A stretch of DNA of 64,000 nucleotides. Source: Synechocystis sp. PCC 6714 (GTDB taxonomy: Bacteria > Cyanobacteriota > Cyanobacteriia > Cyanobacteriales > Microcystaceae). A model generated the notes under the pieces. The model ran no database searches and was not told the origin of the DNA. It worked only from the letters and a program-made list of their open reading frames with translations. Numbering within the stretch: the stretch's first letter is position 1; each line of letters begins with the position of its first letter. The stretch lies in contig NZ_CP007542.1 in the NCBI RefSeq assembly GCF_000478825.2, positions 558,001 through 622,000 of the forward strand. The letters are read 5' to 3'. The translations under genes were made by a program, and so were the position numbers. Below are positions 1 to 64,000 of this stretch, piece by piece.

Positions 1-150
1 TGGTGCCCCATTGAACAAACTTCCGTTGTACTAGCTGACAATTCTATTCATTGGGGGCGATCGGATGAGAGTTGCTCCCAACCCCAACAACTGTGGAGAT
101 AAGTTGGGGAAAATTTCCGCTTTTTACCTCCATTCTCCCTAGGGAGTTGA

Positions 151-1305
151 TTATTGTCGCAAAAGCAAATAATACATTTTCCCGTTGTCGCTCATTAAAC
201 CGGCCCGATCGCCAGGGACTTGGCCCGTGCCCATAAAAATATCTACTCGGCCAGGACCTTTGATGGCACTGCCGGTATCCTGATCCATCACAAAACGACT
301 GACATCAACTTTTTCCCCCCGACAATCGGGGACGGGGGCCGCCAAAACGGCGATCGCCCCTGGGGGCATCAGGGATTTATCCGTGGCAATGGACCGTTCA
401 GCGGTAACCGGCACACCAATACTGCCCTTGGCGGGGGTGCTGGCGGCGGCCTCTTTGAAGAAAATCATCCGATTGTTACGGGGAATAAAACGACTCATTT
501 CAGCGGGATTTTGCTCAAAATATTCAATTAGCCTCGGTAAAGTTACTTCCCCTGGCTGAAAAATTCCCTCGGCAATGGTTTCCCGACCCAAACTAACGTA
601 GGGATAATCCGTGGCACCGGCAAAAGCAATGGAACTTTGGCCCCCACCCACCCAGTTGATTTTGGCGGAACCCTGCACTTGGATTAGATAGGCATCCAAA
701 CGGTTACGGAACCAGGCAATTTCCCGACCCCGCAACTGACTAGATTTGCCCCGGCCATCAATGCCCTCCAGCTCAACCCTAGTGGGGTGAGGCTTGGACC
801 AACGGGAAAAATTGGTGGGCAGACCGTAGATGGGATAGCGGTACTCTTCCGTTGGTTGGCGGCTGGCCGTGTAAACCGGCTCAAAATAACCGGTGAAATG
901 GACGGTGCCCTGACCATCGGTGCCGATCGCCTGGTAAAACTGAAATTCCCTCGTAACGGCGGCTTGGAGTGCCTCAGGGTTGGGGGACTGTTGCAATAGG
1001 GTTCTAAAACGCTGGAGGGAACGGGCCACCCGCTCCCTAGTCACCCCCGGCACAGGATAATTTTGGTAAGCCCTGGCTGCACTGGCGGTTTTCAAATAGG
1101 CCAGGCTGTGGTCAATGGCCCGGAGCAGGGACTGTTTATCCCCCGCTGAACAATGGTTACCCCACAACTGTTCATCAAAACCCACCTGGGGTGCCAAATT
1201 TGTCCCACTCACGGGCATCAAGGGACGGGATTGGGCTCTGAGGATAGGGGCATTGATGCCGAAAACTAACAGCAAAGCCAGTAGTGGGAAAGATTGCTTG
1301 ATCAT
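151..1305 (-). CDS. mltA: MltA-like membrane-bound lytic murein transglycosylase A
   Basis: A 384-residue protein with an N-terminal hydrophobic signal segment (about residues 5-24), so it is exported to the periplasm or outer membrane. MltA-type enzymes cleave the MurNAc-GlcNAc bond of peptidoglycan and form 1,6-anhydro-muropeptides during wall turnover. The middle carries the MltA barrel (about 115-270, with FTGYFEPVY and YLIQVQGSAKI). The C-terminal 3D domain ends in DTGSAIKGPGRVDIFMGTG, which holds the conserved aspartates used in catalysis. The length fits the family. The ATG at 1305 starts a normal signal peptide. The gene is convergent with nothing in view on its 3' side and is separated from the next gene by about 230 bases. 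I recall a PCC 6803 counterpart annotated the same way. Confidence 0.9.
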   Translation of the reverse strand: MIKQSFPLLALLLVFGINAPILRAQSRPLMPVSGTNLAPQVGFDEQLWGNHCSAGDKQSLLRAIDHSLAYLKTASAARAYQNYPVPGVTRERVARSLQRFRTLLQQSPNPEALQAAVTREFQFYQAIGTDGQGTVHFTGYFEPVYTASRQPTEEYRYPIYGLPTNFSRWSKPHPTRVELEGIDGRGKSSQLRGREIAWFRNRLDAYLIQVQGSAKINWVGGGQSSIAFAGATDYPYVSLGRETIAEGIFQPGEVTLPRLIEYFEQNPAEMSRFIPRNNRMIFFKEAAASTPAKGSIGVPVTAERSIATDKSLMPPGAIAVLAAPVPDCRGEKVDVSRFVMDQDTGSAIKGPGRVDIFMGTGQVPGDRAGLMSDNGKMYYLLLRQ

Positions 1306-1539
1306 TGTTAGATTGTGGAGATTGTCGGCCGTTATCGGCCATGGAAAAATTTGTTGCTCCCCCAGTGGGACGATGGAGATTGCTGTCTAGAGACCTAATT
1401 TACCCTAATGGAATTGTTGAGGACAAAATGTACGGGCCGGTGTGCCAAACTGTCCAGATTACCGGCTTGAAAAAATGCACTCCATTGTGGGCTTTTTAAG
1501 CTAAATCAACTCTAACCAAGGTGGGCACAAATCTTCGAC

Positions 1540-2736
1540 CTAACCTGCCATGGGTAGATTACCCGTTTCCATCACTGTCGGGGTAATAAAACCCCGCAAA
1601 GCTGGCTCCTTCATGGCAGAAGTAAGTGCTTTGCCTTGGAGTAAAACTCCGAATTTACCCAAACCGCTGGGATCAATCAACTGATGCAAAATAGCCCGGC
1701 GGGAAAAAATTTCGTTCAAATCGTACTGCCCGTTCGACAGGGCCGCTAGGCGATCGCCAAGGCCGAGGTTCATCAAAAAAGGTCCCTGTTGGGTAAAGTT
1801 CAAACGGGTCAGACCATAGCATTCTCCCCACCATTCCAGGGCGGTGAAATTAACATGGGCAGTGACGTCCTGTTGGCCCAAATTGACAAAAGGATTATCG
1901 TGGTGCCGTTGTTGGAAATAACACTGCAAAGTGCCCCCTCGGCGTTGGGGATGGTAATATTTCCCCGCTGGATGACCGTAGTCCACCGTCAGGACCCATC
2001 CCTGGGTTAAAACTCTGGCAATATTTTCCAGGGCTTGGTGGGCGGCCAGATTGACTTCCGTTTCATAATCCTCTTCGTAGGGAGGGCAGGTTAATTGCAG
2101 ACCAAAGCTGGCAAAGTAGTCCACCAATTTTTCGGTGGAAAGTCTGTCCCAAACACTGATCAGCCCCTCTGCCTCCGCCTCAATATACTGCTCCTTCAAA
2201 ATCCCTTGTTTGATGCCTACCCGATGGACGGGCAGAGCGTCGAAAAATTCATTGCTAAAACAACAGCCCACTAGGCTGTCATCGCCCAACCCAGCCCAGG
2301 TTCGCCATTGTACTTTGCCCCTGGATTGCCAAGTGAATAATAACTTGGCCTGTCTTCTGCGGAGGGCGGCGGACTCTTCGATGATGTGGTACTGTAACGC
2401 GGCAAAAAACTGGGGGTATCGGTTTTCTGCGTGGGCTAACACTGTTTGGGCAAAGGCCCCAGTGCCCGCCCCCAACTCCAAAATGTCAAATTGAGCTGGT
2501 TCCCCCAACCTTTGCCACATTTCCAGGAATTGTTCCGTTAGCAGTTCCCCAAAATCGGGTCCCAAGGCGATCGCCGTGACAAAGTCTCCTCGAATACCAA
2601 TATCCACCTGGCCGCTACTGTAATAACCATAATCGGGCTGATAGAGCACCCACTCCATAAACTCCGCAAAAGTGAGCCGTTGTTGGGGACTTTGGCGGAT
2701 ATGGTCAAGGAGAGCAGGGAGAATATTCTGGGCCAT
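1540..2736 (-). CDS. MidA/NDUFAF7-like SAM-dependent methyltransferase
   Basis: A 398-residue protein of the COG1565/DUF185 family, related to mitochondrial NDUFAF7/MidA, an arginine methyltransferase needed for complex I assembly. The class I SAM-binding glycine motif is ILELGAGTGAFAQ near residues 85-97, with SNEFFDALPVHR after it, both typical of this family. In cyanobacteria the substrate is not known; a role in NDH-1 biogenesis is inference from the homologue only. The frame stays open upstream to a TTG at 2778, but the ATG at 2736 gives the start closest to the usual N-terminus. The gene is divergent from the DUF3318 gene, with about 290 bases between them. Confidence 0.82.
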   Translation of the reverse strand: MAQNILPALLDHIRQSPQQRLTFAEFMEWVLYQPDYGYYSSGQVDIGIRGDFVTAIALGPDFGELLTEQFLEMWQRLGEPAQFDILELGAGTGAFAQTVLAHAENRYPQFFAALQYHIIEESAALRRRQAKLLFTWQSRGKVQWRTWAGLGDDSLVGCCFSNEFFDALPVHRVGIKQGILKEQYIEAEAEGLISVWDRLSTEKLVDYFASFGLQLTCPPYEEDYETEVNLAAHQALENIARVLTQGWVLTVDYGHPAGKYYHPQRRGGTLQCYFQQRHHDNPFVNLGQQDVTAHVNFTALEWWGECYGLTRLNFTQQGPFLMNLGLGDRLAALSNGQYDLNEIFSRRAILHQLIDPSGLGKFGVLLQGKALTSAMKEPALRGFITPTVMETGNLPMAG

Positions 2737-3026
2737 GGATAGGGAGGAACGGGAAAAGTCAGGGAGAAGAGAGTTCAATTACCTTGCAATTTTCTGCCAC
2801 GCATTGACGATCGCCTGGAGGAAAAGTTCAGGCTAATGGAATGCCTAGGCCACTGACCAGGATTTTTGACAATTGTTCATTAATTGTTCACCAAAACGGT
2901 TACCTTGATCCCTGGCTAAGGTTGCAAAGACAAACAATTCCTTAACCATTGCCAGCATCCATCAGGTAATCTTGTTGGGAGTATGTGTCAGACTTAAAGT
3001 CAATGCTAGCCAAGCTTTAAACCACT

Positions 3027-3665
3027 ATGAACCGCCAGGGAACCTATCAGGGCAGTGACCAAGAAACGGAAATTCGTCGTCTCAAGGAATTGATGCCGGC
3101 TTCCGGGCGCATGCTGGTTAAACTGGATTCCCAGCCCAAGCAGTCCCGGGTGATCGATTGCAATTTCCCTAAGCCTTGGCAATTTGGCGATCGCCTGGTG
3201 AAAATTAATTTTAATCTTTGGTGGGAATTGACCATCCAGGAGCGGGATCTGCTCATGCTGAGTGTGGTCTGTCGTTTAGTTAATATCCGTTGGTTTAAAC
3301 CGGATTTATACCAGGGTTTAACGGTGGCGGGGGCGATCGCTGTGGGGGTACAACTTTGGCAGAGGGATGGCGTGGGAATGGTAGTGGCCGGAGGGTTAAC
3401 GGCCTTAGCAGCCCAACAAATTTGGCGGGGTTACCAAAGTAATGAACGGGAAATCGAAGCCGATGCCCAAGCGCTTAAAGTGGCGGTTCGCCGGGGCTAT
3501 GACCAAAAAGAGGCCATCCAGGCCCTATTAACGGCGATCGAGAACACCGCCCGGATTGAAAACCGCAGTACCCCCAGCTTCAATGAACTGTTGCGCTGTC
3601 AAAACTTACGCCTCATGCTCAACAGCCAAGCCAGCCCCGATCCCTCCCTATCCCGCAATTTCTAA
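3027..3665 (+). CDS. DUF3318 cyanobacterial membrane protein
   Basis: A 212-residue protein that I place in the cyanobacterial DUF3318 family. The N-terminal part (1-90) is soluble and contains the stretch [11 protein letters not shown]. Two adjacent hydrophobic segments lie around residues 95-135. A charged C-terminal part follows, with an acidic helix at [13 protein letters not shown] and a conserved-looking [14 protein letters not shown] region, after which the sequence is low complexity. No catalytic residues are recognisable and the function is unknown. The start ATG at 3027 is clear. Its 3' end overlaps the 3' end of convergent ispH by 18 bases, so the two transcripts must run into each other. 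Confidence 0.75.
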
Positions 3666-4868
3666 GACGGGTTGAGCTTCCTTAATCGCCACAATCCTTT
3701 TCATCACTTCCTCCACTACTTTGTCGGGAGTAGAAGCCCCGGAAGTTACGCCTACCGTAATTTTTCCCTCTGGTAGCCAGGGTTCCAGCATCTCCAGCTC
3801 CTTGCCTAGGGGTTTATGCTCCACCCGATTGCCCGGTCCAATGCGATCGCCGCTGTCGATGTGAACAGAGGGGATACCATGTTCCACCGCAATTTCCTGT
3901 AAATGGGTGGTGTTAGAAGAATTAAAACCACCAATAACCACCATTAAAGACAGGTCTTCTTTGACCAAATCAAACATGGCATCCTGTCGTTCCTGGGTGG
4001 CATCACAGATGGTGTTAAAGCTCATAAAGTGATTGTTGAGCTCCGTGGGGCCATATTTTTGCAACAGGGTTTTTTCAAACAATTTGCCAATCATTTCCGT
4101 TTCACTTTTAAGCATGGTGGTTTGGTTGGCCACCCCCAAACGAACTAAATCCTGGTCTGGATCAAAACCAGCGGAATGGGCATTGGCAAAATAAGCTAAA
4201 AACTCTTCTTTGTCTCCACCGTGGAGAATATAGTCACAAACCCTTTGGGCTTCGGCCATATTTAAAACAATTAGATAGGTACCAGCAAAGGAGCTAGTGG
4301 CAATGGTTTCCTCGTGGTTGTATTTACCGTGGATGATGGAAGTATGTTCTTTCTTTTTATGTTTTTCCACCGAATTCCAGACCTTAGAAACCCAAGGACA
4401 GGTAGTATCGACAATGGTACAGCCCCGGTTGTTGAGCAGTTGCATTTCCTCCACACTGGCCCCAAAGGCCGGCAGAATGACCACATCGCCCTTGGCCACA
4501 CCGCTAAAATCCTTTTCCCCGTCAACCACATCAATAAAATTAACTTCCATTTCCCTTAGCCTTTGATTGACCGAAGGATTATGGATAATTTCGTTGGTAA
4601 TCCAAAGCCGTTCCTGGGGAAAATGTTGGCGGGTCTCATAGGCCATGGCCACTGCCCGTTCCACCCCCCAACAAAAACCGAAGGCCTCCGCCAAGAGAAT
4701 GGTGACATCCCCCCGTTCTAGGCGGTAATTATTCTGGCGAATTTCTTGGATTAGATGGCTCTGATATTCCGTATTCATCACCCCCATCACCTCTTCCCCA
4801 TGGCCAAATCCCTTGCGATGGTAATTGTCGGAGTGGTGCAGAGACCGTTTAAAAGCTTTGGTATCCAT
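3648..4868 (-). CDS. ispH: 4-hydroxy-3-methylbut-2-enyl diphosphate reductase (IspH/LytB)
   Basis: IspH catalyses the last step of the MEP isoprenoid pathway, turning HMBPP into IPP and DMAPP with an iron-sulfur cluster fed by ferredoxin in cyanobacteria. The 406-residue length matches the long cyanobacterial/plastid form, which has an N-terminal extension compared with the roughly 315-residue E. coli enzyme. The three cluster cysteines are seen in [24 protein letters not shown] and [12 protein letters not shown]. Substrate-binding histidines lie in [10 protein letters not shown] and [11 protein letters not shown]. The ATG at 4868 gives the full cyanobacterial N-terminus ([20 protein letters not shown]). 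The pathway feeds carotenoid, chlorophyll phytol and quinone tails, so this gene supports the tocopherol and phylloquinone genes elsewhere in the window. Confidence 0.97.
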
Positions 4869-4908
4869 AGAAAAACGAGAATGTCACCGGTATTATGTTT
4901 TTCCATTC

Positions 4909-4952
4909 TGACATCCTCTCCCCCCAACTGCTAGACAAACTCAAGGGAGATT
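4909..4952 (-). mobile_element. Possible IS200/IS605 (TnpB-type) right-end relic
   Basis: Read on the minus strand, this stretch has a stem with TCTCCC and GGGAGA arms followed at once by GGATGTCA. That is the layout I know from right ends of cyanobacterial IS605/IS1341-type elements, where a subterminal hairpin precedes GGGGAGGATGTCA. No tnpA or tnpB reading frame is left nearby. The assignment rests on pattern memory only. Confidence 0.3.
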
Positions 4953-4953
4953 G

Positions 4954-5088
4954 CTATTTCTCAGATGGCCGCGATCTAGATGGAAGGCCCTTGATCTCTT
5001 TGGCGACATTCTCCCAGGTGGGGTTCCCAAACTGAAAGCGCCCAGTTCCTATGTCCAAAAACAGTCGTCCCCAGGTCTTACCCATCAT
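4954..5088 (-). CDS. Possible 44-aa ORF or gene fragment
   Basis: A minus-strand frame begins with a double ATG and runs 44 codons. The peptide includes GRLFLDIGTGRFQFGNPTW, a composition more like a folded protein than random frame noise. It stops a few bases before the possible IS605-type end. I see no good ribosome binding site; a stop codon lies two codons before the start. I do not recognise the family. It may be the tail of a lost gene or a chance ORF. Confidence 0.15.
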   Translation of the reverse strand: MMGKTWGRLFLDIGTGRFQFGNPTWENVAKEIKGLPSRSRPSEK

Positions 5089-5594
5089 GTTCTATCCGAG
5101 CCCACTAGAATATCACTTGATATCTAGATGCCCACTGGCGGATAGCTCTCTGGGTGTTTTCTCCATTTCGGGAGAGGTTTCCGAGTGCTCTCCGGTACCT
5201 GAAAATATTCTATTGTTTCATTTTCATTCAGCTTTGTTAAAGCTTATTGACCTGCTTTATAGAGTTTTCGATGCCCTTGCCCTTTTCTATTTTTTTGCTC
5301 TAAAGTGCCAGACTATTTCGCTGGAATTTTTACGATACAGCGGATTTACAACCTGAAAGTTAGAACCAACTATACCAAAAACTATGGGGCTGTTTGTTGC
5401 TCGAAATTCATCTCGACACTCAATTAAAGATTACAGTGCGAGCCTTCTTTCGACATTAAGGTAAAATTGGTCAGCAATTCCAGCTCCTCCCTCAGTTTGT
5501 TACAAACCGCAGACTGTCTCTCCTATGCTCCGTTGGGGAACATTTTCGGGCTTGATGGGGTTAACAATCCTATGCCGCATTGACTATTTGTCCT

Positions 5595-6482
5595 ATGAAT
5601 TGGAACTTTTTCCCGCACTCCCTCTTGGCCTTGGCCGTTGGTGCCGCTCTCACTCCCCTTACCCCCCTATCCGCCAGCACTTTCACCGAAACGGCGATCG
5701 ACCAAACCGAAGTAATTGCGGTGGCCCGTCCCTACGGCGTTGAAACTACCAAGTACGACCTGTTGGTAATCGAGCAAATTCCCGGCAAAAATAAATGTTG
5801 GGACGTGACGGCGGGAGCACCGGCCATGGTGGATCCCCTTTTATTAAATTTTGATTTCACTGGCCACTGTCGCCGCGCCACGGACAGCAACGGTTATTCC
5901 ATTCGCATTGATGGCCAGGACTATGGCTTAGATTACTTGCTGCGCCTTGTGCCCAGGGGCAATGATTTGGTTTTGGTGGCTACTTCCCGCAACGGCCGGG
6001 GCCCCGAATTGGTGGTGGGTAGTACCAAAGGCATTGGTGCAGGTTTCATGCAGGTACAGCTCAATCCCGGCTGGCAATTTACCAAACGCACTTATGAAGG
6101 TCAGGTTTTAGGACATTACTACATCAGTGGCACCCAGGCCGCCATTTTTGGGGGTAGCACCGTTAGTCCTGTGAATATAGAACAGATCAGCCCAGAAAAA
6201 CAAGAAATTATCGCCCCGGAACCGGTTCAGTCCATGGAAGAGGCCCCTGCTGCGACGGGACCAACGGAAACCGAGACAGAAATTATTATTCAGCAGGAAG
6301 TTCCCGCCGATAACCAGTCCGGCATGGTGGTGGAAGAGGAAAGTGTTAACACTGTGACCGACGTGACCGAAGAAAGCTCCGTTGCCAAGGAACTGGAAAC
6401 CGTTGCCCCCAAGCCCGCCCCTGTGCCTAGGCCCAATTCTCCCCGTCGCCGTACCCCCACTCCAGCGGATTTTCGTCCTTAG
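5595..6482 (+). CDS. Secreted DUF3747 protein
   Basis: A 295-residue exported protein. The ATG at 5595 starts a signal peptide (hydrophobic LLALAVGAALTPLTPL, probable cleavage after SAS). The folded core (about residues 30-185) has features of the cyanobacterial DUF3747 domain: one cysteine in NKCWDVT, then LLNFDFTGHCRRATDSNGYS, DYGLDYLLRLVP and a closing GHYYISGTQAAIFGG. In other cyanobacteria this domain often sits on SLH proteins of the cell envelope. The C-terminal 110 residues are acidic and then proline/arginine-rich, so probably disordered. Function is unknown; an envelope location is inferred. It lies about 45 bases upstream of the RNase D-like gene on the same strand. Confidence 0.75.
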   Translation: MNWNFFPHSLLALAVGAALTPLTPLSASTFTETAIDQTEVIAVARPYGVETTKYDLLVIEQIPGKNKCWDVTAGAPAMVDPLLLNFDFTGHCRRATDSNGYSIRIDGQDYGLDYLLRLVPRGNDLVLVATSRNGRGPELVVGSTKGIGAGFMQVQLNPGWQFTKRTYEGQVLGHYYISGTQAAIFGGSTVSPVNIEQISPEKQEIIAPEPVQSMEEAPAATGPTETETEIIIQQEVPADNQSGMVVEEESVNTVTDVTEESSVAKELETVAPKPAPVPRPNSPRRRTPTPADFRP

Positions 6483-6528
6483 TCTGACGTAAATCAATCA
6501 ATTTTGCCGTTTACTTTTATTGCCTACT

Positions 6529-7182
6529 ATGCCCTCTGCCGCCATTTTGAGTCAGTTCCAAGTTTTTGATAACGATTTACCCGAAGACATTTGCCAAAAA
6601 CTTTTATCGGCCAAAGAGGTGGCGGTGGACACGGAAACCATGGGTTTAAATCCCCATCGGGATCGTCTCTGCTTGGTGCAAATCTGTGACCCAGAGGGCA
6701 ATGTGACAGCTTTACGCGTTGCCAAAGGCCAAGAGGAAGCCCCCAATCTGACCCGCCTCATGGAAGCACCGGGGGTAACTAAAATTTTCCATTTTGCCCG
6801 CTTTGACACTGCCCAACTGAAACATACCTTTGACATCAAAACCTATCCAATTTTTTGTACTAAAATAGCCAGCAAAATTGCCCGGACCTACTCTTCCCAC
6901 CATGGTCTGAAGACGTTGGTGCAGGAATTGGTGGGGGTGGAACTGGATAAGTCTTCCCAATGTTCCGATTGGGGGGATGCCGCTAATTTGAGCAAAGCCC
7001 AATTGGCCTATGCCGCCAATGATGTCCGTTATTTGATTCCCCTACGGCACAAATTGGAAAAAATGTTAGCAAGGGAAGATCGGCTGCGGTTAGCCCAACG
7101 ATGTTTTGAGTGTTTGCCGGTAATGGTAACCCTTGATTTGGGTATGTACGGCAATGTATTTGAGCATGGTGGCCCGGGTTAA
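6529..7182 (+). CDS. RNase D-like 3'-5' exonuclease (DEDDy family)
   Basis: A 217-residue single-domain exonuclease. All three DEDD motifs are visible: Exo I in VAVDTETMGLNP, Exo II in FHFARFDTAQL and Exo III in YAANDVRYLIPL, where the tyrosine marks the DEDDy subclass. Unlike E. coli RNase D it has no HRDC domains, as is usual for the short cyanobacterial form. It probably trims 3' ends of structured RNA such as tRNA precursors; this is inferred from the family. The frame opens at a TTG nine bases earlier, but the ATG at 6529 is preferred. It converges on the ABC permease gene, with only about six bases between the stop codons. Confidence 0.88.
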   Translation: MPSAAILSQFQVFDNDLPEDICQKLLSAKEVAVDTETMGLNPHRDRLCLVQICDPEGNVTALRVAKGQEEAPNLTRLMEAPGVTKIFHFARFDTAQLKHTFDIKTYPIFCTKIASKIARTYSSHHGLKTLVQELVGVELDKSSQCSDWGDAANLSKAQLAYAANDVRYLIPLRHKLEKMLAREDRLRLAQRCFECLPVMVTLDLGMYGNVFEHGGPG

Positions 7183-7188
7183 CTCGAC

Positions 7189-7974
7189 TCAAGAACGTTG
7201 AAATCTGAGGGCTTCAATGGACTGAGCTGTGAGGAAAATGCCTAGGAAAATGTAACTAGCGAATAGTACACAACTTTTACTATTGATCACGCCTTCGATT
7301 AAATCTTGGTAACTCTGGAACAGGGAAAGGTAAGCAAACACATCGGCGATCGCCCCGCCGAGATTTTGGGCAAACACGTCCATAATCCAAAGCATCAAAA
7401 TTAAAACAAAGGTAAGAATATAGGCAATAATAACGTTTTCCGTCAGGGAAGAAATAAACATTCCCAGGGAAAGCACGGCCGCCGCCACCAAAATAACCGC
7501 CCCATTAGCCACTAGTACCAAGCCGCTGGGTAGGGGAGGATTAGTGGCAGAAAAAATAATAATTTGGTAAACCCAAAGGGGAATTAAAAGTACCGAGAAA
7601 AATAGTAATGCTCCCATTAATTTCCCCACCGCCACCACCCAATTAGTGACCGGAGAAGTGGCTAGCAATTCCAGGGTGCCCCGCTTTCTTTCTTCGGCGT
7701 AAAGTCCCATGGACAGGGCGGGCAATAGCACCAAAATCAGAGAAATAATTAAACCCAGGTAACTGGAAAGGAAGTCTCCTGCCACATCCACCGGTTCAGA
7801 AAAGCCTGACTGTCGCAAAAATTCGACACTGGAGAGAATTTGGCTCAGCATTAGAGAAAAGAAAATGCCCGACATCAACCAAAAAATGGCGGCAATGCCA
7901 TAGGCAAAAGGAGAACTGAAGTAACTTAATAGCTCTTTACGCAAAATGGCGAGCAGATTGTACAGGGTAGTCAT
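7189..7974 (-). CDS. ABC-2 type transporter permease
   Basis: A 261-residue membrane protein with six hydrophobic segments (about residues 20-45, 60-90, 105-130, 140-165, 170-195 and 235-255). The motif ERKRGTLELLATSPVTNWVVAVGK after the second segment is split here as ERKRGTLELLATSP and VTNWVVAVGK; it is typical of GldF/NosY-like ABC-2 permeases. The partner ATPase is not adjacent and would lie outside the window. The substrate is unknown; relatives act in gliding or auxiliary polysaccharide export and in copper enzyme maturation. The start is the ATG at 7974; an in-frame TTG lies two codons upstream. It is divergent from alr, 141 bases away. Confidence 0.85.
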   Translation of the reverse strand: MTTLYNLLAILRKELLSYFSSPFAYGIAAIFWLMSGIFFSLMLSQILSSVEFLRQSGFSEPVDVAGDFLSSYLGLIISLILVLLPALSMGLYAEERKRGTLELLATSPVTNWVVAVGKLMGALLFFSVLLIPLWVYQIIIFSATNPPLPSGLVLVANGAVILVAAAVLSLGMFISSLTENVIIAYILTFVLILMLWIMDVFAQNLGGAIADVFAYLSLFQSYQDLIEGVINSKSCVLFASYIFLGIFLTAQSIEALRFQRS

Positions 7975-8115
7975 GGGCAAATGTCGGCTATTTATGCATT
8001 GCTGAACTAGTCTGGGTCAACCCGAATTCTATCCTAGGGAACTGGAACTTTTCCGACTTTACCCCTATCCTAGGGCTATCCCCTCAGGGAATTTGGGTGC
8101 AGAGGAGTAAATTTT

Positions 8116-9318
8116 ATGGTCTTGAGTCGAGACGTTAAACTTTCCCCGGAAAAGAGTTCCAGGATTCCATCGACGTTATCCGGCTATCGTTTAGCAGAGT
8201 TAATTCGTCAGCGGGCTTGGGTGGAAATTGACCAGGCAGCCCTAGTTCATAACGTGCAACAGTTCCGTCGACTTGTGGGGCCAAAAACTAATTTGATGGC
8301 GGTGGTCAAAGCTGACGCCTATGGGCATGGGGCTGTCCGGGTGGCCCAAACTGCGTTACAAGCAGGGGCCGATTGGTTGGCGATCGCCACTTTGGGGGAG
8401 GGCATTGAGCTAAGGGAAGCGGGCATTACAGCGCCGATTTTGATTCTTGGTGGTATTAACAGCCCGGAAGAAATTGAGGCCATTGCCCATTGGCAACTGC
8501 AACCCACCCTCTGTTCTCCGGAACAGGCCGAATTGTTCAACAATATTTTGACTAAGTTGGGCCGGATTTTGCCGGTGCATCTCAAATTAGACACGGGTAT
8601 GACCCGCCTCGGCACGCCCTGGCCCCAAGCGGTGAAATTTGTGGGTTTGGTGCAATCTTTACCCCAGCTACGGTTAGCTAGTTTATATTCCCATTTGGCC
8701 ACGGCGGACGACCCCAACACCGCCACTATGCTCCAACAACAACAACGATTTGCTACGGCGATCGCCTGTTTACGCCAAGCCCATTTACCGGTGCCCAAGC
8801 TTCATTTGGCCAATTCTGCCGCCACCCTCCATGGTCCGGCCTGGCATTACGATATGGTCCGGGTGGGTTTAGGTTTATATGGACTATATCCCGCTCCCCA
8901 TTTAGGCGATCGCCTAGATTTAAAACCGGTACTAAGGGTACGGGCAAAAATCACCCAGATCAGAACCATTCCCCCCGGTACCGGTGTGAGTTATGGCCAC
9001 CAATTTGTTAGTGACGAAACTATGCCCATGGGGGTGGTGGGCATTGGCTATGCGGATGGAGTTCCCCGCAACCTTTCCAATCAGTTGGAAGTACTTCTGA
9101 GGGGCCAACCAGTGCGACAAATTGGTGCCATTACCATGGATCAAATGATGGTGGATTTACGGGGCATTGATAATCCCCAGGTGGGGGAAGTGGTTACCCT
9201 GATTGGCCAGGACGGCGATCGCCAAATTACCGCAGACCATTGGGCTTCTAGTTTGGACACCATCTCCTGGGAAATTCTCTGTGGCTTCAAACACCGTTTG
9301 CCCCGTATTCTCGTTTAA
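8116..9318 (+). CDS. alr: Alanine racemase
   Basis: This PLP enzyme interconverts L- and D-alanine, giving D-Ala for peptidoglycan. The 400-residue chain has an N-terminal TIM barrel with the PLP lysine at K65 in AVVKADAYGHGAV, and a C-terminal beta domain. The second catalytic residue is the tyrosine in GTGVSYGHQF. The motif KLDTGMTRLG is also typical. Compared with the E. coli enzyme it has about 25 extra N-terminal residues, so a slightly later start is possible although the ATG at 8116 follows AGAGGAG well. It functions with the PBP4-type peptidase and MltA in wall metabolism. Confidence 0.96.
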   Translation: MVLSRDVKLSPEKSSRIPSTLSGYRLAELIRQRAWVEIDQAALVHNVQQFRRLVGPKTNLMAVVKADAYGHGAVRVAQTALQAGADWLAIATLGEGIELREAGITAPILILGGINSPEEIEAIAHWQLQPTLCSPEQAELFNNILTKLGRILPVHLKLDTGMTRLGTPWPQAVKFVGLVQSLPQLRLASLYSHLATADDPNTATMLQQQQRFATAIACLRQAHLPVPKLHLANSAATLHGPAWHYDMVRVGLGLYGLYPAPHLGDRLDLKPVLRVRAKITQIRTIPPGTGVSYGHQFVSDETMPMGVVGIGYADGVPRNLSNQLEVLLRGQPVRQIGAITMDQMMVDLRGIDNPQVGEVVTLIGQDGDRQITADHWASSLDTISWEILCGFKHRLPRILV

Positions 9319-9448
9319 CGTATTTGGGCACGGGAAATTGCCGACTCCAATCTTAATAGGAGTGAGCGGGGAGCCAAACGTCGTGGTTTGCCGTTGGGGG
9401 CTAGGTGCATGGCACTCTCACCATACATTTGTTCTGTATTGTGACCTG

Positions 9449-10381
9449 TCAAGTTTGGCCATAGTAATCGCTATCCCTTAGTTCTAATGTGTCCCCAATG
9501 GCCGTGCCAGTGTGGTAGGCCGCCAACAGGACAGGGCAGGTTTTTCCCCAAGCAATGTTGCCACGATAATCCAAGGCGATCGCCCCTAGGTCGGTGTTAT
9601 TTTCCAGGGCTTCCGTGATGGATTTTTCCATCGCTTGGGCCAGATCTTGCCCGTCTTTGACCCGGATTACCACCTTGGCGGCTAAACATTCGTTGATGAT
9701 GTCTTCCCCCACCCCGGTACAACTAACCCCAGCAAAACGGGTGGCATAGTTCCCCGCCGGCATAGCGGAATCGCTCACTCGGCCAATGCGTTCCAACCCT
9801 TTCCCTCCGGTGGAAGTGCCCGCTGCAATTTTGCCGTTACTATCCAAGGCCACTACACCGATGGTGCCCTTTCTCGCCTCAATGCCCGCTGTGGGATCGG
9901 CAATTAACCGGGCCATTTTTTTCCGCACATCTTCCCCCCGTTCTTCCATCCATTCTTGAATACGAAAATCCGTGGCGGGATCATAAATGGGCAATTGCAT
10001 TTCCCTGGCTAAATCCGCCGCCCCATAATCAGACAAAATCCGGTCTGTCTGACCCTGCAAAAATTGGGCCATCTGGATCGGGTTCTTAATGCGGGAAACG
10101 TTGATTACCCCACTAAAATTCTGGCGATCGCCATCCATCAAAGAAGCACTCATGCGTACCTGGCCGTCGGACTGGAGCACTGAACCGGTCCCGGCATTGA
10201 AACGGGGTTCATTTTCCAACAGTTCACAACCTTGCACCACCGCTTCTAGGGCACTGCCCCCCGCTGTTAGCGTTTGATATACCGCTGCCACAATCTGATG
10301 TAGAGATTGACGTACAGTGGCTAGGCCTCCTTTATCATCGAGGGAACTGGCACCGCCATGGATAATTAATTTGGGGGTCAT
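9449..10381 (-). CDS. iaaA: Isoaspartyl peptidase/L-asparaginase (Ntn hydrolase)
   Basis: A 310-residue plant-type asparaginase that hydrolyses isoaspartyl dipeptides and L-asparagine. It is made as a proenzyme that cuts itself ahead of a threonine nucleophile. Here that residue is T173 in ARKGTIGVVALD, with the second conserved motif at GTSTGGKGLERIGRVSDSA and the oxyanion region NAGTGSVLQSDG. It would release aspartate and ammonia or clear damaged peptides, for example those derived from cyanophycin or protein turnover. It lies between alr and purB, convergent with alr. PCC 6803 has the same enzyme next to purB, as I recall. Confidence 0.93.
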   Translation of the reverse strand: MTPKLIIHGGASSLDDKGGLATVRQSLHQIVAAVYQTLTAGGSALEAVVQGCELLENEPRFNAGTGSVLQSDGQVRMSASLMDGDRQNFSGVINVSRIKNPIQMAQFLQGQTDRILSDYGAADLAREMQLPIYDPATDFRIQEWMEERGEDVRKKMARLIADPTAGIEARKGTIGVVALDSNGKIAAGTSTGGKGLERIGRVSDSAMPAGNYATRFAGVSCTGVGEDIINECLAAKVVIRVKDGQDLAQAMEKSITEALENNTDLGAIALDYRGNIAWGKTCPVLLAAYHTGTAIGDTLELRDSDYYGQT

Positions 10382-10501
10382 AGGTTTGGGGACAAAGGTG
10401 TGTATGAAGAATAGGTCAGCATTAACGGATTGAAGATGGCATAGGAAACCGTTAGTGATTATGGGTCGAAGTCGGAAGGGAAGGCAGATCCAAACTTTTA
10501 A

Positions 10502-11797
10502 CTAAATATCCAAACGGCTGTAAATTTCCGCCAGGTTACTCAGATGTTGTTGGGGGTCAAAGCACTGGTCAATTTCTTCGGAAGAAAGCAATGCCTGCAC
10601 CTTGGCATCGGCCCGGACTAACTTTTCAAAATTTCCCCCTTCCGTGTTCCAAGCTTGGTGGGCAGAACTCTGCACAACCCGGTAAGCTTCTTCCCGATTC
10701 ATGCCTTTTTCCACTAGGGCTAACAGCACTTTTTGGCTGAAAATTACCCCGCCGTAAACGTTCATATTACGTTTCATATTTTCGGGATAGACCAACAGAT
10801 TTTTTACCAAATCGGTGGTTTCCTTCAACATGAAATGGGTCAGAATACAGCAGTCAGGAAAGGCCACCCGCTCCACGGAACTGTGGGAAATATCCCGTTC
10901 ATGCCAGAGGGCCACATTTTCCAATGCCGCCACCGCATGGCCACGAACCAAGCGGGCCATTCCCGTTAATCGTTCTGAGCGGATGGGGTTACGTTTGTGG
11001 GGCATAGCGGAAGAACCTTTTTGTCCTTTGGAAAAATATTCCTCCACTTCCAATACATCGGTGCGTTGCAGGTTACGAATTTCCACCGCAAACCGTTCCA
11101 AGGAAGCAGCCAGCAAAGCCAACTGTTGCACGTACTCTGCGTGGCGATCCCTAGAGATTACCTGGGTGGAAGCGGTGTCCGGCTCTAGACCTAATTTCTG
11201 ACAGGCGATCGCCTCAACTTTGGGGTCAATGTTGGCGTAGGTACCTACGGCGCCGGAAATTTTACCCACCGCAATGGATTGGGCCACCCGCACCAAACGA
11301 TCTCGATTTCTCAATACTTCTGCCAGCCAGCCGGCCAGCTTAAAGCCAAAGGTGATCGGTTCAGCGTGGATGCCATGGGAACGACCCACCATAACGGTGT
11401 AACGATGTTGTTGAGCCTGGTAACGGATGGCCTGAATTAGTTTTTCTAGCTCTTCCAAAATCAGGTCTAGGCTGGCCACCAATTGCAACGCTAGGGCTGT
11501 GTCCAACACATCCGAGCTGGTTAACCCTAAGTGAATGTAGCGTCCTGCATCCCCCACATACTCATTGACATTGGTTAAAAAGGCGATGACATCGTGGCGC
11601 ACTTCCGCCTCAATTTCCAATACCCTTTGGGGATCAAATTTAGCTTTGGCCTTGATTTCCTCCACCGCTGACTGGGGAATATAACCCAACTCTGCCTGGG
11701 CTTCACAGACGGCAACTTCCACGTCTAGCCAGGTTTGTAGCTTGTAGGTGTCCGTCCAAATTTTGCCCATTTCAGGCAGGGTGTAGCGTTCGATCAC
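10502..11797 (-). CDS. purB: Adenylosuccinate lyase
   Basis: PurB acts twice in purine synthesis, releasing fumarate from SAICAR and from adenylosuccinate. The 431-residue protein has the fumarase/aspartase superfamily signature GSSAMPHKRNPIRSE, which carries the flexible catalytic serine loop, and the histidine-bearing stretches LTSSDVLDTALALQ and GRSHGIHAEP. Its N-terminus MIERYTLPEMGKIW matches the family exactly, which fixes the start as GTG at 11797. It is about 120 bases upstream of the asparaginase gene on the same strand, so the two may be cotranscribed. Confidence 0.96.
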   Translation of the reverse strand: MIERYTLPEMGKIWTDTYKLQTWLDVEVAVCEAQAELGYIPQSAVEEIKAKAKFDPQRVLEIEAEVRHDVIAFLTNVNEYVGDAGRYIHLGLTSSDVLDTALALQLVASLDLILEELEKLIQAIRYQAQQHRYTVMVGRSHGIHAEPITFGFKLAGWLAEVLRNRDRLVRVAQSIAVGKISGAVGTYANIDPKVEAIACQKLGLEPDTASTQVISRDRHAEYVQQLALLAASLERFAVEIRNLQRTDVLEVEEYFSKGQKGSSAMPHKRNPIRSERLTGMARLVRGHAVAALENVALWHERDISHSSVERVAFPDCCILTHFMLKETTDLVKNLLVYPENMKRNMNVYGGVIFSQKVLLALVEKGMNREEAYRVVQSSAHQAWNTEGGNFEKLVRADAKVQALLSSEEIDQCFDPQQHLSNLAEIYSRLDI

Positions 11798-11952
11798 AGG
11801 GCCAATTCTCCAAATAACCGCTTAATTTTACTATTTGGCGGCAACCATCGTCAGATATTGGCATTCCAACCACTAAAGCAAGGGTGTTTTTCCAGGTTTT
11901 TTGTAACATGGGAGATGTTGCATTTGTGCCACCCAGAGCAGGGCCTGTATCC

Positions 11953-12540
11953 ATGACCATCACCAGTTCTGCACCGATCCCTACCCAAGATCAAACCCTT
12001 GTGCTGCCCGGTCGCCACAGTTGGGACGCTTTTAAGGCTATTCAGGCGGTGATGGAACAACAGCCAGGGCTAAGGATTACCTATCTAGATGGAGTAATTG
12101 AGTTCATGACCCTGGGGGAATACCACGAATCAATCAAAAGTGTGATTGCCATTTTGTTAGGCATTTATTTTTGGCAACGGGAAATTGCATTTATTCCGGT
12201 GGGTAGTGCCACCCGCGAATCGAAGGACGAATCTGTGTCTTTCGAGCCGGACGAGTCCTATTACTTGGGTGAAAAAAAAGCCCATCCCGATTTGGCCATC
12301 GAAGTTAATGTCAGCAGTGGCAGTGTTAAAACACTGGAAAAATATCAACGGCTTGGCATTGGTGAAGTCTGGATGTGGCAAGACAAGAAGTTTTCTATCT
12401 ACTTTCTAGATGGCGATCGCTACCAAACGGTCTCCAAAAGCCAACTGCTTCCAGATTTGGATATTACCCTGCTAGGAGAGTGTGTACTAATGTCTTCCCC
12501 GTTAGAGGCGATGCAAAAGTTTGCCAGTCAACAAACATAG
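11953..12540 (+). CDS. Uma2 (DUF820) family protein
   Basis: A 195-residue protein with the PD-(D/E)XK-like fold family Uma2, which is greatly expanded in cyanobacteria. Visible family features are the N-terminal ITYLDGVIEFMTLGEYHE, the acidic FEPDESYYLGEKKAHPDLAIEV core with its D-x(n)-E-V residues, and KYQRLGIGEVWMW. The biochemical role is not established; it is annotated as a putative restriction-like endonuclease but no methylase is nearby. The frame is open to a GTG at 11884; ATG at 11953 gives the usual N-terminus. It sits alone in the opposite direction to purB and ureB. Confidence 0.85.
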   Translation: MTITSSAPIPTQDQTLVLPGRHSWDAFKAIQAVMEQQPGLRITYLDGVIEFMTLGEYHESIKSVIAILLGIYFWQREIAFIPVGSATRESKDESVSFEPDESYYLGEKKAHPDLAIEVNVSSGSVKTLEKYQRLGIGEVWMWQDKKFSIYFLDGDRYQTVSKSQLLPDLDITLLGECVLMSSPLEAMQKFASQQT

Positions 12541-12572
12541 GCGGCGATCGCCTGGGTTGACCTGGTTTAAAC

Positions 12573-12905
12573 CTAATTTTTTTTGGCAGATTTAGGTTTT
12601 TCTAGGGGACCATTAACCAAGCCATTGAAGCCATAGATTTCTCGACTGCCAGCATAGGCCACTAAATTAACCGTTTTTTCGTCCCCTGGTTCAAAACGCA
12701 CCGCCGTTCCCGCTGGAATATCCAACCGCATGCCCCTGGCTAAATCCCGGTCAAATTGTAAAGCGGTATTGACTTCGTAGAAATGGTAATGGGAACCCAC
12801 TTGAATAGGGCGATCGCCAGTGTTGGCTACGTTAATGGTACAAGTGGGGCGGCCCACGTTTAGTTCTATGTCACCTTCGGGGGTAATAATTTCGCCGGGG
12901 ATCAT
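12573..12905 (-). CDS. ureB: Urease beta subunit
   Basis: A 110-residue urease beta chain, one of three structural subunits (UreA, UreB, UreC) that hydrolyse urea to ammonia and carbamate at a dinickel centre held by UreC. The opening [16 protein letters not shown] and the block [12 protein letters not shown] are signature segments. It stands alone: no ureA, ureC or accessory ureDEFG gene is within the window, as in PCC 6803 where the urease genes are scattered. It follows the MPBQ methyltransferase gene and a tiny ORF on the same strand. The urea transporter protein UrtA is encoded only 2.4 kb away. Confidence 0.95.
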
Positions 12906-12950
12906 GGTTGCAATTATGGTTAGTTGAGCTGTGAATGTTAGTCGATTAGC

Positions 12951-13016
12951 TTAGGCCTGCCAAGCAAAAAATAAAATACTCCCCAACAGTAACCCTAAAA
13001 ACAGGTCTGTGGCCAT
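12951..13016 (-). CDS. Candidate 21-aa single-span membrane peptide
   Basis: A short frame follows directly after the MPBQ methyltransferase gene. It reads MATDLFLGLLLGSILFFAWQA, given here as MATDLFLGLLLGSIL plus FFAWQA, which is one hydrophobic span. The methyltransferase stop codon TAA is overlapped by AAAGGA, a good Shine-Dalgarno sequence, about ten bases ahead of the ATG. Small single-span proteins are common in cyanobacterial photosynthetic and respiratory complexes. It is not one of the Psb, Psa, Pet or Ndh small subunits I can recall. Chance cannot be excluded for so short a frame. Confidence 0.35.
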   Translation of the reverse strand: MATDLFLGLLLGSILFFAWQA

Positions 13017-13030
13017 GGCATAGTTTTCCT

Positions 13031-13987
13031 TTAAGCTTCAGTAGCATTTTTTTTCACCGCCTTAAACATACCAAAGCGACAAAGTCCGGTGCCAAAGGCA
13101 AGACGCATTAATAAAATAGTCGGTACTTCCCGCACGGATTTGATGAAACCAGGAAGGCCGTATTGCAACCAGCCCTGGGGCCGGATCATGCCCTGCCAAA
13201 TGGTATCTAACCAAGCGGGGAGGGTGGGCACAGTCCAATCGGCGGTGGTGACCTGGCCCTCGACTAAACCAGTGGCTTCGAGGTTTTCTGCAAAGCCTTC
13301 AATGCTGGCAAAGGCGGGGTGGGACCATTGATCCAACAGTTGCCGCATCACGGGTTTTTCCCAAAAGTTTAACGGCACCTGGCGATCGTCCCGTTGATTC
13401 CAATCCGCCACCACCAAAATGCCTCCTGGTTTAACTACCCGCAGTAACTCCCTAGCAAATACAGCTTTATCGGGCATATGGGGCCCCGCTTCCACCGACC
13501 AAACCACGTCGAAACTAGCGTCAGGAAAAGACAAGGCCATGGCATCATCCACCGCAAACTTGGCTGTTACATCGGGGGGAGTTAATTCCGTCGCCCGTTT
13601 GACCTGTTGGGGGCTAATGGTGATGCCGGTGACATTAAAACCATAATCCTGAGCGAGAATGCGACTGCTACCACCAATGCCGCAACCCACATCCAGCACG
13701 GTGGTGCCTGGGGGAAGTGTATCTAAGCCTCCCCACTGGGCCATGGCATGGACAAAATCAATTTTCGATTGGATAAAATCCTTTGCCACTGGAGGATCGC
13801 CATAATGGCCAAGGTGGATATGATCGCCCCAGTAGTATTCCAAAATCCCGTCCTCCGTCCATTGGTCGTAGGCATTGGCCACGGAATCGGCGGATTGATA
13901 GCCCCGGGCAGTAAACAAATATAATCCAGCGGCGATCGCCAGGAAGAGGGAAAACAAACCAGCAGGGAACAGCAAAGACTCAGCCAT
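13031..13987 (-). CDS. MPBQ/MSBQ methyltransferase (tocopherol and plastoquinone pathway)
   Basis: A 318-residue SAM methyltransferase that methylates 2-methyl-6-phytyl- and 2-methyl-6-solanyl-benzoquinol, a step of tocopherol and plastoquinone formation. It matches the PCC 6803 protein Sll0418 closely as I remember it, including its length. An N-terminal membrane anchor (about residues 5-25) is followed by the class I SAM motif TTVLDVGCGIGGSSRIL, then WSVEAGPHMPDK and GGILVVADWNQRDDRQ. The start is ATG at 13987; the frame is open twelve codons further upstream but lacks support. It may form a unit with the 21-codon frame and ureB downstream. Its isoprenoid substrates depend on the MEP pathway that includes IspH. 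Confidence 0.93.
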   Translation of the reverse strand: MAESLLFPAGLFSLFLAIAAGLYLFTARGYQSADSVANAYDQWTEDGILEYYWGDHIHLGHYGDPPVAKDFIQSKIDFVHAMAQWGGLDTLPPGTTVLDVGCGIGGSSRILAQDYGFNVTGITISPQQVKRATELTPPDVTAKFAVDDAMALSFPDASFDVVWSVEAGPHMPDKAVFARELLRVVKPGGILVVADWNQRDDRQVPLNFWEKPVMRQLLDQWSHPAFASIEGFAENLEATGLVEGQVTTADWTVPTLPAWLDTIWQGMIRPQGWLQYGLPGFIKSVREVPTILLMRLAFGTGLCRFGMFKAVKKNATEA

Positions 13988-14055
13988 GGAATAGTTAAAA
14001 CAGTGGGAAAAACAAAATATCAAACTTGTTTAGGGTAACAAAGTTGGACAGGGCC

Positions 14056-15015
14056 ATGAATCGCTTCCAATCCATTGTGGGTCAAGACCAAGCCATTGCC
14101 TTACTGCACCAGGCGATCGCCCAGGGACGCATTGCTCCGGCATATTTGTTAGTGGGGCCGGAGGGGGTAGGCAAAAGTTTAGCCGCCAAGGCCTTTGGGG
14201 AAACCTTGTTGATGGGATGGGGAAGTCAACCCGATCGCCAGGAACGCTTTTTTGCGGGCAATCATCCTGACCTCCTCAAAATAGAGCCAACTTTTCAACA
14301 CCAAGGTCAACTATTAACCGCCAACGAAGCAGAGCAAGCCGGACTAAAACGACGGGCCGCTCCCCTGATCCGGGTAGAACAGATTCGGGAAATTAATCGT
14401 TTTCTCAGCCGTCCCCCCCTGGAAGCGGACAGAGCCGTCATCCTGATTGAAGAAGCCCAAGCCATGAATGAAGGGGCGGCCAATGCTTTGCTGAAAACCC
14501 TGGAAGAGCCGGGGCGAGCAACTTTAATCCTCCTGGCCCCCAGCGTCGATGCTCTCCTACCCACCATTGTTTCCCGTTGCCAACGCATTCCCTTTTACCG
14601 TTTAGGGCAAAGTAATATGGCCAAAATTCTGCAGAGGCTGGGTCGTCAGGAAATTCTCAACCACCCCGAACTGTTGGCGATCGCCCAGGGGAGTCCCGGA
14701 GTCCTATTTCAAGCCTGGGAACAGATGCAGAGTATCCCCCCGGAACTGCGGCAAAAGTTAATTCAGCCCCCGGCCAATCCCCTAGAAGCCTTTGATTTGG
14801 CCAAAATGGTGGACAACAACTTGGACAACGGTGGCCAACTTTGGTTGGTGGATTATCTCCAATACCATTACTGGCAAGGGTACCGACAACGACCATGGTT
14901 GGAAATTCTCGAAAAAGCCCGTAAATATCTGGCGGCCTACGTTCAGCCCCGCTTGGTGTGGGAAACCACCTTTCTTGCCCTATACCGTCTGCAATGCTCC
15001 GGCGATCGCCCATAA
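14056..15015 (+). CDS. holB: DNA polymerase III delta' subunit (HolB-like)
   Basis: A 319-residue AAA+ clamp-loader subunit. The N-terminus MNRFQSIVGQDQAIALLHQA is typical. The P-loop is GPEGVGKSLAAK. Further family features are ILIEEAQAMNEGAANALLKT, matching the Walker B/DExx region, and the SRC motif in IVSRCQRIPF, which inserts an arginine finger into a neighbouring subunit. The four zinc-binding cysteines of E. coli delta' are not present in the region between the P-loop and the Walker B motif, as in some cyanobacterial delta' proteins. ATG at 14056 is chosen over a TTG at 14026. The gene is divergent from the methyltransferase gene, about 70 bases away, and 300 bases upstream of urtA. 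Confidence 0.88.
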   Translation: MNRFQSIVGQDQAIALLHQAIAQGRIAPAYLLVGPEGVGKSLAAKAFGETLLMGWGSQPDRQERFFAGNHPDLLKIEPTFQHQGQLLTANEAEQAGLKRRAAPLIRVEQIREINRFLSRPPLEADRAVILIEEAQAMNEGAANALLKTLEEPGRATLILLAPSVDALLPTIVSRCQRIPFYRLGQSNMAKILQRLGRQEILNHPELLAIAQGSPGVLFQAWEQMQSIPPELRQKLIQPPANPLEAFDLAKMVDNNLDNGGQLWLVDYLQYHYWQGYRQRPWLEILEKARKYLAAYVQPRLVWETTFLALYRLQCSGDRP

Positions 15016-15108
15016 ACAGGATTGTTCTCCTTGAACCTTTCTAATGCCAAACCTCCCTGACAATGGGAGCAAAATAGGCACAAAAAGGGCTTTAGCTAGG
15101 GAAAGACG

Positions 15109-15151
15109 GTATCCTATGCTACATAACTGTTTCTTAACCTGCTCGTAGTAT
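15109..15151 (+). promoter_or_regulatory. NtcA-activated promoter of urtA
   Basis: The sequence GTA-TCCTATGC-TAC at 15109-15122 fits the NtcA consensus GTA-N8-TAC perfectly. Exactly 23 bases later comes TAGTAT (15146-15151), matching the TAN3T -10 box at the spacing used by class II NtcA promoters, where NtcA replaces a -35 element. The start codon of urtA lies about 170 bases further on. Urea transport genes are NtcA targets in several cyanobacteria, so nitrogen-starvation induction is expected. Confidence 0.88.
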
Positions 15152-15318
15152 TGGGTCTTATTTGTTTCCAGCGGATTTACCCTGGGAATATCTTTCCTTG
15201 TTGACCTAAATAAACTGCGGATAAAAACTTTTTAAGAGCACTGTTTCCGCCCGATCAACTCCTCTCCACCAGCCAACAAGCATATTTAGAATCCTTACGA
15301 GGTAATAATTCTTCGCGT

Positions 15319-16647
15319 ATGACTAACCCTTTTGGAAGACGTAAATTTTTGCTGTATGGATCAGCAACCCTAGGCGCAAGTCTATTGCTCAAAGCCTGTG
15401 GCGGTGGCACCGAACCCACCACCGAACCTACTGAGTCCCCCACCACCGGTACTGCTCCCACCGGAGAACCGATTAAAGTGGGTTTGCTCCATTCCCTCAG
15501 TGGCACCATGGCCATTAGTGAAACCACCGTAGTGGAAGCGGCCGAATTGGCGATCGAGGAGATCAATGCGGCCGGCGGTGTACTGGGTAGACCAATCGAA
15601 GCCATTAAAGAGGATGGTGCTTCCGATTGGCCCACCTTTGCCGAAAAAGCGGCGAAGTTGATTGACCAAGATAAAGTGGTCAACGTCTTTGGTTGTTGGA
15701 CTTCCGCTAGCCGTAAAGCTGTACTGCCCGTCTTTGAAGCCAAAAACCACATGCTTTGGTACCCAGTGCAGTACGAAGGCCAAGAATGTTCCAAAAACAT
15801 TTTCTACACCGGTGCCGCCCCCAACCAACAGATTGAACCGGCGGTGGACTGGTTACTGGAAAATAAAGGCAAAAAATTCTTCCTGGTGGGTTCCGATTAC
15901 GTGTTCCCCCGCACTGCCAACACCATTATTAAAGAGCAGTTAAAAGCCAAAGGTGGCGAAACCGTTGGGGAAGATTACCTACCCCTAGGCAACACTGAAG
16001 TTACCCCCATCATCACCAAACTCCGGGAAGCTCTGCCCGATGGCGGCGTAATTTTCAACACCCTCAACGGGGACAGTAACGTTGCCTTTTTCAAACAGAT
16101 CCAAGCCGCTGGTTTAACCCCCGACAAATATCCCGTTATGTCCGTGAGTGTGGCAGAGGAGGAAGTGCGCCAAATTGGGAAGGAATACCTCCTGGGCCAG
16201 TATGCTTCTTGGAACTACTTCCAAAGTGTGGACACCCCTGCCAACCAGAAGTTTGTGGCCGCCTTTAAAGCTAAGTACGGCGAAGACCGGGTGACCAATG
16301 ACCCCATGGAAGCGGCCTATATTTCCGTTTACCTCTGGAAGGCAGCGGTGGAAGCGGCCGGTGATGTGGGTGAAACCCCTGAAGGGCTAGAAAAAGTCAG
16401 GGCAGCGGCGATCGGCAAAACCTTTGATGCCCCGGAAGGTATGGTGACCATGCAACCGAACCACCATATTTCTAAAACCGTCCGCATTGGGGAAGTGAAT
16501 GATGAAGGTCAGTTCACCATTGTTTGGTCCAGTGAAGGCCCCGTTGATCCCATCCCCTGGAACCAGTTCGTACCGGAAACCAAGGGTTTCACCTGCGATT
16601 GGACCCGCACCGATGTGGAGAACCCCGGTAAGTTCAAAGCCAGCTAG
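15319..16647 (+). CDS. urtA: Urea ABC transporter substrate-binding protein UrtA
   Basis: The 442-residue periplasmic urea receptor of the UrtABCDE transporter. The N-terminus has a twin-arginine stretch [18 protein letters not shown] followed by the lipobox LLKAC, so it is probably exported folded by Tat and anchored as a lipoprotein. A Thr/Pro-rich linker (residues 35-52) precedes the type I periplasmic-binding fold beginning [17 protein letters not shown]. The segments [17 protein letters not shown] and [20 protein letters not shown] are characteristic of UrtA and the related amide-binding FmdD. The permease and ATPase genes urtBCDE are not adjacent, as in PCC 6803 where urtA is also separate. 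An NtcA promoter lies upstream. Stop codon is 186 bases before radA. Confidence 0.95.
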
Positions 16648-16833
16648 GTTGGCATCATTTTTAACCGAGTAAATAGCTATAACACTGATCACTTGTTTGA
16701 TGGTTTGAGTTATTAGGGCCATTGGCTCCATTGATTTCCCCATGATGGGATTTGAATGGGCCAGTGGTTTTTTCTTGCTCCATTCGGGATGATTAGGTCA
16801 AGATAGGGCCCTACGTTTATTCCCTTGGCACCC

Positions 16834-18306
16834 ATGGCTAAAGCCCGGACAAAATTTGTGTGCTCTGCCTGTGGAGCGGACCATGCCCAATGGTTTGGTC
16901 GTTGCCCCAAATGCCATGAGTATGGAAGTTTACAGGAGGAAATTGTCAATGCCGTTTCTAGTGGTACCAATCACCGTAGTTTGGGAGCGCAAAAATCCCG
17001 TTCTTCCAAGGTAAAAACCGGGCAACCCCAGGCGGCTTTAACTTTTTCCCAAATTCGCCAGGAAAATCAAGGGCGTTTCCCCTCTGGTTACGGGGAGTTG
17101 GACCGGGTTTTGGGAGGGGGCATTGTACCAGGGGCGTTAATTTTAATTGGGGGAGATCCGGGCATTGGCAAATCTACCCTGTTATTACAGGTGGCATTTC
17201 AGCTGGCCACCCGTTTACCGCGAATTTTATACGTTTCAGCAGAAGAGTCAGGAGAACAAATTAAGCTCCGGGCCACCCGCTTAGGCATCACCCAAACCGT
17301 TGAGCAGAGCGAAGCTAAAGATGGAATAAACAATCTTGTCCATGATGGCAATTTATTTGTTTTACCAGAAACCAATTTAGAAGATATTTTGCGGGAATTG
17401 GAAGCTCTCCAGCCCCAAGTGGCCATCATTGATAGTATTCAAAATTTATATTTTCCTGCCCTTAGTTCGGCCCCGGGTTCCGTTTCCCAGGTGCGGGAAT
17501 GTACAGGTTTATTAATGCAATTGGCTAAACGGGATCACATCAGTTTATTCATTGTGGGCCATGTCACAAAAGAAGGGGCGATCGCCGGGCCGAAGGTGTT
17601 GGAACATTTGGTGGACACGGTGTTGTATTTTCAGGGCGATCGATTTGCGTCCCACCGTTTACTCAGATCGGTAAAAAATCGCTTTGGGGCTACCCAAGAA
17701 ATTGGCATTTTTGAAATGGTGCAATCGGGGCTAAAGGAGGTGCTCAATCCGTCCCAATTATTCCTGGGCAGTCGGGAGGAATTTATGTCCGGCACGGCTA
17801 TTACTGTGGCCTGTGAAGGAACTAGGCCCTTGGTGGTGGAATTACAAGCTTTAGTGAGTCCCACCAGTTATGCTTCCCCCCGGCGATCGACTACGGGGGT
17901 GGACTACAATCGCCTTTTGCAAGTGCTTGCTGTGTTGGAAAAACGCCTAGGAGTGCCCCTCTCCAAATTGGACGCGTACCTATCCGTGGCGGGGGGCCTG
18001 GAAGTGGAAGAACCAGCGGTGGATTTGGCCATGGCGATCGCCTTGGTGGCCAGTTTCCGAGACCGGGTGGTGGATCCAGAAATGATTATTCTGGGGGAAA
18101 TTGGCTTAGGGGGGCAAATTCGCCCCGTTTCCCAGCTCGAAATTCGCTTAAAGGAAGCGGCTAAGCTAGGGTTTAAAAAGGCCATTGTCCCCAAGGGCCA
18201 AACGGGCACTGAATCCGCCGGCATTAAACTCATCCCCGTGGGCAAGGTCTTTGCGGCGATCGCCGTAGCCCTACCGGCCAAGGAAGACATCGCCAGCAAC
18301 GGCTAA
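16834..18306 (+). CDS. radA: DNA repair protein RadA (Sms)
   Basis: A 490-residue RecA-like helicase that drives branch migration of recombination intermediates. It has the three expected parts: a zinc finger with cysteines at 10, 13, 24 and 27 (FVCSACGADHAQW and RCPKCHEYG), a RecA-type ATPase with P-loop GGDPGIGKSTLLLQ and the RadA-specific KNRFGATQEIG motif, and a C-terminal Lon-like domain (about 350-490) with SVAGGLEVEEPAVDLA and the unusually conserved GEIGLGGQIRPV. ATG at 16834 is used rather than a TTG three codons upstream. It is followed after ten bases by the 5-FCL gene, so they are probably cotranscribed. Confidence 0.96.
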   Translation: MAKARTKFVCSACGADHAQWFGRCPKCHEYGSLQEEIVNAVSSGTNHRSLGAQKSRSSKVKTGQPQAALTFSQIRQENQGRFPSGYGELDRVLGGGIVPGALILIGGDPGIGKSTLLLQVAFQLATRLPRILYVSAEESGEQIKLRATRLGITQTVEQSEAKDGINNLVHDGNLFVLPETNLEDILRELEALQPQVAIIDSIQNLYFPALSSAPGSVSQVRECTGLLMQLAKRDHISLFIVGHVTKEGAIAGPKVLEHLVDTVLYFQGDRFASHRLLRSVKNRFGATQEIGIFEMVQSGLKEVLNPSQLFLGSREEFMSGTAITVACEGTRPLVVELQALVSPTSYASPRRSTTGVDYNRLLQVLAVLEKRLGVPLSKLDAYLSVAGGLEVEEPAVDLAMAIALVASFRDRVVDPEMIILGEIGLGGQIRPVSQLEIRLKEAAKLGFKKAIVPKGQTGTESAGIKLIPVGKVFAAIAVALPAKEDIASNG

Positions 18307-18316
18307 AATCTGATAG

Positions 18317-18895
18317 ATGGACAAAATTCACCTCAGACAAACACTACTGCAACAGCGGCGGCAATGGTCTAGATTTCAATGGCAACAGCAGAGCATTGAG
18401 CTATGTGCCCAACTCCAGCAATGGTCAGTTTTTCAGCAAGCAAAGCTAGTCTGTGCCTATTTCAGTACCCAACGGGAGCCAGATTTACAATCATTATTTG
18501 AGCGTCTGGGGCAAACAAAGCTGTGGGGCTTTCCCCGCTGCGTACAAAAAAACCTCGTCTGGCATCCTTGGCAGTGGGGACAACCACTCACCACCGGCAG
18601 CTACGGCATCAAAGTACCAGCAGCACAGACTGAAATATTGTCACCCATGGAAGTAGATCTGTTATTAGTACCCTGTCTAGGAGGCGATCGCCAGGGATAC
18701 CGCCTGGGTTACGGCGGAGGCTACTATGACCGGCTATTTATCGATCCCCTCTGGCGGGCAGTACCAAAGGCCGGACTGCTTTTTGAGGTGGGTCTGAAGG
18801 AAAAGTTACCCCGTGACTCCTGGGATATTCCCCTACCAACTCTGATAACGGAAAAACAAATTATAGTCATTTCAAATAATTTCGAGACTACTTGA
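18317..18895 (+). CDS. 5-formyltetrahydrofolate cyclo-ligase family protein
   Basis: A 192-residue enzyme that converts 5-formyl-THF to 5,10-methenyl-THF with ATP, salvaging an inhibitory folate. The signature is RLGYGGGYYDRLF near residues 132-144, preceded by DLLLVPCLGGDRQGYR. The N-terminal basic helix (KIHLRQTLLQQRRQW) is also typical. It begins ten bases after radA. The last eleven codons (encoding IVISNNFETT and the stop) lie inside a dispersed 93-nt repeat element starting at 18863. The enzyme core ends before this, so the repeat appears to have replaced or extended the original C-terminus without breaking the gene. Confidence 0.9.
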   Translation: MDKIHLRQTLLQQRRQWSRFQWQQQSIELCAQLQQWSVFQQAKLVCAYFSTQREPDLQSLFERLGQTKLWGFPRCVQKNLVWHPWQWGQPLTTGSYGIKVPAAQTEILSPMEVDLLLVPCLGGDRQGYRLGYGGGYYDRLFIDPLWRAVPKAGLLFEVGLKEKLPRDSWDIPLPTLITEKQIIVISNNFETT

Positions 18896-18955
18896 GTCTT
18901 TATTGACAAGCTTTTCGGTGAATTTGACTGCCTCAGTCTTACTAGAAACGACAAT
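18863..18955 (-). repeat. 93-nt palindromic repeat, subfamily B (copy B2)
   Basis: A near-identical copy of the element at 62576-62668, on the opposite strand. Read on minus it opens ATTGTCGTTTCTAG and closes TTTGAAATGACTAT, forming imperfect terminal inverted repeats. An inner hairpin GACTG-AGG-CAGTC is present. It overlaps the end of the 5-FCL gene and abuts the A-type copy at 18956 with no base between. Confidence 0.9.
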
Positions 18956-19048
18956 ATAGTCAATCAAAGTAAGATTGAGACTACCAAGTCCTATACCAAA
19001 GAGGCTTTTAGCTCCGGTCAGTGTCTTACTTTCAATTAAATCAACTAT
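18956..19048 (-). repeat. 93-nt palindromic repeat, subfamily A (copy A4)
   Basis: Read on minus it starts ATAGTTGATTTAATTGAAAG and ends TTACTTTGATTGACTAT. It differs from the copy at 62206 at only a few positions. It lies head-to-tail with B2, in the region between the convergent 3' ends of the 5-FCL gene and sigF. The two copies together leave a 74-codon open frame (18872-19096, minus), which I regard as a by-product of repeats that happen to be open in one frame. Confidence 0.92.
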
Positions 19049-19139
19049 ATTAATATTTGTACTGGAAATCAATGACAGCAAGGCTATGGCTTCCATGCCG
19101 AATAATTCCGTCCCCTAATTGAAATAAATCCCCAATCTG

Positions 19140-19916
19140 CTAAAAAATCTCTGTGTTCAGGGCCTTTTTCAAAGCACTAATGCCCTGTTTAATACGGCGG
19201 GAAACGGTAATTACACTAACCCCCATCACCTCAGCGGCCTCCCTCTGGGTCAGGTCATGGAGAAAGACAAATTCCACAATGCGGCGGGTGCGTTCCTCCA
19301 GACCAGCTAAAGCCTGTTGTAAACGGATTTGATCCTCCAGGCTGAGTTGAAAACTACGGAATTCATGGTGGGCCAAACAGTCCCCCAAGTTAACCTGACC
19401 ATCATCGTCTCCGTTGACTTTGATGTCCAAGCTCAACAATTCCCGATTCTGTAAAGCTAGCTTGGTCGCCTGCCAATCCGTCAGAGGAACCCCCAGCATA
19501 CAGGCCGTTTCCTCATCCGTGGCAGCACGGTCATATTTGAGACGAAATTCCTGCTGAACGACGATCGCCTGACGGCCCAAATCTAACCAACGGCGAGGAA
19601 TACGTACACAGTTACTTTTGTCCCGCAGAAAATGTTGAATTTCTCCCCGAATGTAGGGAATAGCAAAGGAGCTAAAAGCATTTCCCTTACTGACATCAAA
19701 GCGTTCGATGGCCCGGATCAGCCCTAAACATCCCACCTGGGATAAATCTTCAAAACTCTCGGTGCACTGACTTGTCCAATGGTGGGCTTCTTTCCTTACC
19801 AACCCCAGGTTAACTTCCATAATCCGATTGCGTACGTCAACGCTATGGGACTCTGCGTAGACTTTAAATAGCCTCAGGGTCTCAAGTTTGAGGTTGTGGT
19901 TGGTGGCATTGGTCAT
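19140..19916 (-). CDS. sigF: Group 3 RNA polymerase sigma factor SigF
   Basis: A 258-residue alternative sigma factor of the group 3 (FliA/SigB/SigF-like) type. Region 2 is seen in LSQVGCLGLIRAIERFD and SSFAIPYIRGEIQHFLRD, region 3 in IPRRWLDLGRQAIVVQQEF, and region 4 in the helix-turn-helix LTQREAAEVMGVSVITVSRR. In PCC 6803 SigF is required for type IV pilus formation, phototactic motility and some stress responses; I assign this gene as its orthologue from length and neighbours. ATG at 19916 gives 258 residues, the length I recall; an in-frame GTG lies six codons upstream. It ends about 90 bases from the A/B repeat pair. Confidence 0.93.
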   Translation of the reverse strand: MTNATNHNLKLETLRLFKVYAESHSVDVRNRIMEVNLGLVRKEAHHWTSQCTESFEDLSQVGCLGLIRAIERFDVSKGNAFSSFAIPYIRGEIQHFLRDKSNCVRIPRRWLDLGRQAIVVQQEFRLKYDRAATDEETACMLGVPLTDWQATKLALQNRELLSLDIKVNGDDDGQVNLGDCLAHHEFRSFQLSLEDQIRLQQALAGLEERTRRIVEFVFLHDLTQREAAEVMGVSVITVSRRIKQGISALKKALNTEIF

Positions 19917-20211
19917 AGTTGTGGGTTTCGACACCTCTGGTCAACCTTACCGATGTTTAGGCGGCGCCCACATCAGCAAATATATGGAAAAAATAACAAA
20001 TTTTTGCCAACCAACATCCCAGCAAATACCAAGGAAAATCGGCTTTATCTACAGTTGGAAGCTATATTCCCCAGAGTATTGCTTAGAAATTCAGTCTGCC
20101 CTTTTCATCGGCAGCAACGAAAAGATATGGCTAAGAACCCAGTCCAATTATAGAAGTATTTCAACAGTTGAACAATAACATGCCGAAAAAGTAAACAATT
20201 CTTTAGGCAAA

Positions 20212-21093
20212 CTAAAGCCCCAGGCATTGTTTAAGCATCTGTTGGGCTTGGTATTGATAGCCTCCCCCAAACAAATTGAAGTGGTTAAGTATATGGTACA
20301 AATTGTAGAGAATTTTCCTTTGTTGATACCCCGGCTGAGCCGGGCAAATTGTATGGTAGCCCTGGTAAAATCCAGCGGGAAAACCGCCAAACAGTTCTGT
20401 CATGGCAATATCGACTTCCCCATCGCCATAGTAGGTGGCAGGGTCCAGAATCACCGGTTCCCCAGTGGTTAAAATGGCACCATTGCCAGACCATAAATCC
20501 CCATGCACTAAAGCTGGAGTCGGTTGGCGATCGCCTAGCAATTGCTTCACCTTCGGCACTACCAGGGCCGGAGCTGGAAAGTTCCCCCCCCGCCGTCGGG
20601 CTAGGGTTAGTTGATAACCAAGACGCTGCTCCGCAAAAAAGTCTGCCCAACTATCTGTCCAAGGATTGGGCTGGGGAGTGGCCCCAATGGTGTTATCAAT
20701 CTGCCAACCAAATTGAAGGCTGCCCCCCGCTTGATGCAGAGCCGCCAAGTTTTGCCCCATGCGGTACCAACTATCATGGCTACCCCGGCCAAACTCCAAC
20801 CACTCCAAAACAAGGTAACTATGGCCCGCTGCACTGCCATGGCAAATAGGACGAGGAACCCGTATGGTTTTGGTCGCCGCCATCCCTTCCAACCCTAGGG
20901 CTTCGGCTTGGAACATGGGCCACTGGTGGGCTTGGTTCAGCTTGACAAAATATTTTGCCTCCCCGTCCATCAGGCAATAACCCTGGTTAATGCAGCCGCC
21001 ACTGACCGATCGCCGTTCTGTGCCAGTGAAGGATTGCCCGGTGGCTTGGCTAATTTGTTGGGCAATGGTTTGCCAGAGGGAAGGGGAACTCAC
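20212..21093 (-). CDS. Fructosamine/ketosamine-3-kinase family protein
   Basis: A 293-residue kinase-fold protein of the FN3K family, which phosphorylates ketosamines or ribulosamines on glycated proteins so that they fall apart. Characteristic pieces are the glycine-rich start SVSGGCINQGYCL, the lysine in YFVKLNQ, the catalytic loop LVHGDLWSGNGAIL and the metal-binding stretch VILDPATYYGDGEVDIAMTE. There is no ATG at the N-terminus; GTG at 21093 is the likely start. It is 36 bases downstream of the glutaredoxin gene in the same direction, so protein repair genes may be coexpressed. The physiological substrate in cyanobacteria is not established. Confidence 0.9.
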   Translation of the reverse strand: MSSPSLWQTIAQQISQATGQSFTGTERRSVSGGCINQGYCLMDGEAKYFVKLNQAHQWPMFQAEALGLEGMAATKTIRVPRPICHGSAAGHSYLVLEWLEFGRGSHDSWYRMGQNLAALHQAGGSLQFGWQIDNTIGATPQPNPWTDSWADFFAEQRLGYQLTLARRRGGNFPAPALVVPKVKQLLGDRQPTPALVHGDLWSGNGAILTTGEPVILDPATYYGDGEVDIAMTELFGGFPAGFYQGYHTICPAQPGYQQRKILYNLYHILNHFNLFGGGYQYQAQQMLKQCLGL

Positions 21094-21129
21094 AGCAACA
21101 GGGAAGATAAGAACAGGGCAAGGGGATTG

Positions 21130-21459
21130 CTAAGCAGGGCTGGAGGGGGTAGCTAAAAGAGGATCCAATTGGCCTTGACTATCCAGGCTATAGAGTTGGT
21201 CACAGCCGCCAATGCCCTGGTTATTAATGAAAATTTGTGGCACTGTGCGCTGGCCCTCCGACCGTTCGGCCATGGCTTGTCTACCCTGGTCATCACCATC
21301 AATTTTGTACTCGACAAATTTGACTCCTTTCCACCAGAGTAAAAGCTTGGCTCGGATGCAGAAAGGACAGGTTTGCCAAGTATAAATTTCCACTTTTGCT
21401 TTGACCCCATCAGCTTGGCGGCCACTAAGTAGGGGAAGCCAGTTAAACAAATTAGCCAT
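21130..21459 (-). CDS. grxC: Glutaredoxin (GrxC-type, CPFC)
   Basis: A 109-residue dithiol glutaredoxin. The active site CPFC lies at residues 31-34 in TWQTCPFCIRAKLLL. The glutathione-binding TVPQIFINNQGIGGCDQL region follows, with the cis-proline and GGCD motif. The N-terminal 20 residues are longer than in E. coli GrxC and match the 109-residue Grx1 (Slr1562) of PCC 6803. ATG at 21459 is chosen because the upstream frame extension is not conserved in style. It lies between hisZ and the fructosamine kinase gene on one strand. Confidence 0.94.
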   Translation of the reverse strand: MANLFNWLPLLSGRQADGVKAKVEIYTWQTCPFCIRAKLLLWWKGVKFVEYKIDGDDQGRQAMAERSEGQRTVPQIFINNQGIGGCDQLYSLDSQGQLDPLLATPSSPA

Positions 21460-21525
21460 GGAATTACCGGAAAGTTTTGATTGATTACGATTACACAAGA
21501 TTAATTTTGATCATGCTAGGGATTT

Positions 21526-22746
21526 TTAAAGATCGCTGGGATGATCGACAATCTCGCCATCGGCCCTAACCCACACCAGCTCACCGATCGCCATGGCTTG
21601 GGCATAGGCATTCAGTTCCTCCGGAGATCGCCCACCGAGGTCTAATTCCACCCGGCGATCGGGATAATGACGGCGTAATTGTTGGGCGTGGCGAAAAGCG
21701 GCTCCTTCGGCCGAATCATCCACCGGGCAAACTAGATAATCAATGGCAGCAGTGCTAGTGGGTAACGTGCCCGATGCCAACAAACATTGGTGCAAGTCTT
21801 CAATATTTAGGGAGAAGCCGGTGCCGGGAAAGGATTGTTTTTGGGGATGGTAGTGGCTCAGCAACTGGTCATAACGTCCTCCCTGACCCAGTACATAGCA
21901 GTTGTCGGTTTGGCGACTCACCGCCTGGAAAACCATGCCAGTGTAGTAATCAAAGGGTTGCAACCAACTCAGATCCAAGACTAAATTCAATGGGCCATCG
22001 CCACTGGCGGCCACCAAAGATAACAATGCCTGCAGGCGATCGACCCGGTCTAAACATTCCCCTTGCAAGCTCAATTGACCTAACCTAGCCAATACTTCCT
22101 TCACAGAACCCCGCAGGTCAAACAATTGCAGAGCCAGGTTTTTTGCCTCATCGTCAGGATAGGGCAGTTGGGACAGTTCCACATAGTCCAAGCGAGTGAT
22201 GCAATCCCGCACAGCAGTTTGCAGATGGGTGGGTAATTTGGCCAGCAGACTTCTGGTCAACCCCGCATCCCCCAAAATTAACTGCCAATCGGTCAAGCCC
22301 AATTGGGTCAGGCAATCCGTCAACAATAGAAGAATTTCCGCGTCAGCCCGAACGCCCCCGGCAAACAGCAATTCTATGCCCGCTTGGAAAAACTCCATTT
22401 GCTTACCGTGGTAGCCTTCCGGGGGATTACGAAAGACATTGGCCCGATAACACAATCTTTGGGGTTGGCTGTCGGTCATGCGGGTCACCACTGCCCTAGC
22501 AATGGAGGCGGTTAATTCGGGCCGTAGTCCCAACCGTCCTTCGCCACTGTCCTGGAGTTGAATAACTTTGTTGGCGGAAATGGCCCCGCCGGCCACTAGG
22601 GTATCCAACCATTCCAACGTCGAGGTGACGATGCGCTGGTAACCCCAACGGTGAAAGGTTTTTTGTAGTTGGTCGTTGATGCAGGCTTTCTGGGCCACTT
22701 CCAGGGGCAATAAATCCCTGGCTCCAGCGGGGGGATGATGAATCAT
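21526..22746 (-). CDS. hisZ: ATP phosphoribosyltransferase regulatory subunit HisZ
   Basis: A 406-residue paralogue of histidyl-tRNA synthetase that lacks aminoacylation and pairs with short-form HisG to start histidine synthesis. The class II motif pieces are LRPELTASIARAV and PLNLVLDLSWLQPFDYYTGMVFQ, while the histidine-binding loop is altered as GQGGRYDQLLSHY. The N-terminus IHHPPAGARDLLP is the usual HisZ form and fixes ATG at 22746 over an upstream TTG. It was probably annotated as a second hisS in older genomes. It is flanked by aroE and grxC on the same strand. Confidence 0.9.
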   Translation of the reverse strand: MIHHPPAGARDLLPLEVAQKACINDQLQKTFHRWGYQRIVTSTLEWLDTLVAGGAISANKVIQLQDSGEGRLGLRPELTASIARAVVTRMTDSQPQRLCYRANVFRNPPEGYHGKQMEFFQAGIELLFAGGVRADAEILLLLTDCLTQLGLTDWQLILGDAGLTRSLLAKLPTHLQTAVRDCITRLDYVELSQLPYPDDEAKNLALQLFDLRGSVKEVLARLGQLSLQGECLDRVDRLQALLSLVAASGDGPLNLVLDLSWLQPFDYYTGMVFQAVSRQTDNCYVLGQGGRYDQLLSHYHPQKQSFPGTGFSLNIEDLHQCLLASGTLPTSTAAIDYLVCPVDDSAEGAAFRHAQQLRRHYPDRRVELDLGGRSPEELNAYAQAMAIGELVWVRADGEIVDHPSDL

Positions 22747-22917
22747 GGTGATAGGGCTTTGGCTCGGATTCTCCTCAGCCTCCAATATAGTGTTTTCCCG
22801 CAACTCAGAGGAAGTTTGGGCGAATTTAGGCTTAACTTTAGGCGATTTAGTTAAAGCCGGGAACTGAACTACAGTTTGGCCTAAAGTGTTGGCTCCCCGG
22901 GCAAAATGTCCCTTGAA

Positions 22918-23790
22918 CTATTGGTATTTTGCCAAATGTTCCAGCAATGCCTGGCCCATAATTTCCACCGGTACTTCCCTACCTAGCCAAATTCTCAGCG
23001 CCGCCGCCCCCTGTTCCACCAACATTTCTAAGCCGTCGATGGTCACTAACCCTTGCTGCTGGGCTCCCCGCAAAAACTCGGTTGGCCTTGGAGTGTAAAT
23101 TAGGTCGTAGGCGATCGCCGTGGGAGGTAGTTTTTCTAGCCAAGATTGGTCAACGGGGGACTGATGAACATGGGGAGTCATGCCGATGGGGGTTCCATTA
23201 ATCAGTAAATTAGTTTTTCCTAACACTCCAGGTAATTTTTCCCAGGGCAGAACTCGCAGAACCTGTTGAATTTTTTGGTCCGTCCAACTGTTAGCAAACT
23301 GAGCCAATTTTTCCTCGCTACGCCCCACCACCACAATTTCTCCACAGCCCAACTGACTCAGCCCCACCACCACAGCCCGGGCTGCTCCACCGTGGCCCAG
23401 AATAACCGCTGTTAGGTCTCCCCAATTTCTATTCAGTTTTTTCAGGGGAGCTAAAAAACCTTCCACGTCCGTATTTGTACCCCGCCAACCGCCGTCTTCC
23501 CACCAGAGCGTATTGACTGCCCCCACCAGTTGGGCTGTTGTGCTCACCTGGGTCAACAACGGTATGACCGTTTGCTTATGGGGAATGGTCACACTCAAAC
23601 CCTGCACTCCACTGACCCCCAAGCCATTGATTGCCACCACTAAGTCCTCCGGGGCAATGGGAAAAGCGGTATACACATGATCACTGGCGATCGCCTGGAG
23701 CACCGCATTGTGCATCACGGGGGAAAGGGAATGGCTAACAGGGTGGCCAATTACACCAAGGAGCTTAGTTTTACCGGTGATGGGAAGCAT
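22918..23790 (-). CDS. aroE: Shikimate dehydrogenase
   Basis: AroE reduces 3-dehydroshikimate to shikimate with NADPH on the way to aromatic amino acids and quinone head groups. The 290-residue protein has the substrate motif VIGHPVSHSLSPVMHN, the catalytic lysine and threonine region LSVTIPHKQTVIPL, the GHGGAARAVVVGLSQLG dinucleotide-binding loop and the NGTPIGMTP segment. ATG at 23790 is used; a TTG lies three codons upstream. It is divergent from the tRNA-Val gene by only about 50 bases. Confidence 0.96.
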   Translation of the reverse strand: MLPITGKTKLLGVIGHPVSHSLSPVMHNAVLQAIASDHVYTAFPIAPEDLVVAINGLGVSGVQGLSVTIPHKQTVIPLLTQVSTTAQLVGAVNTLWWEDGGWRGTNTDVEGFLAPLKKLNRNWGDLTAVILGHGGAARAVVVGLSQLGCGEIVVVGRSEEKLAQFANSWTDQKIQQVLRVLPWEKLPGVLGKTNLLINGTPIGMTPHVHQSPVDQSWLEKLPPTAIAYDLIYTPRPTEFLRGAQQQGLVTIDGLEMLVEQGAAALRIWLGREVPVEIMGQALLEHLAKYQ

Positions 23791-23841
23791 GGAGGACAAT
23801 TGTTAATTGCAAGGGAGCCATGTTATATTACTAAATCGCTA

Positions 23842-23915
23842 GGACGTATAGCTCAGTTGGTTAGAGTACATCGTTGACATCGATGGGGTCACTGGTTCGA
23901 ATCCAGTTACGTCCA
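23842..23915 (+). tRNA. tRNA-Val (anticodon GAC)
   Basis: A complete 74-base cloverleaf. The acceptor arms GGACGTA and TACGTCC pair fully, with discriminator A at 23915. The D arm is GCTC/GAGT, the anticodon stem CATCG/CGATG, and the T arm ACTGG/CCAGT around TTCGAAT. The loop TTGACAT puts GAC at 23876-23878, which reads GUC and GUU valine codons. CCA is not encoded. Confidence 0.97.
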
Positions 23916-24061
23916 TTAGTTTTTGTTTTTTCCCGTACAGTGACATGGGTTTCTCTGTCGGTACTGTATGAACCGATGTAATGGCAATACGGAGGAAACA
24001 GGGGTCTTACCAGGACGTACAAAAACATCCATGGTGGAATAAAGAATAGGGCTGGAAAAAT

Positions 24062-24154
24062 ATACTCAATAACACGAAACCAATAATTCGGCCATCAAGA
24101 AATTTCTACTGTCTAAAAGACTTAAGCAGTCTCGAAATTATTTGAAATGACTAT
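24062..24154 (+). repeat. Diverged 93-nt palindromic repeat, subfamily B (copy B3)
   Basis: The last 39 bases, AAAGACTTAAGCAGTCTCG onward to TGACTAT, match B1 and B2 almost exactly. The first half has drifted, but the outer end still begins ATACTCA, complementary to the closing TGACTAT except for one position, and the total length from end to end is again 93. This suggests an old full-length copy rather than a fragment. Confidence 0.7.
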
Positions 24155-24272
24155 GTTTAATAATTTAATAAGCTTAAGAGGGTGATAATAGCTTCGGGAA
24201 GGCAAGTCTTTTGTCACAATTATCTTCGCCTTACTACTTAGACTGATGAAAGAGCGATAACTTTCTAGTTGC

Positions 24273-24303
24273 CCAGGTCAATTGCCCTTTCAGATTAACC
24301 TGG
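24273..24303 (-). terminator. Stem-loop after DUF3153 gene
   Basis: On the minus strand CCAGGTTAAT pairs with ATTGACCTGG (one G-T pair) around an 11-base loop, just 12 bases beyond the stop of the DUF3153 gene. No T-run follows, so it may be a 3' end stabiliser or a factor-dependent terminator rather than a classic intrinsic one. Confidence 0.45.
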
Positions 24304-24314
24304 ACAACATTTCG

Positions 24315-25070
24315 CTACTGGTAACTTTTAATGACCCCAGGCCAACGGCCATATTTGAAATAAAAACCGCCTAAACAAAGGGCAATAATCAAAATAGTGC
24401 CGATCGCCAAGTAACTGGGGACAAAAAAGCTAGTTTCAATAACGTTAATTTGTCCGGGTTTTAACTGCCATTGGCCAGGGATTTTTGTTAGTATCTCTTG
24501 CCCTGGAGCAGATGGGCTCTGGAGAGTCAGAGGAGTTTGTAAATTAAAGTTAAGGTCAATCAGAGAACCAGGACTAAGGATAATATTACCCTGGTTGGAT
24601 AAAACCCCGAGGGCCCGCAGGTCAACGGTTAACTTGAGATGATTACGGTCTACCAATAGCCAGTTACTTTGCTCTAATTCCAGTTCCGCTTTTAGATTAA
24701 GTAAATCCAACTGATCCGGTTCCGGCGCTCTTCGGCCTTTGGGGAGTTGGGGATTGAAAAAGCGATTGAATTTTTCCACTAACTCCTGACCACTGCCAAA
24801 GGGAATAGTCACCACTAAAGTTTGCTCCGACGGGCGATCGGTATGACCGTTCAAATCCCTAGCCCGCTGGTCTAAACTTTTGAGCCAACGATCTGCTTCC
24901 GCTTGACTCAGGGTGGTCAACTGTTCTCCCAAAGTAATATGTTGGACAATCTCCCCATAATGTTGCTCCGGAAAACGGATCCCCACGTCGTAATTGACAC
25001 AACCCGTCACCAGACAGCAAACGACCACAAGCATCGGTAGTAAGCGTTTAAACCATTTCTGGGGGGCCAT
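24315..25070 (-). CDS. DUF3153 membrane lipoprotein
   Basis: A 251-residue protein of the cyanobacterial DUF3153 family. The N-terminus has a short basic stretch, a hydrophobic run and the lipobox LVTGC at about residue 24, so it is likely lipid-anchored. The body carries VNYDVGIRFPEQHYGEIVQH, LTTLSQAEADRWLKSLDQRA and a C-terminal single membrane span (about 222-240) followed by FKYGRWPG. A protein anchored at both ends would face the periplasm or thylakoid lumen. The function is unknown. ATG at 25070 is preferred because it places the lipobox correctly; the open frame extends 27 codons upstream. Confidence 0.8.
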   Translation of the reverse strand: MAPQKWFKRLLPMLVVVCCLVTGCVNYDVGIRFPEQHYGEIVQHITLGEQLTTLSQAEADRWLKSLDQRARDLNGHTDRPSEQTLVVTIPFGSGQELVEKFNRFFNPQLPKGRRAPEPDQLDLLNLKAELELEQSNWLLVDRNHLKLTVDLRALGVLSNQGNIILSPGSLIDLNFNLQTPLTLQSPSAPGQEILTKIPGQWQLKPGQINVIETSFFVPSYLAIGTILIIALCLGGFYFKYGRWPGVIKSYQ

Positions 25071-25282
25071 AATTCGCAAAGCCTCATTGATTGGGGAGAG
25101 GTGGACATATTCAAGGGTCGACAGCCAGTATATCAATCCCCACAGCTCCAAAGATAGTTATTTGTACCATTAAAGCAACCCTTCCTTGGGATAATTTCCC
25201 TCAAAAACGAGGCTTGTCAGGCTTTTTCCTTGGCTAAGGATTTTGATACAATCAGATCTCCCATAGCAGGAGAAGATTGGAA

Positions 25283-26152
25283 GTGACCGTCAAACCGGAT
25301 TGGCTCCGAGTCAAAGCACCCCAGTGGCAAAGGGTGGGCAGTGTTAAGGATATTTTACGGGATTTACAACTGAATACTGTCTGTGAAGAAGCTTCCTGTC
25401 CCAACATTGGTGAGTGTTTTCAAGCCGGTACAGCTACCTTTCTGATTATGGGTCCTGCTTGCACCAGGGCGTGCCCCTACTGTGACATTGACTTTGAAAA
25501 ACGTCCCCAACCCTTAGATCCCACGGAGCCGGAAAGATTGGCCACCGCAGTGAAAAGGCTAAACCTCAAGCACGTGGTCATTACCGCCGTTAACCGGGAT
25601 GATTTGCCCGATGGAGGAGCTGCTCAATTTGTGGGTTGCATTGAGGCCACACGTAAAGTTTCGCCGGGTACTACCATTGAGGTCTTGATTCCCGATTTAT
25701 GCGGCAATTGGCAAGCTTTGGCAACCCTATTGAAGGCCGCGCCGGAGGTTTTGAACCACAATATGGAAACGGTCCCACGGCTTTATAAACGGGTGCGACC
25801 CCAGGCAGATTATGCCCAATCTTTGGAGTTGTTCAACCAAGCTAAACAGATTTTGCCCAAGGTTTATACTAAGTCTGGCATTATGGTGGGGCTAGGGGAA
25901 ACCGATGCAGAAGTGCGTGGGGTGATGCAGGATTTGCGCCGGGTAGACTGTGATATTTTAACCATTGGTCAGTATCTCCAACCCAGTCAAAAACATTTAG
26001 GGGTTAAGGAATTTGTTACCCCGGAACAGTTCGATGCTTGGCGGATTTATGGTGAATCCATTGGCTTTTTACAGGTCGTTTCCTCCCCACTAACCCGTAG
26101 TTCCTACCATGCGGAACAGGTACAAGCCCTAATGGCCCGTTTCCCCCGTTAA
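25283..26152 (+). CDS. lipA: Lipoyl synthase
   Basis: This radical SAM enzyme inserts two sulfurs into octanoyl groups on pyruvate dehydrogenase E2 and glycine cleavage H protein. Both clusters are visible: the auxiliary cluster cysteines in [16 protein letters not shown] and the radical SAM cluster in [13 protein letters not shown]. The conserved [16 protein letters not shown] and closing [11 protein letters not shown] are also seen. The start is not ATG: a GTG at 25283 (MTVKPDW) lies ten bases after AGGAG, and a TTG at 25277 is the alternative. The stop overlaps the stop of the convergent acyltransferase gene. Confidence 0.95.
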
Positions 26153-26781
26153 GGTGCTGGAATTTTTTGTTCAGAATTGTACTTCTGCTTAGGAAAAATT
26201 ATTGTTCCAAAGGTAATATAGCTCCCATCGGCGATCGCCGCTCCTGGGCCAATGCCCACCCCCGCACTGACAAAAACGTTATCACCAATAGTGATACGGT
26301 CAACGTAAAGCAGAAGATTGTCCCGTTTTGGTTTAATGACGTGGCCTAGTAGGGTAACTTGGTGCCCTAATATCACGTGGTCGCCAATGTGTAGTAAACC
26401 CCGGTCTAGAATTTGTATGCTGGGAGTCCAAAGGACGTTTTTGCCAATGGTGGCGCCCCATAGTCGGAGCCAGAGGGAAAATAAACCGGGCACAAAATGC
26501 AAAACCCTTTCCAGGCCAGGAAAAGTGTTGTAGATAAGTTGAATTTGATACGTTCCCCACCACGGAATATAGTTTTTGCCCACCAGATAGCTAAGCCCCG
26601 CTTGTAGGGGATAAAAAAGTTGATGAATCCGATAGGTTAATAAAGGTAAGCCATAAATAATTAAGATGAGTAGGATTAGCCAATACCAATTCCCAGTCTC
26701 TATCCAGACCACAAAACAAGTCAGAGTTAAAGTAACAATTAGGCCGGGAAATAAGGACAAGAGCCTACTTAACAAAGTCAT
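26149..26781 (-). CDS. Membrane-linked hexapeptide-repeat acyltransferase
   Basis: A 210-residue protein with two hydrophobic N-terminal segments (about 10-28 and 33-48) and a C-terminal left-handed beta-helix of the trimeric LpxA/colanic acid acetyltransferase type. Hexapeptide turns are seen in [34 protein letters not shown] and [19 protein letters not shown]. It probably transfers an acetyl or acyl group to a sugar or lipid precursor of the cell envelope; the substrate cannot be read from the sequence. Its last bases overlap lipA by four. Confidence 0.8.
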
Positions 26782-27070
26782 GGGGGAATAGAGTTGTTTG
26801 ATAATCGGAATTTAACTCTCTTCATCGTTTTCCATTGCTGGAGCCCGTTAGTATGACGGTAGAGTTTTCTTGAGAGACCGGGCTTTATAGTGCCATTCCT
26901 GGTCATTTTGTTGGGAAATTGCTCTGTCAAGCCATTACTTTCCTAGGACAAATCGTCACCAGGGCCCATTAAACCACCGCCACGGCTGGGACGTGTCAGG
27001 GGAGAAATGCCCTACCATGGGGAGTACGTAACGAAATATTAAGCAAGTTACTGTGCTTGTTTCCAGACCC

Positions 27071-28528
27071 ATGACGCCGATCGCCATTCTATTTTCCACC
27101 CCATTTAAGCGTTTTCTGCGGGAAAAAATACTCCTGGGCAATGCCCCCAGTTGGGAGTTGCTGGCCATCCTCAGTATTTACTTTGTCCAAGGGGTGTTGG
27201 GGCTTTCCCGTTTAGCGGTGAGCTTTTTCCTCAAGGATGAACTGGGGTTGAGTCCAGCAGCCATGGGCGCCCTAATTGGTTTGGGAGCAGCTCCTTGGAT
27301 TATTAAACCCGTCCTGGGTTTACTGTCAGACACTGTGCCCCTGCTCGGTTACCGACGGCGATCTTACCTCTGGCTGTCGGGGTTAATGGGTAGTGCTGGT
27401 TGGCTCCTGTTTGCCTACTGGGTTCATAGTGGAATCCAAGCAGGGTTAGTGTTGCTTTTTACCTCCCTCTCCGTGGCGATCGGTGATGTCATTGTCGATT
27501 CCCTAGTGGTGGAGCGGGCCCAGCGGGAATCCTTAGCCCAAGTGGGGTCATTGCAATCCCTCACCTGGGGGGCCGCCGCTGTGGGGGGCATTATCACCGC
27601 CTATGCCAGTGGCGCTCTGTTGGAGTGGTTTAGCACCCGCACCGTATTTGCCATCACCGCCATTTTCCCTTTACTCACCGTTGGAGCGGCTTTTTTAATT
27701 AGTGAAGTTTCCAATGCTGAGGAAGAGGAGAAACCCAAACCTGGGGCCCAGATCAAATTGGTCTGGCAAGCAGTGCGACAAAAAACCATTCTTCTGCCCA
27801 CTCTGTTTATTTTCTTTTGGCAGGCAACCCCCAGCGCAGAGTCAGCTTTCTTCTATTTCACCACCAATGAGTTGGGCTTTGAGCCGGAATTTTTAGGACG
27901 GGTACGCCTTGTCACCAGCGTGGCGGGATTGATCGGGGTGGGTCTTTACCAACGCTTTTTAAAAACTTTGCCCTTCCGGGTGATTATGGGCTGGAGTACG
28001 GTAATTTCCAGTCTGCTGGGGCTGACTACCCTGATTTTAATTACCCATGCTAACCGAGCCATGGGCATTGATGACCATTGGTTTAGTTTGGGGGACAGCA
28101 TTATCCTCACCGTAACAGGTCAAATTGCCTTTATGCCGGTGTTGGTGTTAGCGGCCCGCCTCTGTCCGCCGGGCATTGAAGCCACCCTCTTTGCTTTATT
28201 GATGTCGGTGATGAATTTAGCCGGGGTCTTATCTTTCGAGTTGGGGTCATTGCTGACCCATTGGCTGGGGGTGACGGAAACCCAGTTTGATAATTTGGCT
28301 CCGTTGGTAATTATCACTAACCTTTCCACTCTCTTGCCCCTGCCCTTTTTGGGACTTCTGCCTGCGGGGGATCCCCAGGTAATTGGAGCAACGGAAGAGC
28401 CAGAAAACCCTGGCGATCGCCAGGTGTTGCCTTCTGCGGAGGTATTTGAACACCATACAGCGGGAAGTTTGAACGACCAAAACTTTTTGCCGGAATTCAT
28501 GCCTGAAAAAAGCTCCAGCCATTCCTAA
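27071..28528 (+). CDS. Folate-biopterin transporter (FBT/BT1 family)
   Basis: A 485-residue major-facilitator-type protein with about twelve membrane spans. It matches the plant/cyanobacterial FBT family, whose PCC 6803 member Slr0642 was shown to carry folates. Family marks include YFVQGVLGLSRLAVSFFLKD, PWIIKPVLGLLSDTVPL and YRRRSYLWLSGLMG early on, and FMPVLVLAARLCPPGIEA in the second half. The C-terminal 50 residues are hydrophilic. ATG at 27071 is listed; GTG at 27053 would add six residues. It is upstream of the site-2 protease gene on the same strand, 343 bases away. Confidence 0.9.
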   Translation: MTPIAILFSTPFKRFLREKILLGNAPSWELLAILSIYFVQGVLGLSRLAVSFFLKDELGLSPAAMGALIGLGAAPWIIKPVLGLLSDTVPLLGYRRRSYLWLSGLMGSAGWLLFAYWVHSGIQAGLVLLFTSLSVAIGDVIVDSLVVERAQRESLAQVGSLQSLTWGAAAVGGIITAYASGALLEWFSTRTVFAITAIFPLLTVGAAFLISEVSNAEEEEKPKPGAQIKLVWQAVRQKTILLPTLFIFFWQATPSAESAFFYFTTNELGFEPEFLGRVRLVTSVAGLIGVGLYQRFLKTLPFRVIMGWSTVISSLLGLTTLILITHANRAMGIDDHWFSLGDSIILTVTGQIAFMPVLVLAARLCPPGIEATLFALLMSVMNLAGVLSFELGSLLTHWLGVTETQFDNLAPLVIITNLSTLLPLPFLGLLPAGDPQVIGATEEPENPGDRQVLPSAEVFEHHTAGSLNDQNFLPEFMPEKSSSHS

Positions 28529-28871
28529 TGCCAAAGCAATGGGATTTCAATCCTTTGCACCTGGAGGCAATACTTTAGACTGGGGAAAGGATTATTTTCT
28601 CTTGAAAGGGTTTTTGGTTGAACCATTAAGTTTTTTACCCTGGACCTGGGGGATAACTTGAAGGTCTAAAACTTTTCCTAGGGCTCTGGTAAAGGTCAAG
28701 CGATCTGGGCTGGTTTACCTTCATAATTGGAGACTTAAGGGATTCTCCCCCATGGCCGTAACTATCTAACTAAGCCCAGTTAGCCGGTTAGCCTGTATAT
28801 TCCCCTGTTCAATCCAAGGCTATCAAGCCCAGAACCTAGCTGTGATCCTGTAATTTCTGAATTTTGTAACA
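28529..28871. other. 343-base spacer upstream of site-2 protease gene
   Basis: No open frame of interest, repeat copy, tRNA or clear terminator is visible. It should contain the promoter of the site-2 protease gene. Confidence 0.5.
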
Positions 28872-30353
28872 ATGTGGCTTCTTTTGCTCATCCTTGCTGT
28901 CATCACCTATTTTGTGGTTAAAAGCAATGCGGCGCCCATTACCCGCACACCCATTTGGATGTTGTGGTTAGTGTTGATGACCCCGGCAACCCTTTGGACA
29001 ATTTGGGCAATGGTGTATGGCCCCGATGCCCCTCTACCACCCCTACTGCTCCTGGGGCCATTTTTGGTTTGTCCTCTGCTCTATTGGTGGCTGGTGCAAA
29101 AGGGCCGCATTGTCTCCGATAAGCAAACCCAAGGCAATGGTGTCACCGCCCCCGATAATCTCCAGGGCAAGGACGCAAAACCAGCGGAGCAAGCCCCCCG
29201 TCCCATTAATGCGGCGGAGGAAAAATCTTTACGGGATTGCTTTCCCTGGGGAGTGTATTATCTCCAACAGTTGGATTATCGGCCCCAGGCTATTCTTTGT
29301 CGCGGAAAATTGCAAGTAGCGCCGGAAATGGCCTATGAACGGGTTAAGAGCAACGTGGAAGATGCCTTTGGCGATCGCTTTTTGGTGCTATTCCAAGAAA
29401 GTTTACAGGGTCAGCCTTTTTTTGCCCTGGTGCCCAACCCCGCCCAGGCCAAGGAAGATAATGTTAGCAACGGGGAAAAGCTCCATAAACCCTGGTTAGC
29501 CTTGACTTTACTAATGCTGACGGGATTTACCACCACCATGGTGGGGGCAGAAATGGCTGGGTTGACCCCCGCAGAACTCCAGGTGGGCATTCAGACATTG
29601 AAGGTAGGTTTACCCTACAGTCTCGGCATTTTGACCATTTTAGGTTGCCATGAATTGAGCCATTACTGGGCGGCGATACACTACAAAATTCGCACCACTT
29701 TGCCCTATTTCATTCCCATTCCCTTCTTTTTAGGCACTTTTGGCGCTTTTATCCAAATGAAGTCTCCGGTGCCCCACCGCAAGGCCTTATTTGATGTGGC
29801 GATCGCCGGGCCGTTGGGGGGCTTGGTGGTGGCGTTACCAATTTTATGGTGGGGGTTGACCCAATCCACTGTGGAACCAATGCCGGAGAATACCAACCTG
29901 TTGCGGTTTGATGCCCTGGATTACCGCTTTTCCCTACTGATGACCCTGATTAGCAAAGCGGCTTTAGGCAATCAACTGGGGGCTAATACGGTGTTAGACC
30001 TCCATCCCCTGGCGATCGCCGGTTACATTGGTTTGATTGTTACTGCACTGAATTTAATGCCCTTTGGTCAATTGGACGGGGGCCATATTATCCATGCCAT
30101 GCTGGGGCAACGGGCGGCCGTTGTGACTGGGCAAATTACCCGGGTGGCTATGGTGCTGCTCTCCTTTATCCGTAGTGATTTTTTCATCTGGGCAATTATT
30201 TTGTTACTCATGCCCGTGGGGGATCAGCCAGCATTAAATGACGTTAGCGAACTAGATGACCGCCGGGATTTATTAGGCATCGTGGCGATCGCCATTTTGA
30301 TCTTGATCCTTTTACCAGTGCCTCCCCCGGTAGCCCAGTGGTTACAAATATAG
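28872..30353 (+). CDS. Site-2 protease family zinc metallopeptidase (M50)
   Basis: A 493-residue integral membrane protease. The zinc motif HELSH lies at residues 260-264 in GCHELSHYWAA, and the second metal ligand is the aspartate near residue 402 in LMPFGQLDGGHI. There are two N-terminal spans, a soluble domain (about 80-205), then at least six spans. This layout resembles plant EGY proteins, chloroplast site-2 protease homologues with a long N-terminal soluble part. Such proteases cut membrane-anchored regulators within the bilayer, for example anti-sigma factors, but the target here is unknown. I recall the PCC 6803 homologue as Slr0643. Confidence 0.92.
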   Translation: MWLLLLILAVITYFVVKSNAAPITRTPIWMLWLVLMTPATLWTIWAMVYGPDAPLPPLLLLGPFLVCPLLYWWLVQKGRIVSDKQTQGNGVTAPDNLQGKDAKPAEQAPRPINAAEEKSLRDCFPWGVYYLQQLDYRPQAILCRGKLQVAPEMAYERVKSNVEDAFGDRFLVLFQESLQGQPFFALVPNPAQAKEDNVSNGEKLHKPWLALTLLMLTGFTTTMVGAEMAGLTPAELQVGIQTLKVGLPYSLGILTILGCHELSHYWAAIHYKIRTTLPYFIPIPFFLGTFGAFIQMKSPVPHRKALFDVAIAGPLGGLVVALPILWWGLTQSTVEPMPENTNLLRFDALDYRFSLLMTLISKAALGNQLGANTVLDLHPLAIAGYIGLIVTALNLMPFGQLDGGHIIHAMLGQRAAVVTGQITRVAMVLLSFIRSDFFIWAIILLLMPVGDQPALNDVSELDDRRDLLGIVAIAILILILLPVPPPVAQWLQI

Positions 30354-30499
30354 GAATAGGGTTGAAAAAATTACTAAGGCAGTTGAAATTAGTCCAGAGC
30401 CTATTTTGAAACCGTTAATTTACTCCCCAAATCCCCCTAGGAATTTCAAGCCGATTGCTCCCATAATTTGGTGGCTAGGGGACCTTGGGCAACTCACCT

Positions 30500-31894
30500 C
30501 TAGCGGTTGATAGGGAAAAAATCGTAGCCCGTCATATGGCTGGGGGAAGGTTTGATTTGCACCAGGGTAGCTTGCCCGGCCCGATCGCCATTGGGCAAAA
30601 AGCTCACTTTCCCGTTGATGGTGCTAGAAACAAATTCCGGTTCTGTCAAAGCCTTTTGTAAACCTTGACGACTAGGAGCTATGGCCAAGGCATTAGCCAG
30701 TGTGTAAACCGCATCGTAGGTGGCCGCCGTACGCCAAGACACATCTCCTCCCCAAAATTTCCTGGCCGCCTGGGCAAAAGGTCGATTGGTTTCACTCTTA
30801 GAACTCCAGGGAATAGCCACCGTTAAACCCACCATGCCCTGGCCCTGCTCCAACGTTTTAATCGTAGACAGGGGACTATTGCCATAGAGCTTTAACCGCC
30901 CCTGGTTGGCAGTCCCAAGGCCAAAGGCCCGGTCTAGGCGATCGATATGGGGCAAAATGAGCAATCCTTGGGCACCACTGGCCACAATTTCCGCCATTTT
31001 GGCTTGGCTGTTAAAATTAGGTTCACTCAGATCGCAGACCGTGGGAGCCAACTGGCCACCTTGAGCCAATAAACCAGTGGTAAATTCTTGGTAAAAAGAA
31101 ACGCCATCCGGAGCCTTGGAATCGTAACAGACAGCGACTTTTTTGGTATCTTTACTCACCTGTTGCACTAGGGTTTGGGCGGAAGTGTTGATTTGGGGAA
31201 TGACCCGAAAAATATGGTCGCCCACATTGGTAATACCGTTGGCATCGCTGGTGGCATTGACCAGCACTAATCCCCCCGCTTCGTAGGTGGGGGCCGCCCC
31301 CAGGGTGGCACTACTGGCATTGTGGCCCACCACCCCCAGAATCTGCTCCTGTTTGACTAAAGCTCCGGCAAATTGTTGGGCTAAGTTGCCATCGTTGGAA
31401 TCGTTAATGATGGTGATGTGTAAAAAACGGCCATTAATACCTCCTTTTTGGTTAATTTCCTCCTGGGCTTGGGCTGCTCCCCGCAGAATTTCCTGGGCAA
31501 TGTTGAGGCTACTGCCCACCGGGGCCACCACCGCTATCTGGAGAGGATTGTGGCCCAAAGCTCGTACGTTGTTAAGGTAAATCCAGGCTTCCGGGTCATT
31601 GGGGAACTTTTCCAAATGTTGAGTTAATTTTTCCAACGCTTCTTCGTTTTTACCTTCGGCGATCGCCTTGGAAGCAAATAACTTGGTTTCATTGTCCATG
31701 GTGGGCACGAGCACCTTTTCTCCCGCGCTGACATTGGCCTGTAATTCCCTGGGTATATTGCCAGTGGTGGATAAACCAGGAGTGACAGCGGCAGGATTCA
31801 TTCTGTTAAATAAAAACCAACCTCCTCCCCCCACAATGCCCAGGGTGACTAACAACGCACCGATTAAAATGGGAATCTCGTTTTTGTTGGACAT
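30500..31894 (-). CDS. Membrane-anchored ABC substrate-binding protein with TPR-like region
   Basis: A 464-residue protein. An N-terminal membrane span (about 8-28) is not followed by a cysteine, so it acts as an anchor. A short helical repeat region (about 60-105, ASKAIAEGKNEEALEKLTQH then LEKFPNDPEAWIYLNN) looks like one or two TPR units. The rest is a type I periplasmic-binding fold of the LivJ/branched amino acid class (PLQIAVVAPVGSSLNIAQEI, VGHNASSATLGAAP, AATYDAVYTLANAL). No permease or ATPase gene is adjacent. Relatives in cyanobacteria are often fused to or placed near kinases, so sensing is as plausible as transport. GTG at 31906 is an alternative start. Confidence 0.82.
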   Translation of the reverse strand: MSNKNEIPILIGALLVTLGIVGGGGWFLFNRMNPAAVTPGLSTTGNIPRELQANVSAGEKVLVPTMDNETKLFASKAIAEGKNEEALEKLTQHLEKFPNDPEAWIYLNNVRALGHNPLQIAVVAPVGSSLNIAQEILRGAAQAQEEINQKGGINGRFLHITIINDSNDGNLAQQFAGALVKQEQILGVVGHNASSATLGAAPTYEAGGLVLVNATSDANGITNVGDHIFRVIPQINTSAQTLVQQVSKDTKKVAVCYDSKAPDGVSFYQEFTTGLLAQGGQLAPTVCDLSEPNFNSQAKMAEIVASGAQGLLILPHIDRLDRAFGLGTANQGRLKLYGNSPLSTIKTLEQGQGMVGLTVAIPWSSKSETNRPFAQAARKFWGGDVSWRTAATYDAVYTLANALAIAPSRQGLQKALTEPEFVSSTINGKVSFLPNGDRAGQATLVQIKPSPSHMTGYDFFPINR

Positions 31895-32156
31895 ATTGGC
31901 ACTCACACTTAGGGGCGACCAACCAAATCAGACTTGGCGGATATCGACAGTATTCTTTCCAACATACTAGTGCTGGAGAGCAGAAAAAAGTCTCTCGCCA
32001 ATTGCGGGGCTTAGTCTAATCGGCAGCAGCGTATCCATAGCCATTGACAAACGGATCACCTAACCTTGAATGGGGGAAGACACTGCCTTTTTGCTCCAGA
32101 CAGTGCCGGGCTGTTATTTCTTTTTGAATTCTGACAGTAAAATAGTACTGACACTC

Positions 32157-33794
32157 TTAAAAACTAAAAGTGGTGCGAATTACCCCCAAGACTAGGGTGC
32201 CATTGGCATTGTTGTAGTCAGCATTGGGCACTACCACAATACCGGGGGTGATGGAAAGATTATCATTGACGGCCCATTGGAAAAAACCTTCCAGATAGAC
32301 AGAACTATCCACGTCAGTGGTGGCAATGTCGTCGGGAAAAACAATCGAACTGCTACTGACCCAGGGTTGCATACCGACAATAATGCCCGCCAGATTGTCT
32401 TCTTTAAAAATATCCGGGAACGCAAGGGTCACTGCCCAATTCCAAATGTCTAAACTGCCCCGGCGAATGCTAGTGTCCTCAAAGTTAATAGCATTAAGGG
32501 TGCGGGCTTTAGTTACACCGCCCCAACCCCCCAGAATAAAATAGTCACTCAGTTGCCAGGAAAGGGCCGCTCCATAGGCATTGTGGGAAGTATTGGCCGC
32601 TTCGCCAAAGGTGGTTTCGGTGAAATAGCGGAAGTTGGAGCGCTGACTTCCCGTGCCGGTGTCTAGGGTGTTGTAGCCATGGCCATAGGTTAAAGCTACG
32701 GTGAGATTATCGCTGAAGTCGTAGTTTAACTGGGCGATCGTGCCGTAACCGCCGTTGAAAAGTCCTTCTCCCTGGGAGGGATCATTGCCCGTAGAAGCAA
32801 GGTAACCCAAGCTGAGTTGGAACCGATCCCAGGTGCCCTGTAGGGCCGCCCCGGTGCCTTCCCCTAGAAAATAAATAGGACTACGGGTACCAAAGGATGT
32901 CAAAGCACCAAAGGCTCCGTCTCCGTCCAAAATGTTCACGGTATTGGTGAAATCATCGAAGGCGCCCCCAGCGGCAAGGGCCCAAAGGCGAATGTTTTCC
33001 GTGGCGGGAAATGTGTAATACAAAACGCTGTTGCTTAGGTTGCCATCCTCCGGTTCCGTTGCGCCCAAGACTGGCTGGAAAGTACCGGCCACGGGGCCAT
33101 AGTCGGCGAGAGTTCCGCTGGATAGACGAATGAAGAGATCGTCATCACCCCGAAAACTTGTATTGAGTTCCAATCGGCTACGATAGCCCAAAGTGGTATT
33201 TCTGGCGATCGCCTCGGTGCCGTTATTTTTGTCCCCACTGACAATGCCACCCAGGGCCATCACCACTTGCCCACTTAATTTGGTGGTGGTGGAAAATTGA
33301 TGGTCTTCTAGGTAACTTGTGCGCACTTCTAGATTGTCGATGCGGGTTCCTAGGGCAGCCAATTCCCCTTCAAATTCCTGGGCCAACCGTTTTAGTTTGT
33401 CTATGTCTTCCCTTAACACCGCCACATTTTCCTGCACTAAACGCTCCATTACGTTCATGCAAGCATTTAACCCAGCGGCGAATTCCCAACGGGACAGGGC
33501 CCGATCGCCACGGAAAGTCCGGTCTGGGTAACCGACAATGCAACCATAACGCTCCACTAAACTCTGCAGTGCTTCATACGCCCAGGCCGTGGGCTGGACA
33601 TCCCGCAGTTCCGACACTGAAGTGATTTGAGATAGCGAATTGGGCTCAGCCCTATCGTCAAGGAAACCATCTAGTCTTAGACGATTCGACGATGTTGAGG
33701 TCTCAATCATTTGGGCTTGTACTAACTGATTTGTTCCAAAGGCGATCGCCATCAAGGCACCTAAGCCCCACACTAGTAACAGTTGTCCTAACAT
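32157..33794 (-). CDS. SLH-domain OprB-type outer membrane porin
   Basis: A 545-residue cyanobacterial porin. A signal peptide ends near LVQAQ. An SLH domain follows (about 60-125, with ELRDVQPTAWAYEAL and GYPDRTFRGDRALSRWEFA) and binds peptidoglycan-linked polymer. A short coiled coil (about 130-165, VQENVAVLREDIDKLKRL) leads to an OprB-like beta barrel that ends in phenylalanine (TTFSF), the usual outer-membrane assembly signal. The ATG at 33794 follows GAGG by six bases; a GTG four codons upstream is less likely. PCC 6803 has several such porins, some of which admit inorganic iron. A Fur box about 110 bases upstream suggests this copy is iron-controlled. Confidence 0.92.
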   Translation of the reverse strand: MLGQLLLVWGLGALMAIAFGTNQLVQAQMIETSTSSNRLRLDGFLDDRAEPNSLSQITSVSELRDVQPTAWAYEALQSLVERYGCIVGYPDRTFRGDRALSRWEFAAGLNACMNVMERLVQENVAVLREDIDKLKRLAQEFEGELAALGTRIDNLEVRTSYLEDHQFSTTTKLSGQVVMALGGIVSGDKNNGTEAIARNTTLGYRSRLELNTSFRGDDDLFIRLSSGTLADYGPVAGTFQPVLGATEPEDGNLSNSVLYYTFPATENIRLWALAAGGAFDDFTNTVNILDGDGAFGALTSFGTRSPIYFLGEGTGAALQGTWDRFQLSLGYLASTGNDPSQGEGLFNGGYGTIAQLNYDFSDNLTVALTYGHGYNTLDTGTGSQRSNFRYFTETTFGEAANTSHNAYGAALSWQLSDYFILGGWGGVTKARTLNAINFEDTSIRRGSLDIWNWAVTLAFPDIFKEDNLAGIIVGMQPWVSSSSIVFPDDIATTDVDSSVYLEGFFQWAVNDNLSITPGIVVVPNADYNNANGTLVLGVIRTTFSF

Positions 33795-33906
33795 ACGAGT
33801 CCTCACACTTTAAAGATTAACCAACAAATTATCGAGAATATAGGCAACAACTAAGAAAAAAAGCAATGCCCTTCCTCCCCATGCCCATCACTGGCGAATG
33901 GGCTCA

Positions 33907-33926
33907 ATAATGATAATCGTTATCAT
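33907..33926 (-). promoter_or_regulatory. Fur box upstream of the porin gene
   Basis: ATGATAATCGTTATCAT is a perfect inverted repeat around TCG (ATGATAA and TTATCAT arms), and the 20-base stretch beginning AATAATGATAATCG agrees closely with the Fur consensus GATAATGATAATCATTATC. The only downstream gene on that side is the porin, about 113 bases away. Repression by Fur when iron is plentiful is expected. Confidence 0.78.
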
Positions 33927-33987
33927 AGCACGGGCTTTTCTGGAATTTTGGATAAATACTTTCACCAAACCGATTACGCCCAAATCT

Positions 33988-34704
33988 TTACTGGCCAAGC
34001 TCTAACCACTCTTCCGACCGCAAATTAGCCACCAGACTAAACTGATCATTGCCCAATGGCTTAATTACGTAAGCCATCCCTTGGGGGTCGGGGTAAATGC
34101 CTGTTGTTGCTTCAAACAAATCATCGTGGCCGACAATAATGGTATTGGTCCCCTGGGCAGGCTTCTGGCTTAAAAAGGGACTGAGTAACGCCTTCATTTG
34201 GGCAATTTGTTCCGGACTATAATCTTCCGACTTCGGAAAATTCAGGTCAGCATTCTTTTCGTATCTTCCAAAAGCTAAATCCGCTGTTTGCCAAGCTCGA
34301 CAATATTGACTCGAAAAAACCTGTCCATAGGGAATACCGTATTTTTCAAACCCCTGGCCGATCGCCTTGGCCTGTTGCCATCCCGTTTCACTCAAAGCCC
34401 GTTGCGTTGAGCAATTCCCCATTTCCGCTGTAACTTGATCTGCATAATCTTTTTCAGTCTGGGCGTGGCGGATATAAATCACATATCCCCCTTGCTGTAA
34501 TTCTTCTAGCAAATCTTTCTTATTTAACTGGTCTTGAAAATCACGATTGGCTTGTTCGCCGGGAGTCATTTCCTCAGCCCAAGCCTGGGTAAAGTCCACT
34601 TTAAGACCGCCAATTAAGCGGGAATTACTTTCAGAAAAAGACACGCCCATGGATTGCACCCACAATACAACGCCGAACAACAGGAGGCGATTAATCCATT
34701 CCAT
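33988..34704 (-). CDS. Secreted histidine phosphatase superfamily protein
   Basis: A 238-residue protein with an N-terminal signal segment (LLLFGVVLWVQSMGVSFSES). The branch 1 histidine phosphatase motif is YVIYIRHAQTEKDYADQ, where the histidine is phosphorylated during catalysis, and the second histidine is in IIVGHDDLFEATTG. The fold is therefore complete. The substrate, likely a small phosphoester in the periplasm, is not evident. It is upstream of the Fur box and porin gene on the same strand. A regulatory link to iron is not shown, because the box lies 3' of this gene. Confidence 0.82.
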   Translation of the reverse strand: MEWINRLLLFGVVLWVQSMGVSFSESNSRLIGGLKVDFTQAWAEEMTPGEQANRDFQDQLNKKDLLEELQQGGYVIYIRHAQTEKDYADQVTAEMGNCSTQRALSETGWQQAKAIGQGFEKYGIPYGQVFSSQYCRAWQTADLAFGRYEKNADLNFPKSEDYSPEQIAQMKALLSPFLSQKPAQGTNTIIVGHDDLFEATTGIYPDPQGMAYVIKPLGNDQFSLVANLRSEEWLELGQ

Positions 34705-35250
34705 AGATAACTCTTTAATGAAAATTATTTTTATTTGGTTCCGGCAATCATCCTAGGGGTAAATAATATTTATTGTCAATAGTGAGCTAAGTCCCGGTCG
34801 AACGATACTGAGTCCTGTTTCTGATCTTGATCAATGAATTAGGAATAATTATGAACGGCAACCAAGTAAAGAACAATGCATTTGCTCTTTATAACCATCT
34901 GTTTATCTAGATATTTGGTGATGGAAAATATTTTGAGAAAGAATTAACTCCCCATTTATGGTAGCTGTGGTAAAAAAAGTAGAAATATACTTCAGGGTTA
35001 AATAATGAAAGTTGGGAGAAGATATAGATGATTTAATTGAAAGTAAGACACTGACCGGAGCTAAAAGCCTCTTTGGTAAAGGTCTTAGCCATCTCAGTCT
35101 TACTTTGATTGACTATAAGTCTTGTTCGCGAAAACCACAGACTGGGAGTTGAAGTAGGAAAACTAAAACAATAACAAATACATCCAAAAAACAAAAGAGC
35201 AATTTTGATCAGTTGGCCGACACCGCCATTGGTGCTGGGGCGATCGCCTT
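34705..35250. other. 546-base divergent spacer with one repeat copy
   Basis: The spacer lies between the phosphatase start and dus. It holds repeat copy A3 (35024-35116). A 19-codon frame at 34851-34910 is preceded by AGGA but I do not support it as a gene. No RNA gene is visible. Confidence 0.5.
35024..35116 (+). repeat. 93-nt palindromic repeat, subfamily A (copy A3)
   Basis: It opens ATAGATGATTTAATTGAAAG and ends TTACTTTGATTGACTAT. The first 58 bases are almost identical to the copy at 62206. This is the only clear copy that lies upstream of a gene start (dus) rather than at 3' ends. Confidence 0.9.
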
Positions 35251-36327
35251 TTGGCCGCTGTTAACAGTGGGAAAATATTCTTGCTAGAGTTGAGAACCCT
35301 TAAAACCTTGTCCCATAATTCTTTGCCTAATATAACCTCTGCCCCCACTGTCTGGGCAAAACCCCTGCAAATTGGCTCCCTGACCCTCCACAGCCGAGTA
35401 TTGCAATCTCCCTTATCGGGGGTGACGGATTTAGTGTTTCGCCGGCTAGTACGACGCTATGCTCCCCATTCCATGCTCTATACGGAAATGGTCAGCGCCA
35501 CGGAAATTCATCATCTACGCACTTTGCCCCAGGTGATGGAAATTGATCCCCAGGAAAACCCTATTAGTATCCAACTGTTTGACTGTCGCCCGGACTTTAT
35601 GGCAGAAGCAGCCCAAAAAGCCGCAGCCCAGGGAGCTCAATCGGTGGACATTAACATGGGCTGTCCAGTCAATAAAATTACCAAAAAAGGTGGCGGTTCT
35701 TCCCTTCTGCGGCAACCGGCGGTGGCCGAGGCTATTGTCAAAACGGTTGTGGCGGCGGTGGATGTGCCCGTTACCGTTAAAACCCGTCTGGGCTGGGATG
35801 ATGGGGAAATCAACATTATCGAATTTGCCCAGAGATTGCAGGATGCAGGGGCACAAATGTTGACCCTCCATGGCCGCACCAGGGCCCAGGGTTATAAGGG
35901 CCAGGCCCGCTGGGAGTGGATTGCGAAAGTTAAACAAGCTCTGACCATTCCCGTCATTGCCAATGGCGATATTTTTTCAGTGGAAGCGGCGATCGCCTGT
36001 TTAGAACAAACTGGGGCAGACGGGGTGATGTGTTCCCGGGGAAGTTTGGGTTATCCATTTTTAGTGGGGGAAATTGAGCATTTTTTTAAAACCGGAGAGA
36101 AGCTAAAGGCTCTCACTGTGGCGGACAGATTAACCTGTGCCCAGGAACATCTACAAATGCTTTGGGAACATAAAGGACAACGGGGACTTTTTCAAGCTCG
36201 GAAACATTTAGCTTGGTACTGCAAAGATTTTCCTGGAGCGGTTGCGTTACGGGAACAAATTTTTCAGGTCAATTCTGTGCAAGAAGGCAAAGATATACTG
36301 GATAAAGCAATTAATTCGCTCCAATAA
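35251..36327 (+). CDS. dus: tRNA-dihydrouridine synthase (NifR3/DusB-like)
   Basis: A flavoenzyme that reduces uridines in tRNA D loops. The TIM barrel begins LQIGSLTLHSRVLQSPLSGV and includes the catalytic cysteine in VDINMGCPVNKITKKGGGSS, the LTLHGRTRAQGYKG phosphate-binding region and IPVIANGDIFSVEAA. The family was once called NifR3. The first methionine of the frame is well inside the fold, so a non-ATG start is needed: TTG codons at 35251, 35281, 35290 and 35308 are all possible and none has a strong ribosome binding site. The true N-terminus is uncertain by up to about 20 residues. Confidence 0.9.
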   Translation: MAAVNSGKIFLLELRTLKTLSHNSLPNITSAPTVWAKPLQIGSLTLHSRVLQSPLSGVTDLVFRRLVRRYAPHSMLYTEMVSATEIHHLRTLPQVMEIDPQENPISIQLFDCRPDFMAEAAQKAAAQGAQSVDINMGCPVNKITKKGGGSSLLRQPAVAEAIVKTVVAAVDVPVTVKTRLGWDDGEINIIEFAQRLQDAGAQMLTLHGRTRAQGYKGQARWEWIAKVKQALTIPVIANGDIFSVEAAIACLEQTGADGVMCSRGSLGYPFLVGEIEHFFKTGEKLKALTVADRLTCAQEHLQMLWEHKGQRGLFQARKHLAWYCKDFPGAVALREQIFQVNSVQEGKDILDKAINSLQ

Positions 36328-36704
36328 TCTGGAATAGAAGTGATGGAGTCCCTTATGGGATTAGGCTACTTTTGATGGGAGCCATCGCCCTTTCTATGAC
36401 TTTCTCAGCATCCCATTTGTTTTAGTTTTCTAGTTATCCCTCTTCCGTCGATCTCGGAAACAAATTTAAACTTGAATCGCTGAGGTTCTTACCGGGTATA
36501 TCTCTCAAGATTATTTGAAGAGAAAAAATAGGAGATGGAATTTTTATTGGGTACGATCCCTAAAACCTACGCTATCAAAGAGTTTTGGTGATTTGGTCTG
36601 AAATTTCCTGCTCAGACTGACGAAAGAGGGATAAAAGATTTTTGACAAGGAGATTAAAGTTAAATTGATGAAGGATAAAATGATTTTCTAATAGTTAATT
36701 ATAA
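36328..36704. other. 377-base convergent spacer between dus and menD
   Basis: No gene is seen. It contains a 21-base sequence (36614-36634) that matches 24240-24260 at 19 positions. An AT-rich imperfect hairpin lies close to the menD stop (about 36672-36703) but has no clean T-run. Confidence 0.5.
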
Positions 36705-38495
36705 TTAGAGAAAACCTAATTCTTGAAATGGCTCATCAGCATGGCAGAATTGCGTCTGTAATGATTTTAGCCATTGGGCCTCTTGGTGGCGATCGCCAAT
36801 TATTTCTAAGACTCGGATGGGGGTAGGGCTAATTGTTTCCAATTGTTCTTTTAATGACCCAAGATCGGTAATTACGTGGTGATCCACTCCATAGGTGCCA
36901 CAAAGTTGGGCAAAATCAACCGATTGGGGAGTAGCAAAATATGTTTCAAACACATCCTCACACTGGGCAATGGGTAAGGTTTGAAAAATACCACCGCCGT
37001 TATTGTTGAGCAAGATAATAGTTAAATTACCTCGCATTTGGCTTTGATTTAAAAAGCCGTTACTGTCGTGCAATAAAGATAAATCTCCGGTTAATAACAC
37101 CGTTTGATGAATACTGCGGTGGGAAATTCCCATGGCGGTGGAAAGGGTGCCGTCAATGCCATTGGCTCCCCGGTTAACAAATATCCGATGGCGATCGCCG
37201 TTGGCAGGCCAGAAAAATTCCAGCCAGCGGACAGGCAAACTATTAGCCACCAACAAATTGGTTTGGGGCGGTAAACAATGGACTAATTGACTGACCATTG
37301 AAGGAGTATTGCCACCGGGATTTATGAAAGCAGAAGCAATTATTGCTTGACTCTTTGCCTGTTTTTCTTGCCAATTATGGGTATATTCTTTTTGGATTGA
37401 ATCAATGGGTAAAATATTAGTGTGTAAATAATCTGCCAATTGTCCTATCGTGGCAAAGGAATAAACAGTTTGCCCTTGCAGAGGATCTAAATTTTCACCA
37501 TTGCAGTTAAAAACGTAACGGGGACAATTAATAATGCTTAGCCAATTCCTTAATGCCTTGCTAGTAGGCAATTCACCAATTTGAATAATTTGTTCTGGTA
37601 CCAATTGTTCTGCCCAACTTTGACAACGGACGAGAAAGTCGTAATTGGTAATTAAAACAGTTTCTCCATCGTCATAGTTACGCAAAGAACAGAGGGCATC
37701 GCATAGTACGGGATAGTGCAATGCCTTGGCGATCGCCAAAATATCAGTTAACAGGGCGTGTGCTTCACCACCGGGAATAACCCCAACTAGAATCAAACCT
37801 ATTTTGGGGAAATCCCATGGCAGTAAAGGGACAACGGGGGAAGAAAAATTAATCGGCAAAGCTGGCCATAGTTGATTAAACTCCGTTATTCCCCAGTAAA
37901 AACTATTGGCATCAAATTTCTGCGCTAAAACCTGCACTGAGTCATCGGCGAGGGGAGCCAACGGTTCGTCAAAGGGACAGTTGAGATGAACTACCCCCAA
38001 CCTTGGCCAAAAACACTTTTGCCAACCATGGAGCACTGTTTGCCGCAAATAATGGCAAAAATCTAAACTCGCTTCCGGTAAGGCCAACTCCGTTTGCCAT
38101 TGGGGATAATGGCCATAAAGTTTGGTTTGGTCAATGGTTTGCCCCGCCCGGCAGTGACGTAATTTCGGTGGGCGATCGCCAGTGAGCACCAACAAAGGCA
38201 CCTGACTGTAGTGGGCTTCAATAATGGCTGGCAAAAAATTAGCTGCCGCTGTGCCGGAAGTACAAACTAATAACGCTGGTTTGCCTGTGCGTTTACCATA
38301 GCCCAAAGCAAAAAAACTGGCAGAACGTTCATCTAAACTAACAACGCAATCAATTTCCCCATGGCGGGCCAATGCCACCGTTAAAGGACTAGAACGGGAA
38401 CCGGGACAAATTACAGCTTGCCGGAGTCCCAACCGGAATAAGGTTTCCACCAATAAAGAGGCAGCCAAACCGTTGAGATTAGTGAAATCAACCAT
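36705..38495 (-). CDS. menD: MenD, SEPHCHC synthase (phylloquinone pathway)
   Basis: This thiamine diphosphate enzyme condenses isochorismate with 2-oxoglutarate. In cyanobacteria it makes the naphthoquinone ring of phylloquinone, the A1 cofactor of photosystem I. The 596-residue chain has the three ThDP-family domains: ICPGSRSSPLTVALARH and SLDERSASFFALGYGK at the N-terminus, a central domain, and the cofactor-binding LLTGDLSLLHDSNGFL with NNNGGGIF at the C-terminus. Its start overlaps the stop of the upstream PP2C gene by eight bases, so translational coupling is likely. I recall the same gene pair in PCC 6803 (sll0602-sll0603). Confidence 0.96.
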   Translation of the reverse strand: MVDFTNLNGLAASLLVETLFRLGLRQAVICPGSRSSPLTVALARHGEIDCVVSLDERSASFFALGYGKRTGKPALLVCTSGTAAANFLPAIIEAHYSQVPLLVLTGDRPPKLRHCRAGQTIDQTKLYGHYPQWQTELALPEASLDFCHYLRQTVLHGWQKCFWPRLGVVHLNCPFDEPLAPLADDSVQVLAQKFDANSFYWGITEFNQLWPALPINFSSPVVPLLPWDFPKIGLILVGVIPGGEAHALLTDILAIAKALHYPVLCDALCSLRNYDDGETVLITNYDFLVRCQSWAEQLVPEQIIQIGELPTSKALRNWLSIINCPRYVFNCNGENLDPLQGQTVYSFATIGQLADYLHTNILPIDSIQKEYTHNWQEKQAKSQAIIASAFINPGGNTPSMVSQLVHCLPPQTNLLVANSLPVRWLEFFWPANGDRHRIFVNRGANGIDGTLSTAMGISHRSIHQTVLLTGDLSLLHDSNGFLNQSQMRGNLTIILLNNNGGGIFQTLPIAQCEDVFETYFATPQSVDFAQLCGTYGVDHHVITDLGSLKEQLETISPTPIRVLEIIGDRHQEAQWLKSLQTQFCHADEPFQELGFL

Positions 38496-40578
38496 GCCCT
38501 ACGCTCGAATTCATCAGGCTGGAGGAAGGCTGATTTTGCCCATTATTCCCTTGGCTTAGGTTAAGTATCGCCACCGTTGCGGCCGCAATTGCCACCAGCA
38601 CTCCCCCAGCAATTAATAATTGACTAGTTTTAGAAAGGGACTGGAATTTAGCCGCTAATCCCCCTGGTGGTGGACTGGTATTTTGGTACTTTCCCATTGT
38701 TGCGAGCTGGGGAGACGGTTCTAGGGGCGGATTGAGGGGAATTTCTTCCGCCGGTAGGGGAGATTTGGGGCCAAAGGAGGGAGAAGTGAGTGATTCCCTC
38801 GGATCCTGTTCGGGCACAGAATGCTCCTGCTCCAATTCTATTTCCTTCGGTTTTGCCACTGCTTTTTTACTGAAATCGGGATAGGCGATCGCCTTGAGGC
38901 CCAATTCCGTATCCCCGGTAAAATCATCTTCTAGGGAGAGTTCTTCAGCGCTATCTTCCGTCGCCTGGGCCGCCGCTTTTTCCGCCTGGGTGGGAGTGGG
39001 AACGGAGGGGGCAATCTGGCAATGAATCAAAGCCACGGAAACATTGTCATGGCCATTAACCTGGTTGGCCAACTCTATCAATCGAGGCACTGCTTCTGCC
39101 AACGGGCGATCGCCCTGGAGCACGGGCAGGAAATCATCTTGCCAATACTGTTCCACCCGGCTATTGTCGCATAAACCATCGGAACAGAGCAAAAACAGGC
39201 AATTTGTTGGCACAATCAACCGCTGAACAATCGGATGCAGTTGGCTTGAGGGCCCCAGGCCCACCGCTTGAGTCAAAGCCCCCGATCGGGGTAATTCCAC
39301 TGCATGGTGATAGAGCATCAGTCCCAGTCGCACTTCCCGAGAAGCCACATCATCATCCACTGTCACCTGTTTGCAACTCTCCTCCGTTAACCAATAGCAA
39401 CGGGAATCCCCCACATTGGCCAGGAAAAATTGCTGAAAGTCCGCCAGGGCCATCACCAGGGTGGTGCCCATTCTTTCCCGCTCAATCCTTTCCTCTCGGT
39501 CATTGCGACGATTGAGTTGCTCGTTAACTTCTTCAATATCTTCTTTGAGATGCTGGATGAAACTGCGGATTTGCTCCGGATCGTTCATCTGCTTTTGAAT
39601 TTTGGAAATGACACGGATGGGTAAATGCTCAATCACCCACTGGGAAGCAATTTCCCCCCCTTCCTGGCCCCCTACCCCGTCACAAATCAGGGTCATGGTG
39701 TTGGCCAATTGTTGCCCTTCAATGGGGATTTCACTCACAGGGAAACAGGCATCTTCGTTATGGTCTCGACTGGGACCAGCATCGGTCAAAGCAAAAACTG
39801 TGTAGCTAAAATCGTACTGCTCCGCCAAGGATTGAATGCCCGTGTCCAATACCCGTAACAAATGATCGGCATGGGGAATTTTGCCCTGTTTTAACTTTTG
39901 CCAGAGGGTCTGACAAAAATCGGCGATCGCCGGATGGGCATCGGTCAACAAAGGTTGCCACACCCCGGCCAGATATTTTGTCTCGTAAAATTGGTGGTCG
40001 TCTAACTTCAACTCCTGGAGAAATACCTGGGGACCCTGTACCCTCAACCAATCAAATTCCAGCAGACTGGAGACCACCCCCTGGCGTTGCAATGGTTGCC
40101 AAAGGCGGACAATTTGCCACAGCCAAGTTAATTGTTGTAACGGCGAGGCATGGTGCCACATTTCCCCCAAAGAAGGTAACAAACGCTCGTAAACCGGCTC
40201 CCCTCCATCGTTTAAGGGCACTGGGCCATAATCCAACAACCAAACAGATAAGTCTTTTTCTTCATCCCAGCTGGGGAAATAGTCATATACCTCCGGCACA
40301 TTAAGCCGAAAGGGAAGGAGCTTTTGGTAGGGCAAAATGTAATCGGGAATTTCCTCCGGCCCCTCCACCCCCAAAGCCGGTGTGGTGTCCAACAATACAT
40401 GGGGCCGCACCAACAGATAACGATCCAGCAGTATTTCCCCGGGTTGGTACGCCTTGATCCATTCCCCCACCGACCACAGGTAACGTTTCAACAGAGGGGT
40501 TTGGCAGGTCTTACACCGGCGATCGCCTAGATCATTGGGGGCTTGACAATCACGGTTGGAGCAGTGGACGGTCGGCAC
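38488..40578 (-). CDS. Zinc-ribbon PP2C-type protein phosphatase with C-terminal membrane span
   Basis: A 696-residue protein. It starts with a zinc ribbon (cysteines at 6, 11, 22 and 25 in VHCSNRDCQAPNDLGDRRC and KTCQTP). A region of unknown fold (about 40-250) follows. The PP2C/PPM phosphatase domain (about 258-520) shows the metal-binding aspartates in TDAGPSRDHNEDAC, LICDGVGGQEGGE, LLCSDGLCDNS and NGHDNVSVALI. An acidic and proline-rich linker leads to one membrane span (about 652-672) close to the C-terminus. It would dephosphorylate Ser/Thr-phosphoproteins at the membrane; the target is unknown. PII, which is Ser-phosphorylated in some cyanobacteria, is dephosphorylated by a different PP2C (PphA), so I do not assign that role. 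Confidence 0.88.
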   Translation of the reverse strand: MPTVHCSNRDCQAPNDLGDRRCKTCQTPLLKRYLWSVGEWIKAYQPGEILLDRYLLVRPHVLLDTTPALGVEGPEEIPDYILPYQKLLPFRLNVPEVYDYFPSWDEEKDLSVWLLDYGPVPLNDGGEPVYERLLPSLGEMWHHASPLQQLTWLWQIVRLWQPLQRQGVVSSLLEFDWLRVQGPQVFLQELKLDDHQFYETKYLAGVWQPLLTDAHPAIADFCQTLWQKLKQGKIPHADHLLRVLDTGIQSLAEQYDFSYTVFALTDAGPSRDHNEDACFPVSEIPIEGQQLANTMTLICDGVGGQEGGEIASQWVIEHLPIRVISKIQKQMNDPEQIRSFIQHLKEDIEEVNEQLNRRNDREERIERERMGTTLVMALADFQQFFLANVGDSRCYWLTEESCKQVTVDDDVASREVRLGLMLYHHAVELPRSGALTQAVGLGPSSQLHPIVQRLIVPTNCLFLLCSDGLCDNSRVEQYWQDDFLPVLQGDRPLAEAVPRLIELANQVNGHDNVSVALIHCQIAPSVPTPTQAEKAAAQATEDSAEELSLEDDFTGDTELGLKAIAYPDFSKKAVAKPKEIELEQEHSVPEQDPRESLTSPSFGPKSPLPAEEIPLNPPLEPSPQLATMGKYQNTSPPPGGLAAKFQSLSKTSQLLIAGGVLVAIAAATVAILNLSQGNNGQNQPSSSLMNSSVGHG

Positions 40579-40708
40579 AGCATTACCCCTCGAACAAATT
40601 TCTAATCAATTTTAAGGAAATATGCAATCCTAAGAACATTTCCCAAAAGTTGTAATAGGCTAAAAGAGAAAAAACTGCCATTGTTTGCAAAATTGCCACA
40701 AGAGGATT

Positions 40709-41329
40709 ATGAGCGCTGAAGCTGTCATCGAAAACCGAGACTATACCCTAATGATCGATAAAAGCAGTAGTATGGCCACCGCTGATGATCCCAATGGTCC
40801 CACCCGCTGGGAAATAGCCCAAGCTTCGACCATTGCCCTGGCGCAAAAATGCGAAGAAATTGACCCCGACGGCATCACTGTTTATCTATTCTCTGGCCGC
40901 TTCCGTCGTTATGACAATGTTACCGCCGAGAAAGTTGCTTACATCTACGCCAACAACGAACCCATGGGGCGCACTGATCTGGCCGGTGCCCTCAAGGACG
41001 GCCTGGACAATTTTTTCCAAAGACGGCAGGCCGGACAAACTAAACCCAATGGGGAAACCTTTTTAATCATTACCGATGGGGAACCCACTGACCGCAAAGC
41101 AGTTATCCGTTTAATTTTAGAAGCGAGCCAAAAAATTGACCGGGATGAGGAATTGGCCATTTCATTAATTCAAGTGGGTAGAGATAAAAAAGCAACGGCC
41201 TTTTTCCAAGCTTTGGATGATCAATTACAGGCCGCTGGGGCTAAGTTCGACATTGTGGACACCGTTACCATTGAAGATATGCAGGGCATGACTTTGAGCG
41301 ATGTTTTGCTTAAGGCCATTACGGATTAG
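40709..41329 (+). CDS. VWA-domain protein
   Basis: A 206-residue protein that is almost all one von Willebrand factor A domain. The metal-ion adhesion site is intact: MIDKSSSM supplies the DxSxS motif, MGRTDLAGAL the conserved threonine and LIITDGEPTD the second aspartate. There is no signal peptide, so it is cytosolic. Such stand-alone VWA proteins usually mediate Mg-dependent protein contacts, for example with AAA+ ATPases or with tellurium-resistance-type partners. The start ATG at 40709 follows AGAGGA; the frame is open eight codons upstream. It is 14 bases upstream of the PBP4 gene, which suggests cotranscription. Confidence 0.85.
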   Translation: MSAEAVIENRDYTLMIDKSSSMATADDPNGPTRWEIAQASTIALAQKCEEIDPDGITVYLFSGRFRRYDNVTAEKVAYIYANNEPMGRTDLAGALKDGLDNFFQRRQAGQTKPNGETFLIITDGEPTDRKAVIRLILEASQKIDRDEELAISLIQVGRDKKATAFFQALDDQLQAAGAKFDIVDTVTIEDMQGMTLSDVLLKAITD

Positions 41330-41343
41330 GGAGTGCCCGGGCC

Positions 41344-42789
41344 ATGGTGCTAGTTTCATTCTCCCAATGGCCCAAATGCCTTGGGCTATCTCCGTTGAGG
41401 TTGACCTTGGCGGGAGTACTTACCCTTGGTTTGACCCCTGGGGTTGATGCCCAAGTCGATCGCCTCTGCGTAGGGGATTTGCAACAAAAGCTGGAAAACC
41501 ATTTACAACAACCGGAATTGAGCCGGGCCCAATGGGGCATTGCCATTCAACCCTTAGTAGAGAGTCAACCCGTTTATCAACATCAGGCCGATCGTTTTTT
41601 CATCCCCGCTTCCAACCAAAAGTTAATTACCACCGCCATGGCCCTGCAGGAATTGGGGCCGAACTTTCGCTTTACCACTCAGGTTTACCAACGGGACGGG
41701 GACAGAAAAGTACAAATTATCGCTGGCGGTGATCCCAGTTTTGATGTAGATGACCTAACGGCGATCGCCGAGGCGTTAAAAAATGCGGGCGTGGAAGTGA
41801 TTGAAGAATTAGAACTGGTGGATGTCATTGCCCCAGAAGATTACCAGCGCCCCAGTTGGGAATGGGACGATTTGCACTACGGTTATGCTCCCCCAGTAAA
41901 CGGAGCAATTTTAGCTGGCAACCAAGTTATCCTTACCCTCCACCCCCAAGCCTTGGGGGAACCATTGGGTCTTGCTTGGTCTGATCCCTTGGCTGGTGAG
42001 CAATGGCAGATTATTAACCAAACCCAAACACAACTTAACCCCAGTAAATCTCCGCAAGTACGACAAGTTTTTGGCCGGCGCCAATTAGTCATTACAGGCA
42101 GCCTGCCTCCCCAGGGGGAACCCCGGGCCATCACCTTAGCGGTGGCTGATCCCCCCCAGTATTTCCTGGCTAGCTTGCAACAAAAGTTAGCGGCACAAGG
42201 AATTTCTGTAGGGACTCAAACCGTTAGCACTGATGCTACGGCGATCGCCGGTGCTCCGCTACTGACCATAACCTCTCCTCCCCTGGGGGAATTGATCAAA
42301 ACCATTAATCAAAACAGCAATAATCTTTACGCTGAAACTTTACTCAATGCCCTGCAACCGCCACCCCATTCCCCGGACGATTGGGATAATCATTTAGAAA
42401 ATCTTGGTCTGTCATCCACTTCCCTGGGTTTCAAGGACGGTTCCGGCCTTTCCCGGCAAAATCTGGTCAGCCCCCAAACCCTGGTGCAACTGTTAATTAA
42501 CCAAGCTAAAAGTCCCACCTCGGCCATTTATCTCGACTCCCTGGCCGTTGCCGGGCGATCGGGCACTTTGCAAAGTAGTTTTACCGATACTCCTTTGGTC
42601 GAAAAAGTCTGGGCTAAAACAGGGACACTCACGGGGGTAGTTTCCCTAACCGGCTATGTGGAAAACCCACAATGGGGCACGGTAGTGTTCAGTTTTATGG
42701 TCAACAATAGTGACTTGGGAGCACCTCTGTTAAGAAAAGCCATGGAGCAGATGGTGCTTTGGACTGCCCAAGTTGAACAGTGTCAGTGA
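41344..42789 (+). CDS. dacB: D-alanyl-D-alanine carboxypeptidase/endopeptidase (PBP4 type)
   Basis: A 481-residue exported penicillin-binding protein of peptidase family S13. The signal peptide ends near PGVDAQ. The three active-site motifs are present: SxxK as SNQK in FIPASNQKLITTA, SxN as SNN in INQNSNNLYAE, and KTG in VWAKTGTLTGV. A large insert between the first two motifs (about 90-290) is typical of PBP4. It removes terminal D-alanine or cleaves cross-links in peptidoglycan. It is cotranscribed, probably, with the VWA gene. Its D-Ala substrate depends on Alr, also in this window. Confidence 0.93.
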   Translation: MVLVSFSQWPKCLGLSPLRLTLAGVLTLGLTPGVDAQVDRLCVGDLQQKLENHLQQPELSRAQWGIAIQPLVESQPVYQHQADRFFIPASNQKLITTAMALQELGPNFRFTTQVYQRDGDRKVQIIAGGDPSFDVDDLTAIAEALKNAGVEVIEELELVDVIAPEDYQRPSWEWDDLHYGYAPPVNGAILAGNQVILTLHPQALGEPLGLAWSDPLAGEQWQIINQTQTQLNPSKSPQVRQVFGRRQLVITGSLPPQGEPRAITLAVADPPQYFLASLQQKLAAQGISVGTQTVSTDATAIAGAPLLTITSPPLGELIKTINQNSNNLYAETLLNALQPPPHSPDDWDNHLENLGLSSTSLGFKDGSGLSRQNLVSPQTLVQLLINQAKSPTSAIYLDSLAVAGRSGTLQSSFTDTPLVEKVWAKTGTLTGVVSLTGYVENPQWGTVVFSFMVNNSDLGAPLLRKAMEQMVLWTAQVEQCQ

Positions 42790-42894
42790 GGGCTGGTCAG
42801 TATTTCAGCATTAAGGAATAATCAATTCTTCCCCAGAAATTTGGTCGACAGACTAACTTGCCGGGTTCAAGGGGAGTTAATTTTCCCGCCATAG

Positions 42895-43113
42895 TCAGCG
42901 TCTAGCGCTCAAACAGAGGTAGGAATCCACTACTCTACCGGTGCGCTGGCAATTAACCAAGAGATAATCACACACAGGGCAAGCGGTTTCCGTGACAATT
43001 TCCTTTTCAATCAAACACTGTTGGCGCACCGCATGGCTACCGCAGTTGGGACAGTGGATCGTCTGCTTGGCCAGGATTGGGGGGGCTTGGAGCGGTTGAT
43101 GACGAATGATCAT
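42895..43113 (-). CDS. Small double-CxxC zinc-ribbon protein
   Basis: A 72-residue protein with two CxxC knuckles, HCPNCGSHAVRQQC and ACPVCDYLLVNCQRTG, which together form a likely zinc ribbon. Two further cysteines are scattered. The ATG at 43113 is plausible, and the tail VVDSYLCLSARR is basic. I recall similar short cyanobacterial proteins annotated as replication-restart helicase-like or hypothetical, but cannot assign a function. It sits alone, with 105 bases to the end of the PBP4 gene and a long spacer upstream. Confidence 0.7.
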   Translation of the reverse strand: MIIRHQPLQAPPILAKQTIHCPNCGSHAVRQQCLIEKEIVTETACPVCDYLLVNCQRTGRVVDSYLCLSARR

Positions 43114-43566
43114 GGTAATTGCTCAGAATGTTAAAGGAATTTAATTAAAAATGAAGTCAAACGGGTTAAAGTACGGCGCTAAAAGACGATAAAATTTTTC
43201 TAAAGTTTATAAAACAAAGCAAGATTTAAGGTTGAAATAAATGGGAGACCAAAAACTATTCCCATACTGTTTGGTTTTGATCCCTACGGTAGTTAAGCCC
43301 ATTTGCGCCCGGTCAGCCCCATCCCAGCCTTGGTAACTAGCCAGGGAAAACCGCGACACCAACGAACTTTCTCAGCCCCAATGACCAACTCAGACTAAAA
43401 AGTTAACATTTGCCAGGGACTGTTTAGATTTTCTTAACTATTAATTAAGCTTTGCTAGACAATGACCATGGGACGACAAGGACCGGTTAAGTCTTTGATC
43501 CCCGGTGGTTTTCCCTTCGTTCCCTAGGTTAAGTATTTTGGATGTTCGATTGCAGAGTCTATTTAG
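43114..43566. other. 453-base spacer with a GC-richer block
   Basis: No gene or repeat copy is seen. The flanks are AT-rich, but about 43270-43400 is richer in G+C and could fold. Read on minus it would be a leader for the 72-residue zinc-ribbon gene. I found no match to a riboswitch class I know. Confidence 0.4.
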
Positions 43567-44385
43567 TTATACAAATACTCGGTGTTGTAGAGAAGGCATT
43601 TGTTGGCGCACCTGTTTGAGCCGGTCTGGATTGATTTCAGCGATCGCCAAGCCTGGTTTTTCCCCTGCATCGGCCAGGATTACGCCCCAGGGATCAATGA
43701 TCATGGCGTGGCCGTGGGTGTAGCGCCGTTCGTAGTGACGGCCCGTTTGGGCTGGGGCAATAACGTAGCAAGTATTTTCAATGGCCCGGGCCTGGAGCAG
43801 CACCTGCCAATGATCCTTGCCAGTGTAGGCGGTAAAGGCAGCAGGGACAAACAGGACGTCGGCCCCTTGGCGGGAAAGATAACGATACAGCTCAGGAAAA
43901 CGAACATCGTAGCAAATGGATAAACCCAAATTGCCAAAGCTGTCGGAATGGTACACAGGAGGATATTTTTGCCCAGCCATCACCGTAGCGGATTCCCAAT
44001 AGGTATTACCGTCGGGTACATTGACATCAAATAAATGGGCTTTGTGGTACCGGGCCAACTCCTGGCCATTGGGGGCAATCAAGGTGGCTGTGTTATAGGC
44101 TTTCCCTGTTTCCCCCGCCACTGGGAAAGGAAATCCCCCCGCCAGGATAGTCACTTGGAACCGTTGGGCCATGGTTTGCAAAAATTTCTCTGTTGCCGTG
44201 GCGATCGCCGAGGCCTGTTCCAGCTTTTCAGTCTCATTGCCCAAAAAAGCAAAATTCTCCGGTAAACCCACCAATTCTGCCCCCTGTCGCACCGCTAGAT
44301 CGATCAACTCCTCTGCTTCTTGTAAATTCTCGTCTAGGTTGGGGCGGCTGGTCATTTGTAGGGCAGCGGCTAAATAGGGTTTCAT
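43567..44385 (-). CDS. Nitrilase-superfamily hydrolase (Nit family)
   Basis: A 272-residue carbon-nitrogen hydrolase. The catalytic triad is visible: glutamate in GLPENFAFLG, lysine in YHKAHLFDV and cysteine in SICYDVRFPELYR. The sequence resembles the Nit1/Nit2 branch, which hydrolyses omega-amides such as deaminated glutathione or 2-oxoglutaramate. Repair of damaged metabolites is therefore the best inference. The length fits a single-domain member. It is divergent from metG with 385 bases between the two starts. I recall Sll0601 as the PCC 6803 counterpart. Confidence 0.9.
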   Translation of the reverse strand: MKPYLAAALQMTSRPNLDENLQEAEELIDLAVRQGAELVGLPENFAFLGNETEKLEQASAIATATEKFLQTMAQRFQVTILAGGFPFPVAGETGKAYNTATLIAPNGQELARYHKAHLFDVNVPDGNTYWESATVMAGQKYPPVYHSDSFGNLGLSICYDVRFPELYRYLSRQGADVLFVPAAFTAYTGKDHWQVLLQARAIENTCYVIAPAQTGRHYERRYTHGHAMIIDPWGVILADAGEKPGLAIAEINPDRLKQVRQQMPSLQHRVFV

Positions 44386-44770
44386 GAAAATTCCTTGTCA
44401 GAAAGAGGCAGTGGGGGCTAGCAGTTCATTTTATCCTGATCGGGTATAGGGAAGGAACTCGCTCCAAAAAAGGGAGAAGGGGCTTCACATCTTAAGATAT
44501 TATGGAGAAAAACTTCCTTAAAGTTCTGCTTTTGCTAAACTAAAGTCCCCCGCTTTTTAAGATTGTAAATTTACACATATTTTTAAGGATCTGTTTTTAC
44601 CCTCACTGATAAGAATTTCTAAGGAGAATAACAAGATTTACTTAACAGTTCCCCTTGGCAATCTACTCCCCAGAGTTTAGCGAGGTAACCATTAATATTG
44701 ACCATCCCAGGCACGGTGGTTAACCCAAATAAATATTCTCCATTGCACTTTTACAAACTTTTTTGCTCGA
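44386..44770. other. 385-base divergent spacer upstream of metG
   Basis: It holds the promoters of the nitrilase gene and metG. I see no RNA gene, no repeat copy and no recognisable T-box or S-box features. The metG side is AT-rich. Confidence 0.45.
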
Positions 44771-46369
44771 ATGCTTGATTCTTCAGTACCTACTTTTTCC
44801 GTTACCACGCCTCTGTACTATGTCAACGATGTGCCCCACCTAGGTAGTGCCTACACCACAGTGGTGGCGGATACTTTGGCCCGGTTTAAAAGACTACAGG
44901 GTTATGACGTTTTGATGGTTACTGGCACCGATGAGCATGGCCAAAAAATCCAACGTACCGCCGAAGCCCAAGGCCTCGATCCCCAAACCCATTGTGACCA
45001 GACTGTACTTAAATTCAAGGAACTATGGCGATCGCTCAATATCCACTATGATCGTTTTAGCCGTACTACCGATGCTAGGCATTTAGCCATTGTCAAAGAC
45101 TTTTTTCAACGGGTTTGGGACAAAGGAGACATTTATCTAGCGCAACAACAGGGCTGGTATTGCGTTGCCTGTGAAGAATTTAAAGAAAAAAGGGATTTAT
45201 TAGAAGATAACCATTGCCCCCTACATCCGAACCGTAAGGCGGAATGGCGGGACGAAGAAAACTACTTTTTTCGCCTCTCCCGCTATCAAAAAGCGCTGGA
45301 AGAACTTTATGGCCAAAGGCCAGAATTTATCCAGCCCAGTAGTCGTCGCAATGAAGTATTAAACTTTGTTGCCCAGGGATTGCAAGACTTTTCCATTTCC
45401 CGGGTCAATTTAGACTGGGGTTTCCCCCTGCCCAATGATCCCAACCACACCATTTATGTCTGGTTTGATGCCCTTTTGGGCTATGTCACCGCCCTCTTGG
45501 GTGAGAATGAAGAGCCTAGCTTGACCAATGCCTTAGCTAAATGGTGGCCGATTAATTTGCATTTAATTGGTAAGGATATTTTGCGCTTCCATGCAGTCTA
45601 CTGGCCCGCCATGTTAATGTCGGCGGAATTACCGATCCCCGCCCAGGTTTTTGGCCATGGTTTTCTCACCAAAGATGGTCAGAAAATGGGCAAAAGTTTG
45701 GGTAACACCGTTGATCCCCTAGATTTGATTAACCGCTATGGGGAGGATGCGTTCCGCTACTATTTCCTCAAAGAGATTGAGTTCGGTAAAGACGGGGACT
45801 TTAATGAGCAAAGGTTTGTCAATGTGCTCAACGCAGATCTAGCTAATGACCTAGGTAATTTGCTCAATCGCACCTTGGGTATGGTGAAAAAGTATTGCCA
45901 GGGCCAGGGACCCCAGGTGATGGGGACAGATTTGGCACCGGATAATCCCCTCAAAGCTTTGGGCAGTCATTTGGGAGAACGGGTGAGCAGTGCCTATGAA
46001 CGGTTATCCTTCACCGATGCCTGTGAGGCAATTTTTACCCTGGTGCGGGCCGGCAATAAATATATTGACGACATGGCCCCTTGGAAATTGTTTAAACAGG
46101 GTAGTCAAAAGGAGGTGGAAGATGTACTGTACAGCGTGCTGGAATCCATTCGCCTTTCTGCCTATCTTCTCTCCCCCATCATTCCCCGTTTGAGCACGAA
46201 AATTTACCAACAGCTGGGCTTCAATTGGGATTTTGACCAGTGGAGATCGCCCTTGGAGCAAGCGGAAGAATTCAACCGTCACCAGTCCTGGGGACAACTT
46301 GGTATCAACCAAAATTTACCTCCGGCTGAGCCAATTTTTATCAAACTGGAGTTGCCAGAAGGGGAGTAG
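44771..46369 (+). CDS. metG: Methionyl-tRNA synthetase
   Basis: A 532-residue class I synthetase. The HIGH-type signature appears as VPHLGSAYTT after TTPLYYVND, and the KMSKS loop as KMGKSLGN. Zinc-knuckle cysteines are in WYCVACEEFKEKRDLL and DNHCPLHPNRK, giving a single-knuckle type. The anticodon-binding helices occupy the last 180 residues. The C-terminal dimerisation domain found in the 670-residue E. coli form is missing, as in other short cyanobacterial MetRS proteins. The ATG at 44771 is the first in frame. Confidence 0.97.
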   Translation: MLDSSVPTFSVTTPLYYVNDVPHLGSAYTTVVADTLARFKRLQGYDVLMVTGTDEHGQKIQRTAEAQGLDPQTHCDQTVLKFKELWRSLNIHYDRFSRTTDARHLAIVKDFFQRVWDKGDIYLAQQQGWYCVACEEFKEKRDLLEDNHCPLHPNRKAEWRDEENYFFRLSRYQKALEELYGQRPEFIQPSSRRNEVLNFVAQGLQDFSISRVNLDWGFPLPNDPNHTIYVWFDALLGYVTALLGENEEPSLTNALAKWWPINLHLIGKDILRFHAVYWPAMLMSAELPIPAQVFGHGFLTKDGQKMGKSLGNTVDPLDLINRYGEDAFRYYFLKEIEFGKDGDFNEQRFVNVLNADLANDLGNLLNRTLGMVKKYCQGQGPQVMGTDLAPDNPLKALGSHLGERVSSAYERLSFTDACEAIFTLVRAGNKYIDDMAPWKLFKQGSQKEVEDVLYSVLESIRLSAYLLSPIIPRLSTKIYQQLGFNWDFDQWRSPLEQAEEFNRHQSWGQLGINQNLPPAEPIFIKLELPEGE

Positions 46370-46538
46370 AATCAAAAACTGACCCCCTGGGTCAAGGTTA
46401 AATTTTTAACATTTTTTTAACAGACTTTAACATTTTTATAATTTTCCCAACCAATTGAACCAAATTTTTTGCCCTTTTGATCCTTGAGAAACTTTTTAAA
46501 AACCCCTTTAAATTCAAATTTAATCATTTAGGAACACC

Positions 46539-47144
46539 ATGTTTGAGGACTTTGAACAAGATGCACTGTTTACACCGGATCAGTTATTAGAAAACCGGGG
46601 TAGGGTGGCCATTTTCATCGATGGCTCTAATCTTTTCTATGCGGCATTACAGTTGGGCATTGAAATTGATTACACCAAGTTACTGCACTGTTTAACCGGC
46701 GGTTCTCGTTTATTGCGGGCTTTTTTTTACACTGGAGTGGACCGCAGTAACGAAAAACAACAGGGATTTTTGCTCTGGATGCGCCGCAATGGTTACCGGG
46801 TCATTGCCAAGGATTTAGTCCAGTTACCAGACGGTTCTAAGAAGGCTAATTTGGATGTGGAAATTGCCGTGGATTTAATGTCCCTGGTGGGTTCCTATGA
46901 CACAGCAGTGGTGGTGAGCGGCGATGGAGATTTGGCCTATGCAGCGGATGCAGTCAGTTATCGAGGAGCCCGCATTGAGGTGGTGAGTCTCCGTTCCATG
47001 ACCAGTGATAGCTTGATCAATGTCTCTGACCGCTACGTAGACTTGGACAGCATCAAGGAGGAAATTCAAAAACAACCCCGTCCCAACAGCAGTTATCGTA
47101 GCGCCAATGTGACGCCGCTCCTATCCCAAGAAAAATCCCCCTAA
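46539..47144 (+). CDS. NYN-domain (LabA/DUF88) protein
   Basis: A 201-residue protein with a PIN-like NYN nuclease fold. Conserved acidic residues are found in VAIFIDGSNLFYAAL, KANLDVEIAVDLMSL and VVSGDGDLAYAADAV, the expected metal-binding positions. The family includes LabA, a circadian output factor of Synechococcus elongatus, and human MARF1; most members are thought to act on RNA. Whether this one is LabA or a paralogue cannot be decided here. The start ATG at 46539 lies after an AT-rich spacer. The gene converges on dgt. Confidence 0.85.
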   Translation: MFEDFEQDALFTPDQLLENRGRVAIFIDGSNLFYAALQLGIEIDYTKLLHCLTGGSRLLRAFFYTGVDRSNEKQQGFLLWMRRNGYRVIAKDLVQLPDGSKKANLDVEIAVDLMSLVGSYDTAVVVSGDGDLAYAADAVSYRGARIEVVSLRSMTSDSLINVSDRYVDLDSIKEEIQKQPRPNSSYRSANVTPLLSQEKSP

Positions 47145-47208
47145 AAGCCCATTCAATTTTTTCTGTCTCTATTCATTGCAAAGGATCTTTGATCTTCCTT
47201 ATGGATAT

Positions 47209-48531
47209 TTACAAGGAAATTCCTCGCAATTGTTGGTACAGTAAAGTAGCTTGCAAATCTGTCATACCGGCAATGTAATCGGTTACTTTCAGAATTTTGG
47301 CATAGTTATCGTCGTCGGCGGCTACTTGGTGCTCTGGGGGCAACATGAATCTAAGTAGTTTCCCTTTAGGTCGGGGTTGTTTCTCCAACGTGGCAGTGAG
47401 GAAATCCGTTAATAAATCCCCTAATACTTCAAAGCCAGCAATTTTTATCCTAACCACATTGGCATGGTGAAAAACTGCATTGGTGGTTATGGTTTCAATT
47501 TCCTTTAGTTGGGGAGAAAAACAACTCAAAGCCACCAAGGATTGGTCAAATTTTCCCGCCAGAATATCCGGCTCATGGTCAAGGAAAATTTGTGCTACTT
47601 CTTTCACCAGTCGATTAATGGCTTTAGCCCGCAATCGTTTGATCGTTTCCACTTCACTGCCGTCGTACTGGTTTAAGTCAATGTCAGCAATGCTTTGTAG
47701 CTTATCTTTGACCGCTGCAAAGGGCAGATAGCCCATATGAAAACCATCTTCTAGATCGACGATGGAATAACACAGGTCGTCCGCTGCTTCCATCAAAAAC
47801 GTGAGGGGATGGCGACACCACCAAGCGACCTTTGGCGATCGCCGAATGAGACCCACGGTTTCCGCTACTTCAGTGAATAGATCTTTTTCAGCTTGGAAAA
47901 AACCGTATTTTTGTAGACTTTTGCCGGGATGGCGGGCCAGGGTTCTTTGGGGAATGAAAGATTCCCGGGGATATTTGGCAAAGGTAGCCAGGGTAGTGCA
48001 GGTTAGTTGCAGGCCCCCTGGGCGATGGGGCAAACCCAGCTTAGTCAAAATGCGAAAGCCTTGGGCATTGCCTTCAAAGCGGTCAAAATCAGCTTTTTCC
48101 AGGGGATTAATTAGGGCACCGGAGCGATTTTTGCGGGCATACCATTTTTGAAAAGCCGTTTGAATGGCGTCTTCCCCCGCATGGCCAAAGGGGGGATTAC
48201 CAATGTCGTGGGCTAAACAAGCCGCAGAAAGAATATCGCCAAAGTCCGCCGCTTCGATCGCCTGGAGTTGATGGCGTTTAATGATTTGATCCCCTACCAT
48301 CCGCCCGAGGGAACGGCCCACGCAAGACACCTCCAAACTGTGGATCAGCCGGGTGCGGACATCGGCATTTTTGGACAGCGGAAAAACCTGGGTTTTATCC
48401 TTCAGCCGACGGAAAGCAGTGGAATAGACAATGCGGTCATAGTCCTTGAGGAAGGAAGTGCGCTCAAATTGATGCTCCTCTAGCTGTTGTTTGCCAAGGC
48501 GTTTGCGGGAAAGTAACTGTTGCCATTCCAT
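47209..48531 (-). CDS. dgt: dGTP triphosphohydrolase-like protein (HD domain)
   Basis: A 440-residue HD-superfamily enzyme that splits dNTPs into nucleoside and triphosphate, controlling nucleotide pools. The HD metal site is in AACLAHDIGNPPFGHAGED, with the first histidine in RTRLIHSLEVS and the last aspartate in AADDLCYSIVDLEDG. The N-terminus DYDRIVYSTAFRRLKDKTQV is a family hallmark. It begins four bases after the stop side of DUF1361 on the same strand, forming with it and the response regulator a compact minus-strand block. Confidence 0.92.
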   Translation of the reverse strand: MEWQQLLSRKRLGKQQLEEHQFERTSFLKDYDRIVYSTAFRRLKDKTQVFPLSKNADVRTRLIHSLEVSCVGRSLGRMVGDQIIKRHQLQAIEAADFGDILSAACLAHDIGNPPFGHAGEDAIQTAFQKWYARKNRSGALINPLEKADFDRFEGNAQGFRILTKLGLPHRPGGLQLTCTTLATFAKYPRESFIPQRTLARHPGKSLQKYGFFQAEKDLFTEVAETVGLIRRSPKVAWWCRHPLTFLMEAADDLCYSIVDLEDGFHMGYLPFAAVKDKLQSIADIDLNQYDGSEVETIKRLRAKAINRLVKEVAQIFLDHEPDILAGKFDQSLVALSCFSPQLKEIETITTNAVFHHANVVRIKIAGFEVLGDLLTDFLTATLEKQPRPKGKLLRFMLPPEHQVAADDDNYAKILKVTDYIAGMTDLQATLLYQQLRGISL

Positions 48532-48535
48532 GGGA

Positions 48536-49198
48536 TTAATACTGTTGGGGACGACGGGACTGCACCTGTTGCCAGCGCAAAACTAAGCCAAGATTAATTT
48601 GTTTGGTCAGCCAATAAAAAATGGTCAAAACCACCACAGTGACGCTAATGGCTAAGAGGGGACGGTGATGGGAAAGGGTTTGGGCTAAATTTTGCCCCAC
48701 ATCTTTGGGGTCAGTGACCACATGCCAACTGTTTAAGCGCAGAAATCGACCCAGATAAATCCCGATCGCCGAGAGCACATGGGCCATTAACTCCATGGGG
48801 AAAATCCAGGCTGACCATTGCCGTTGCCCCAGGTAATAACCGACGTTGAGCAAAGACATGACATAGCATTGCCAACCCACATTTAAAAAGAAAAAAAATT
48901 GGGGCGTAGCGGTGAAAATCATGACGCTAGTGGGTATACCCTGCCGCACCAAACGAAAATAGTGGATGATATCCGTCAGAATGTAGGGGGCATTGGGCAA
49001 AAAAGCCACAAATATAGTAAAAATTACCCACCACAGTGGCGATCGGGGCCAGGGTTTTCGTTGCGGATTTTGCCAACGGAATAACCAAACGCTTAGCACT
49101 AGGGGAATAACGGCCAAAAAAGTGTTCCAGGCAATGCGATCGCCATTAATGGCCAATACCTGCCAAGACAGCCGCAGCCAAGAGATAATCAGCTCCAT
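48536..49198 (-). CDS. DUF1361 membrane protein
   Basis: A 220-residue protein with about six membrane spans. The family-typical stretch FLPNAPYILTDIIHYFRLV lies in the second loop, and LMAHVLSAIGIYLGRFLRLNSW lies in the second half (quoted here as IGIYLGRFLRLNSW). Function unknown. It starts 11 bases after the response regulator gene and is followed by dgt after four bases, so the three genes are probably one transcript. Confidence 0.82.
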   Translation of the reverse strand: MELIISWLRLSWQVLAINGDRIAWNTFLAVIPLVLSVWLFRWQNPQRKPWPRSPLWWVIFTIFVAFLPNAPYILTDIIHYFRLVRQGIPTSVMIFTATPQFFFFLNVGWQCYVMSLLNVGYYLGQRQWSAWIFPMELMAHVLSAIGIYLGRFLRLNSWHVVTDPKDVGQNLAQTLSHHRPLLAISVTVVVLTIFYWLTKQINLGLVLRWQQVQSRRPQQY

Positions 49199-49209
49199 AA
49201 TCCCAAATC

Positions 49210-49884
49210 CTAATCCCTCAGCACATAGCCTACCCCCCGCACGGTCTGGATTAAACGGGGTTCCCCCGCCGCCTCTAACTTTAATCGCAGGTAGCGGATA
49301 TAAACTTCAATAATGTTGGAATCCCCCGTAAAGTCGTATCCCCAGACCCGTTCCAAAATTTGTTCTCTGGTTAACACCTGGCGGGCATGGGAGAGGAGAT
49401 AGTCTAATAACTCAAATTCCTTGGCGGTGAGATCAATCAGGCGATCGCCCCTTTGAATTTCCCTCGTACTACGGTTAAAGCGCAGATCGGCAAATTGTAA
49501 AATTTCGTCGGTTTCCGTGTGGGTGCGCCGTAATTGCACCCGGAGGCGGGCAAAGAATTCATTGGCATTAAAGGGTTTGACAATATAGTCATCGGCTCCA
49601 GCATCCAGCCCCATCACCCTTTCTTCCACGTCGTCCTTGGCGGTGATCAAAATAATCGGAATGCGACTGCCCATTTCCCGCAACCGTCGGCAGAGGTCTA
49701 GTCCCGATAATCCCGGCAGGTTGCCATCCACAATGATTAAATCCGGGGGAAATTCCTGGGCTAAGGTGAAGCCCTTGAGACCATCCCTAGCCACGGTGAC
49801 ATCATAGCCTTCATACTTGAGCTCCAACTCCATAAATCGGGCTAACTTTTCTTCCTCTTCCACAACCAAAACACGGTGACTCAT
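49210..49884 (-). CDS. OmpR/PhoB-family response regulator
   Basis: A 224-residue two-domain regulator. The receiver has the phosphoacceptor D53 in LIIVDGNLPGLSG, the conserved threonine region ILITAKDD and lysine in YIVKPFNANE. The DNA-binding winged helix (about 128-224) contains LTAKEFELLDYLLSH and SNIIEVYIRYLRLKL with the closing RGVGYVLRD. The metal-binding acidic pair near the N-terminus is written with glutamates (VLVVEEEEKLARF) instead of the usual aspartates. No histidine kinase is adjacent, so the partner is encoded elsewhere. I recall the PCC 6803 orthologue as Sll0396. Confidence 0.92.
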   Translation of the reverse strand: MSHRVLVVEEEEKLARFMELELKYEGYDVTVARDGLKGFTLAQEFPPDLIIVDGNLPGLSGLDLCRRLREMGSRIPIILITAKDDVEERVMGLDAGADDYIVKPFNANEFFARLRVQLRRTHTETDEILQFADLRFNRSTREIQRGDRLIDLTAKEFELLDYLLSHARQVLTREQILERVWGYDFTGDSNIIEVYIRYLRLKLEAAGEPRLIQTVRGVGYVLRD

Positions 49885-49968
49885 GGCAAACTAAGCGATT
49901 GCATAGCAAATATGTTCATGGTACTGCCCCCGTTGACAGTTAAAGGAGAGTTGAAAGACGGTTAAAGA

Positions 49969-50085
49969 TTAGTTGGCCAATAATAATCTGGCCACAAACC
50001 CAGCGACAGTTCCCAGAACGGGGCTAAAGACAACCACGGAAGTGGCAGCGATGATAACTCTTAGGGCAATGCTGATAACAACATT
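49969..50085 (-). other. Open hydrophobic frame without a normal start, after alaS
   Basis: A 38-codon minus-strand frame overlaps the alaS 3' end in another phase and continues past it. It reads as a membrane segment: [19 protein letters not shown] then SPVLGTVAGFVARLLLAN and a stop. No ATG, GTG or TTG lies at a sensible position; ATT codons are present. It might be a coupled small protein with a rare start, a frameshifted remnant, or chance. Confidence 0.2.
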
Positions 50086-52694
50086 TGCTCAGCAGTGGCT
50101 AAAGCTTCCGGTAACTTACTGGCATCCTTTCCGCCGGCCTGGGCTAAGTTGGGACGACCGCCGCCACCACCGCCAACAATTTTGGCAATTTGGCCGATGA
50201 ATTGCCCTGCTTTGAGTTGTTTAGTCTTAACCAACTGGGGACTGAAGGCCGCCACTAGGCTGACTTTACCCTCTTCGGGAATGGAAGCCAGCACCACCGC
50301 ACTTTCCCCTAATTTTTGTTGTAGTCGTTCCGCCGCAGTTTTCAAGGATTCTGGATCAATATTGCCCAAGTCCGCCACCAGCAGTTTGAATGCCCCTACG
50401 GTTTGTGCTTGGGCAATTAGTTGATCGGATTTCCGCAGAGCCAATTCCTGCTTAACGGCCTCCAACTCTTTTTGGGTTGCTTTCAATTCCTGTTGCAGAT
50501 TACTGACCCGATCAGGAATTTCCTCTGGTTTCGCTTTGAGGCGATCGCCAAGCTCTTTGACCACCGCTTCCCGCACATTGAGGTAATCCAACACCGATGG
50601 CCCGGCCACCGCTTCAATGCGCCTTACCCCGGCAGCAATGCCCGTTTCCGCCACTATTTTGAATAAACCAATTTCCGCTGTATTGGCCACATGGGTGCCA
50701 CCACAAAGTTCTAAAGAAACCCCCGGCACATCAATCACCCGTACTTCTGCACCGTACTTTTCCCCAAACATGGCGATCGCCCCTTTGGCTTTGGCCTCGG
50801 CAATGGGCATCACGGCCACTTCCGTCCCATGGGCTTCGGCAATCCATTGATTAATTAAATCTTCAATTTGCTTTAACTCTTCGGTTGTCACGGCCCGGGG
50901 CGAGTTGAAATCAAAACGCAAACGGTTGAAATCCACCAAAGAACCGGCTTGGGAAATATTTTCATCCACTACTTTTTTCAAGGCCGATTGTAGTAGGTGG
51001 GTGGCGGTGTGGTTTGCCTGGGCCCGACGGCGGCAGGCCCGGTCAATGGTGGCGGTGATGGTTGTGCCAACTTGAACTATACCTCGTTCTACCCGACCAA
51101 AGTGAATAAAAATACCCGATTCCCGTTTCACATCTTCAATGCGAATGAGCAAATTATCGCCGTTGAGAAAACCTTGATCGCCAATTTGACCGCCGGATTC
51201 CCCATAGAAAGGAGTTTGATCCAAAACGATTTGGACGGTTTGCCCTGCTTGCGCTTGCTCTACCAATTCCCCCGCAATTAAAACTGCCTTAACTACCGCT
51301 GAACTTTGTAAATCGGTGTAGCCCAAAAATTCCGTCGGATGGATATGGTTAGCCAATTTATCCAAACTTTCCTGCACCGTTAAATCAATGGTCTCATGGG
51401 CCGCTTTGGAACGTTCCTGTTGTTCCTGCATGGCTATTTCAAACCCCTCCACGTCCACAGTAATGCCCTGTTCTTCAGCAATTTCCTGGGTTAATTCCAA
51501 AGGAAAACCAAAGGTGTCGTATAAAGTAAACGCATCTACTCCAGCAATTTCTTTGACCCCTTCGGCCATTAAATCCGCCAGTAACTTTTCCCCCCGTTCC
51601 AGGGTTTTTAAAAAGGCCGCTTCTTCCCGCTGTAACTCCTGTTCAATCAAGGTTTTTCGTTCCAAAACATTGGTATAAACTGGCTGGGCTAGTTCAATGG
51701 CAGTGGCCGCAACTTTAGTAGTGAATTCCCCGGTAATACCTAGTAAACGACCATGGCGGACAACTCGGCGGATCAAACGGCGTAACACATAACCCCGTCC
51801 TAAATTGGAAGCACCGATACCGTCAGCAATCATGTGGACAACGGAACGGACATGATCCCCAATAACTTTTAGGGAAATTTTCGTTTTTTCATCGGCCTGG
51901 GCGTAATCAATCCCAGCTATGCTCGCCGCTGTTTGAATAATGGGAAAAATTAGATCTGTCTCGTAATTATTAGGTACTTTTTGTAAAATCTGGGCCATTC
52001 TTTCTAGGCCCATGCCGGTGTCAATATTTTTCTTCTCCAGGGGTGTTAAATTGCCCGTATTATCACGGTTGTATTGCATGAATACCAAGTTATAAAACTC
52101 GATAAATCGGCTATCATCTTCCAAATCTAGTTTCTCATCCCCCAATTCCGGATGAAAATCATAGTAAATTTCCGAGCAAGGGCCACAGGGGCCAGTGGGG
52201 CCAGAAACCCAAAAGTTGTCATCCGCTCCCATACGTTGAATGCGGTGGGCAGGAATACCAATTTCATCCCGCCAAATGGCAAAGGCTTCGTCATCTTCTT
52301 CAAACACACTGACCACTAACTGTTCCGGGGGCAGTTGAAATACTTGGGTGGATAATTCCCAGGCCCAGGCGATCGCCTGGGATTTAAAGTAATCGCCAAA
52401 ACTGAAATTGCCCAACATTTCGAAGAAAGTATGGTGACGGGCGGTGCGGCCCACGTTTTCAATATCGTTGGTGCGGATACATTTTTGGGCAGTGGTGGCC
52501 CGGGGAAACTCCGCTGGCTTTTGTCCTAAAAAGATTGGTTTAAATGGCAACATCCCCGCAATGGTTAACAATACCGTGGGGTCCTCCGGCACCAGGGATG
52601 CACTGGGCAAAATTTGATGCTGGCGATCGGCAAAGAAATTTAAGAACTGTTGACGAATTTCGGGGCCGCTGAGGACGGGCGGGGTGGTGGTCAT
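50061..52694 (-). CDS. alaS: Alanyl-tRNA synthetase
   Basis: A complete 877-residue AlaRS. The class II catalytic core is at the N-terminus ([50 protein letters not shown]). The editing domain has the metal-binding [11 protein letters not shown] and the distal cysteine-histidine site [11 protein letters not shown]. The C-terminal C-Ala domain carries a coiled coil (about 715-750) and the glycine-rich [15 protein letters not shown] motif that binds the tRNA elbow. The start ATG at 52694 fits. It is downstream of the small lipoprotein gene, about 90 bases away. Confidence 0.97.
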
Positions 52695-52786
52695 GGTCTA
52701 GGGAGAGATTTTGAAGATTATGCTTTGGGACACTATGTTCCATTTTCGCATTTCGGGGTGGAACCCCGGCCATTGGCGAATTGCTT

Positions 52787-53257
52787 CTAGGGGTTTTGAC
52801 AATGGAGATTGATGTTAGTAATTACCTGTTGCTCCTGTTGGCCAATGGTGGTCACCTGTTTTTGGGCCAACTGGGCAGTCAAAATATCCTTACTTTCCAG
52901 AGCCTTAACCATGGTGCGGGTAGCTGACCCATTGCCCTGGTAAATACTAACTAATTCTCCTTGATAGTTAGCTAGCACCGGATCTTCAAGGTTGAGCCGT
53001 TCTATTTTTGTGGCAGTAGCATCAAACGAATCAGCGATTTTCAGTACTTCTTCCACTGAGGTGGTATCTCTATATTTAGCTCCTTCCTCCGCCATTTGTT
53101 TGGTAATTAAAATTAGCTGTCGACATTGGTCCGCTTTGCTGACTCCACAACCGATTAAACCCAGGTTTAGCCCCAACAGCAACACCACAGCCCTACCAAG
53201 GCGCAATGGTATCCGGCAGGGGAAATCAGCAAATTTTACGGCAATGGACAACGGCAT
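52787..53257 (-). CDS. Small lipoprotein, cyanobacterial, unknown function
   Basis: A 156-residue exported protein. A basic N-terminus, a hydrophobic run (about 18-35) and the lipobox LIGC predict lipid anchoring. The mature part is helical and contains SKADQCRQLILITKQMAEEG and LKIADSFDATATKIERLNL. It ends with a cysteine in NLHCQNP that may pair with the one in DQCRQ. No function is known to me. It lies between alaS and the CPBP protease gene in the same direction, as I recall for Sll0361. Confidence 0.72.
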   Translation of the reverse strand: MPLSIAVKFADFPCRIPLRLGRAVVLLLGLNLGLIGCGVSKADQCRQLILITKQMAEEGAKYRDTTSVEEVLKIADSFDATATKIERLNLEDPVLANYQGELVSIYQGNGSATRTMVKALESKDILTAQLAQKQVTTIGQQEQQVITNINLHCQNP

Positions 53258-53326
53258 AGGGACAGATGGGGAGATGGATCCTAACGGGGAACCATCTTAG
53301 CAAAACCGTCCGGGGTAATTGACCTT

Positions 53327-54172
53327 TCAAACCCCAGGCCAAAGGGGGGACAGCCGGGGCAGGAAGGCGATCGCCAAAGCGGTGAGCAGTAAACAGATAA
53401 TACCGGCCAGACCCGCCAGGGGCTGATTGGCTTTGCCCACCCAAATATTGCCGTTGCTGCAAGGATAAGTGATTAAACCAGTGGCATCACAGGCCGCCAG
53501 AGCAAATACCCAACCCCCATGGAGTCCCCAGGCCAAGGCTAGATTGCCGCCATCCACCAGACGGGCCCACACCAGGACCATCCCCAATAGCCACAGACCG
53601 GGCAGTTGGTACGCTGTTAACCGCCGCTCCCAAAGTAGGTGGAGCACCGCAAATATGGCGCTGATTACCATTGCCGCTACCCACGCAGGTAAATCCTGTT
53701 GCAATTGATTTTGGAAAATACCCCGAAAAATCAACTCTTCCACCAGGGCGATCGCCAGGGCCAGTATGAGGAAAAGCGGGGACAGTTTGACTAAATCCCA
53801 CCATTTTTCCCGATGCCATTGCAATAAACCGATTTTGCCCTGCACCGCCAAGGTTAAACCTAAACCAAGCACCGCCACCACTACGGCGATCGCCAAGGAA
53901 AGCAACTGTGCAGAGCTGAAATGCAAACCGTAATCCCCCAGGGATTGATACTCCCATTGGGTCACAGCCCAGATGGGTAGGGGAGAAACGCAGTAGAGCG
54001 ACAGAACTAAAGGCAATTTTTGAGCCGGAGTGACCGCCTGCCAAGGTTGCCAACCTAATTTACGCCCCAGCATAAGAGCAATGGGATACCATAGCACTAA
54101 CCAACTTACTAAAAAAGCAGTAATTTTTAGTAGCCCCGGCCATGTCTGCCACATTGTTGCCAGATTTTCCAT
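53327..54172 (-). CDS. CPBP family intramembrane metalloprotease
   Basis: A 281-residue membrane protein with about eight hydrophobic segments. The CPBP (Abi/CAAX protease) motifs are visible: the glutamate pair in LVEELIFRGIFQNQL, the histidine in FAVLHLLWERR and a third histidine in LAWGLHGGWVFA. Members cleave prenylated proteins or process bacteriocins; in cyanobacteria the substrate is unknown. ATG at 54172 is used over a TTG four codons upstream. It follows the cyAbrB1 terminator on the same strand, so it probably has its own promoter. Confidence 0.87.
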   Translation of the reverse strand: MENLATMWQTWPGLLKITAFLVSWLVLWYPIALMLGRKLGWQPWQAVTPAQKLPLVLSLYCVSPLPIWAVTQWEYQSLGDYGLHFSSAQLLSLAIAVVVAVLGLGLTLAVQGKIGLLQWHREKWWDLVKLSPLFLILALAIALVEELIFRGIFQNQLQQDLPAWVAAMVISAIFAVLHLLWERRLTAYQLPGLWLLGMVLVWARLVDGGNLALAWGLHGGWVFALAACDATGLITYPCSNGNIWVGKANQPLAGLAGIICLLLTALAIAFLPRLSPLWPGV

Positions 54173-54266
54173 CGGTCTCCCCAACGGCGATCGCCAATTT
54201 TTCTCTCAACAAAAGCAAAATATGCAAGGGCCAGCCTGGCAGTACGTTCGCTGTCGTACCTAATTG

Positions 54267-54305
54267 ATAAAAAAGGGGAGGAACCTTTTTATTTCAGGCC
54301 TCCCC
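54267..54305 (-). terminator. Intrinsic terminator of cyAbrB1
   Basis: On the minus strand GGGGAGG pairs with CCTCCCC and is followed at once by TTTTTTAT. The stem is seven G-C-rich pairs, the loop is 17 bases. It begins about 54 bases after the cyAbrB1 stop. This is the cleanest intrinsic terminator in the left part of the right arm. Confidence 0.88.
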
Positions 54306-54358
54306 CCCAGCGAAAAACTACCGAGTCCCCCTTGCTTAGAGAACCACATCAGGGAAAT

Positions 54359-54745
54359 TTACACTTCCTCTTCGTCGTCGCTATCGGTAATTTGCTTCAG
54401 GTGAATATGCTTATAACCAAGTTTGATCTCGAACTCATCCCCGGACTTGAGACCCATTTCTTGGGTGTAGGTAGAGCCAATAACAATCTGTCCATTTTTG
54501 TGTACACTAACCCGGAATGTTGGTTCGCGGCCTCGACCATCTTTGGTACCAGAGGGATCGAGGGGAACCCCTTTGGCCGCCAGAACTGCGTCATAGAAGT
54601 CCGTCAAATTTACCCGCACTTGTCCCTCCTTGGAAGTGGAGTAGTAACCACAGGCTTTGGCTGTTTCTCGGCGGGGCAGATGGGAGAGTTCTTTAACTTT
54701 ATTAAGTAATGCTTTGCCGGTTAGTGCGGTGGAGGCGTTTGGCAT
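54359..54745 (-). CDS. cyabrB1: CyAbrB1, AbrB-type transcriptional regulator
   Basis: A 128-residue regulator of the cyanobacterial AbrB clade, where the DNA-binding domain is at the C-terminus. That part contains FRVSVHKNGQIVIGSTYTQE then EMGLKSGDEFEIKLGYKHI. The N-terminal conserved region is RRETAKACGYYSTSKEGQVR. The acidic tail DSDDEEEV is characteristic. In PCC 6803 the orthologue (Sll0359) is essential and binds promoters of hydrogenase and carbon/nitrogen genes; this is known for that family, not shown here. It is divergent from the DUF3038 gene, and a strong terminator follows it. Confidence 0.95.
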   Translation of the reverse strand: MPNASTALTGKALLNKVKELSHLPRRETAKACGYYSTSKEGQVRVNLTDFYDAVLAAKGVPLDPSGTKDGRGREPTFRVSVHKNGQIVIGSTYTQEMGLKSGDEFEIKLGYKHIHLKQITDSDDEEEV

Positions 54746-55157
54746 GGGATTATTTTTTCCGTTGAATGATGCTTGATTGCAGAGACTCGTTTTTTCAAAA
54801 GTCTACATGAGACAAAATATAACATTAAACCTTAGCTGAAAAACTTTTTTTTCAAACTTTTCAATTGTTTAGCTGGGAAATTTTTGCCTTTGAAAAAAGC
54901 AAGCCTTGACCACTGGCAAGTTTTGTTCTACCGATTTTTTGCCGCTATGGAGCAATAATGAGTTAGGTTTGGGCAATACAAGCTAGCTAAGGGTTCACCT
55001 TTCCGAAAAGTGACGATTTCTTCCTTAGATTGGCGATAAAATCCAGTGAAGCCCTGGAAGAAGATATTTTTCTGTAGGGGAAACCATGGGCTAGGCTGGA
55101 TTCACTACCCGACCCATGTCATGCATTTATTAAGATTGTTCTGGTTTTGAAGCTTCT
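54746..55157. other. 412-base divergent regulatory spacer (cyabrB1 and DUF3038 gene)
   Basis: AT-rich, no gene. It should hold both promoters. A long T- and A-rich stretch (about 54835-54900) lies on the cyAbrB1 side and could form a bent or low-melting region. No repeat copy or known operator is evident. Confidence 0.5.
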
Positions 55158-55736
55158 ATGGTTTTTGCCCCCCTTGATTCTGGCTCTACCCCCCTCCAAC
55201 CCTTTCCCACTGCCCCTACCCGTCAACAGCTACGACGAATGAATCTCTACCTAGATCAACTCCTGTTGGCTTTAGTGGCCCTGACTGATGTAGATCAAAT
55301 CACCTGGACAAAAATTCTGGAAAAAATTTCTGCTTCCACCCCCGCGGGCTATCCTTTGGGCAAACATTATCCGGCCCCCACCCTTGTCCCTGGACAGTTA
55401 GATGGGGAAGGCATTCGTCTTCTGACCATGGCGATCGCCCATTTGGGGGGGCATTACCAAGAACTTCTGCGGCGATCGGTCAGCTTGATTGAGCAAACCA
55501 AGGAACAAGGTAAAAATCCGTTGCAAACTGTACTGCTGAAGGAATACGCTGAGAAATTTACCATCGCTTGGCAGGCATATCAGAATAAACAAGGGGAAGA
55601 AGGGAATTTATCTTCCTTAGTGCCCACGGAAGAACGGCTTCTCTCCCTACTAACGGAATTATTTTTCTTTAGTAGTAAAGATGGAGCCCGACGACTCTGG
55701 AGCGTACTAACAGCCATGGCTTTTCCCCTCCCCTAG
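55158..55736 (+). CDS. DUF3038 cyanobacterial protein
   Basis: A 192-residue soluble helical protein that I place in the DUF3038 family, found only in cyanobacteria. Recognisable pieces are LYLDQLLLALVALTDVD, ITWTKILEKISAST and LSLLTELFFFSSKDGARRLW. In many genomes DUF3038 is followed by a DUF4335 gene; here the next gene is a PilZ-like protein instead. Function is unknown. ATG at 55158 is the first of the frame. Confidence 0.75.
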   Translation: MVFAPLDSGSTPLQPFPTAPTRQQLRRMNLYLDQLLLALVALTDVDQITWTKILEKISASTPAGYPLGKHYPAPTLVPGQLDGEGIRLLTMAIAHLGGHYQELLRRSVSLIEQTKEQGKNPLQTVLLKEYAEKFTIAWQAYQNKQGEEGNLSSLVPTEERLLSLLTELFFFSSKDGARRLWSVLTAMAFPLP

Positions 55737-55821
55737 CAATTGGGCAAGGGAGAATGGCAAAATTAAGGATTAAGAAGTTCCATTAACTGAATGGACAAAT
55801 TTCACAGAGGAAGTATTCCCT

Positions 55822-56238
55822 ATGGCTGCAGAGTTCCCGTCCCCAGACTCCGAAGAAGTGCTAACCATTGCCCATTTACAGGGCATTCAGGAGCGACGCC
55901 AGGAACAAAGAATGTTGGCCTTTTGCCAGGTGTTTAATATGGCCGGGGAACTGGTGGGGGTATCCTTTGATCTAACTCGTCAGGGTATTTGTGTCAGTGT
56001 GCCCAACGACTGGCCCCAGGGCAGTGACTTTGAAGTCAAACTCCGGCGCATGGACAACGAAGCTTTGCCCACCATTACCGTCAAGGTCAACCCCATGTGG
56101 CGTCAGTCTCGCAACGAGAGTTTTGATGAAATTGGCGGCAAAATCATTGCGGTGGATTCCCCCGAAGCATTCGCCACTTTTCTACAATATTGCCAACAGG
56201 CGGGCCCCAGTGGTTTGGTGGAACGCCCCAATTCCTGA
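55822..56238 (+). CDS. PilZ-like domain protein
   Basis: A 138-residue protein. It has the two halves of a PilZ c-di-GMP site in weakened form: RRQEQRM near residue 25 resembles the RxxxR motif, and DLTRQGICVSVP near 52-63 resembles D/NxSxxG with threonine in place of serine. The rest (about 60-120) suits a six-stranded PilZ barrel. Binding of c-di-GMP is therefore possible but not certain. The start follows GAGGAAG. It is 85 bases after the DUF3038 gene. Confidence 0.62.
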   Translation: MAAEFPSPDSEEVLTIAHLQGIQERRQEQRMLAFCQVFNMAGELVGVSFDLTRQGICVSVPNDWPQGSDFEVKLRRMDNEALPTITVKVNPMWRQSRNESFDEIGGKIIAVDSPEAFATFLQYCQQAGPSGLVERPNS

Positions 56239-56382
56239 CGATCACCCCCAGCTTTATCTGTTGATTTTTTCTCCCTATTCCCTGGATCGAATCGGGGGAT
56301 TTTTCTCCATACCTCATATACCCATAATTGTCAGAGTCTGATAGGATTTAGCAAAGTATTAAAATTTGTAAAGAAAATTAAG

Positions 56383-57363
56383 ATGCGAGTTTTGGTGGTA
56401 GGCGGCACAGGCACCCTGGGCAGGCAAATTGTTCGGCAGGCGATCGACCAAGGTCACACCGTTGTTTGCCTAGTCCGTAGCCTGAGAAAAGCAACCTTTC
56501 TCAAGGAGTGGGGGGCCACCATTGTGGGGGGAAATATCTGTAAGCCGGAAACTCTGCCCCCAGCCCTAGAAAATATTGATGCAGTCATTGACGCTTCCAC
56601 CGCCAGGGCTACCGATTCCCTCACCATCCGTCAAGTGGACTGGGAAGGTAAGCTTAATTTAATTCGAGCAGTGCAAAAAGCCGGTATCAAAAAGTTCATC
56701 TTTTTCTCCATTTTGCGGGCAGCGGAATATCCCAAAGTGCCCCTGATGGATATCAAAAATTGTACGGAAAAATTTTTAGCCCAAACGGATTTGGATTACA
56801 CCGTTCTGCAACTGGCGGGTTTCATGCAGGGTTTAATTGGCCAGTACGCCATCCCCATTTTGGATAACCAATCGGTCTGGCAAACCGGCGAGAATACTCC
56901 CATTGCCTATATGAACACCCAGGATGTGGCCAAATTCGCAGTGCGGGCGGCGGAATTGGACAGTGTGGCCCGTAAAACCTATCCAGTGGTGGGTAGTCGG
57001 GCTTGGGGGGCGACGGAAATTATTCAACTCTGTGAAAGAATGTCTGGCAACACGGCCCGCATTTCCCAAGTGCCCATGGCGGTGCTCAGATTTATGCGGG
57101 GCCTTACCCGCTTTTTCCAGTGGACCTATAACGCATCCGATCGCCTCGCCTTTGCGGAGGTGTTGGCCAGCGGTAAAGCGTTAACGGCGGATATGGCCCC
57201 GGTGTACGAAGAATTTGGCCTTGACGCCAAGGAAACCACCACCTTAGAAGCCTATTTGCAAGAGTATTTCGGGCGTATTATCAAAAAGCTCAAAGAACTG
57301 GATTATGAGGTTAATCCAGCCCAAACGGAGGGCAAAAAGAAGAAAAATAATTTCTTTTTCTAG
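56383..57363 (+). CDS. ycf39: Ycf39, NmrA-like photosystem II assembly factor
   Basis: A 326-residue atypical short-chain dehydrogenase with the Rossmann motif VLVVGGTGTLGRQIVRQAID at residues 3-22 (GGTGTLGRQ is the glycine-rich loop). It lacks the catalytic Tyr-x-x-x-Lys pair in the standard place, as expected for NmrA-like proteins. The Ycf39 of PCC 6803 (Slr0399) works with high-light-inducible proteins to deliver chlorophyll to newly made D1 during photosystem II assembly. The lysine-rich C-terminus KKLKELDYEVNPAQTEGKK is typical. It precedes nadK on the same strand. Confidence 0.94.
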   Translation: MRVLVVGGTGTLGRQIVRQAIDQGHTVVCLVRSLRKATFLKEWGATIVGGNICKPETLPPALENIDAVIDASTARATDSLTIRQVDWEGKLNLIRAVQKAGIKKFIFFSILRAAEYPKVPLMDIKNCTEKFLAQTDLDYTVLQLAGFMQGLIGQYAIPILDNQSVWQTGENTPIAYMNTQDVAKFAVRAAELDSVARKTYPVVGSRAWGATEIIQLCERMSGNTARISQVPMAVLRFMRGLTRFFQWTYNASDRLAFAEVLASGKALTADMAPVYEEFGLDAKETTTLEAYLQEYFGRIIKKLKELDYEVNPAQTEGKKKKNNFFF

Positions 57364-57445
57364 ATTTGATGGGCAAATTTGATAGTTTTATTTATAGCCT
57401 GGTTTGTCCGCTCCCTGTTCCCTGACTCCCTAGGATCTCGCCCCT

Positions 57446-58363
57446 GTGCCAAAAGTCGGCATCATTTTCAACGACGATAAGCCCACCGCCTGTAGCGTTG
57501 CCCAAGAATTGCAGGAGCAACTGCAAAGCAGTGGGTTCACAGTGGCGATGGAAACTGGTTCTGGTGGCCTGCTGGGCTACTCCCAACCCGATCGTCCCAT
57601 TTGCCATACCCGCATCGAGCATTTGACTCCGCCCCATTTTGACGAGTCCATGCCCTTTGCCATTGTCCTGGGGGGAGACGGCACTGTATTGTCGGCTTTC
57701 CGTCAGTTGGCCCCCCTAGGCATTCCCCTACTGACCATTAACACGGGTCACATGGGCTTTTTAACGGAAATTTATCTGAATCAACTGCCCACGGTGATCG
57801 AACAATTAATTGCTGGTAACTATCAGGTCGAAAGCCGTTCCATGATGACGGTGCGGTTGATGCGGGAAGAAACCCTATTGTGGGAAGCTCTTTCCTTGAA
57901 TGAAATGGTGTTGCACCGGGAACCCCTCACCAGCATGTGCCATTTTGAAATTCGGGTGGGACACCATGCTTCCGTGGACATTGCCGCCGATGGCATCATT
58001 GTTTCCACCCCCACGGGTTCCACGGCCTATTCTCTCAGCGCTGGGGGCCCAGTGGTTACCCCCGATGTACCGGTATTTCAGTTAGCGCCCATTTGTCCCC
58101 ATTCCCTCGCTTCCAGGGCTTTGGTTTTTTCCGATCTGGAACCGGTAACTATTTTCCCTGCTACTCCCAACCGCATGGTGTTGGTGGTGGATGGCAATGG
58201 TGGTTGTTATGTTCTACCAGAAGACCAGGTTCATTTGTCGAAATCACCCTATGCGGCCAAGTTTATCCGCCTGCAAACGCCGGAATTTTTCCGTATTCTG
58301 CGGGAGAAGTTAGGCTGGGGGTTGCCCCATATTGCTAAACCGACTTCGGTGGAGTTGCCATGA
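57446..58363 (+). CDS. nadK: NAD kinase
   Basis: A 305-residue NAD kinase giving NADP for photosynthetic electron transport. The GGDGT motif is in [15 protein letters not shown], the second NAD-binding element in [18 protein letters not shown] and the conserved [10 protein letters not shown] between them. The start codon is GTG at 57446; no ATG is available before the conserved [11 protein letters not shown]. Its stop overlaps the next start by four bases (ATGA), so the downstream solute-binding gene is translationally coupled. Confidence 0.95.
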
Positions 58364-59520
58364 ATTTGCCCCGCTATTCCCGCCGCCATTTTCTGCAGTC
58401 CGCCGCCGTTGTCGGCCTTGCCACTGGTTTGGGGGGATGCGGATCTGGCCAGGGCAGTAGCAGAGAAATTCAGTTTTTAAACCGTTCCCTGCCCCCCCAG
58501 TTAATTAATCAATTTCAGCGACAGTTTCCCCAAGCTAAGAAATTGAATTTCAAGGCGATCGCCAACCTGCAGAGTTTATTTGACAATTTGCAAACCTGGC
58601 AAAATGCCCAAAATTCAGATACGTCCAAAGGACTGTGGCGTAACAGACCGGGGGTAAATCAGACCCCAGCAGCCCAGTTGGTCACGGGCGGAGATGTGTG
58701 GCTGGAACGGGTGATAAAAGGAAAACTCATCCAACCCTTTGCCCTTGATCAGTTGAGTCAATGGCCGGAATTATCATCACGGTGGCAATTGTTGGGGCAA
58801 CGCAATGACCAAGGCTTACCTGATCAAAACGGCAAAATTTGGGCTATTCCCTACCGTTGGGGCCCCACCATGATTATTTATCGCCGCCAACCCTTTGCCG
58901 ATCTGGGTTGGGAACCAAAGGATTGGTCCGATCTGTGGCGGCCAGACTTAAAGCAACACATTGCCCTGGTGGATGATCCCAGGGAGGCGATCGGTTTGAC
59001 TCTGAAAAAGCTAGGCTATTCCTACAATGTCACCAATCCCGGAGCTATTAATGCCTTACCCTCCGCTTTGCAGGAATTAGCGACCCAGGTGAAGTTTTAT
59101 AGCAACAAGTATTACCTCCAAGCTCTGCTCAACAGGGACGTGTGGCTGGCTGTGGGTTGGTCAAACGAAATTATTCCCCTGCTGAGAAATCAGTCGGAGT
59201 TAACTGCCATCATTCCCAGTTCTGGCACATCCCTTTGGGCTGACCTCTGGACCATGCCCGCCGATGCTGAAGCTGCTGAAATTACTTATAAATGGCTGAA
59301 TTTCTCTGCCCAGCAATCCAGCCTAGAGCAAATGGCCACTTTCAGTAACGCCCTGGCAGTGCCCTATCAAAACCTGGAGGTTTCTGCCCTGAGCACTAAC
59401 CCCTTATTAGCTTTTTCACCGGAGTTACTGGAGCGCTGTGAATTCCTCGCCCCCCTGGATAGTGCCACCGCCAACCAATACAAGCAACTCTGGCAAACCA
59501 TGCGGGGAGACTTAGGATAG
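58360..59520 (+). CDS. PotD-like extracellular solute-binding lipoprotein with Tat signal
   Basis: A 386-residue type II periplasmic-binding protein. The N-terminus has the twin-arginine motif [16 protein letters not shown] and then the lipobox GLGGC, so it should be Tat-exported and lipid-anchored. The body resembles spermidine/putrescine or iron-binding proteins ([54 protein letters not shown]). No permease or ATPase gene is nearby. I recall the PCC 6803 orthologue Slr0401 being discussed as a polyamine-binding candidate; the ligand is not set by the sequence. It overlaps nadK by four bases. Confidence 0.87.
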
Positions 59521-59548
59521 TGTTTGTCAAAATCTATGGCGCGGGGAT

Positions 59549-59577
59549 ACCCCCGGATTCATCCGTGGGGAGTGTCA
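59549..59577 (+). mobile_element. Second possible IS200/IS605-type end relic
   Basis: ACCCCCGGAT-TC-ATCCGTGGGG forms a tight hairpin, followed by AGTGTCAA. This closely resembles subterminal hairpins at right ends of cyanobacterial IS605/IS1341 elements. There is no T-run, so it does not look like an intrinsic terminator, though it lies 30 bases beyond the stop of the solute-binding gene. No transposase frame is nearby. Confidence 0.35.
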
Positions 59578-59705
59578 ATCTATCGATTGAGCTAACTGAA
59601 CAGAGCAACTATCCTGGTCGATATGCATCCTGCTTGGGAAGCATGGCGGTAGATAATATCCCAGGGAATATTTAGGGAACACCAAGTTTGAAACCCTGAA
59701 ACTAA

Positions 59706-59777
59706 AGCTGGTGACGGGATTTGAACCTGCGACCGACTGATTACAAATCAGTTGCTCTACCACTGAGCTACACCAGC
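59706..59777 (-). tRNA. tRNA-Thr (anticodon TGT)
   Basis: A complete 72-base cloverleaf on the minus strand. The acceptor arms GCTGGTG and CACCAGC pair fully, with discriminator T. The D arm is GCTC/GAGC, the anticodon stem ACTGA/TCAGT around TTTGTAA, and the T arm GCAGG/CCCGT carries TTCAAAT. The anticodon at 59743-59745 reads ACA and related threonine codons. CCA is not encoded. Confidence 0.97.
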
Positions 59778-59875
59778 ATCTCTGATACAGAATAGCAGAA
59801 GATTAACCCAGAGGCTCTGGCTAATTTTTGCCCTTGAAAAACTTCTTTTAACGATCCGTAAAACCCAGTAAAACC

Positions 59876-60460
59876 ATGACTACTTTAATTGTCGCCACAG
59901 GGAACCCAGGTAAACTAGCCGAGATGCAAACTTACTTAGAGCCCCTTGGTTGTCAATTGGCCCTCAAGCCGCCGGAAATTGAGGTGGAGGAAACCGGCAG
60001 TACATTCTATGAAAATGCTTGCTTAAAAGCTTCCCAGGTCGCCAAGGTGCTGAATCAATGGGCGATCGCCGATGATTCTGGTTTAGCGGTGGATGCGCTG
60101 GATGGGGCACCGGGTTTATATTCCGCCCGTTACGGCAACAGCGATGGGGAAAGAATTGCCAAATTGCTCCAGGCTCTAGAAGGGGTAAGCCAAAGACAAG
60201 CTCAATTTATTTGCGTAGTGGCGATCGCCGCCCCCAATGGCAGTATTCAACTAAGTAGTGAAGGCATTTGCCCGGGGGAGATCACCCACAATCCTAGGGG
60301 CGACCATGGTTTTGGTTATGATCCAATTTTTTGGGTACCGGAACATCAAAAAACCTTTGCAGAAATGACCAAGGTAGAAAAACAAACAGTAAGCCACCGG
60401 GGAAAAGCGTTTAACCAACTCATCCACCAGTGGCCTGGGTTGAAATTTGACAGTCTTTGA
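59876..60460 (+). CDS. rdgB: RdgB/HAM1 non-canonical purine NTP pyrophosphatase
   Basis: A 194-residue house-cleaning enzyme that hydrolyses dITP, ITP and XTP to monophosphates. The N-terminal LIVATGNPGKLAEMQTYL is the family signature. The catalytic and metal-binding residues are in ENACLKASQVAKVLNQWAIA (ends in the conserved region), DDSGLAVDALDGAPGLYSAR and GDHGFGYDPIFW. The closing KQTVSHRGKAF is also conserved. The start ATG at 59876 is clear. It converges on glnB. Confidence 0.95.
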   Translation: MTTLIVATGNPGKLAEMQTYLEPLGCQLALKPPEIEVEETGSTFYENACLKASQVAKVLNQWAIADDSGLAVDALDGAPGLYSARYGNSDGERIAKLLQALEGVSQRQAQFICVVAIAAPNGSIQLSSEGICPGEITHNPRGDHGFGYDPIFWVPEHQKTFAEMTKVEKQTVSHRGKAFNQLIHQWPGLKFDSL

Positions 60461-60564
60461 TGGCGGTGAAGGGCAGAATGCTGGGGATAGGAGAACAAAA
60501 GATAAAATTAATTGTCTCAATTTGCCCAACATTAGCGGTAACCGGGCAGCCAATCCCAAAAAGA

Positions 60565-60939
<375 letters not shown>

Positions 60940-60991
60940 TTATTTATAAGGCTAGCCAGACACTTTTAACATGTTCTGGAAAAGTTTTTTT

Positions 60992-61005
60992 GTAAAAATC
61001 AGTAC
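60992..61005 (-). promoter_or_regulatory. NtcA box upstream of glnB
   Basis: GTA-CTGATTTT-TAC on the minus strand is a perfect GTA-N8-TAC site. About 22-23 bases downstream the candidate -10 sequence (TTAAAA or TAAAAG) is poor. A second TATAAA lies further on at about 60943-60948 and could serve a sigma-70-type promoter. PCC 6803 glnB is known to be NtcA-activated, so the site fits. Confidence 0.8.
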
Positions 61006-61205
61006 CGTTTGGCAGTGCCTATGGTCGAACAGAAGGCATTTTGGTGAGAATTATCGAAACAAAACTACTATTCTTTTGGCAAAAGAATCCGTTACCCTAG
61101 AGGAGTGAACGGCATTATGTTTAACTAACGTGCTTCATTCTGCCCCGGGTTTGGTCAACCCTTTGCCCAGGGCCCCTAGCTGGAATATCAAAAATTTTTC
61201 TCTCT

Positions 61206-62195
61206 ATGCTTAAGATGCTCAAGAATTTACCTCTACCTAAAAACATTGCCTGGCGATCGGTCTGGGTGCGGGGCACTTCAGTGGTAATTATTTTTGTCCT
61301 CGCCTTTGCCCTGGTCTTCACCCCTACCTTTGAAGCGGAAGCTCGCCGCAGCGGTGGCCGCATTGGGGGCGGTTCTTTCCAGGCCCCCAGCCGTAATTAC
61401 AGTAGTCCTAGCGGTGGCTCCTACCGTTCCGGTGGCACCTACGGAGGCGGTGGCTTTGGTTTTCCCTTTATCATTCCCTTCTTTGGGTTTGGGGGAGGAT
61501 TCGGCGGTATCTTTGGCATTTTGATTATGATTGCGATCGCCAATGTGGTGATCAATGCCATTCGTAATGGCGGCGGCGGCAATGGCGAGGGGGGGGGAGC
61601 CTTAACTAGCAATGATCCCCAGGTGGGTATTGCCCAAATTCAGGTGGGTTTACTGGCCAGTGCCAAGGAGCTGAAAAAGGAACTGGATGAATTGGCCCTG
61701 TCCGCTGATACTGGCACCGCCAATGGTCGTTCCCTAGTGCTCCAGGAAGCAACTTTAGCCCTACTCCGTCATCCTGAATATTGGGTTTATGGCTCTAGCC
61801 AGAGTGACAAAGTGCGTTTGAGCGCCGCAGAAGCCGCCTTTAACCAATTGGCTCTGACGGAACGGAGTAAGTTCGCCGACGAAACCTTAAGCAATTTCAA
61901 TAATCAGCTACGCCAGGCCGGCAGGGCCCCAGCCATTGGGGGAGATGAACCAGGATCGGTGCCTGATGGTGCAGGAGAGTATATTCTGGTCACCATTATT
62001 GCGGCGGCCCAGGGCAATGTGAACCTGCCGGCAGTCAACGACTCGATTCAGCTTAAGCAGTCTCTTCAAACCCTCGGCGGCATTAGTAGCGATCGCCTAT
62101 TGGCCATTGAGGTGCTCTGGACTCCCCAGGCGGAAGGAGACACCCTCAGCAGCAACGACATTATCAGTGAATATCCTGACCTGAGATTGGTGTAG
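61206..62195 (+). CDS. DUF1517 thylakoid/envelope membrane protein
   Basis: A 329-residue protein of the DUF1517 family. The N-terminus has a hydrophobic signal or anchor (VVIIFVLAFALVFTPTF), then a glycine/serine-rich segment (about 50-85, SGGRIGGGSFQAPSRNYSS) and a second glycine-bordered hydrophobic span (about 85-120). The C-terminal domain contains VQVGLLASAKELKKEL-like sequence (IQVGLLASAKELKKEL), LLRHPEYWVYGSSQSDKV and the closing LLAIEVLWTPQAEGD. The plant relative FLAP1 acts in fluctuating-light acclimation; this is from memory. The cyanobacterial orthologue is Slr0404. A repeat copy starts ten bases after the stop, and a terminator follows it. Confidence 0.86.
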   Translation: MLKMLKNLPLPKNIAWRSVWVRGTSVVIIFVLAFALVFTPTFEAEARRSGGRIGGGSFQAPSRNYSSPSGGSYRSGGTYGGGGFGFPFIIPFFGFGGGFGGIFGILIMIAIANVVINAIRNGGGGNGEGGGALTSNDPQVGIAQIQVGLLASAKELKKELDELALSADTGTANGRSLVLQEATLALLRHPEYWVYGSSQSDKVRLSAAEAAFNQLALTERSKFADETLSNFNNQLRQAGRAPAIGGDEPGSVPDGAGEYILVTIIAAAQGNVNLPAVNDSIQLKQSLQTLGGISSDRLLAIEVLWTPQAEGDTLSSNDIISEYPDLRLV

Positions 62196-62205
62196 TGGAT
62201 TAGAC

Positions 62206-62298
62206 ATAGTTGATTTAATTGAAAGTAAGACACTGACCGGAGCTAAAAGCCTCTTTGGTAAAGGATTTGGCCGTCTCAATCTTACTTTGATTGACTAT
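62206..62298 (+). repeat. 93-nt palindromic repeat, subfamily A (copy A1)
   Basis: It opens ATAGTTGATTTAATTGAAAG and closes TTACTTTGATTGACTAT, with imperfect terminal inverted repeats (ATAGT...AAAGTAAGA on each strand). It sits between the DUF1517 stop and its intrinsic terminator, so it is inside the transcript. Confidence 0.92.
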
Positions 62299-62323
62299 AC
62301 AACTGAAGATTAAATTTCTAAGG

Positions 62324-62351
62324 GCCTAGGTCAGTTTACCTGGGCTTTTTT
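62324..62351 (+). terminator. Intrinsic terminator of the DUF1517 gene
   Basis: GCCTAGGT pairs with ACCTGGGC (one G-T pair) around CAGTTT and is followed directly by TTTTTT. It lies about 130 bases beyond the stop codon, displaced by the 93-nt repeat. Confidence 0.9.
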
Positions 62352-62459
62352 GTTACACCCTAACAAATCACCAAAGGGGCTTGGCCAGTGAAAAATCGAC
62401 TTTTCAGTCTTCTCTGACCCCGGGTAGTCAACAGAACCTCAACTGCTTACGCTAGGACT

Positions 62460-62552
62460 ATAGTTGATTTAATTAAAAGTAAGACACTGACCAGAGCTAA
62501 AAGCGTCTTTGGTAAAGACTTTAGTCGTCTCAATCTTACTTTGATTGACTAT
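62460..62552 (+). repeat. 93-nt palindromic repeat, subfamily A (copy A2)
   Basis: This copy has the best-paired inner stem, GTCTTT-GGT-AAAGAC, where A1 and A3 have mismatches. The ends are identical in pattern to A1. It lies 23 bases before B1. Confidence 0.92.
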
Positions 62553-62575
62553 AACAAAGCTTTTAACCCAGTTTT

Positions 62576-62668
62576 ATGGTCGTTTCTAGTAAGACTGACG
62601 CAGTCAAATTCACCGAAAAGCTTGTCAATAAAGACTTAAGCAGTCTCGAAATTATTTGAAATAACCAT
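62576..62668 (+). repeat. 93-nt palindromic repeat, subfamily B (copy B1)
   Basis: It opens ATGGTCGTTTCTAG and closes TTTGAAATAACCAT. The inner hairpin is GACTG-ACG-CAGTC. From base 54 it aligns to A2 without gaps (shared TAAAGACTT, GTCTC and closing AT). It ends 15 bases before the proC stop on the opposite strand, so it is likely transcribed with proC. Confidence 0.92.
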
Positions 62669-62683
62669 AACAAAAGGGAAAAT

Positions 62684-63487
62684 TTATTTTTTGCCTAGTT
62701 CCTGGGAACGGCGATAGGCCGCCCGCACTGCCTCAATGACAGCAGAGCGAAAACCCATCTTCTCCAATACCGCTACCCCAGCAATGGTGGTGCCCCCCGG
62801 ACTCGTAACTTTATCTTTAATCTGGGCAGGGTGCTCTTCCGTTTCCTTAATCAGTTCCGCTGTGCCTAAGACCGTTTGCAAGGCCAATTTATGGGCGATC
62901 GCCCGGGGTAAACCGGCCAAAACTCCACCGTCCGCCAGGGCTTCGATCATCAGGGCCACATAGGCGGGGCCAGAACCGGACACCCCTGTGACCGCATCCA
63001 TTAAGTTCTCTGGTACTTCCACCACACTGCCCACTGCGGAAAAGATAGCTTTGGCTTTGGTCAATTGTTCCGGCTCTACCATTTTGTTAACGGCGATCGC
63101 CGTCATGCCAGCCCCAACGGTGGCGGGAGTGTTGGGCATGGCCCGAATGATGGCGTGGTCGGGAAAACCCTTTTGAATTCTTTGCAGAGAAACGCCGGCC
63201 AAAATGGAAATCACTAGGGGACGGTTGGCGCCTCCGGCTAAGCTGGCCAGCACCCGGTCTAGCACCTGGGGTTTGACTGCCAACAGCAGCACTTGAGAAA
63301 CATTGGCCGCCTCTTGATTATCGGGGGAAACTTTAACTTGATAGGTTTTTTGTAAGTAGTCCCGCCGGGCACCGTGGGGTTCCCCCACAATTATTTCTTC
63401 TGGGGCATAGGTTTTTTCTGCAATTAAACGGGACAGGATGGCTTCAGCCATAACCCCTCCCCCGATGACACCAAGTTGAATGGACAC
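62684..63487 (-). CDS. proC: Pyrroline-5-carboxylate reductase
   Basis: ProC makes proline from pyrroline-5-carboxylate with NAD(P)H. The 267-residue protein has the Rossmann motif LGVIGGGVMAEAIL at its N-terminus, the central LLLAVKPQVLDRVL and IRAMPNTPATVGAGMTAI, and the C-terminal signature VSGSGPAYVALMIEALADGG with DKVTSPGGTTIAG. The start is GTG at 63487 (SIQLGVIGGG), which gives the length I recall for the PCC 6803 enzyme. The open frame extends further upstream but without family sequence. It is downstream of the oligopeptidase gene on the same strand. Confidence 0.95.
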   Translation of the reverse strand: MSIQLGVIGGGVMAEAILSRLIAEKTYAPEEIIVGEPHGARRDYLQKTYQVKVSPDNQEAANVSQVLLLAVKPQVLDRVLASLAGGANRPLVISILAGVSLQRIQKGFPDHAIIRAMPNTPATVGAGMTAIAVNKMVEPEQLTKAKAIFSAVGSVVEVPENLMDAVTGVSGSGPAYVALMIEALADGGVLAGLPRAIAHKLALQTVLGTAELIKETEEHPAQIKDKVTSPGGTTIAGVAVLEKMGFRSAVIEAVRAAYRRSQELGKK

Positions 63488-63604
63488 TGTAATTTTGGCT
63501 TTTCCTTTCCGGAGAATATCCCAAATTATACCCCGAACCCCACCGGCCCCCCATGGCCAAGCAAGGACTGGGAGGGGGAAATAGCCAGGGAGCAATGGAT
63601 TCGA

Positions 63605-64000
63605 TTAGCTGGCGTTGGGTAGTAAACCGTTATGGCGCAACAGAGGAGCCGTTTCCGGTTGTCGTCCCCGGAATTTTTCAAACACCACTGCGGGGGCTAA
63701 GCTTCCCCCCAGGGCTAACACGGTGTCCCGAAAACGTTTACCCGTGCTTTGCACAGCGGCTTCATTATCCAATCCGGCTTCCTCAAAGGCGGCAAAGGCG
63801 TCGGCACTGAGCACTTCTGCCCATTTATAGCTGTAGTAACCGGCGGCGTAACCCCCGGCAAAGATGTGACCGAATGAACAGAGGAAAGCATTTTCCGGCA
63901 AGGGAGGCAAAATGGTGGTAATTTTCCCTAGGCGATCGCCAATTTGCTCAATGGTTTCCGGGCCATTGGGACGATAGCGATGATGCAATTCCAAATCCAC
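63605..64000 (-). CDS. prlC: Oligopeptidase A (M3 family), C-terminal part
   Basis: The last 131 residues of an M3 zinc oligopeptidase; the gene runs off the window edge, so the HEXXH site is not seen. The visible part carries the family C-terminal motifs FLCSFGHIFAGGYAAGYYSY, where the tyrosines and histidine bind substrate, then WAEVLSADAFAAFEEAG and FRDTVLALGGSLAP. It degrades short peptides such as cleaved signal peptides in the cytosol. The stop is about 117 bases before the proC start. Confidence 0.93.
   Translation of the reverse strand: MDLELHHRYRPNGPETIEQIGDRLGKITTILPPLPENAFLCSFGHIFAGGYAAGYYSYKWAEVLSADAFAAFEEAGLDNEAAVQSTGKRFRDTVLALGGSLAPAVVFEKFRGRQPETAPLLRHNGLLPNAS

Follow-up and report, generated by a model that had tools for sequence, protein, structure and literature searches.

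Organization of the repeats in the window

The window analysed here is a 64,000-nt stretch of Synechocystis sp. PCC 6714 DNA (contig NZ_CP007542.1, positions 558,001 to 622,000). It contains six 93-nt copies and one fragment of two related repeats, A and B (Table 1), and the B copy at 18863-18955 terminates the upstream reading frame. A preliminary description had listed seven copies, every one of them 93 nt long. Six stand as described in both position and length. The seventh, taken as a diverged full B copy at 24062-24154, is ruled out as such: its right 39 nt match B, and 24062-24095 is host sequence that matches two places of a sister genome (G003). The own-genome set used for this comparison also included by mistake 38 loci from a genome contig collection (L172-L209), none of which contributed to the results.

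Table 1. Copies of the A and B repeats in the window
Feature	Coordinates	Strand	Remark
B copy, 93 nt	18863..18955	minus	B model match; adjoins the A copy at 18956..19048
A copy, 93 nt	18956..19048	minus	A model match
B fragment, right 39 nt	24116..24154	plus	match to B; model listing reaches 24110
A copy, 93 nt	35024..35116	plus	A model match
A copy, 93 nt	62206..62298	plus	base before the copy is C, not T
A copy, 93 nt	62460..62552	plus	A model match
B copy, 93 nt	62576..62668	plus	ends ATGGT/ACCAT

The repeats form a genome-wide family of near-constant length

A search of the whole genome with sequence models gave many more copies than the window holds, at least 83 A places and at least 63 B places on all four contigs, fragments included. 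These counts are lower bounds because 150 of 2320 (A) and 150 of 2192 (B) first-look candidates were scored, and they exclude 9 (A) and 6 (B) weak matches that belong to the other subfamily. The family thus occupies at least 146 places, and it is short, multi-copy and free of an internal transposase gene. The pattern TATAGT-N75..95-ACTATA occurs at 87 places in the genome versus 5 for the reversed control pattern, which excludes a chance origin of the pattern. The near-constant length noted for the window also holds across the genome: the places listed by the models include 133 near-full copies without interruption (covering at least 86 of the 93 model positions, with indels counted from place lengths), of which 126 are free of indels and the other seven have one each (-1, -1, -1, +1, +1, -10 and -9). 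The core of A is homologous to that of B (z 4.0, with 0/300 shuffles as good), in agreement with the shared origin proposed earlier. At BLAST sensitivity, neither repeat has a match in four other genomes of the genus (G001-G004), and no match was found in plasmid and phage collections, from which records near the source genome have possibly been left out.

The mobile unit duplicates a TA target

The mobile unit of A is 91 bp long (TAGT...ACTA) and lies between duplicated TA dinucleotides, so that the 93-nt length consists of this unit plus one base of each flanking TA. One A copy is inserted in an ISY100-like element, for which the intact ISY100-like copies provide the empty site (122/123 identity, one TA versus two). 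Nested insertions with both borders visible, namely an ISY100-like element in A, B in A, and A in A twice, agree with a 91-bp unit and TA duplication. A flanking T is seen at 61 of 68 distinct sites and a flanking A at 66. We also looked for empty sites in the sister genomes, where 3 of 10 flank pairs were aligned; at one site (L032) the joined flanks run cleanly through to G001 and G003 at 80-81%, and the other two (L026 and L019) are too diverged to judge.

The ends resemble those of IS630/Tc1-mariner elements

The ends of A and B resemble IS630/Tc1-mariner inverted repeats, and the best match is an IS630 of Trichodesmium, whose ends agree with those of A and B at 20-22 of 28 positions. Comparison with resident insertion sequences gave a divided result. 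The left end of the resident ISY100-like element matches the right end of A (20-21/28, p 5e-5), but B ends match it weakly (p 0.01-0.09), and against A and B ends its right end does no better than 7-47% of background TATAG-mers. The genome has 16 matches to IS630 DDE_3 genes, 15 of them above the cut-off. The resident IS630 elements carry TATAGC ends, which match just one A end well, and the genome yielded no autonomous element ending in TATAGTC. The search for a relic IS630 parent covered A copies next to two diverged DDE_3 fragments (L278, L279) and a relic of 80% identity (L088/L277); it gave no TATAGTC-ended element, and such a parent was rejected.

ISY100 (ISTcSa) is an IS630/Tc1-mariner element of Synechocystis PCC 6803 that shares the TA target and the TATAG ends, and ISY100-like copies reside in the genome studied here. 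It differs in its size of ~957 bp, in its transposase gene and in ending in TATAGC, where A and B have TATAGT. Passages of the ISY100 study (PMC2170065) report that 24-bp repeats are protected and that mini-elements that keep 30 bp at both ends have full-element activity. Short ends therefore suffice for ISY100, which we count in favour of an IS630-type MITE. The same passages describe a purified transposase that requires no other protein (PMC2170065), and thus the trans-mobilization of natural bacterial MITEs could be tested in a tube.

The MITE-like reading of the preliminary description is borne out by the TA duplication, the nested insertions, the empty sites and terminal inverted repeats like those of IS630. 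We consider it very likely (probability about 0.92) that the family consists of MITEs, non-autonomous DNA transposons, of the IS630/Tc1-mariner kind. We then propose a model for its spread. An ISY100-group transposase, acting in trans, would bind both imperfect ends of the element, excise it and join it to a new TA, and copy number could increase via repair or replication. The resident ISY100-like element would be the best present candidate mobilizer for A, while a relative since lost, with ends in TATAGTC like those seen in Trichodesmium, would be a better fit for B. On this reading the genome studied here, from a strain related to the laboratory model PCC 6803, would contain at least about 130 near-full IS630-type MITEs. 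Their kind is ordinary, and the points of interest are the near-constant length and the preference for gene 3' ends. Neither the near absence of indels nor the bias toward convergent genes is required by the MITE explanation.

Comparison with known repeats

IS630-type MITEs are the kind that includes the Correia and RUP repeats. RUP of Streptococcus pneumoniae is ~107 bp long with terminal repeats and a TA target, and IS630-Spn1 has been proposed as its mobilizer, as described in parts of two reports (PMC3049150, PMC2229807). RUP is about one helical turn longer than the 93-nt elements and its core is unrelated to that of A (z 0.8 or less, with one RUP-like copy from Streptococcus sp. LYSM12), and membership in RUP is ruled out on both counts. 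Correia elements (CREE, NEMIS) of Neisseria share TATAG[CT] ends, a 104-108 bp class and target duplication, according to passages of PMC2649163, and a passage of PMC2817692 counts them among IS630-derived MITEs. Their published ends (TATAG[CT]GGATTAA, in those passages of PMC2649163) differ from the A and B ends, they also occur in 153-157 and 71-73 bp classes, and their core is unrelated to A (z 0.7 or less); the ends and the core rule out membership here too. For both systems, movement by insertion sequence transposases is presented in a passage of a 2007 review as proposed and at that date without experimental support (PMC2229807).

Elements with the same end consensus also occur in Trichodesmium, Okeania, Moorena, Microcystis and others, mostly 92-96 nt from TA to TA in a tally that under Trichodesmium includes a few other organisms (e.g. 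L095). A Trichodesmium contig carries an IS630 with matching ends. They differ from A in the core, which is at best weakly similar (z about 2-3). The shared ends link the cyanobacterial elements to the Correia and RUP repeats. Our literature searches found no name for the same-ended elements and no description of the Synechocystis repeats, and no named family emerged from our searches, in line with the earlier failure to recognize one.

Genomic placement and alternative explanations

The copies are unevenly placed. Of the 63 classified sites, 38 are flanked by convergent frames versus 7.3 expected and 3 by divergent frames versus 17.2 expected; the frames came from a crude caller (>=90 codons), and element borders were off by up to 6 nt at a few loci (L045, L057-L059). 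One possible explanation, which we consider improbable, is that once-mobile copies are now under selection as hairpins between convergent genes, serving as bidirectional transcript ends or in mRNA stability. Apart from this bias, the stop codon that one B copy provides for a gene and one B strand that folds better than shuffled sequence (z -4.2) speak for such a role. However, covariation is absent, comparison across genera supports the terminal stem only, and the four other genomes of the genus lack the copies, arguing against an old shared function. The purging of harmful insertions accounts equally well for the bias: under the MITE explanation, insertions in genes, operons and promoters would be purged, leaving most surviving copies beyond gene 3' ends where genes converge.

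A family of structured non-coding RNAs that has simply multiplied is far less probable still. Some copies do fold below shuffles, and the advantage over shuffled sequence is present but modest (z -1.6 to -4.2 in six folds of four copies). No Rfam match at gathering score lies on the elements (the window has only two tRNAs), and transposase binding accounts for the inverted repeat. The claim that stems are maintained by paired changes did not hold: none of the 35 A pairs and one of the 32 B pairs shows a two-sided change, no more than in shuffles, and ATTGT/ACTAT, previously read as compensated, is a broken pair. Covariation as a sign of RNA function was therefore rejected.

Least probable of all is a REP-like system in which a REP-associated tyrosine transposase spreads the palindromes, a reading suggested by the short, palindromic, numerous and mostly intergenic copies but unsupported because the elements duplicate their TA target, which to our knowledge REP elements do not, and have long terminal repeats like those of IS630.

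Length clusters among same-ended elements

Same-ended elements in other bacteria, searched in length windows of 84-114, 62-122 and 119-179 nt, group in length around 94, 105 and 118 bp; lengths of 87, 91, 97, 98, 102 and 103 are also found. In this exploratory comparison, the clusters may point to a helical-turn constraint. It is tempting, though rather unlikely to be correct, to regard the fixed length as a mechanical constraint and the elements as length classes of one bacterium-wide superfamily. An IS630-type transposase would then be able to pair the ends of such a short element only if both face the proper side of the helix, and TATAGTC-ended MITEs would come in discrete lengths near 94, 105 and 118 bp, perhaps also longer, in steps close to one turn of supercoiled DNA. 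This superfamily, served by ISY100-like transposases, would comprise the elements of Synechocystis, Trichodesmium and Microcystis and the Correia-like and RUP-like ones, and the effect of length on end pairing is likewise open to an in-tube test with ISY100 transposase. In a period scan, exploratory since the families were defined by hand after the lengths had been seen, the best period was 11.5 bp for 16 families (scan p 0.0002) and 11.7 bp for the 12 families up to 121 bp (p 0.004); the fit of a 10.5-bp period is poorer (p 0.038 and 0.004, respectively).

Mobility and target site

The mobile unit of the repeat is 91 bp long and duplicates its TA target, because removing 93 nt from locus L084, where an A copy interrupts an ISY100-like insertion sequence, restores an intact site identical at 122 of 123 bases to the ISY100-like copy at L078. 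The intact ISY100-like copies at L078 and L080 both carry a single TA at the place of the insertion. The usual copy runs ATAGT...ACTAT, with T before it in 61 and A after it in 66 of 68 distinct sites. Nested insertions with both borders visible also fit TA duplication (the ISY100-like element in an A copy at L078, a B copy inside an A copy, and two cases of one A copy inside another); for an ISY100-like end within a B copy, one side is visible. The same TA, at positions 11-12 of different A copies, was entered by the ISY100-like element and by two A copies (L078, L261 and L262) and is perhaps a hot spot.

Of three joined flank pairs aligned to sister genomes, one, that of locus L032, aligns over its full length to G001 and G003, two other genomes of the genus, at 80-81% identity. 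At E 0.01, neither A nor B had a match in any of the genus's four other genomes. The left flank of L036 and the right flank of L002 hold repeats of ~100-180 nt, found elsewhere at 82-95% identity (e.g. G000:C1:784101 and 879602, in the same genome).

Probable relationship to ISY100-group transposons

The best reading of our results is that A and B would be mobilised in trans by an ISY100-group enzyme; which enzyme of the group moves them, we infer. The genome contains 16 matches to the DDE_3 transposase, 15 of them above the curated cut-off, including full ISY100-like elements of ~957 bp with TATAGC ends. Between the ISY100-like left end and the right end of A, 20-21 of 28 bp positions agree (p 5e-5 against random TATAG-mers), a score that no TATAG-mer among 86 from the genome reached. 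Over 28 bp, the B ends match this left end weakly (p 0.01-0.07), and the match of the ISY100-like right end to the ends of A and B does not exceed background. According to PMC2170065, the ISY100 transposase protects the 24-bp inverted repeats in vitro, and mini-elements that keep 30 bp from either end are as mobile as the complete element.

Transposase binding at both ends explains the inverted repeat. The preliminary description had proposed that the stems are maintained by paired changes; covariation is not seen in the pair counts, with 0 of 35 pairs in A (shuffled mean 1.8) and 1 of 32 in B (shuffled mean 0.5), and an alignment across genera gives support limited to the terminal stem. The folding advantage is modest: in six folds, covering four copies, the elements fall below shuffled sequence by z 1.6 to 4.2.

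Scanning bacterial genome contigs with the pattern TATAGTCRTTTC...ACTATA returned at least 118 stretches, part of which look like chance matches, many from unrelated phyla. Among the matches listed, elements with the same ends measure 92-96 nt for the most part in Trichodesmium, Okeania, Hydrocoleum, Moorena, Microcystis and others. Those of Neisseria, Cardiobacteriaceae, Volucribacter, Streptococcus and Oscillatoria are mainly 104-109 nt long. A Trichodesmium contig (L160) carries an IS630 element whose ends agree with those of Trichodesmium MITEs at 22-24 of 28 positions, and with the A and B ends of Synechocystis at 20-22. Okeania and Trichodesmium contigs (L144, L183, L094 and L100) also carry a second family, which has TATAGCAATCC ends and varies in length (~124-157 nt, one of 252).

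Copy number and element length

BLAST searches, each with a single A or B copy as query, found at least 41 places for each (40 candidates scored) in the genome (3,738,889 bases in four contigs, with the window at 558001-622000 of C1). Sequence models, trained on 36 copies of A and 28 of B, gave 92 and 69 rows, of which 9 and 6 weak ones were copies of the opposite subfamily; removing these left at least 83 A and at least 63 B places (150 candidates scored), spread over C1 and the three other contigs. If a copy that covers 86 or more of the 93 model positions is called near-full, the 83 A places listed comprise 76 near-full uninterrupted copies, one split by an ISY100-like element and six shorter ones, and the 63 B places listed comprise 57, one likewise split and five fragments. 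Judged from place lengths, 70 of the 76 A and 56 of the 57 B copies carry no indel. Against the consensus, the aligned subsets show 184 base differences in 36 A copies and 63 in 28 B copies, with 0 gaps. So few indels are notable but no proof of selection, since the copies in the subsets are mostly those with the highest scores, and base and indel counts alike are affected by shared descent.

Re-scanning the TATAGTCRTTTC stretches yielded 104 TIR-bounded elements (shuffled stretches gave 5), free of a length limit, but at loci that had been chosen with one: 52 of 92-96 nt, 30 of 104-109, 4 of 97-103 and 2 of 87-91. The other 16 are longer, and some of them are nested or come from another family. 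Matches occurred in 42 of 386 cyanobacterial genomes, where rows judged real by eye measure 93-96, 102-105 and 117-118 nt and the remainder look like chance. A stricter, longer pattern run over 194 genomes found five with elements of 127, 137, 140, 163-165 and 167 nt, the last of which looks like chance. The boldest reading, which is not secure, is that element lengths follow the helical period: over sixteen hand-made families the best length period is 11.5 bp (scan p 0.0002). PMC4132750 describes that bacterial genomes have a sequence period of ~11 bp, often tied to the pitch of the helix in supercoiled DNA, and discusses transposon curvature. In the cyanobacterium G086, ten elements are all exactly 118 nt long; their ends are TATAGTC, and two or more different cores occur among them.

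Placement relative to genes

From the 146 places, those with loci L001-L075 were classified; they make up 68 distinct sites, a non-random set that consists of the best-scoring copies and the first places from a pattern search. Of these sites, 38 lie between convergent frames, 22 are flanked by tandem frames and 3 by divergent ones, with 1 inside a frame and 4 incomplete. When the same crude frame caller is applied to 294 kb of the chromosome, its intergenic TA sites number 320 convergent, 1680 tandem and 749 divergent, giving expectations of 7.3, 38.5 and 17.2 for 63 sites (chi-square p 1e-32). The 135 chromosomal places listed, all but one B fragment, include 21 pairs within 500 bp, compared with 2.6 under uniform placement, as expected if insertion is tolerated in some gaps only.

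Copies in the window

Repeat searches and HMMs recovered six of the seven 93-nt copies described earlier; the seventh, described as a diverged B copy at 24062-24154, proved to be a fragment.

Repeat copies and adjoining features, in window coordinates
Feature	Position	Length (nt)	Observation
Cyclo-ligase frame	18317-18895		extends into B copy
B copy	18863-18955	93	
A copy	18956-19048	93	
Sequence downstream of tRNA gene	23993-24095		two places in sister genome G003, 83-84%
Segment before B fragment	24062-24095	34	with upstream neighbour, at two places in G003
B fragment	24116-24154	39	extent of B match
A copy	35024-35116	93	
A copy	62206-62298	93	
A copy	62460-62552	93	
B copy	62576-62668	93	

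The A+B pair in the window also marks a rearrangement, because its left and right flanks map to separate places in G003. The last residues and stop of the 5-formyltetrahydrofolate cyclo-ligase frame are element-derived, and similarity of the frame to G001 and G003 stops at the B copy.

Known kinds and novelty

The kind to which the A/B family belongs, the IS630-derived MITE, is already known: PMC2817692 names Correia and RUP as examples, and a 2007 review reports IS-like ends for RUP only (PMC2229807). Full-text searches of open-licence papers for Synechocystis or cyanobacterial MITEs, palindromes and the end sequences returned no description of the family. In the paper on the PCC 6714 genome (PMC4060947), 11 IS630 elements are listed; its main text, searched by word, has neither 'repeat' nor 'palindrom'. 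The near-fixed length and the placement bias of A and B deserve follow-up.

A Correia-like core (L119, from a Neisseria MAG) aligns with a RUP-like core (L158, from Streptococcus sp. LYSM12) much better than shuffled sequences do (z 5.5, 0 of 1000), and Correia-like and RUP-like repeats may thus share an origin across phyla.
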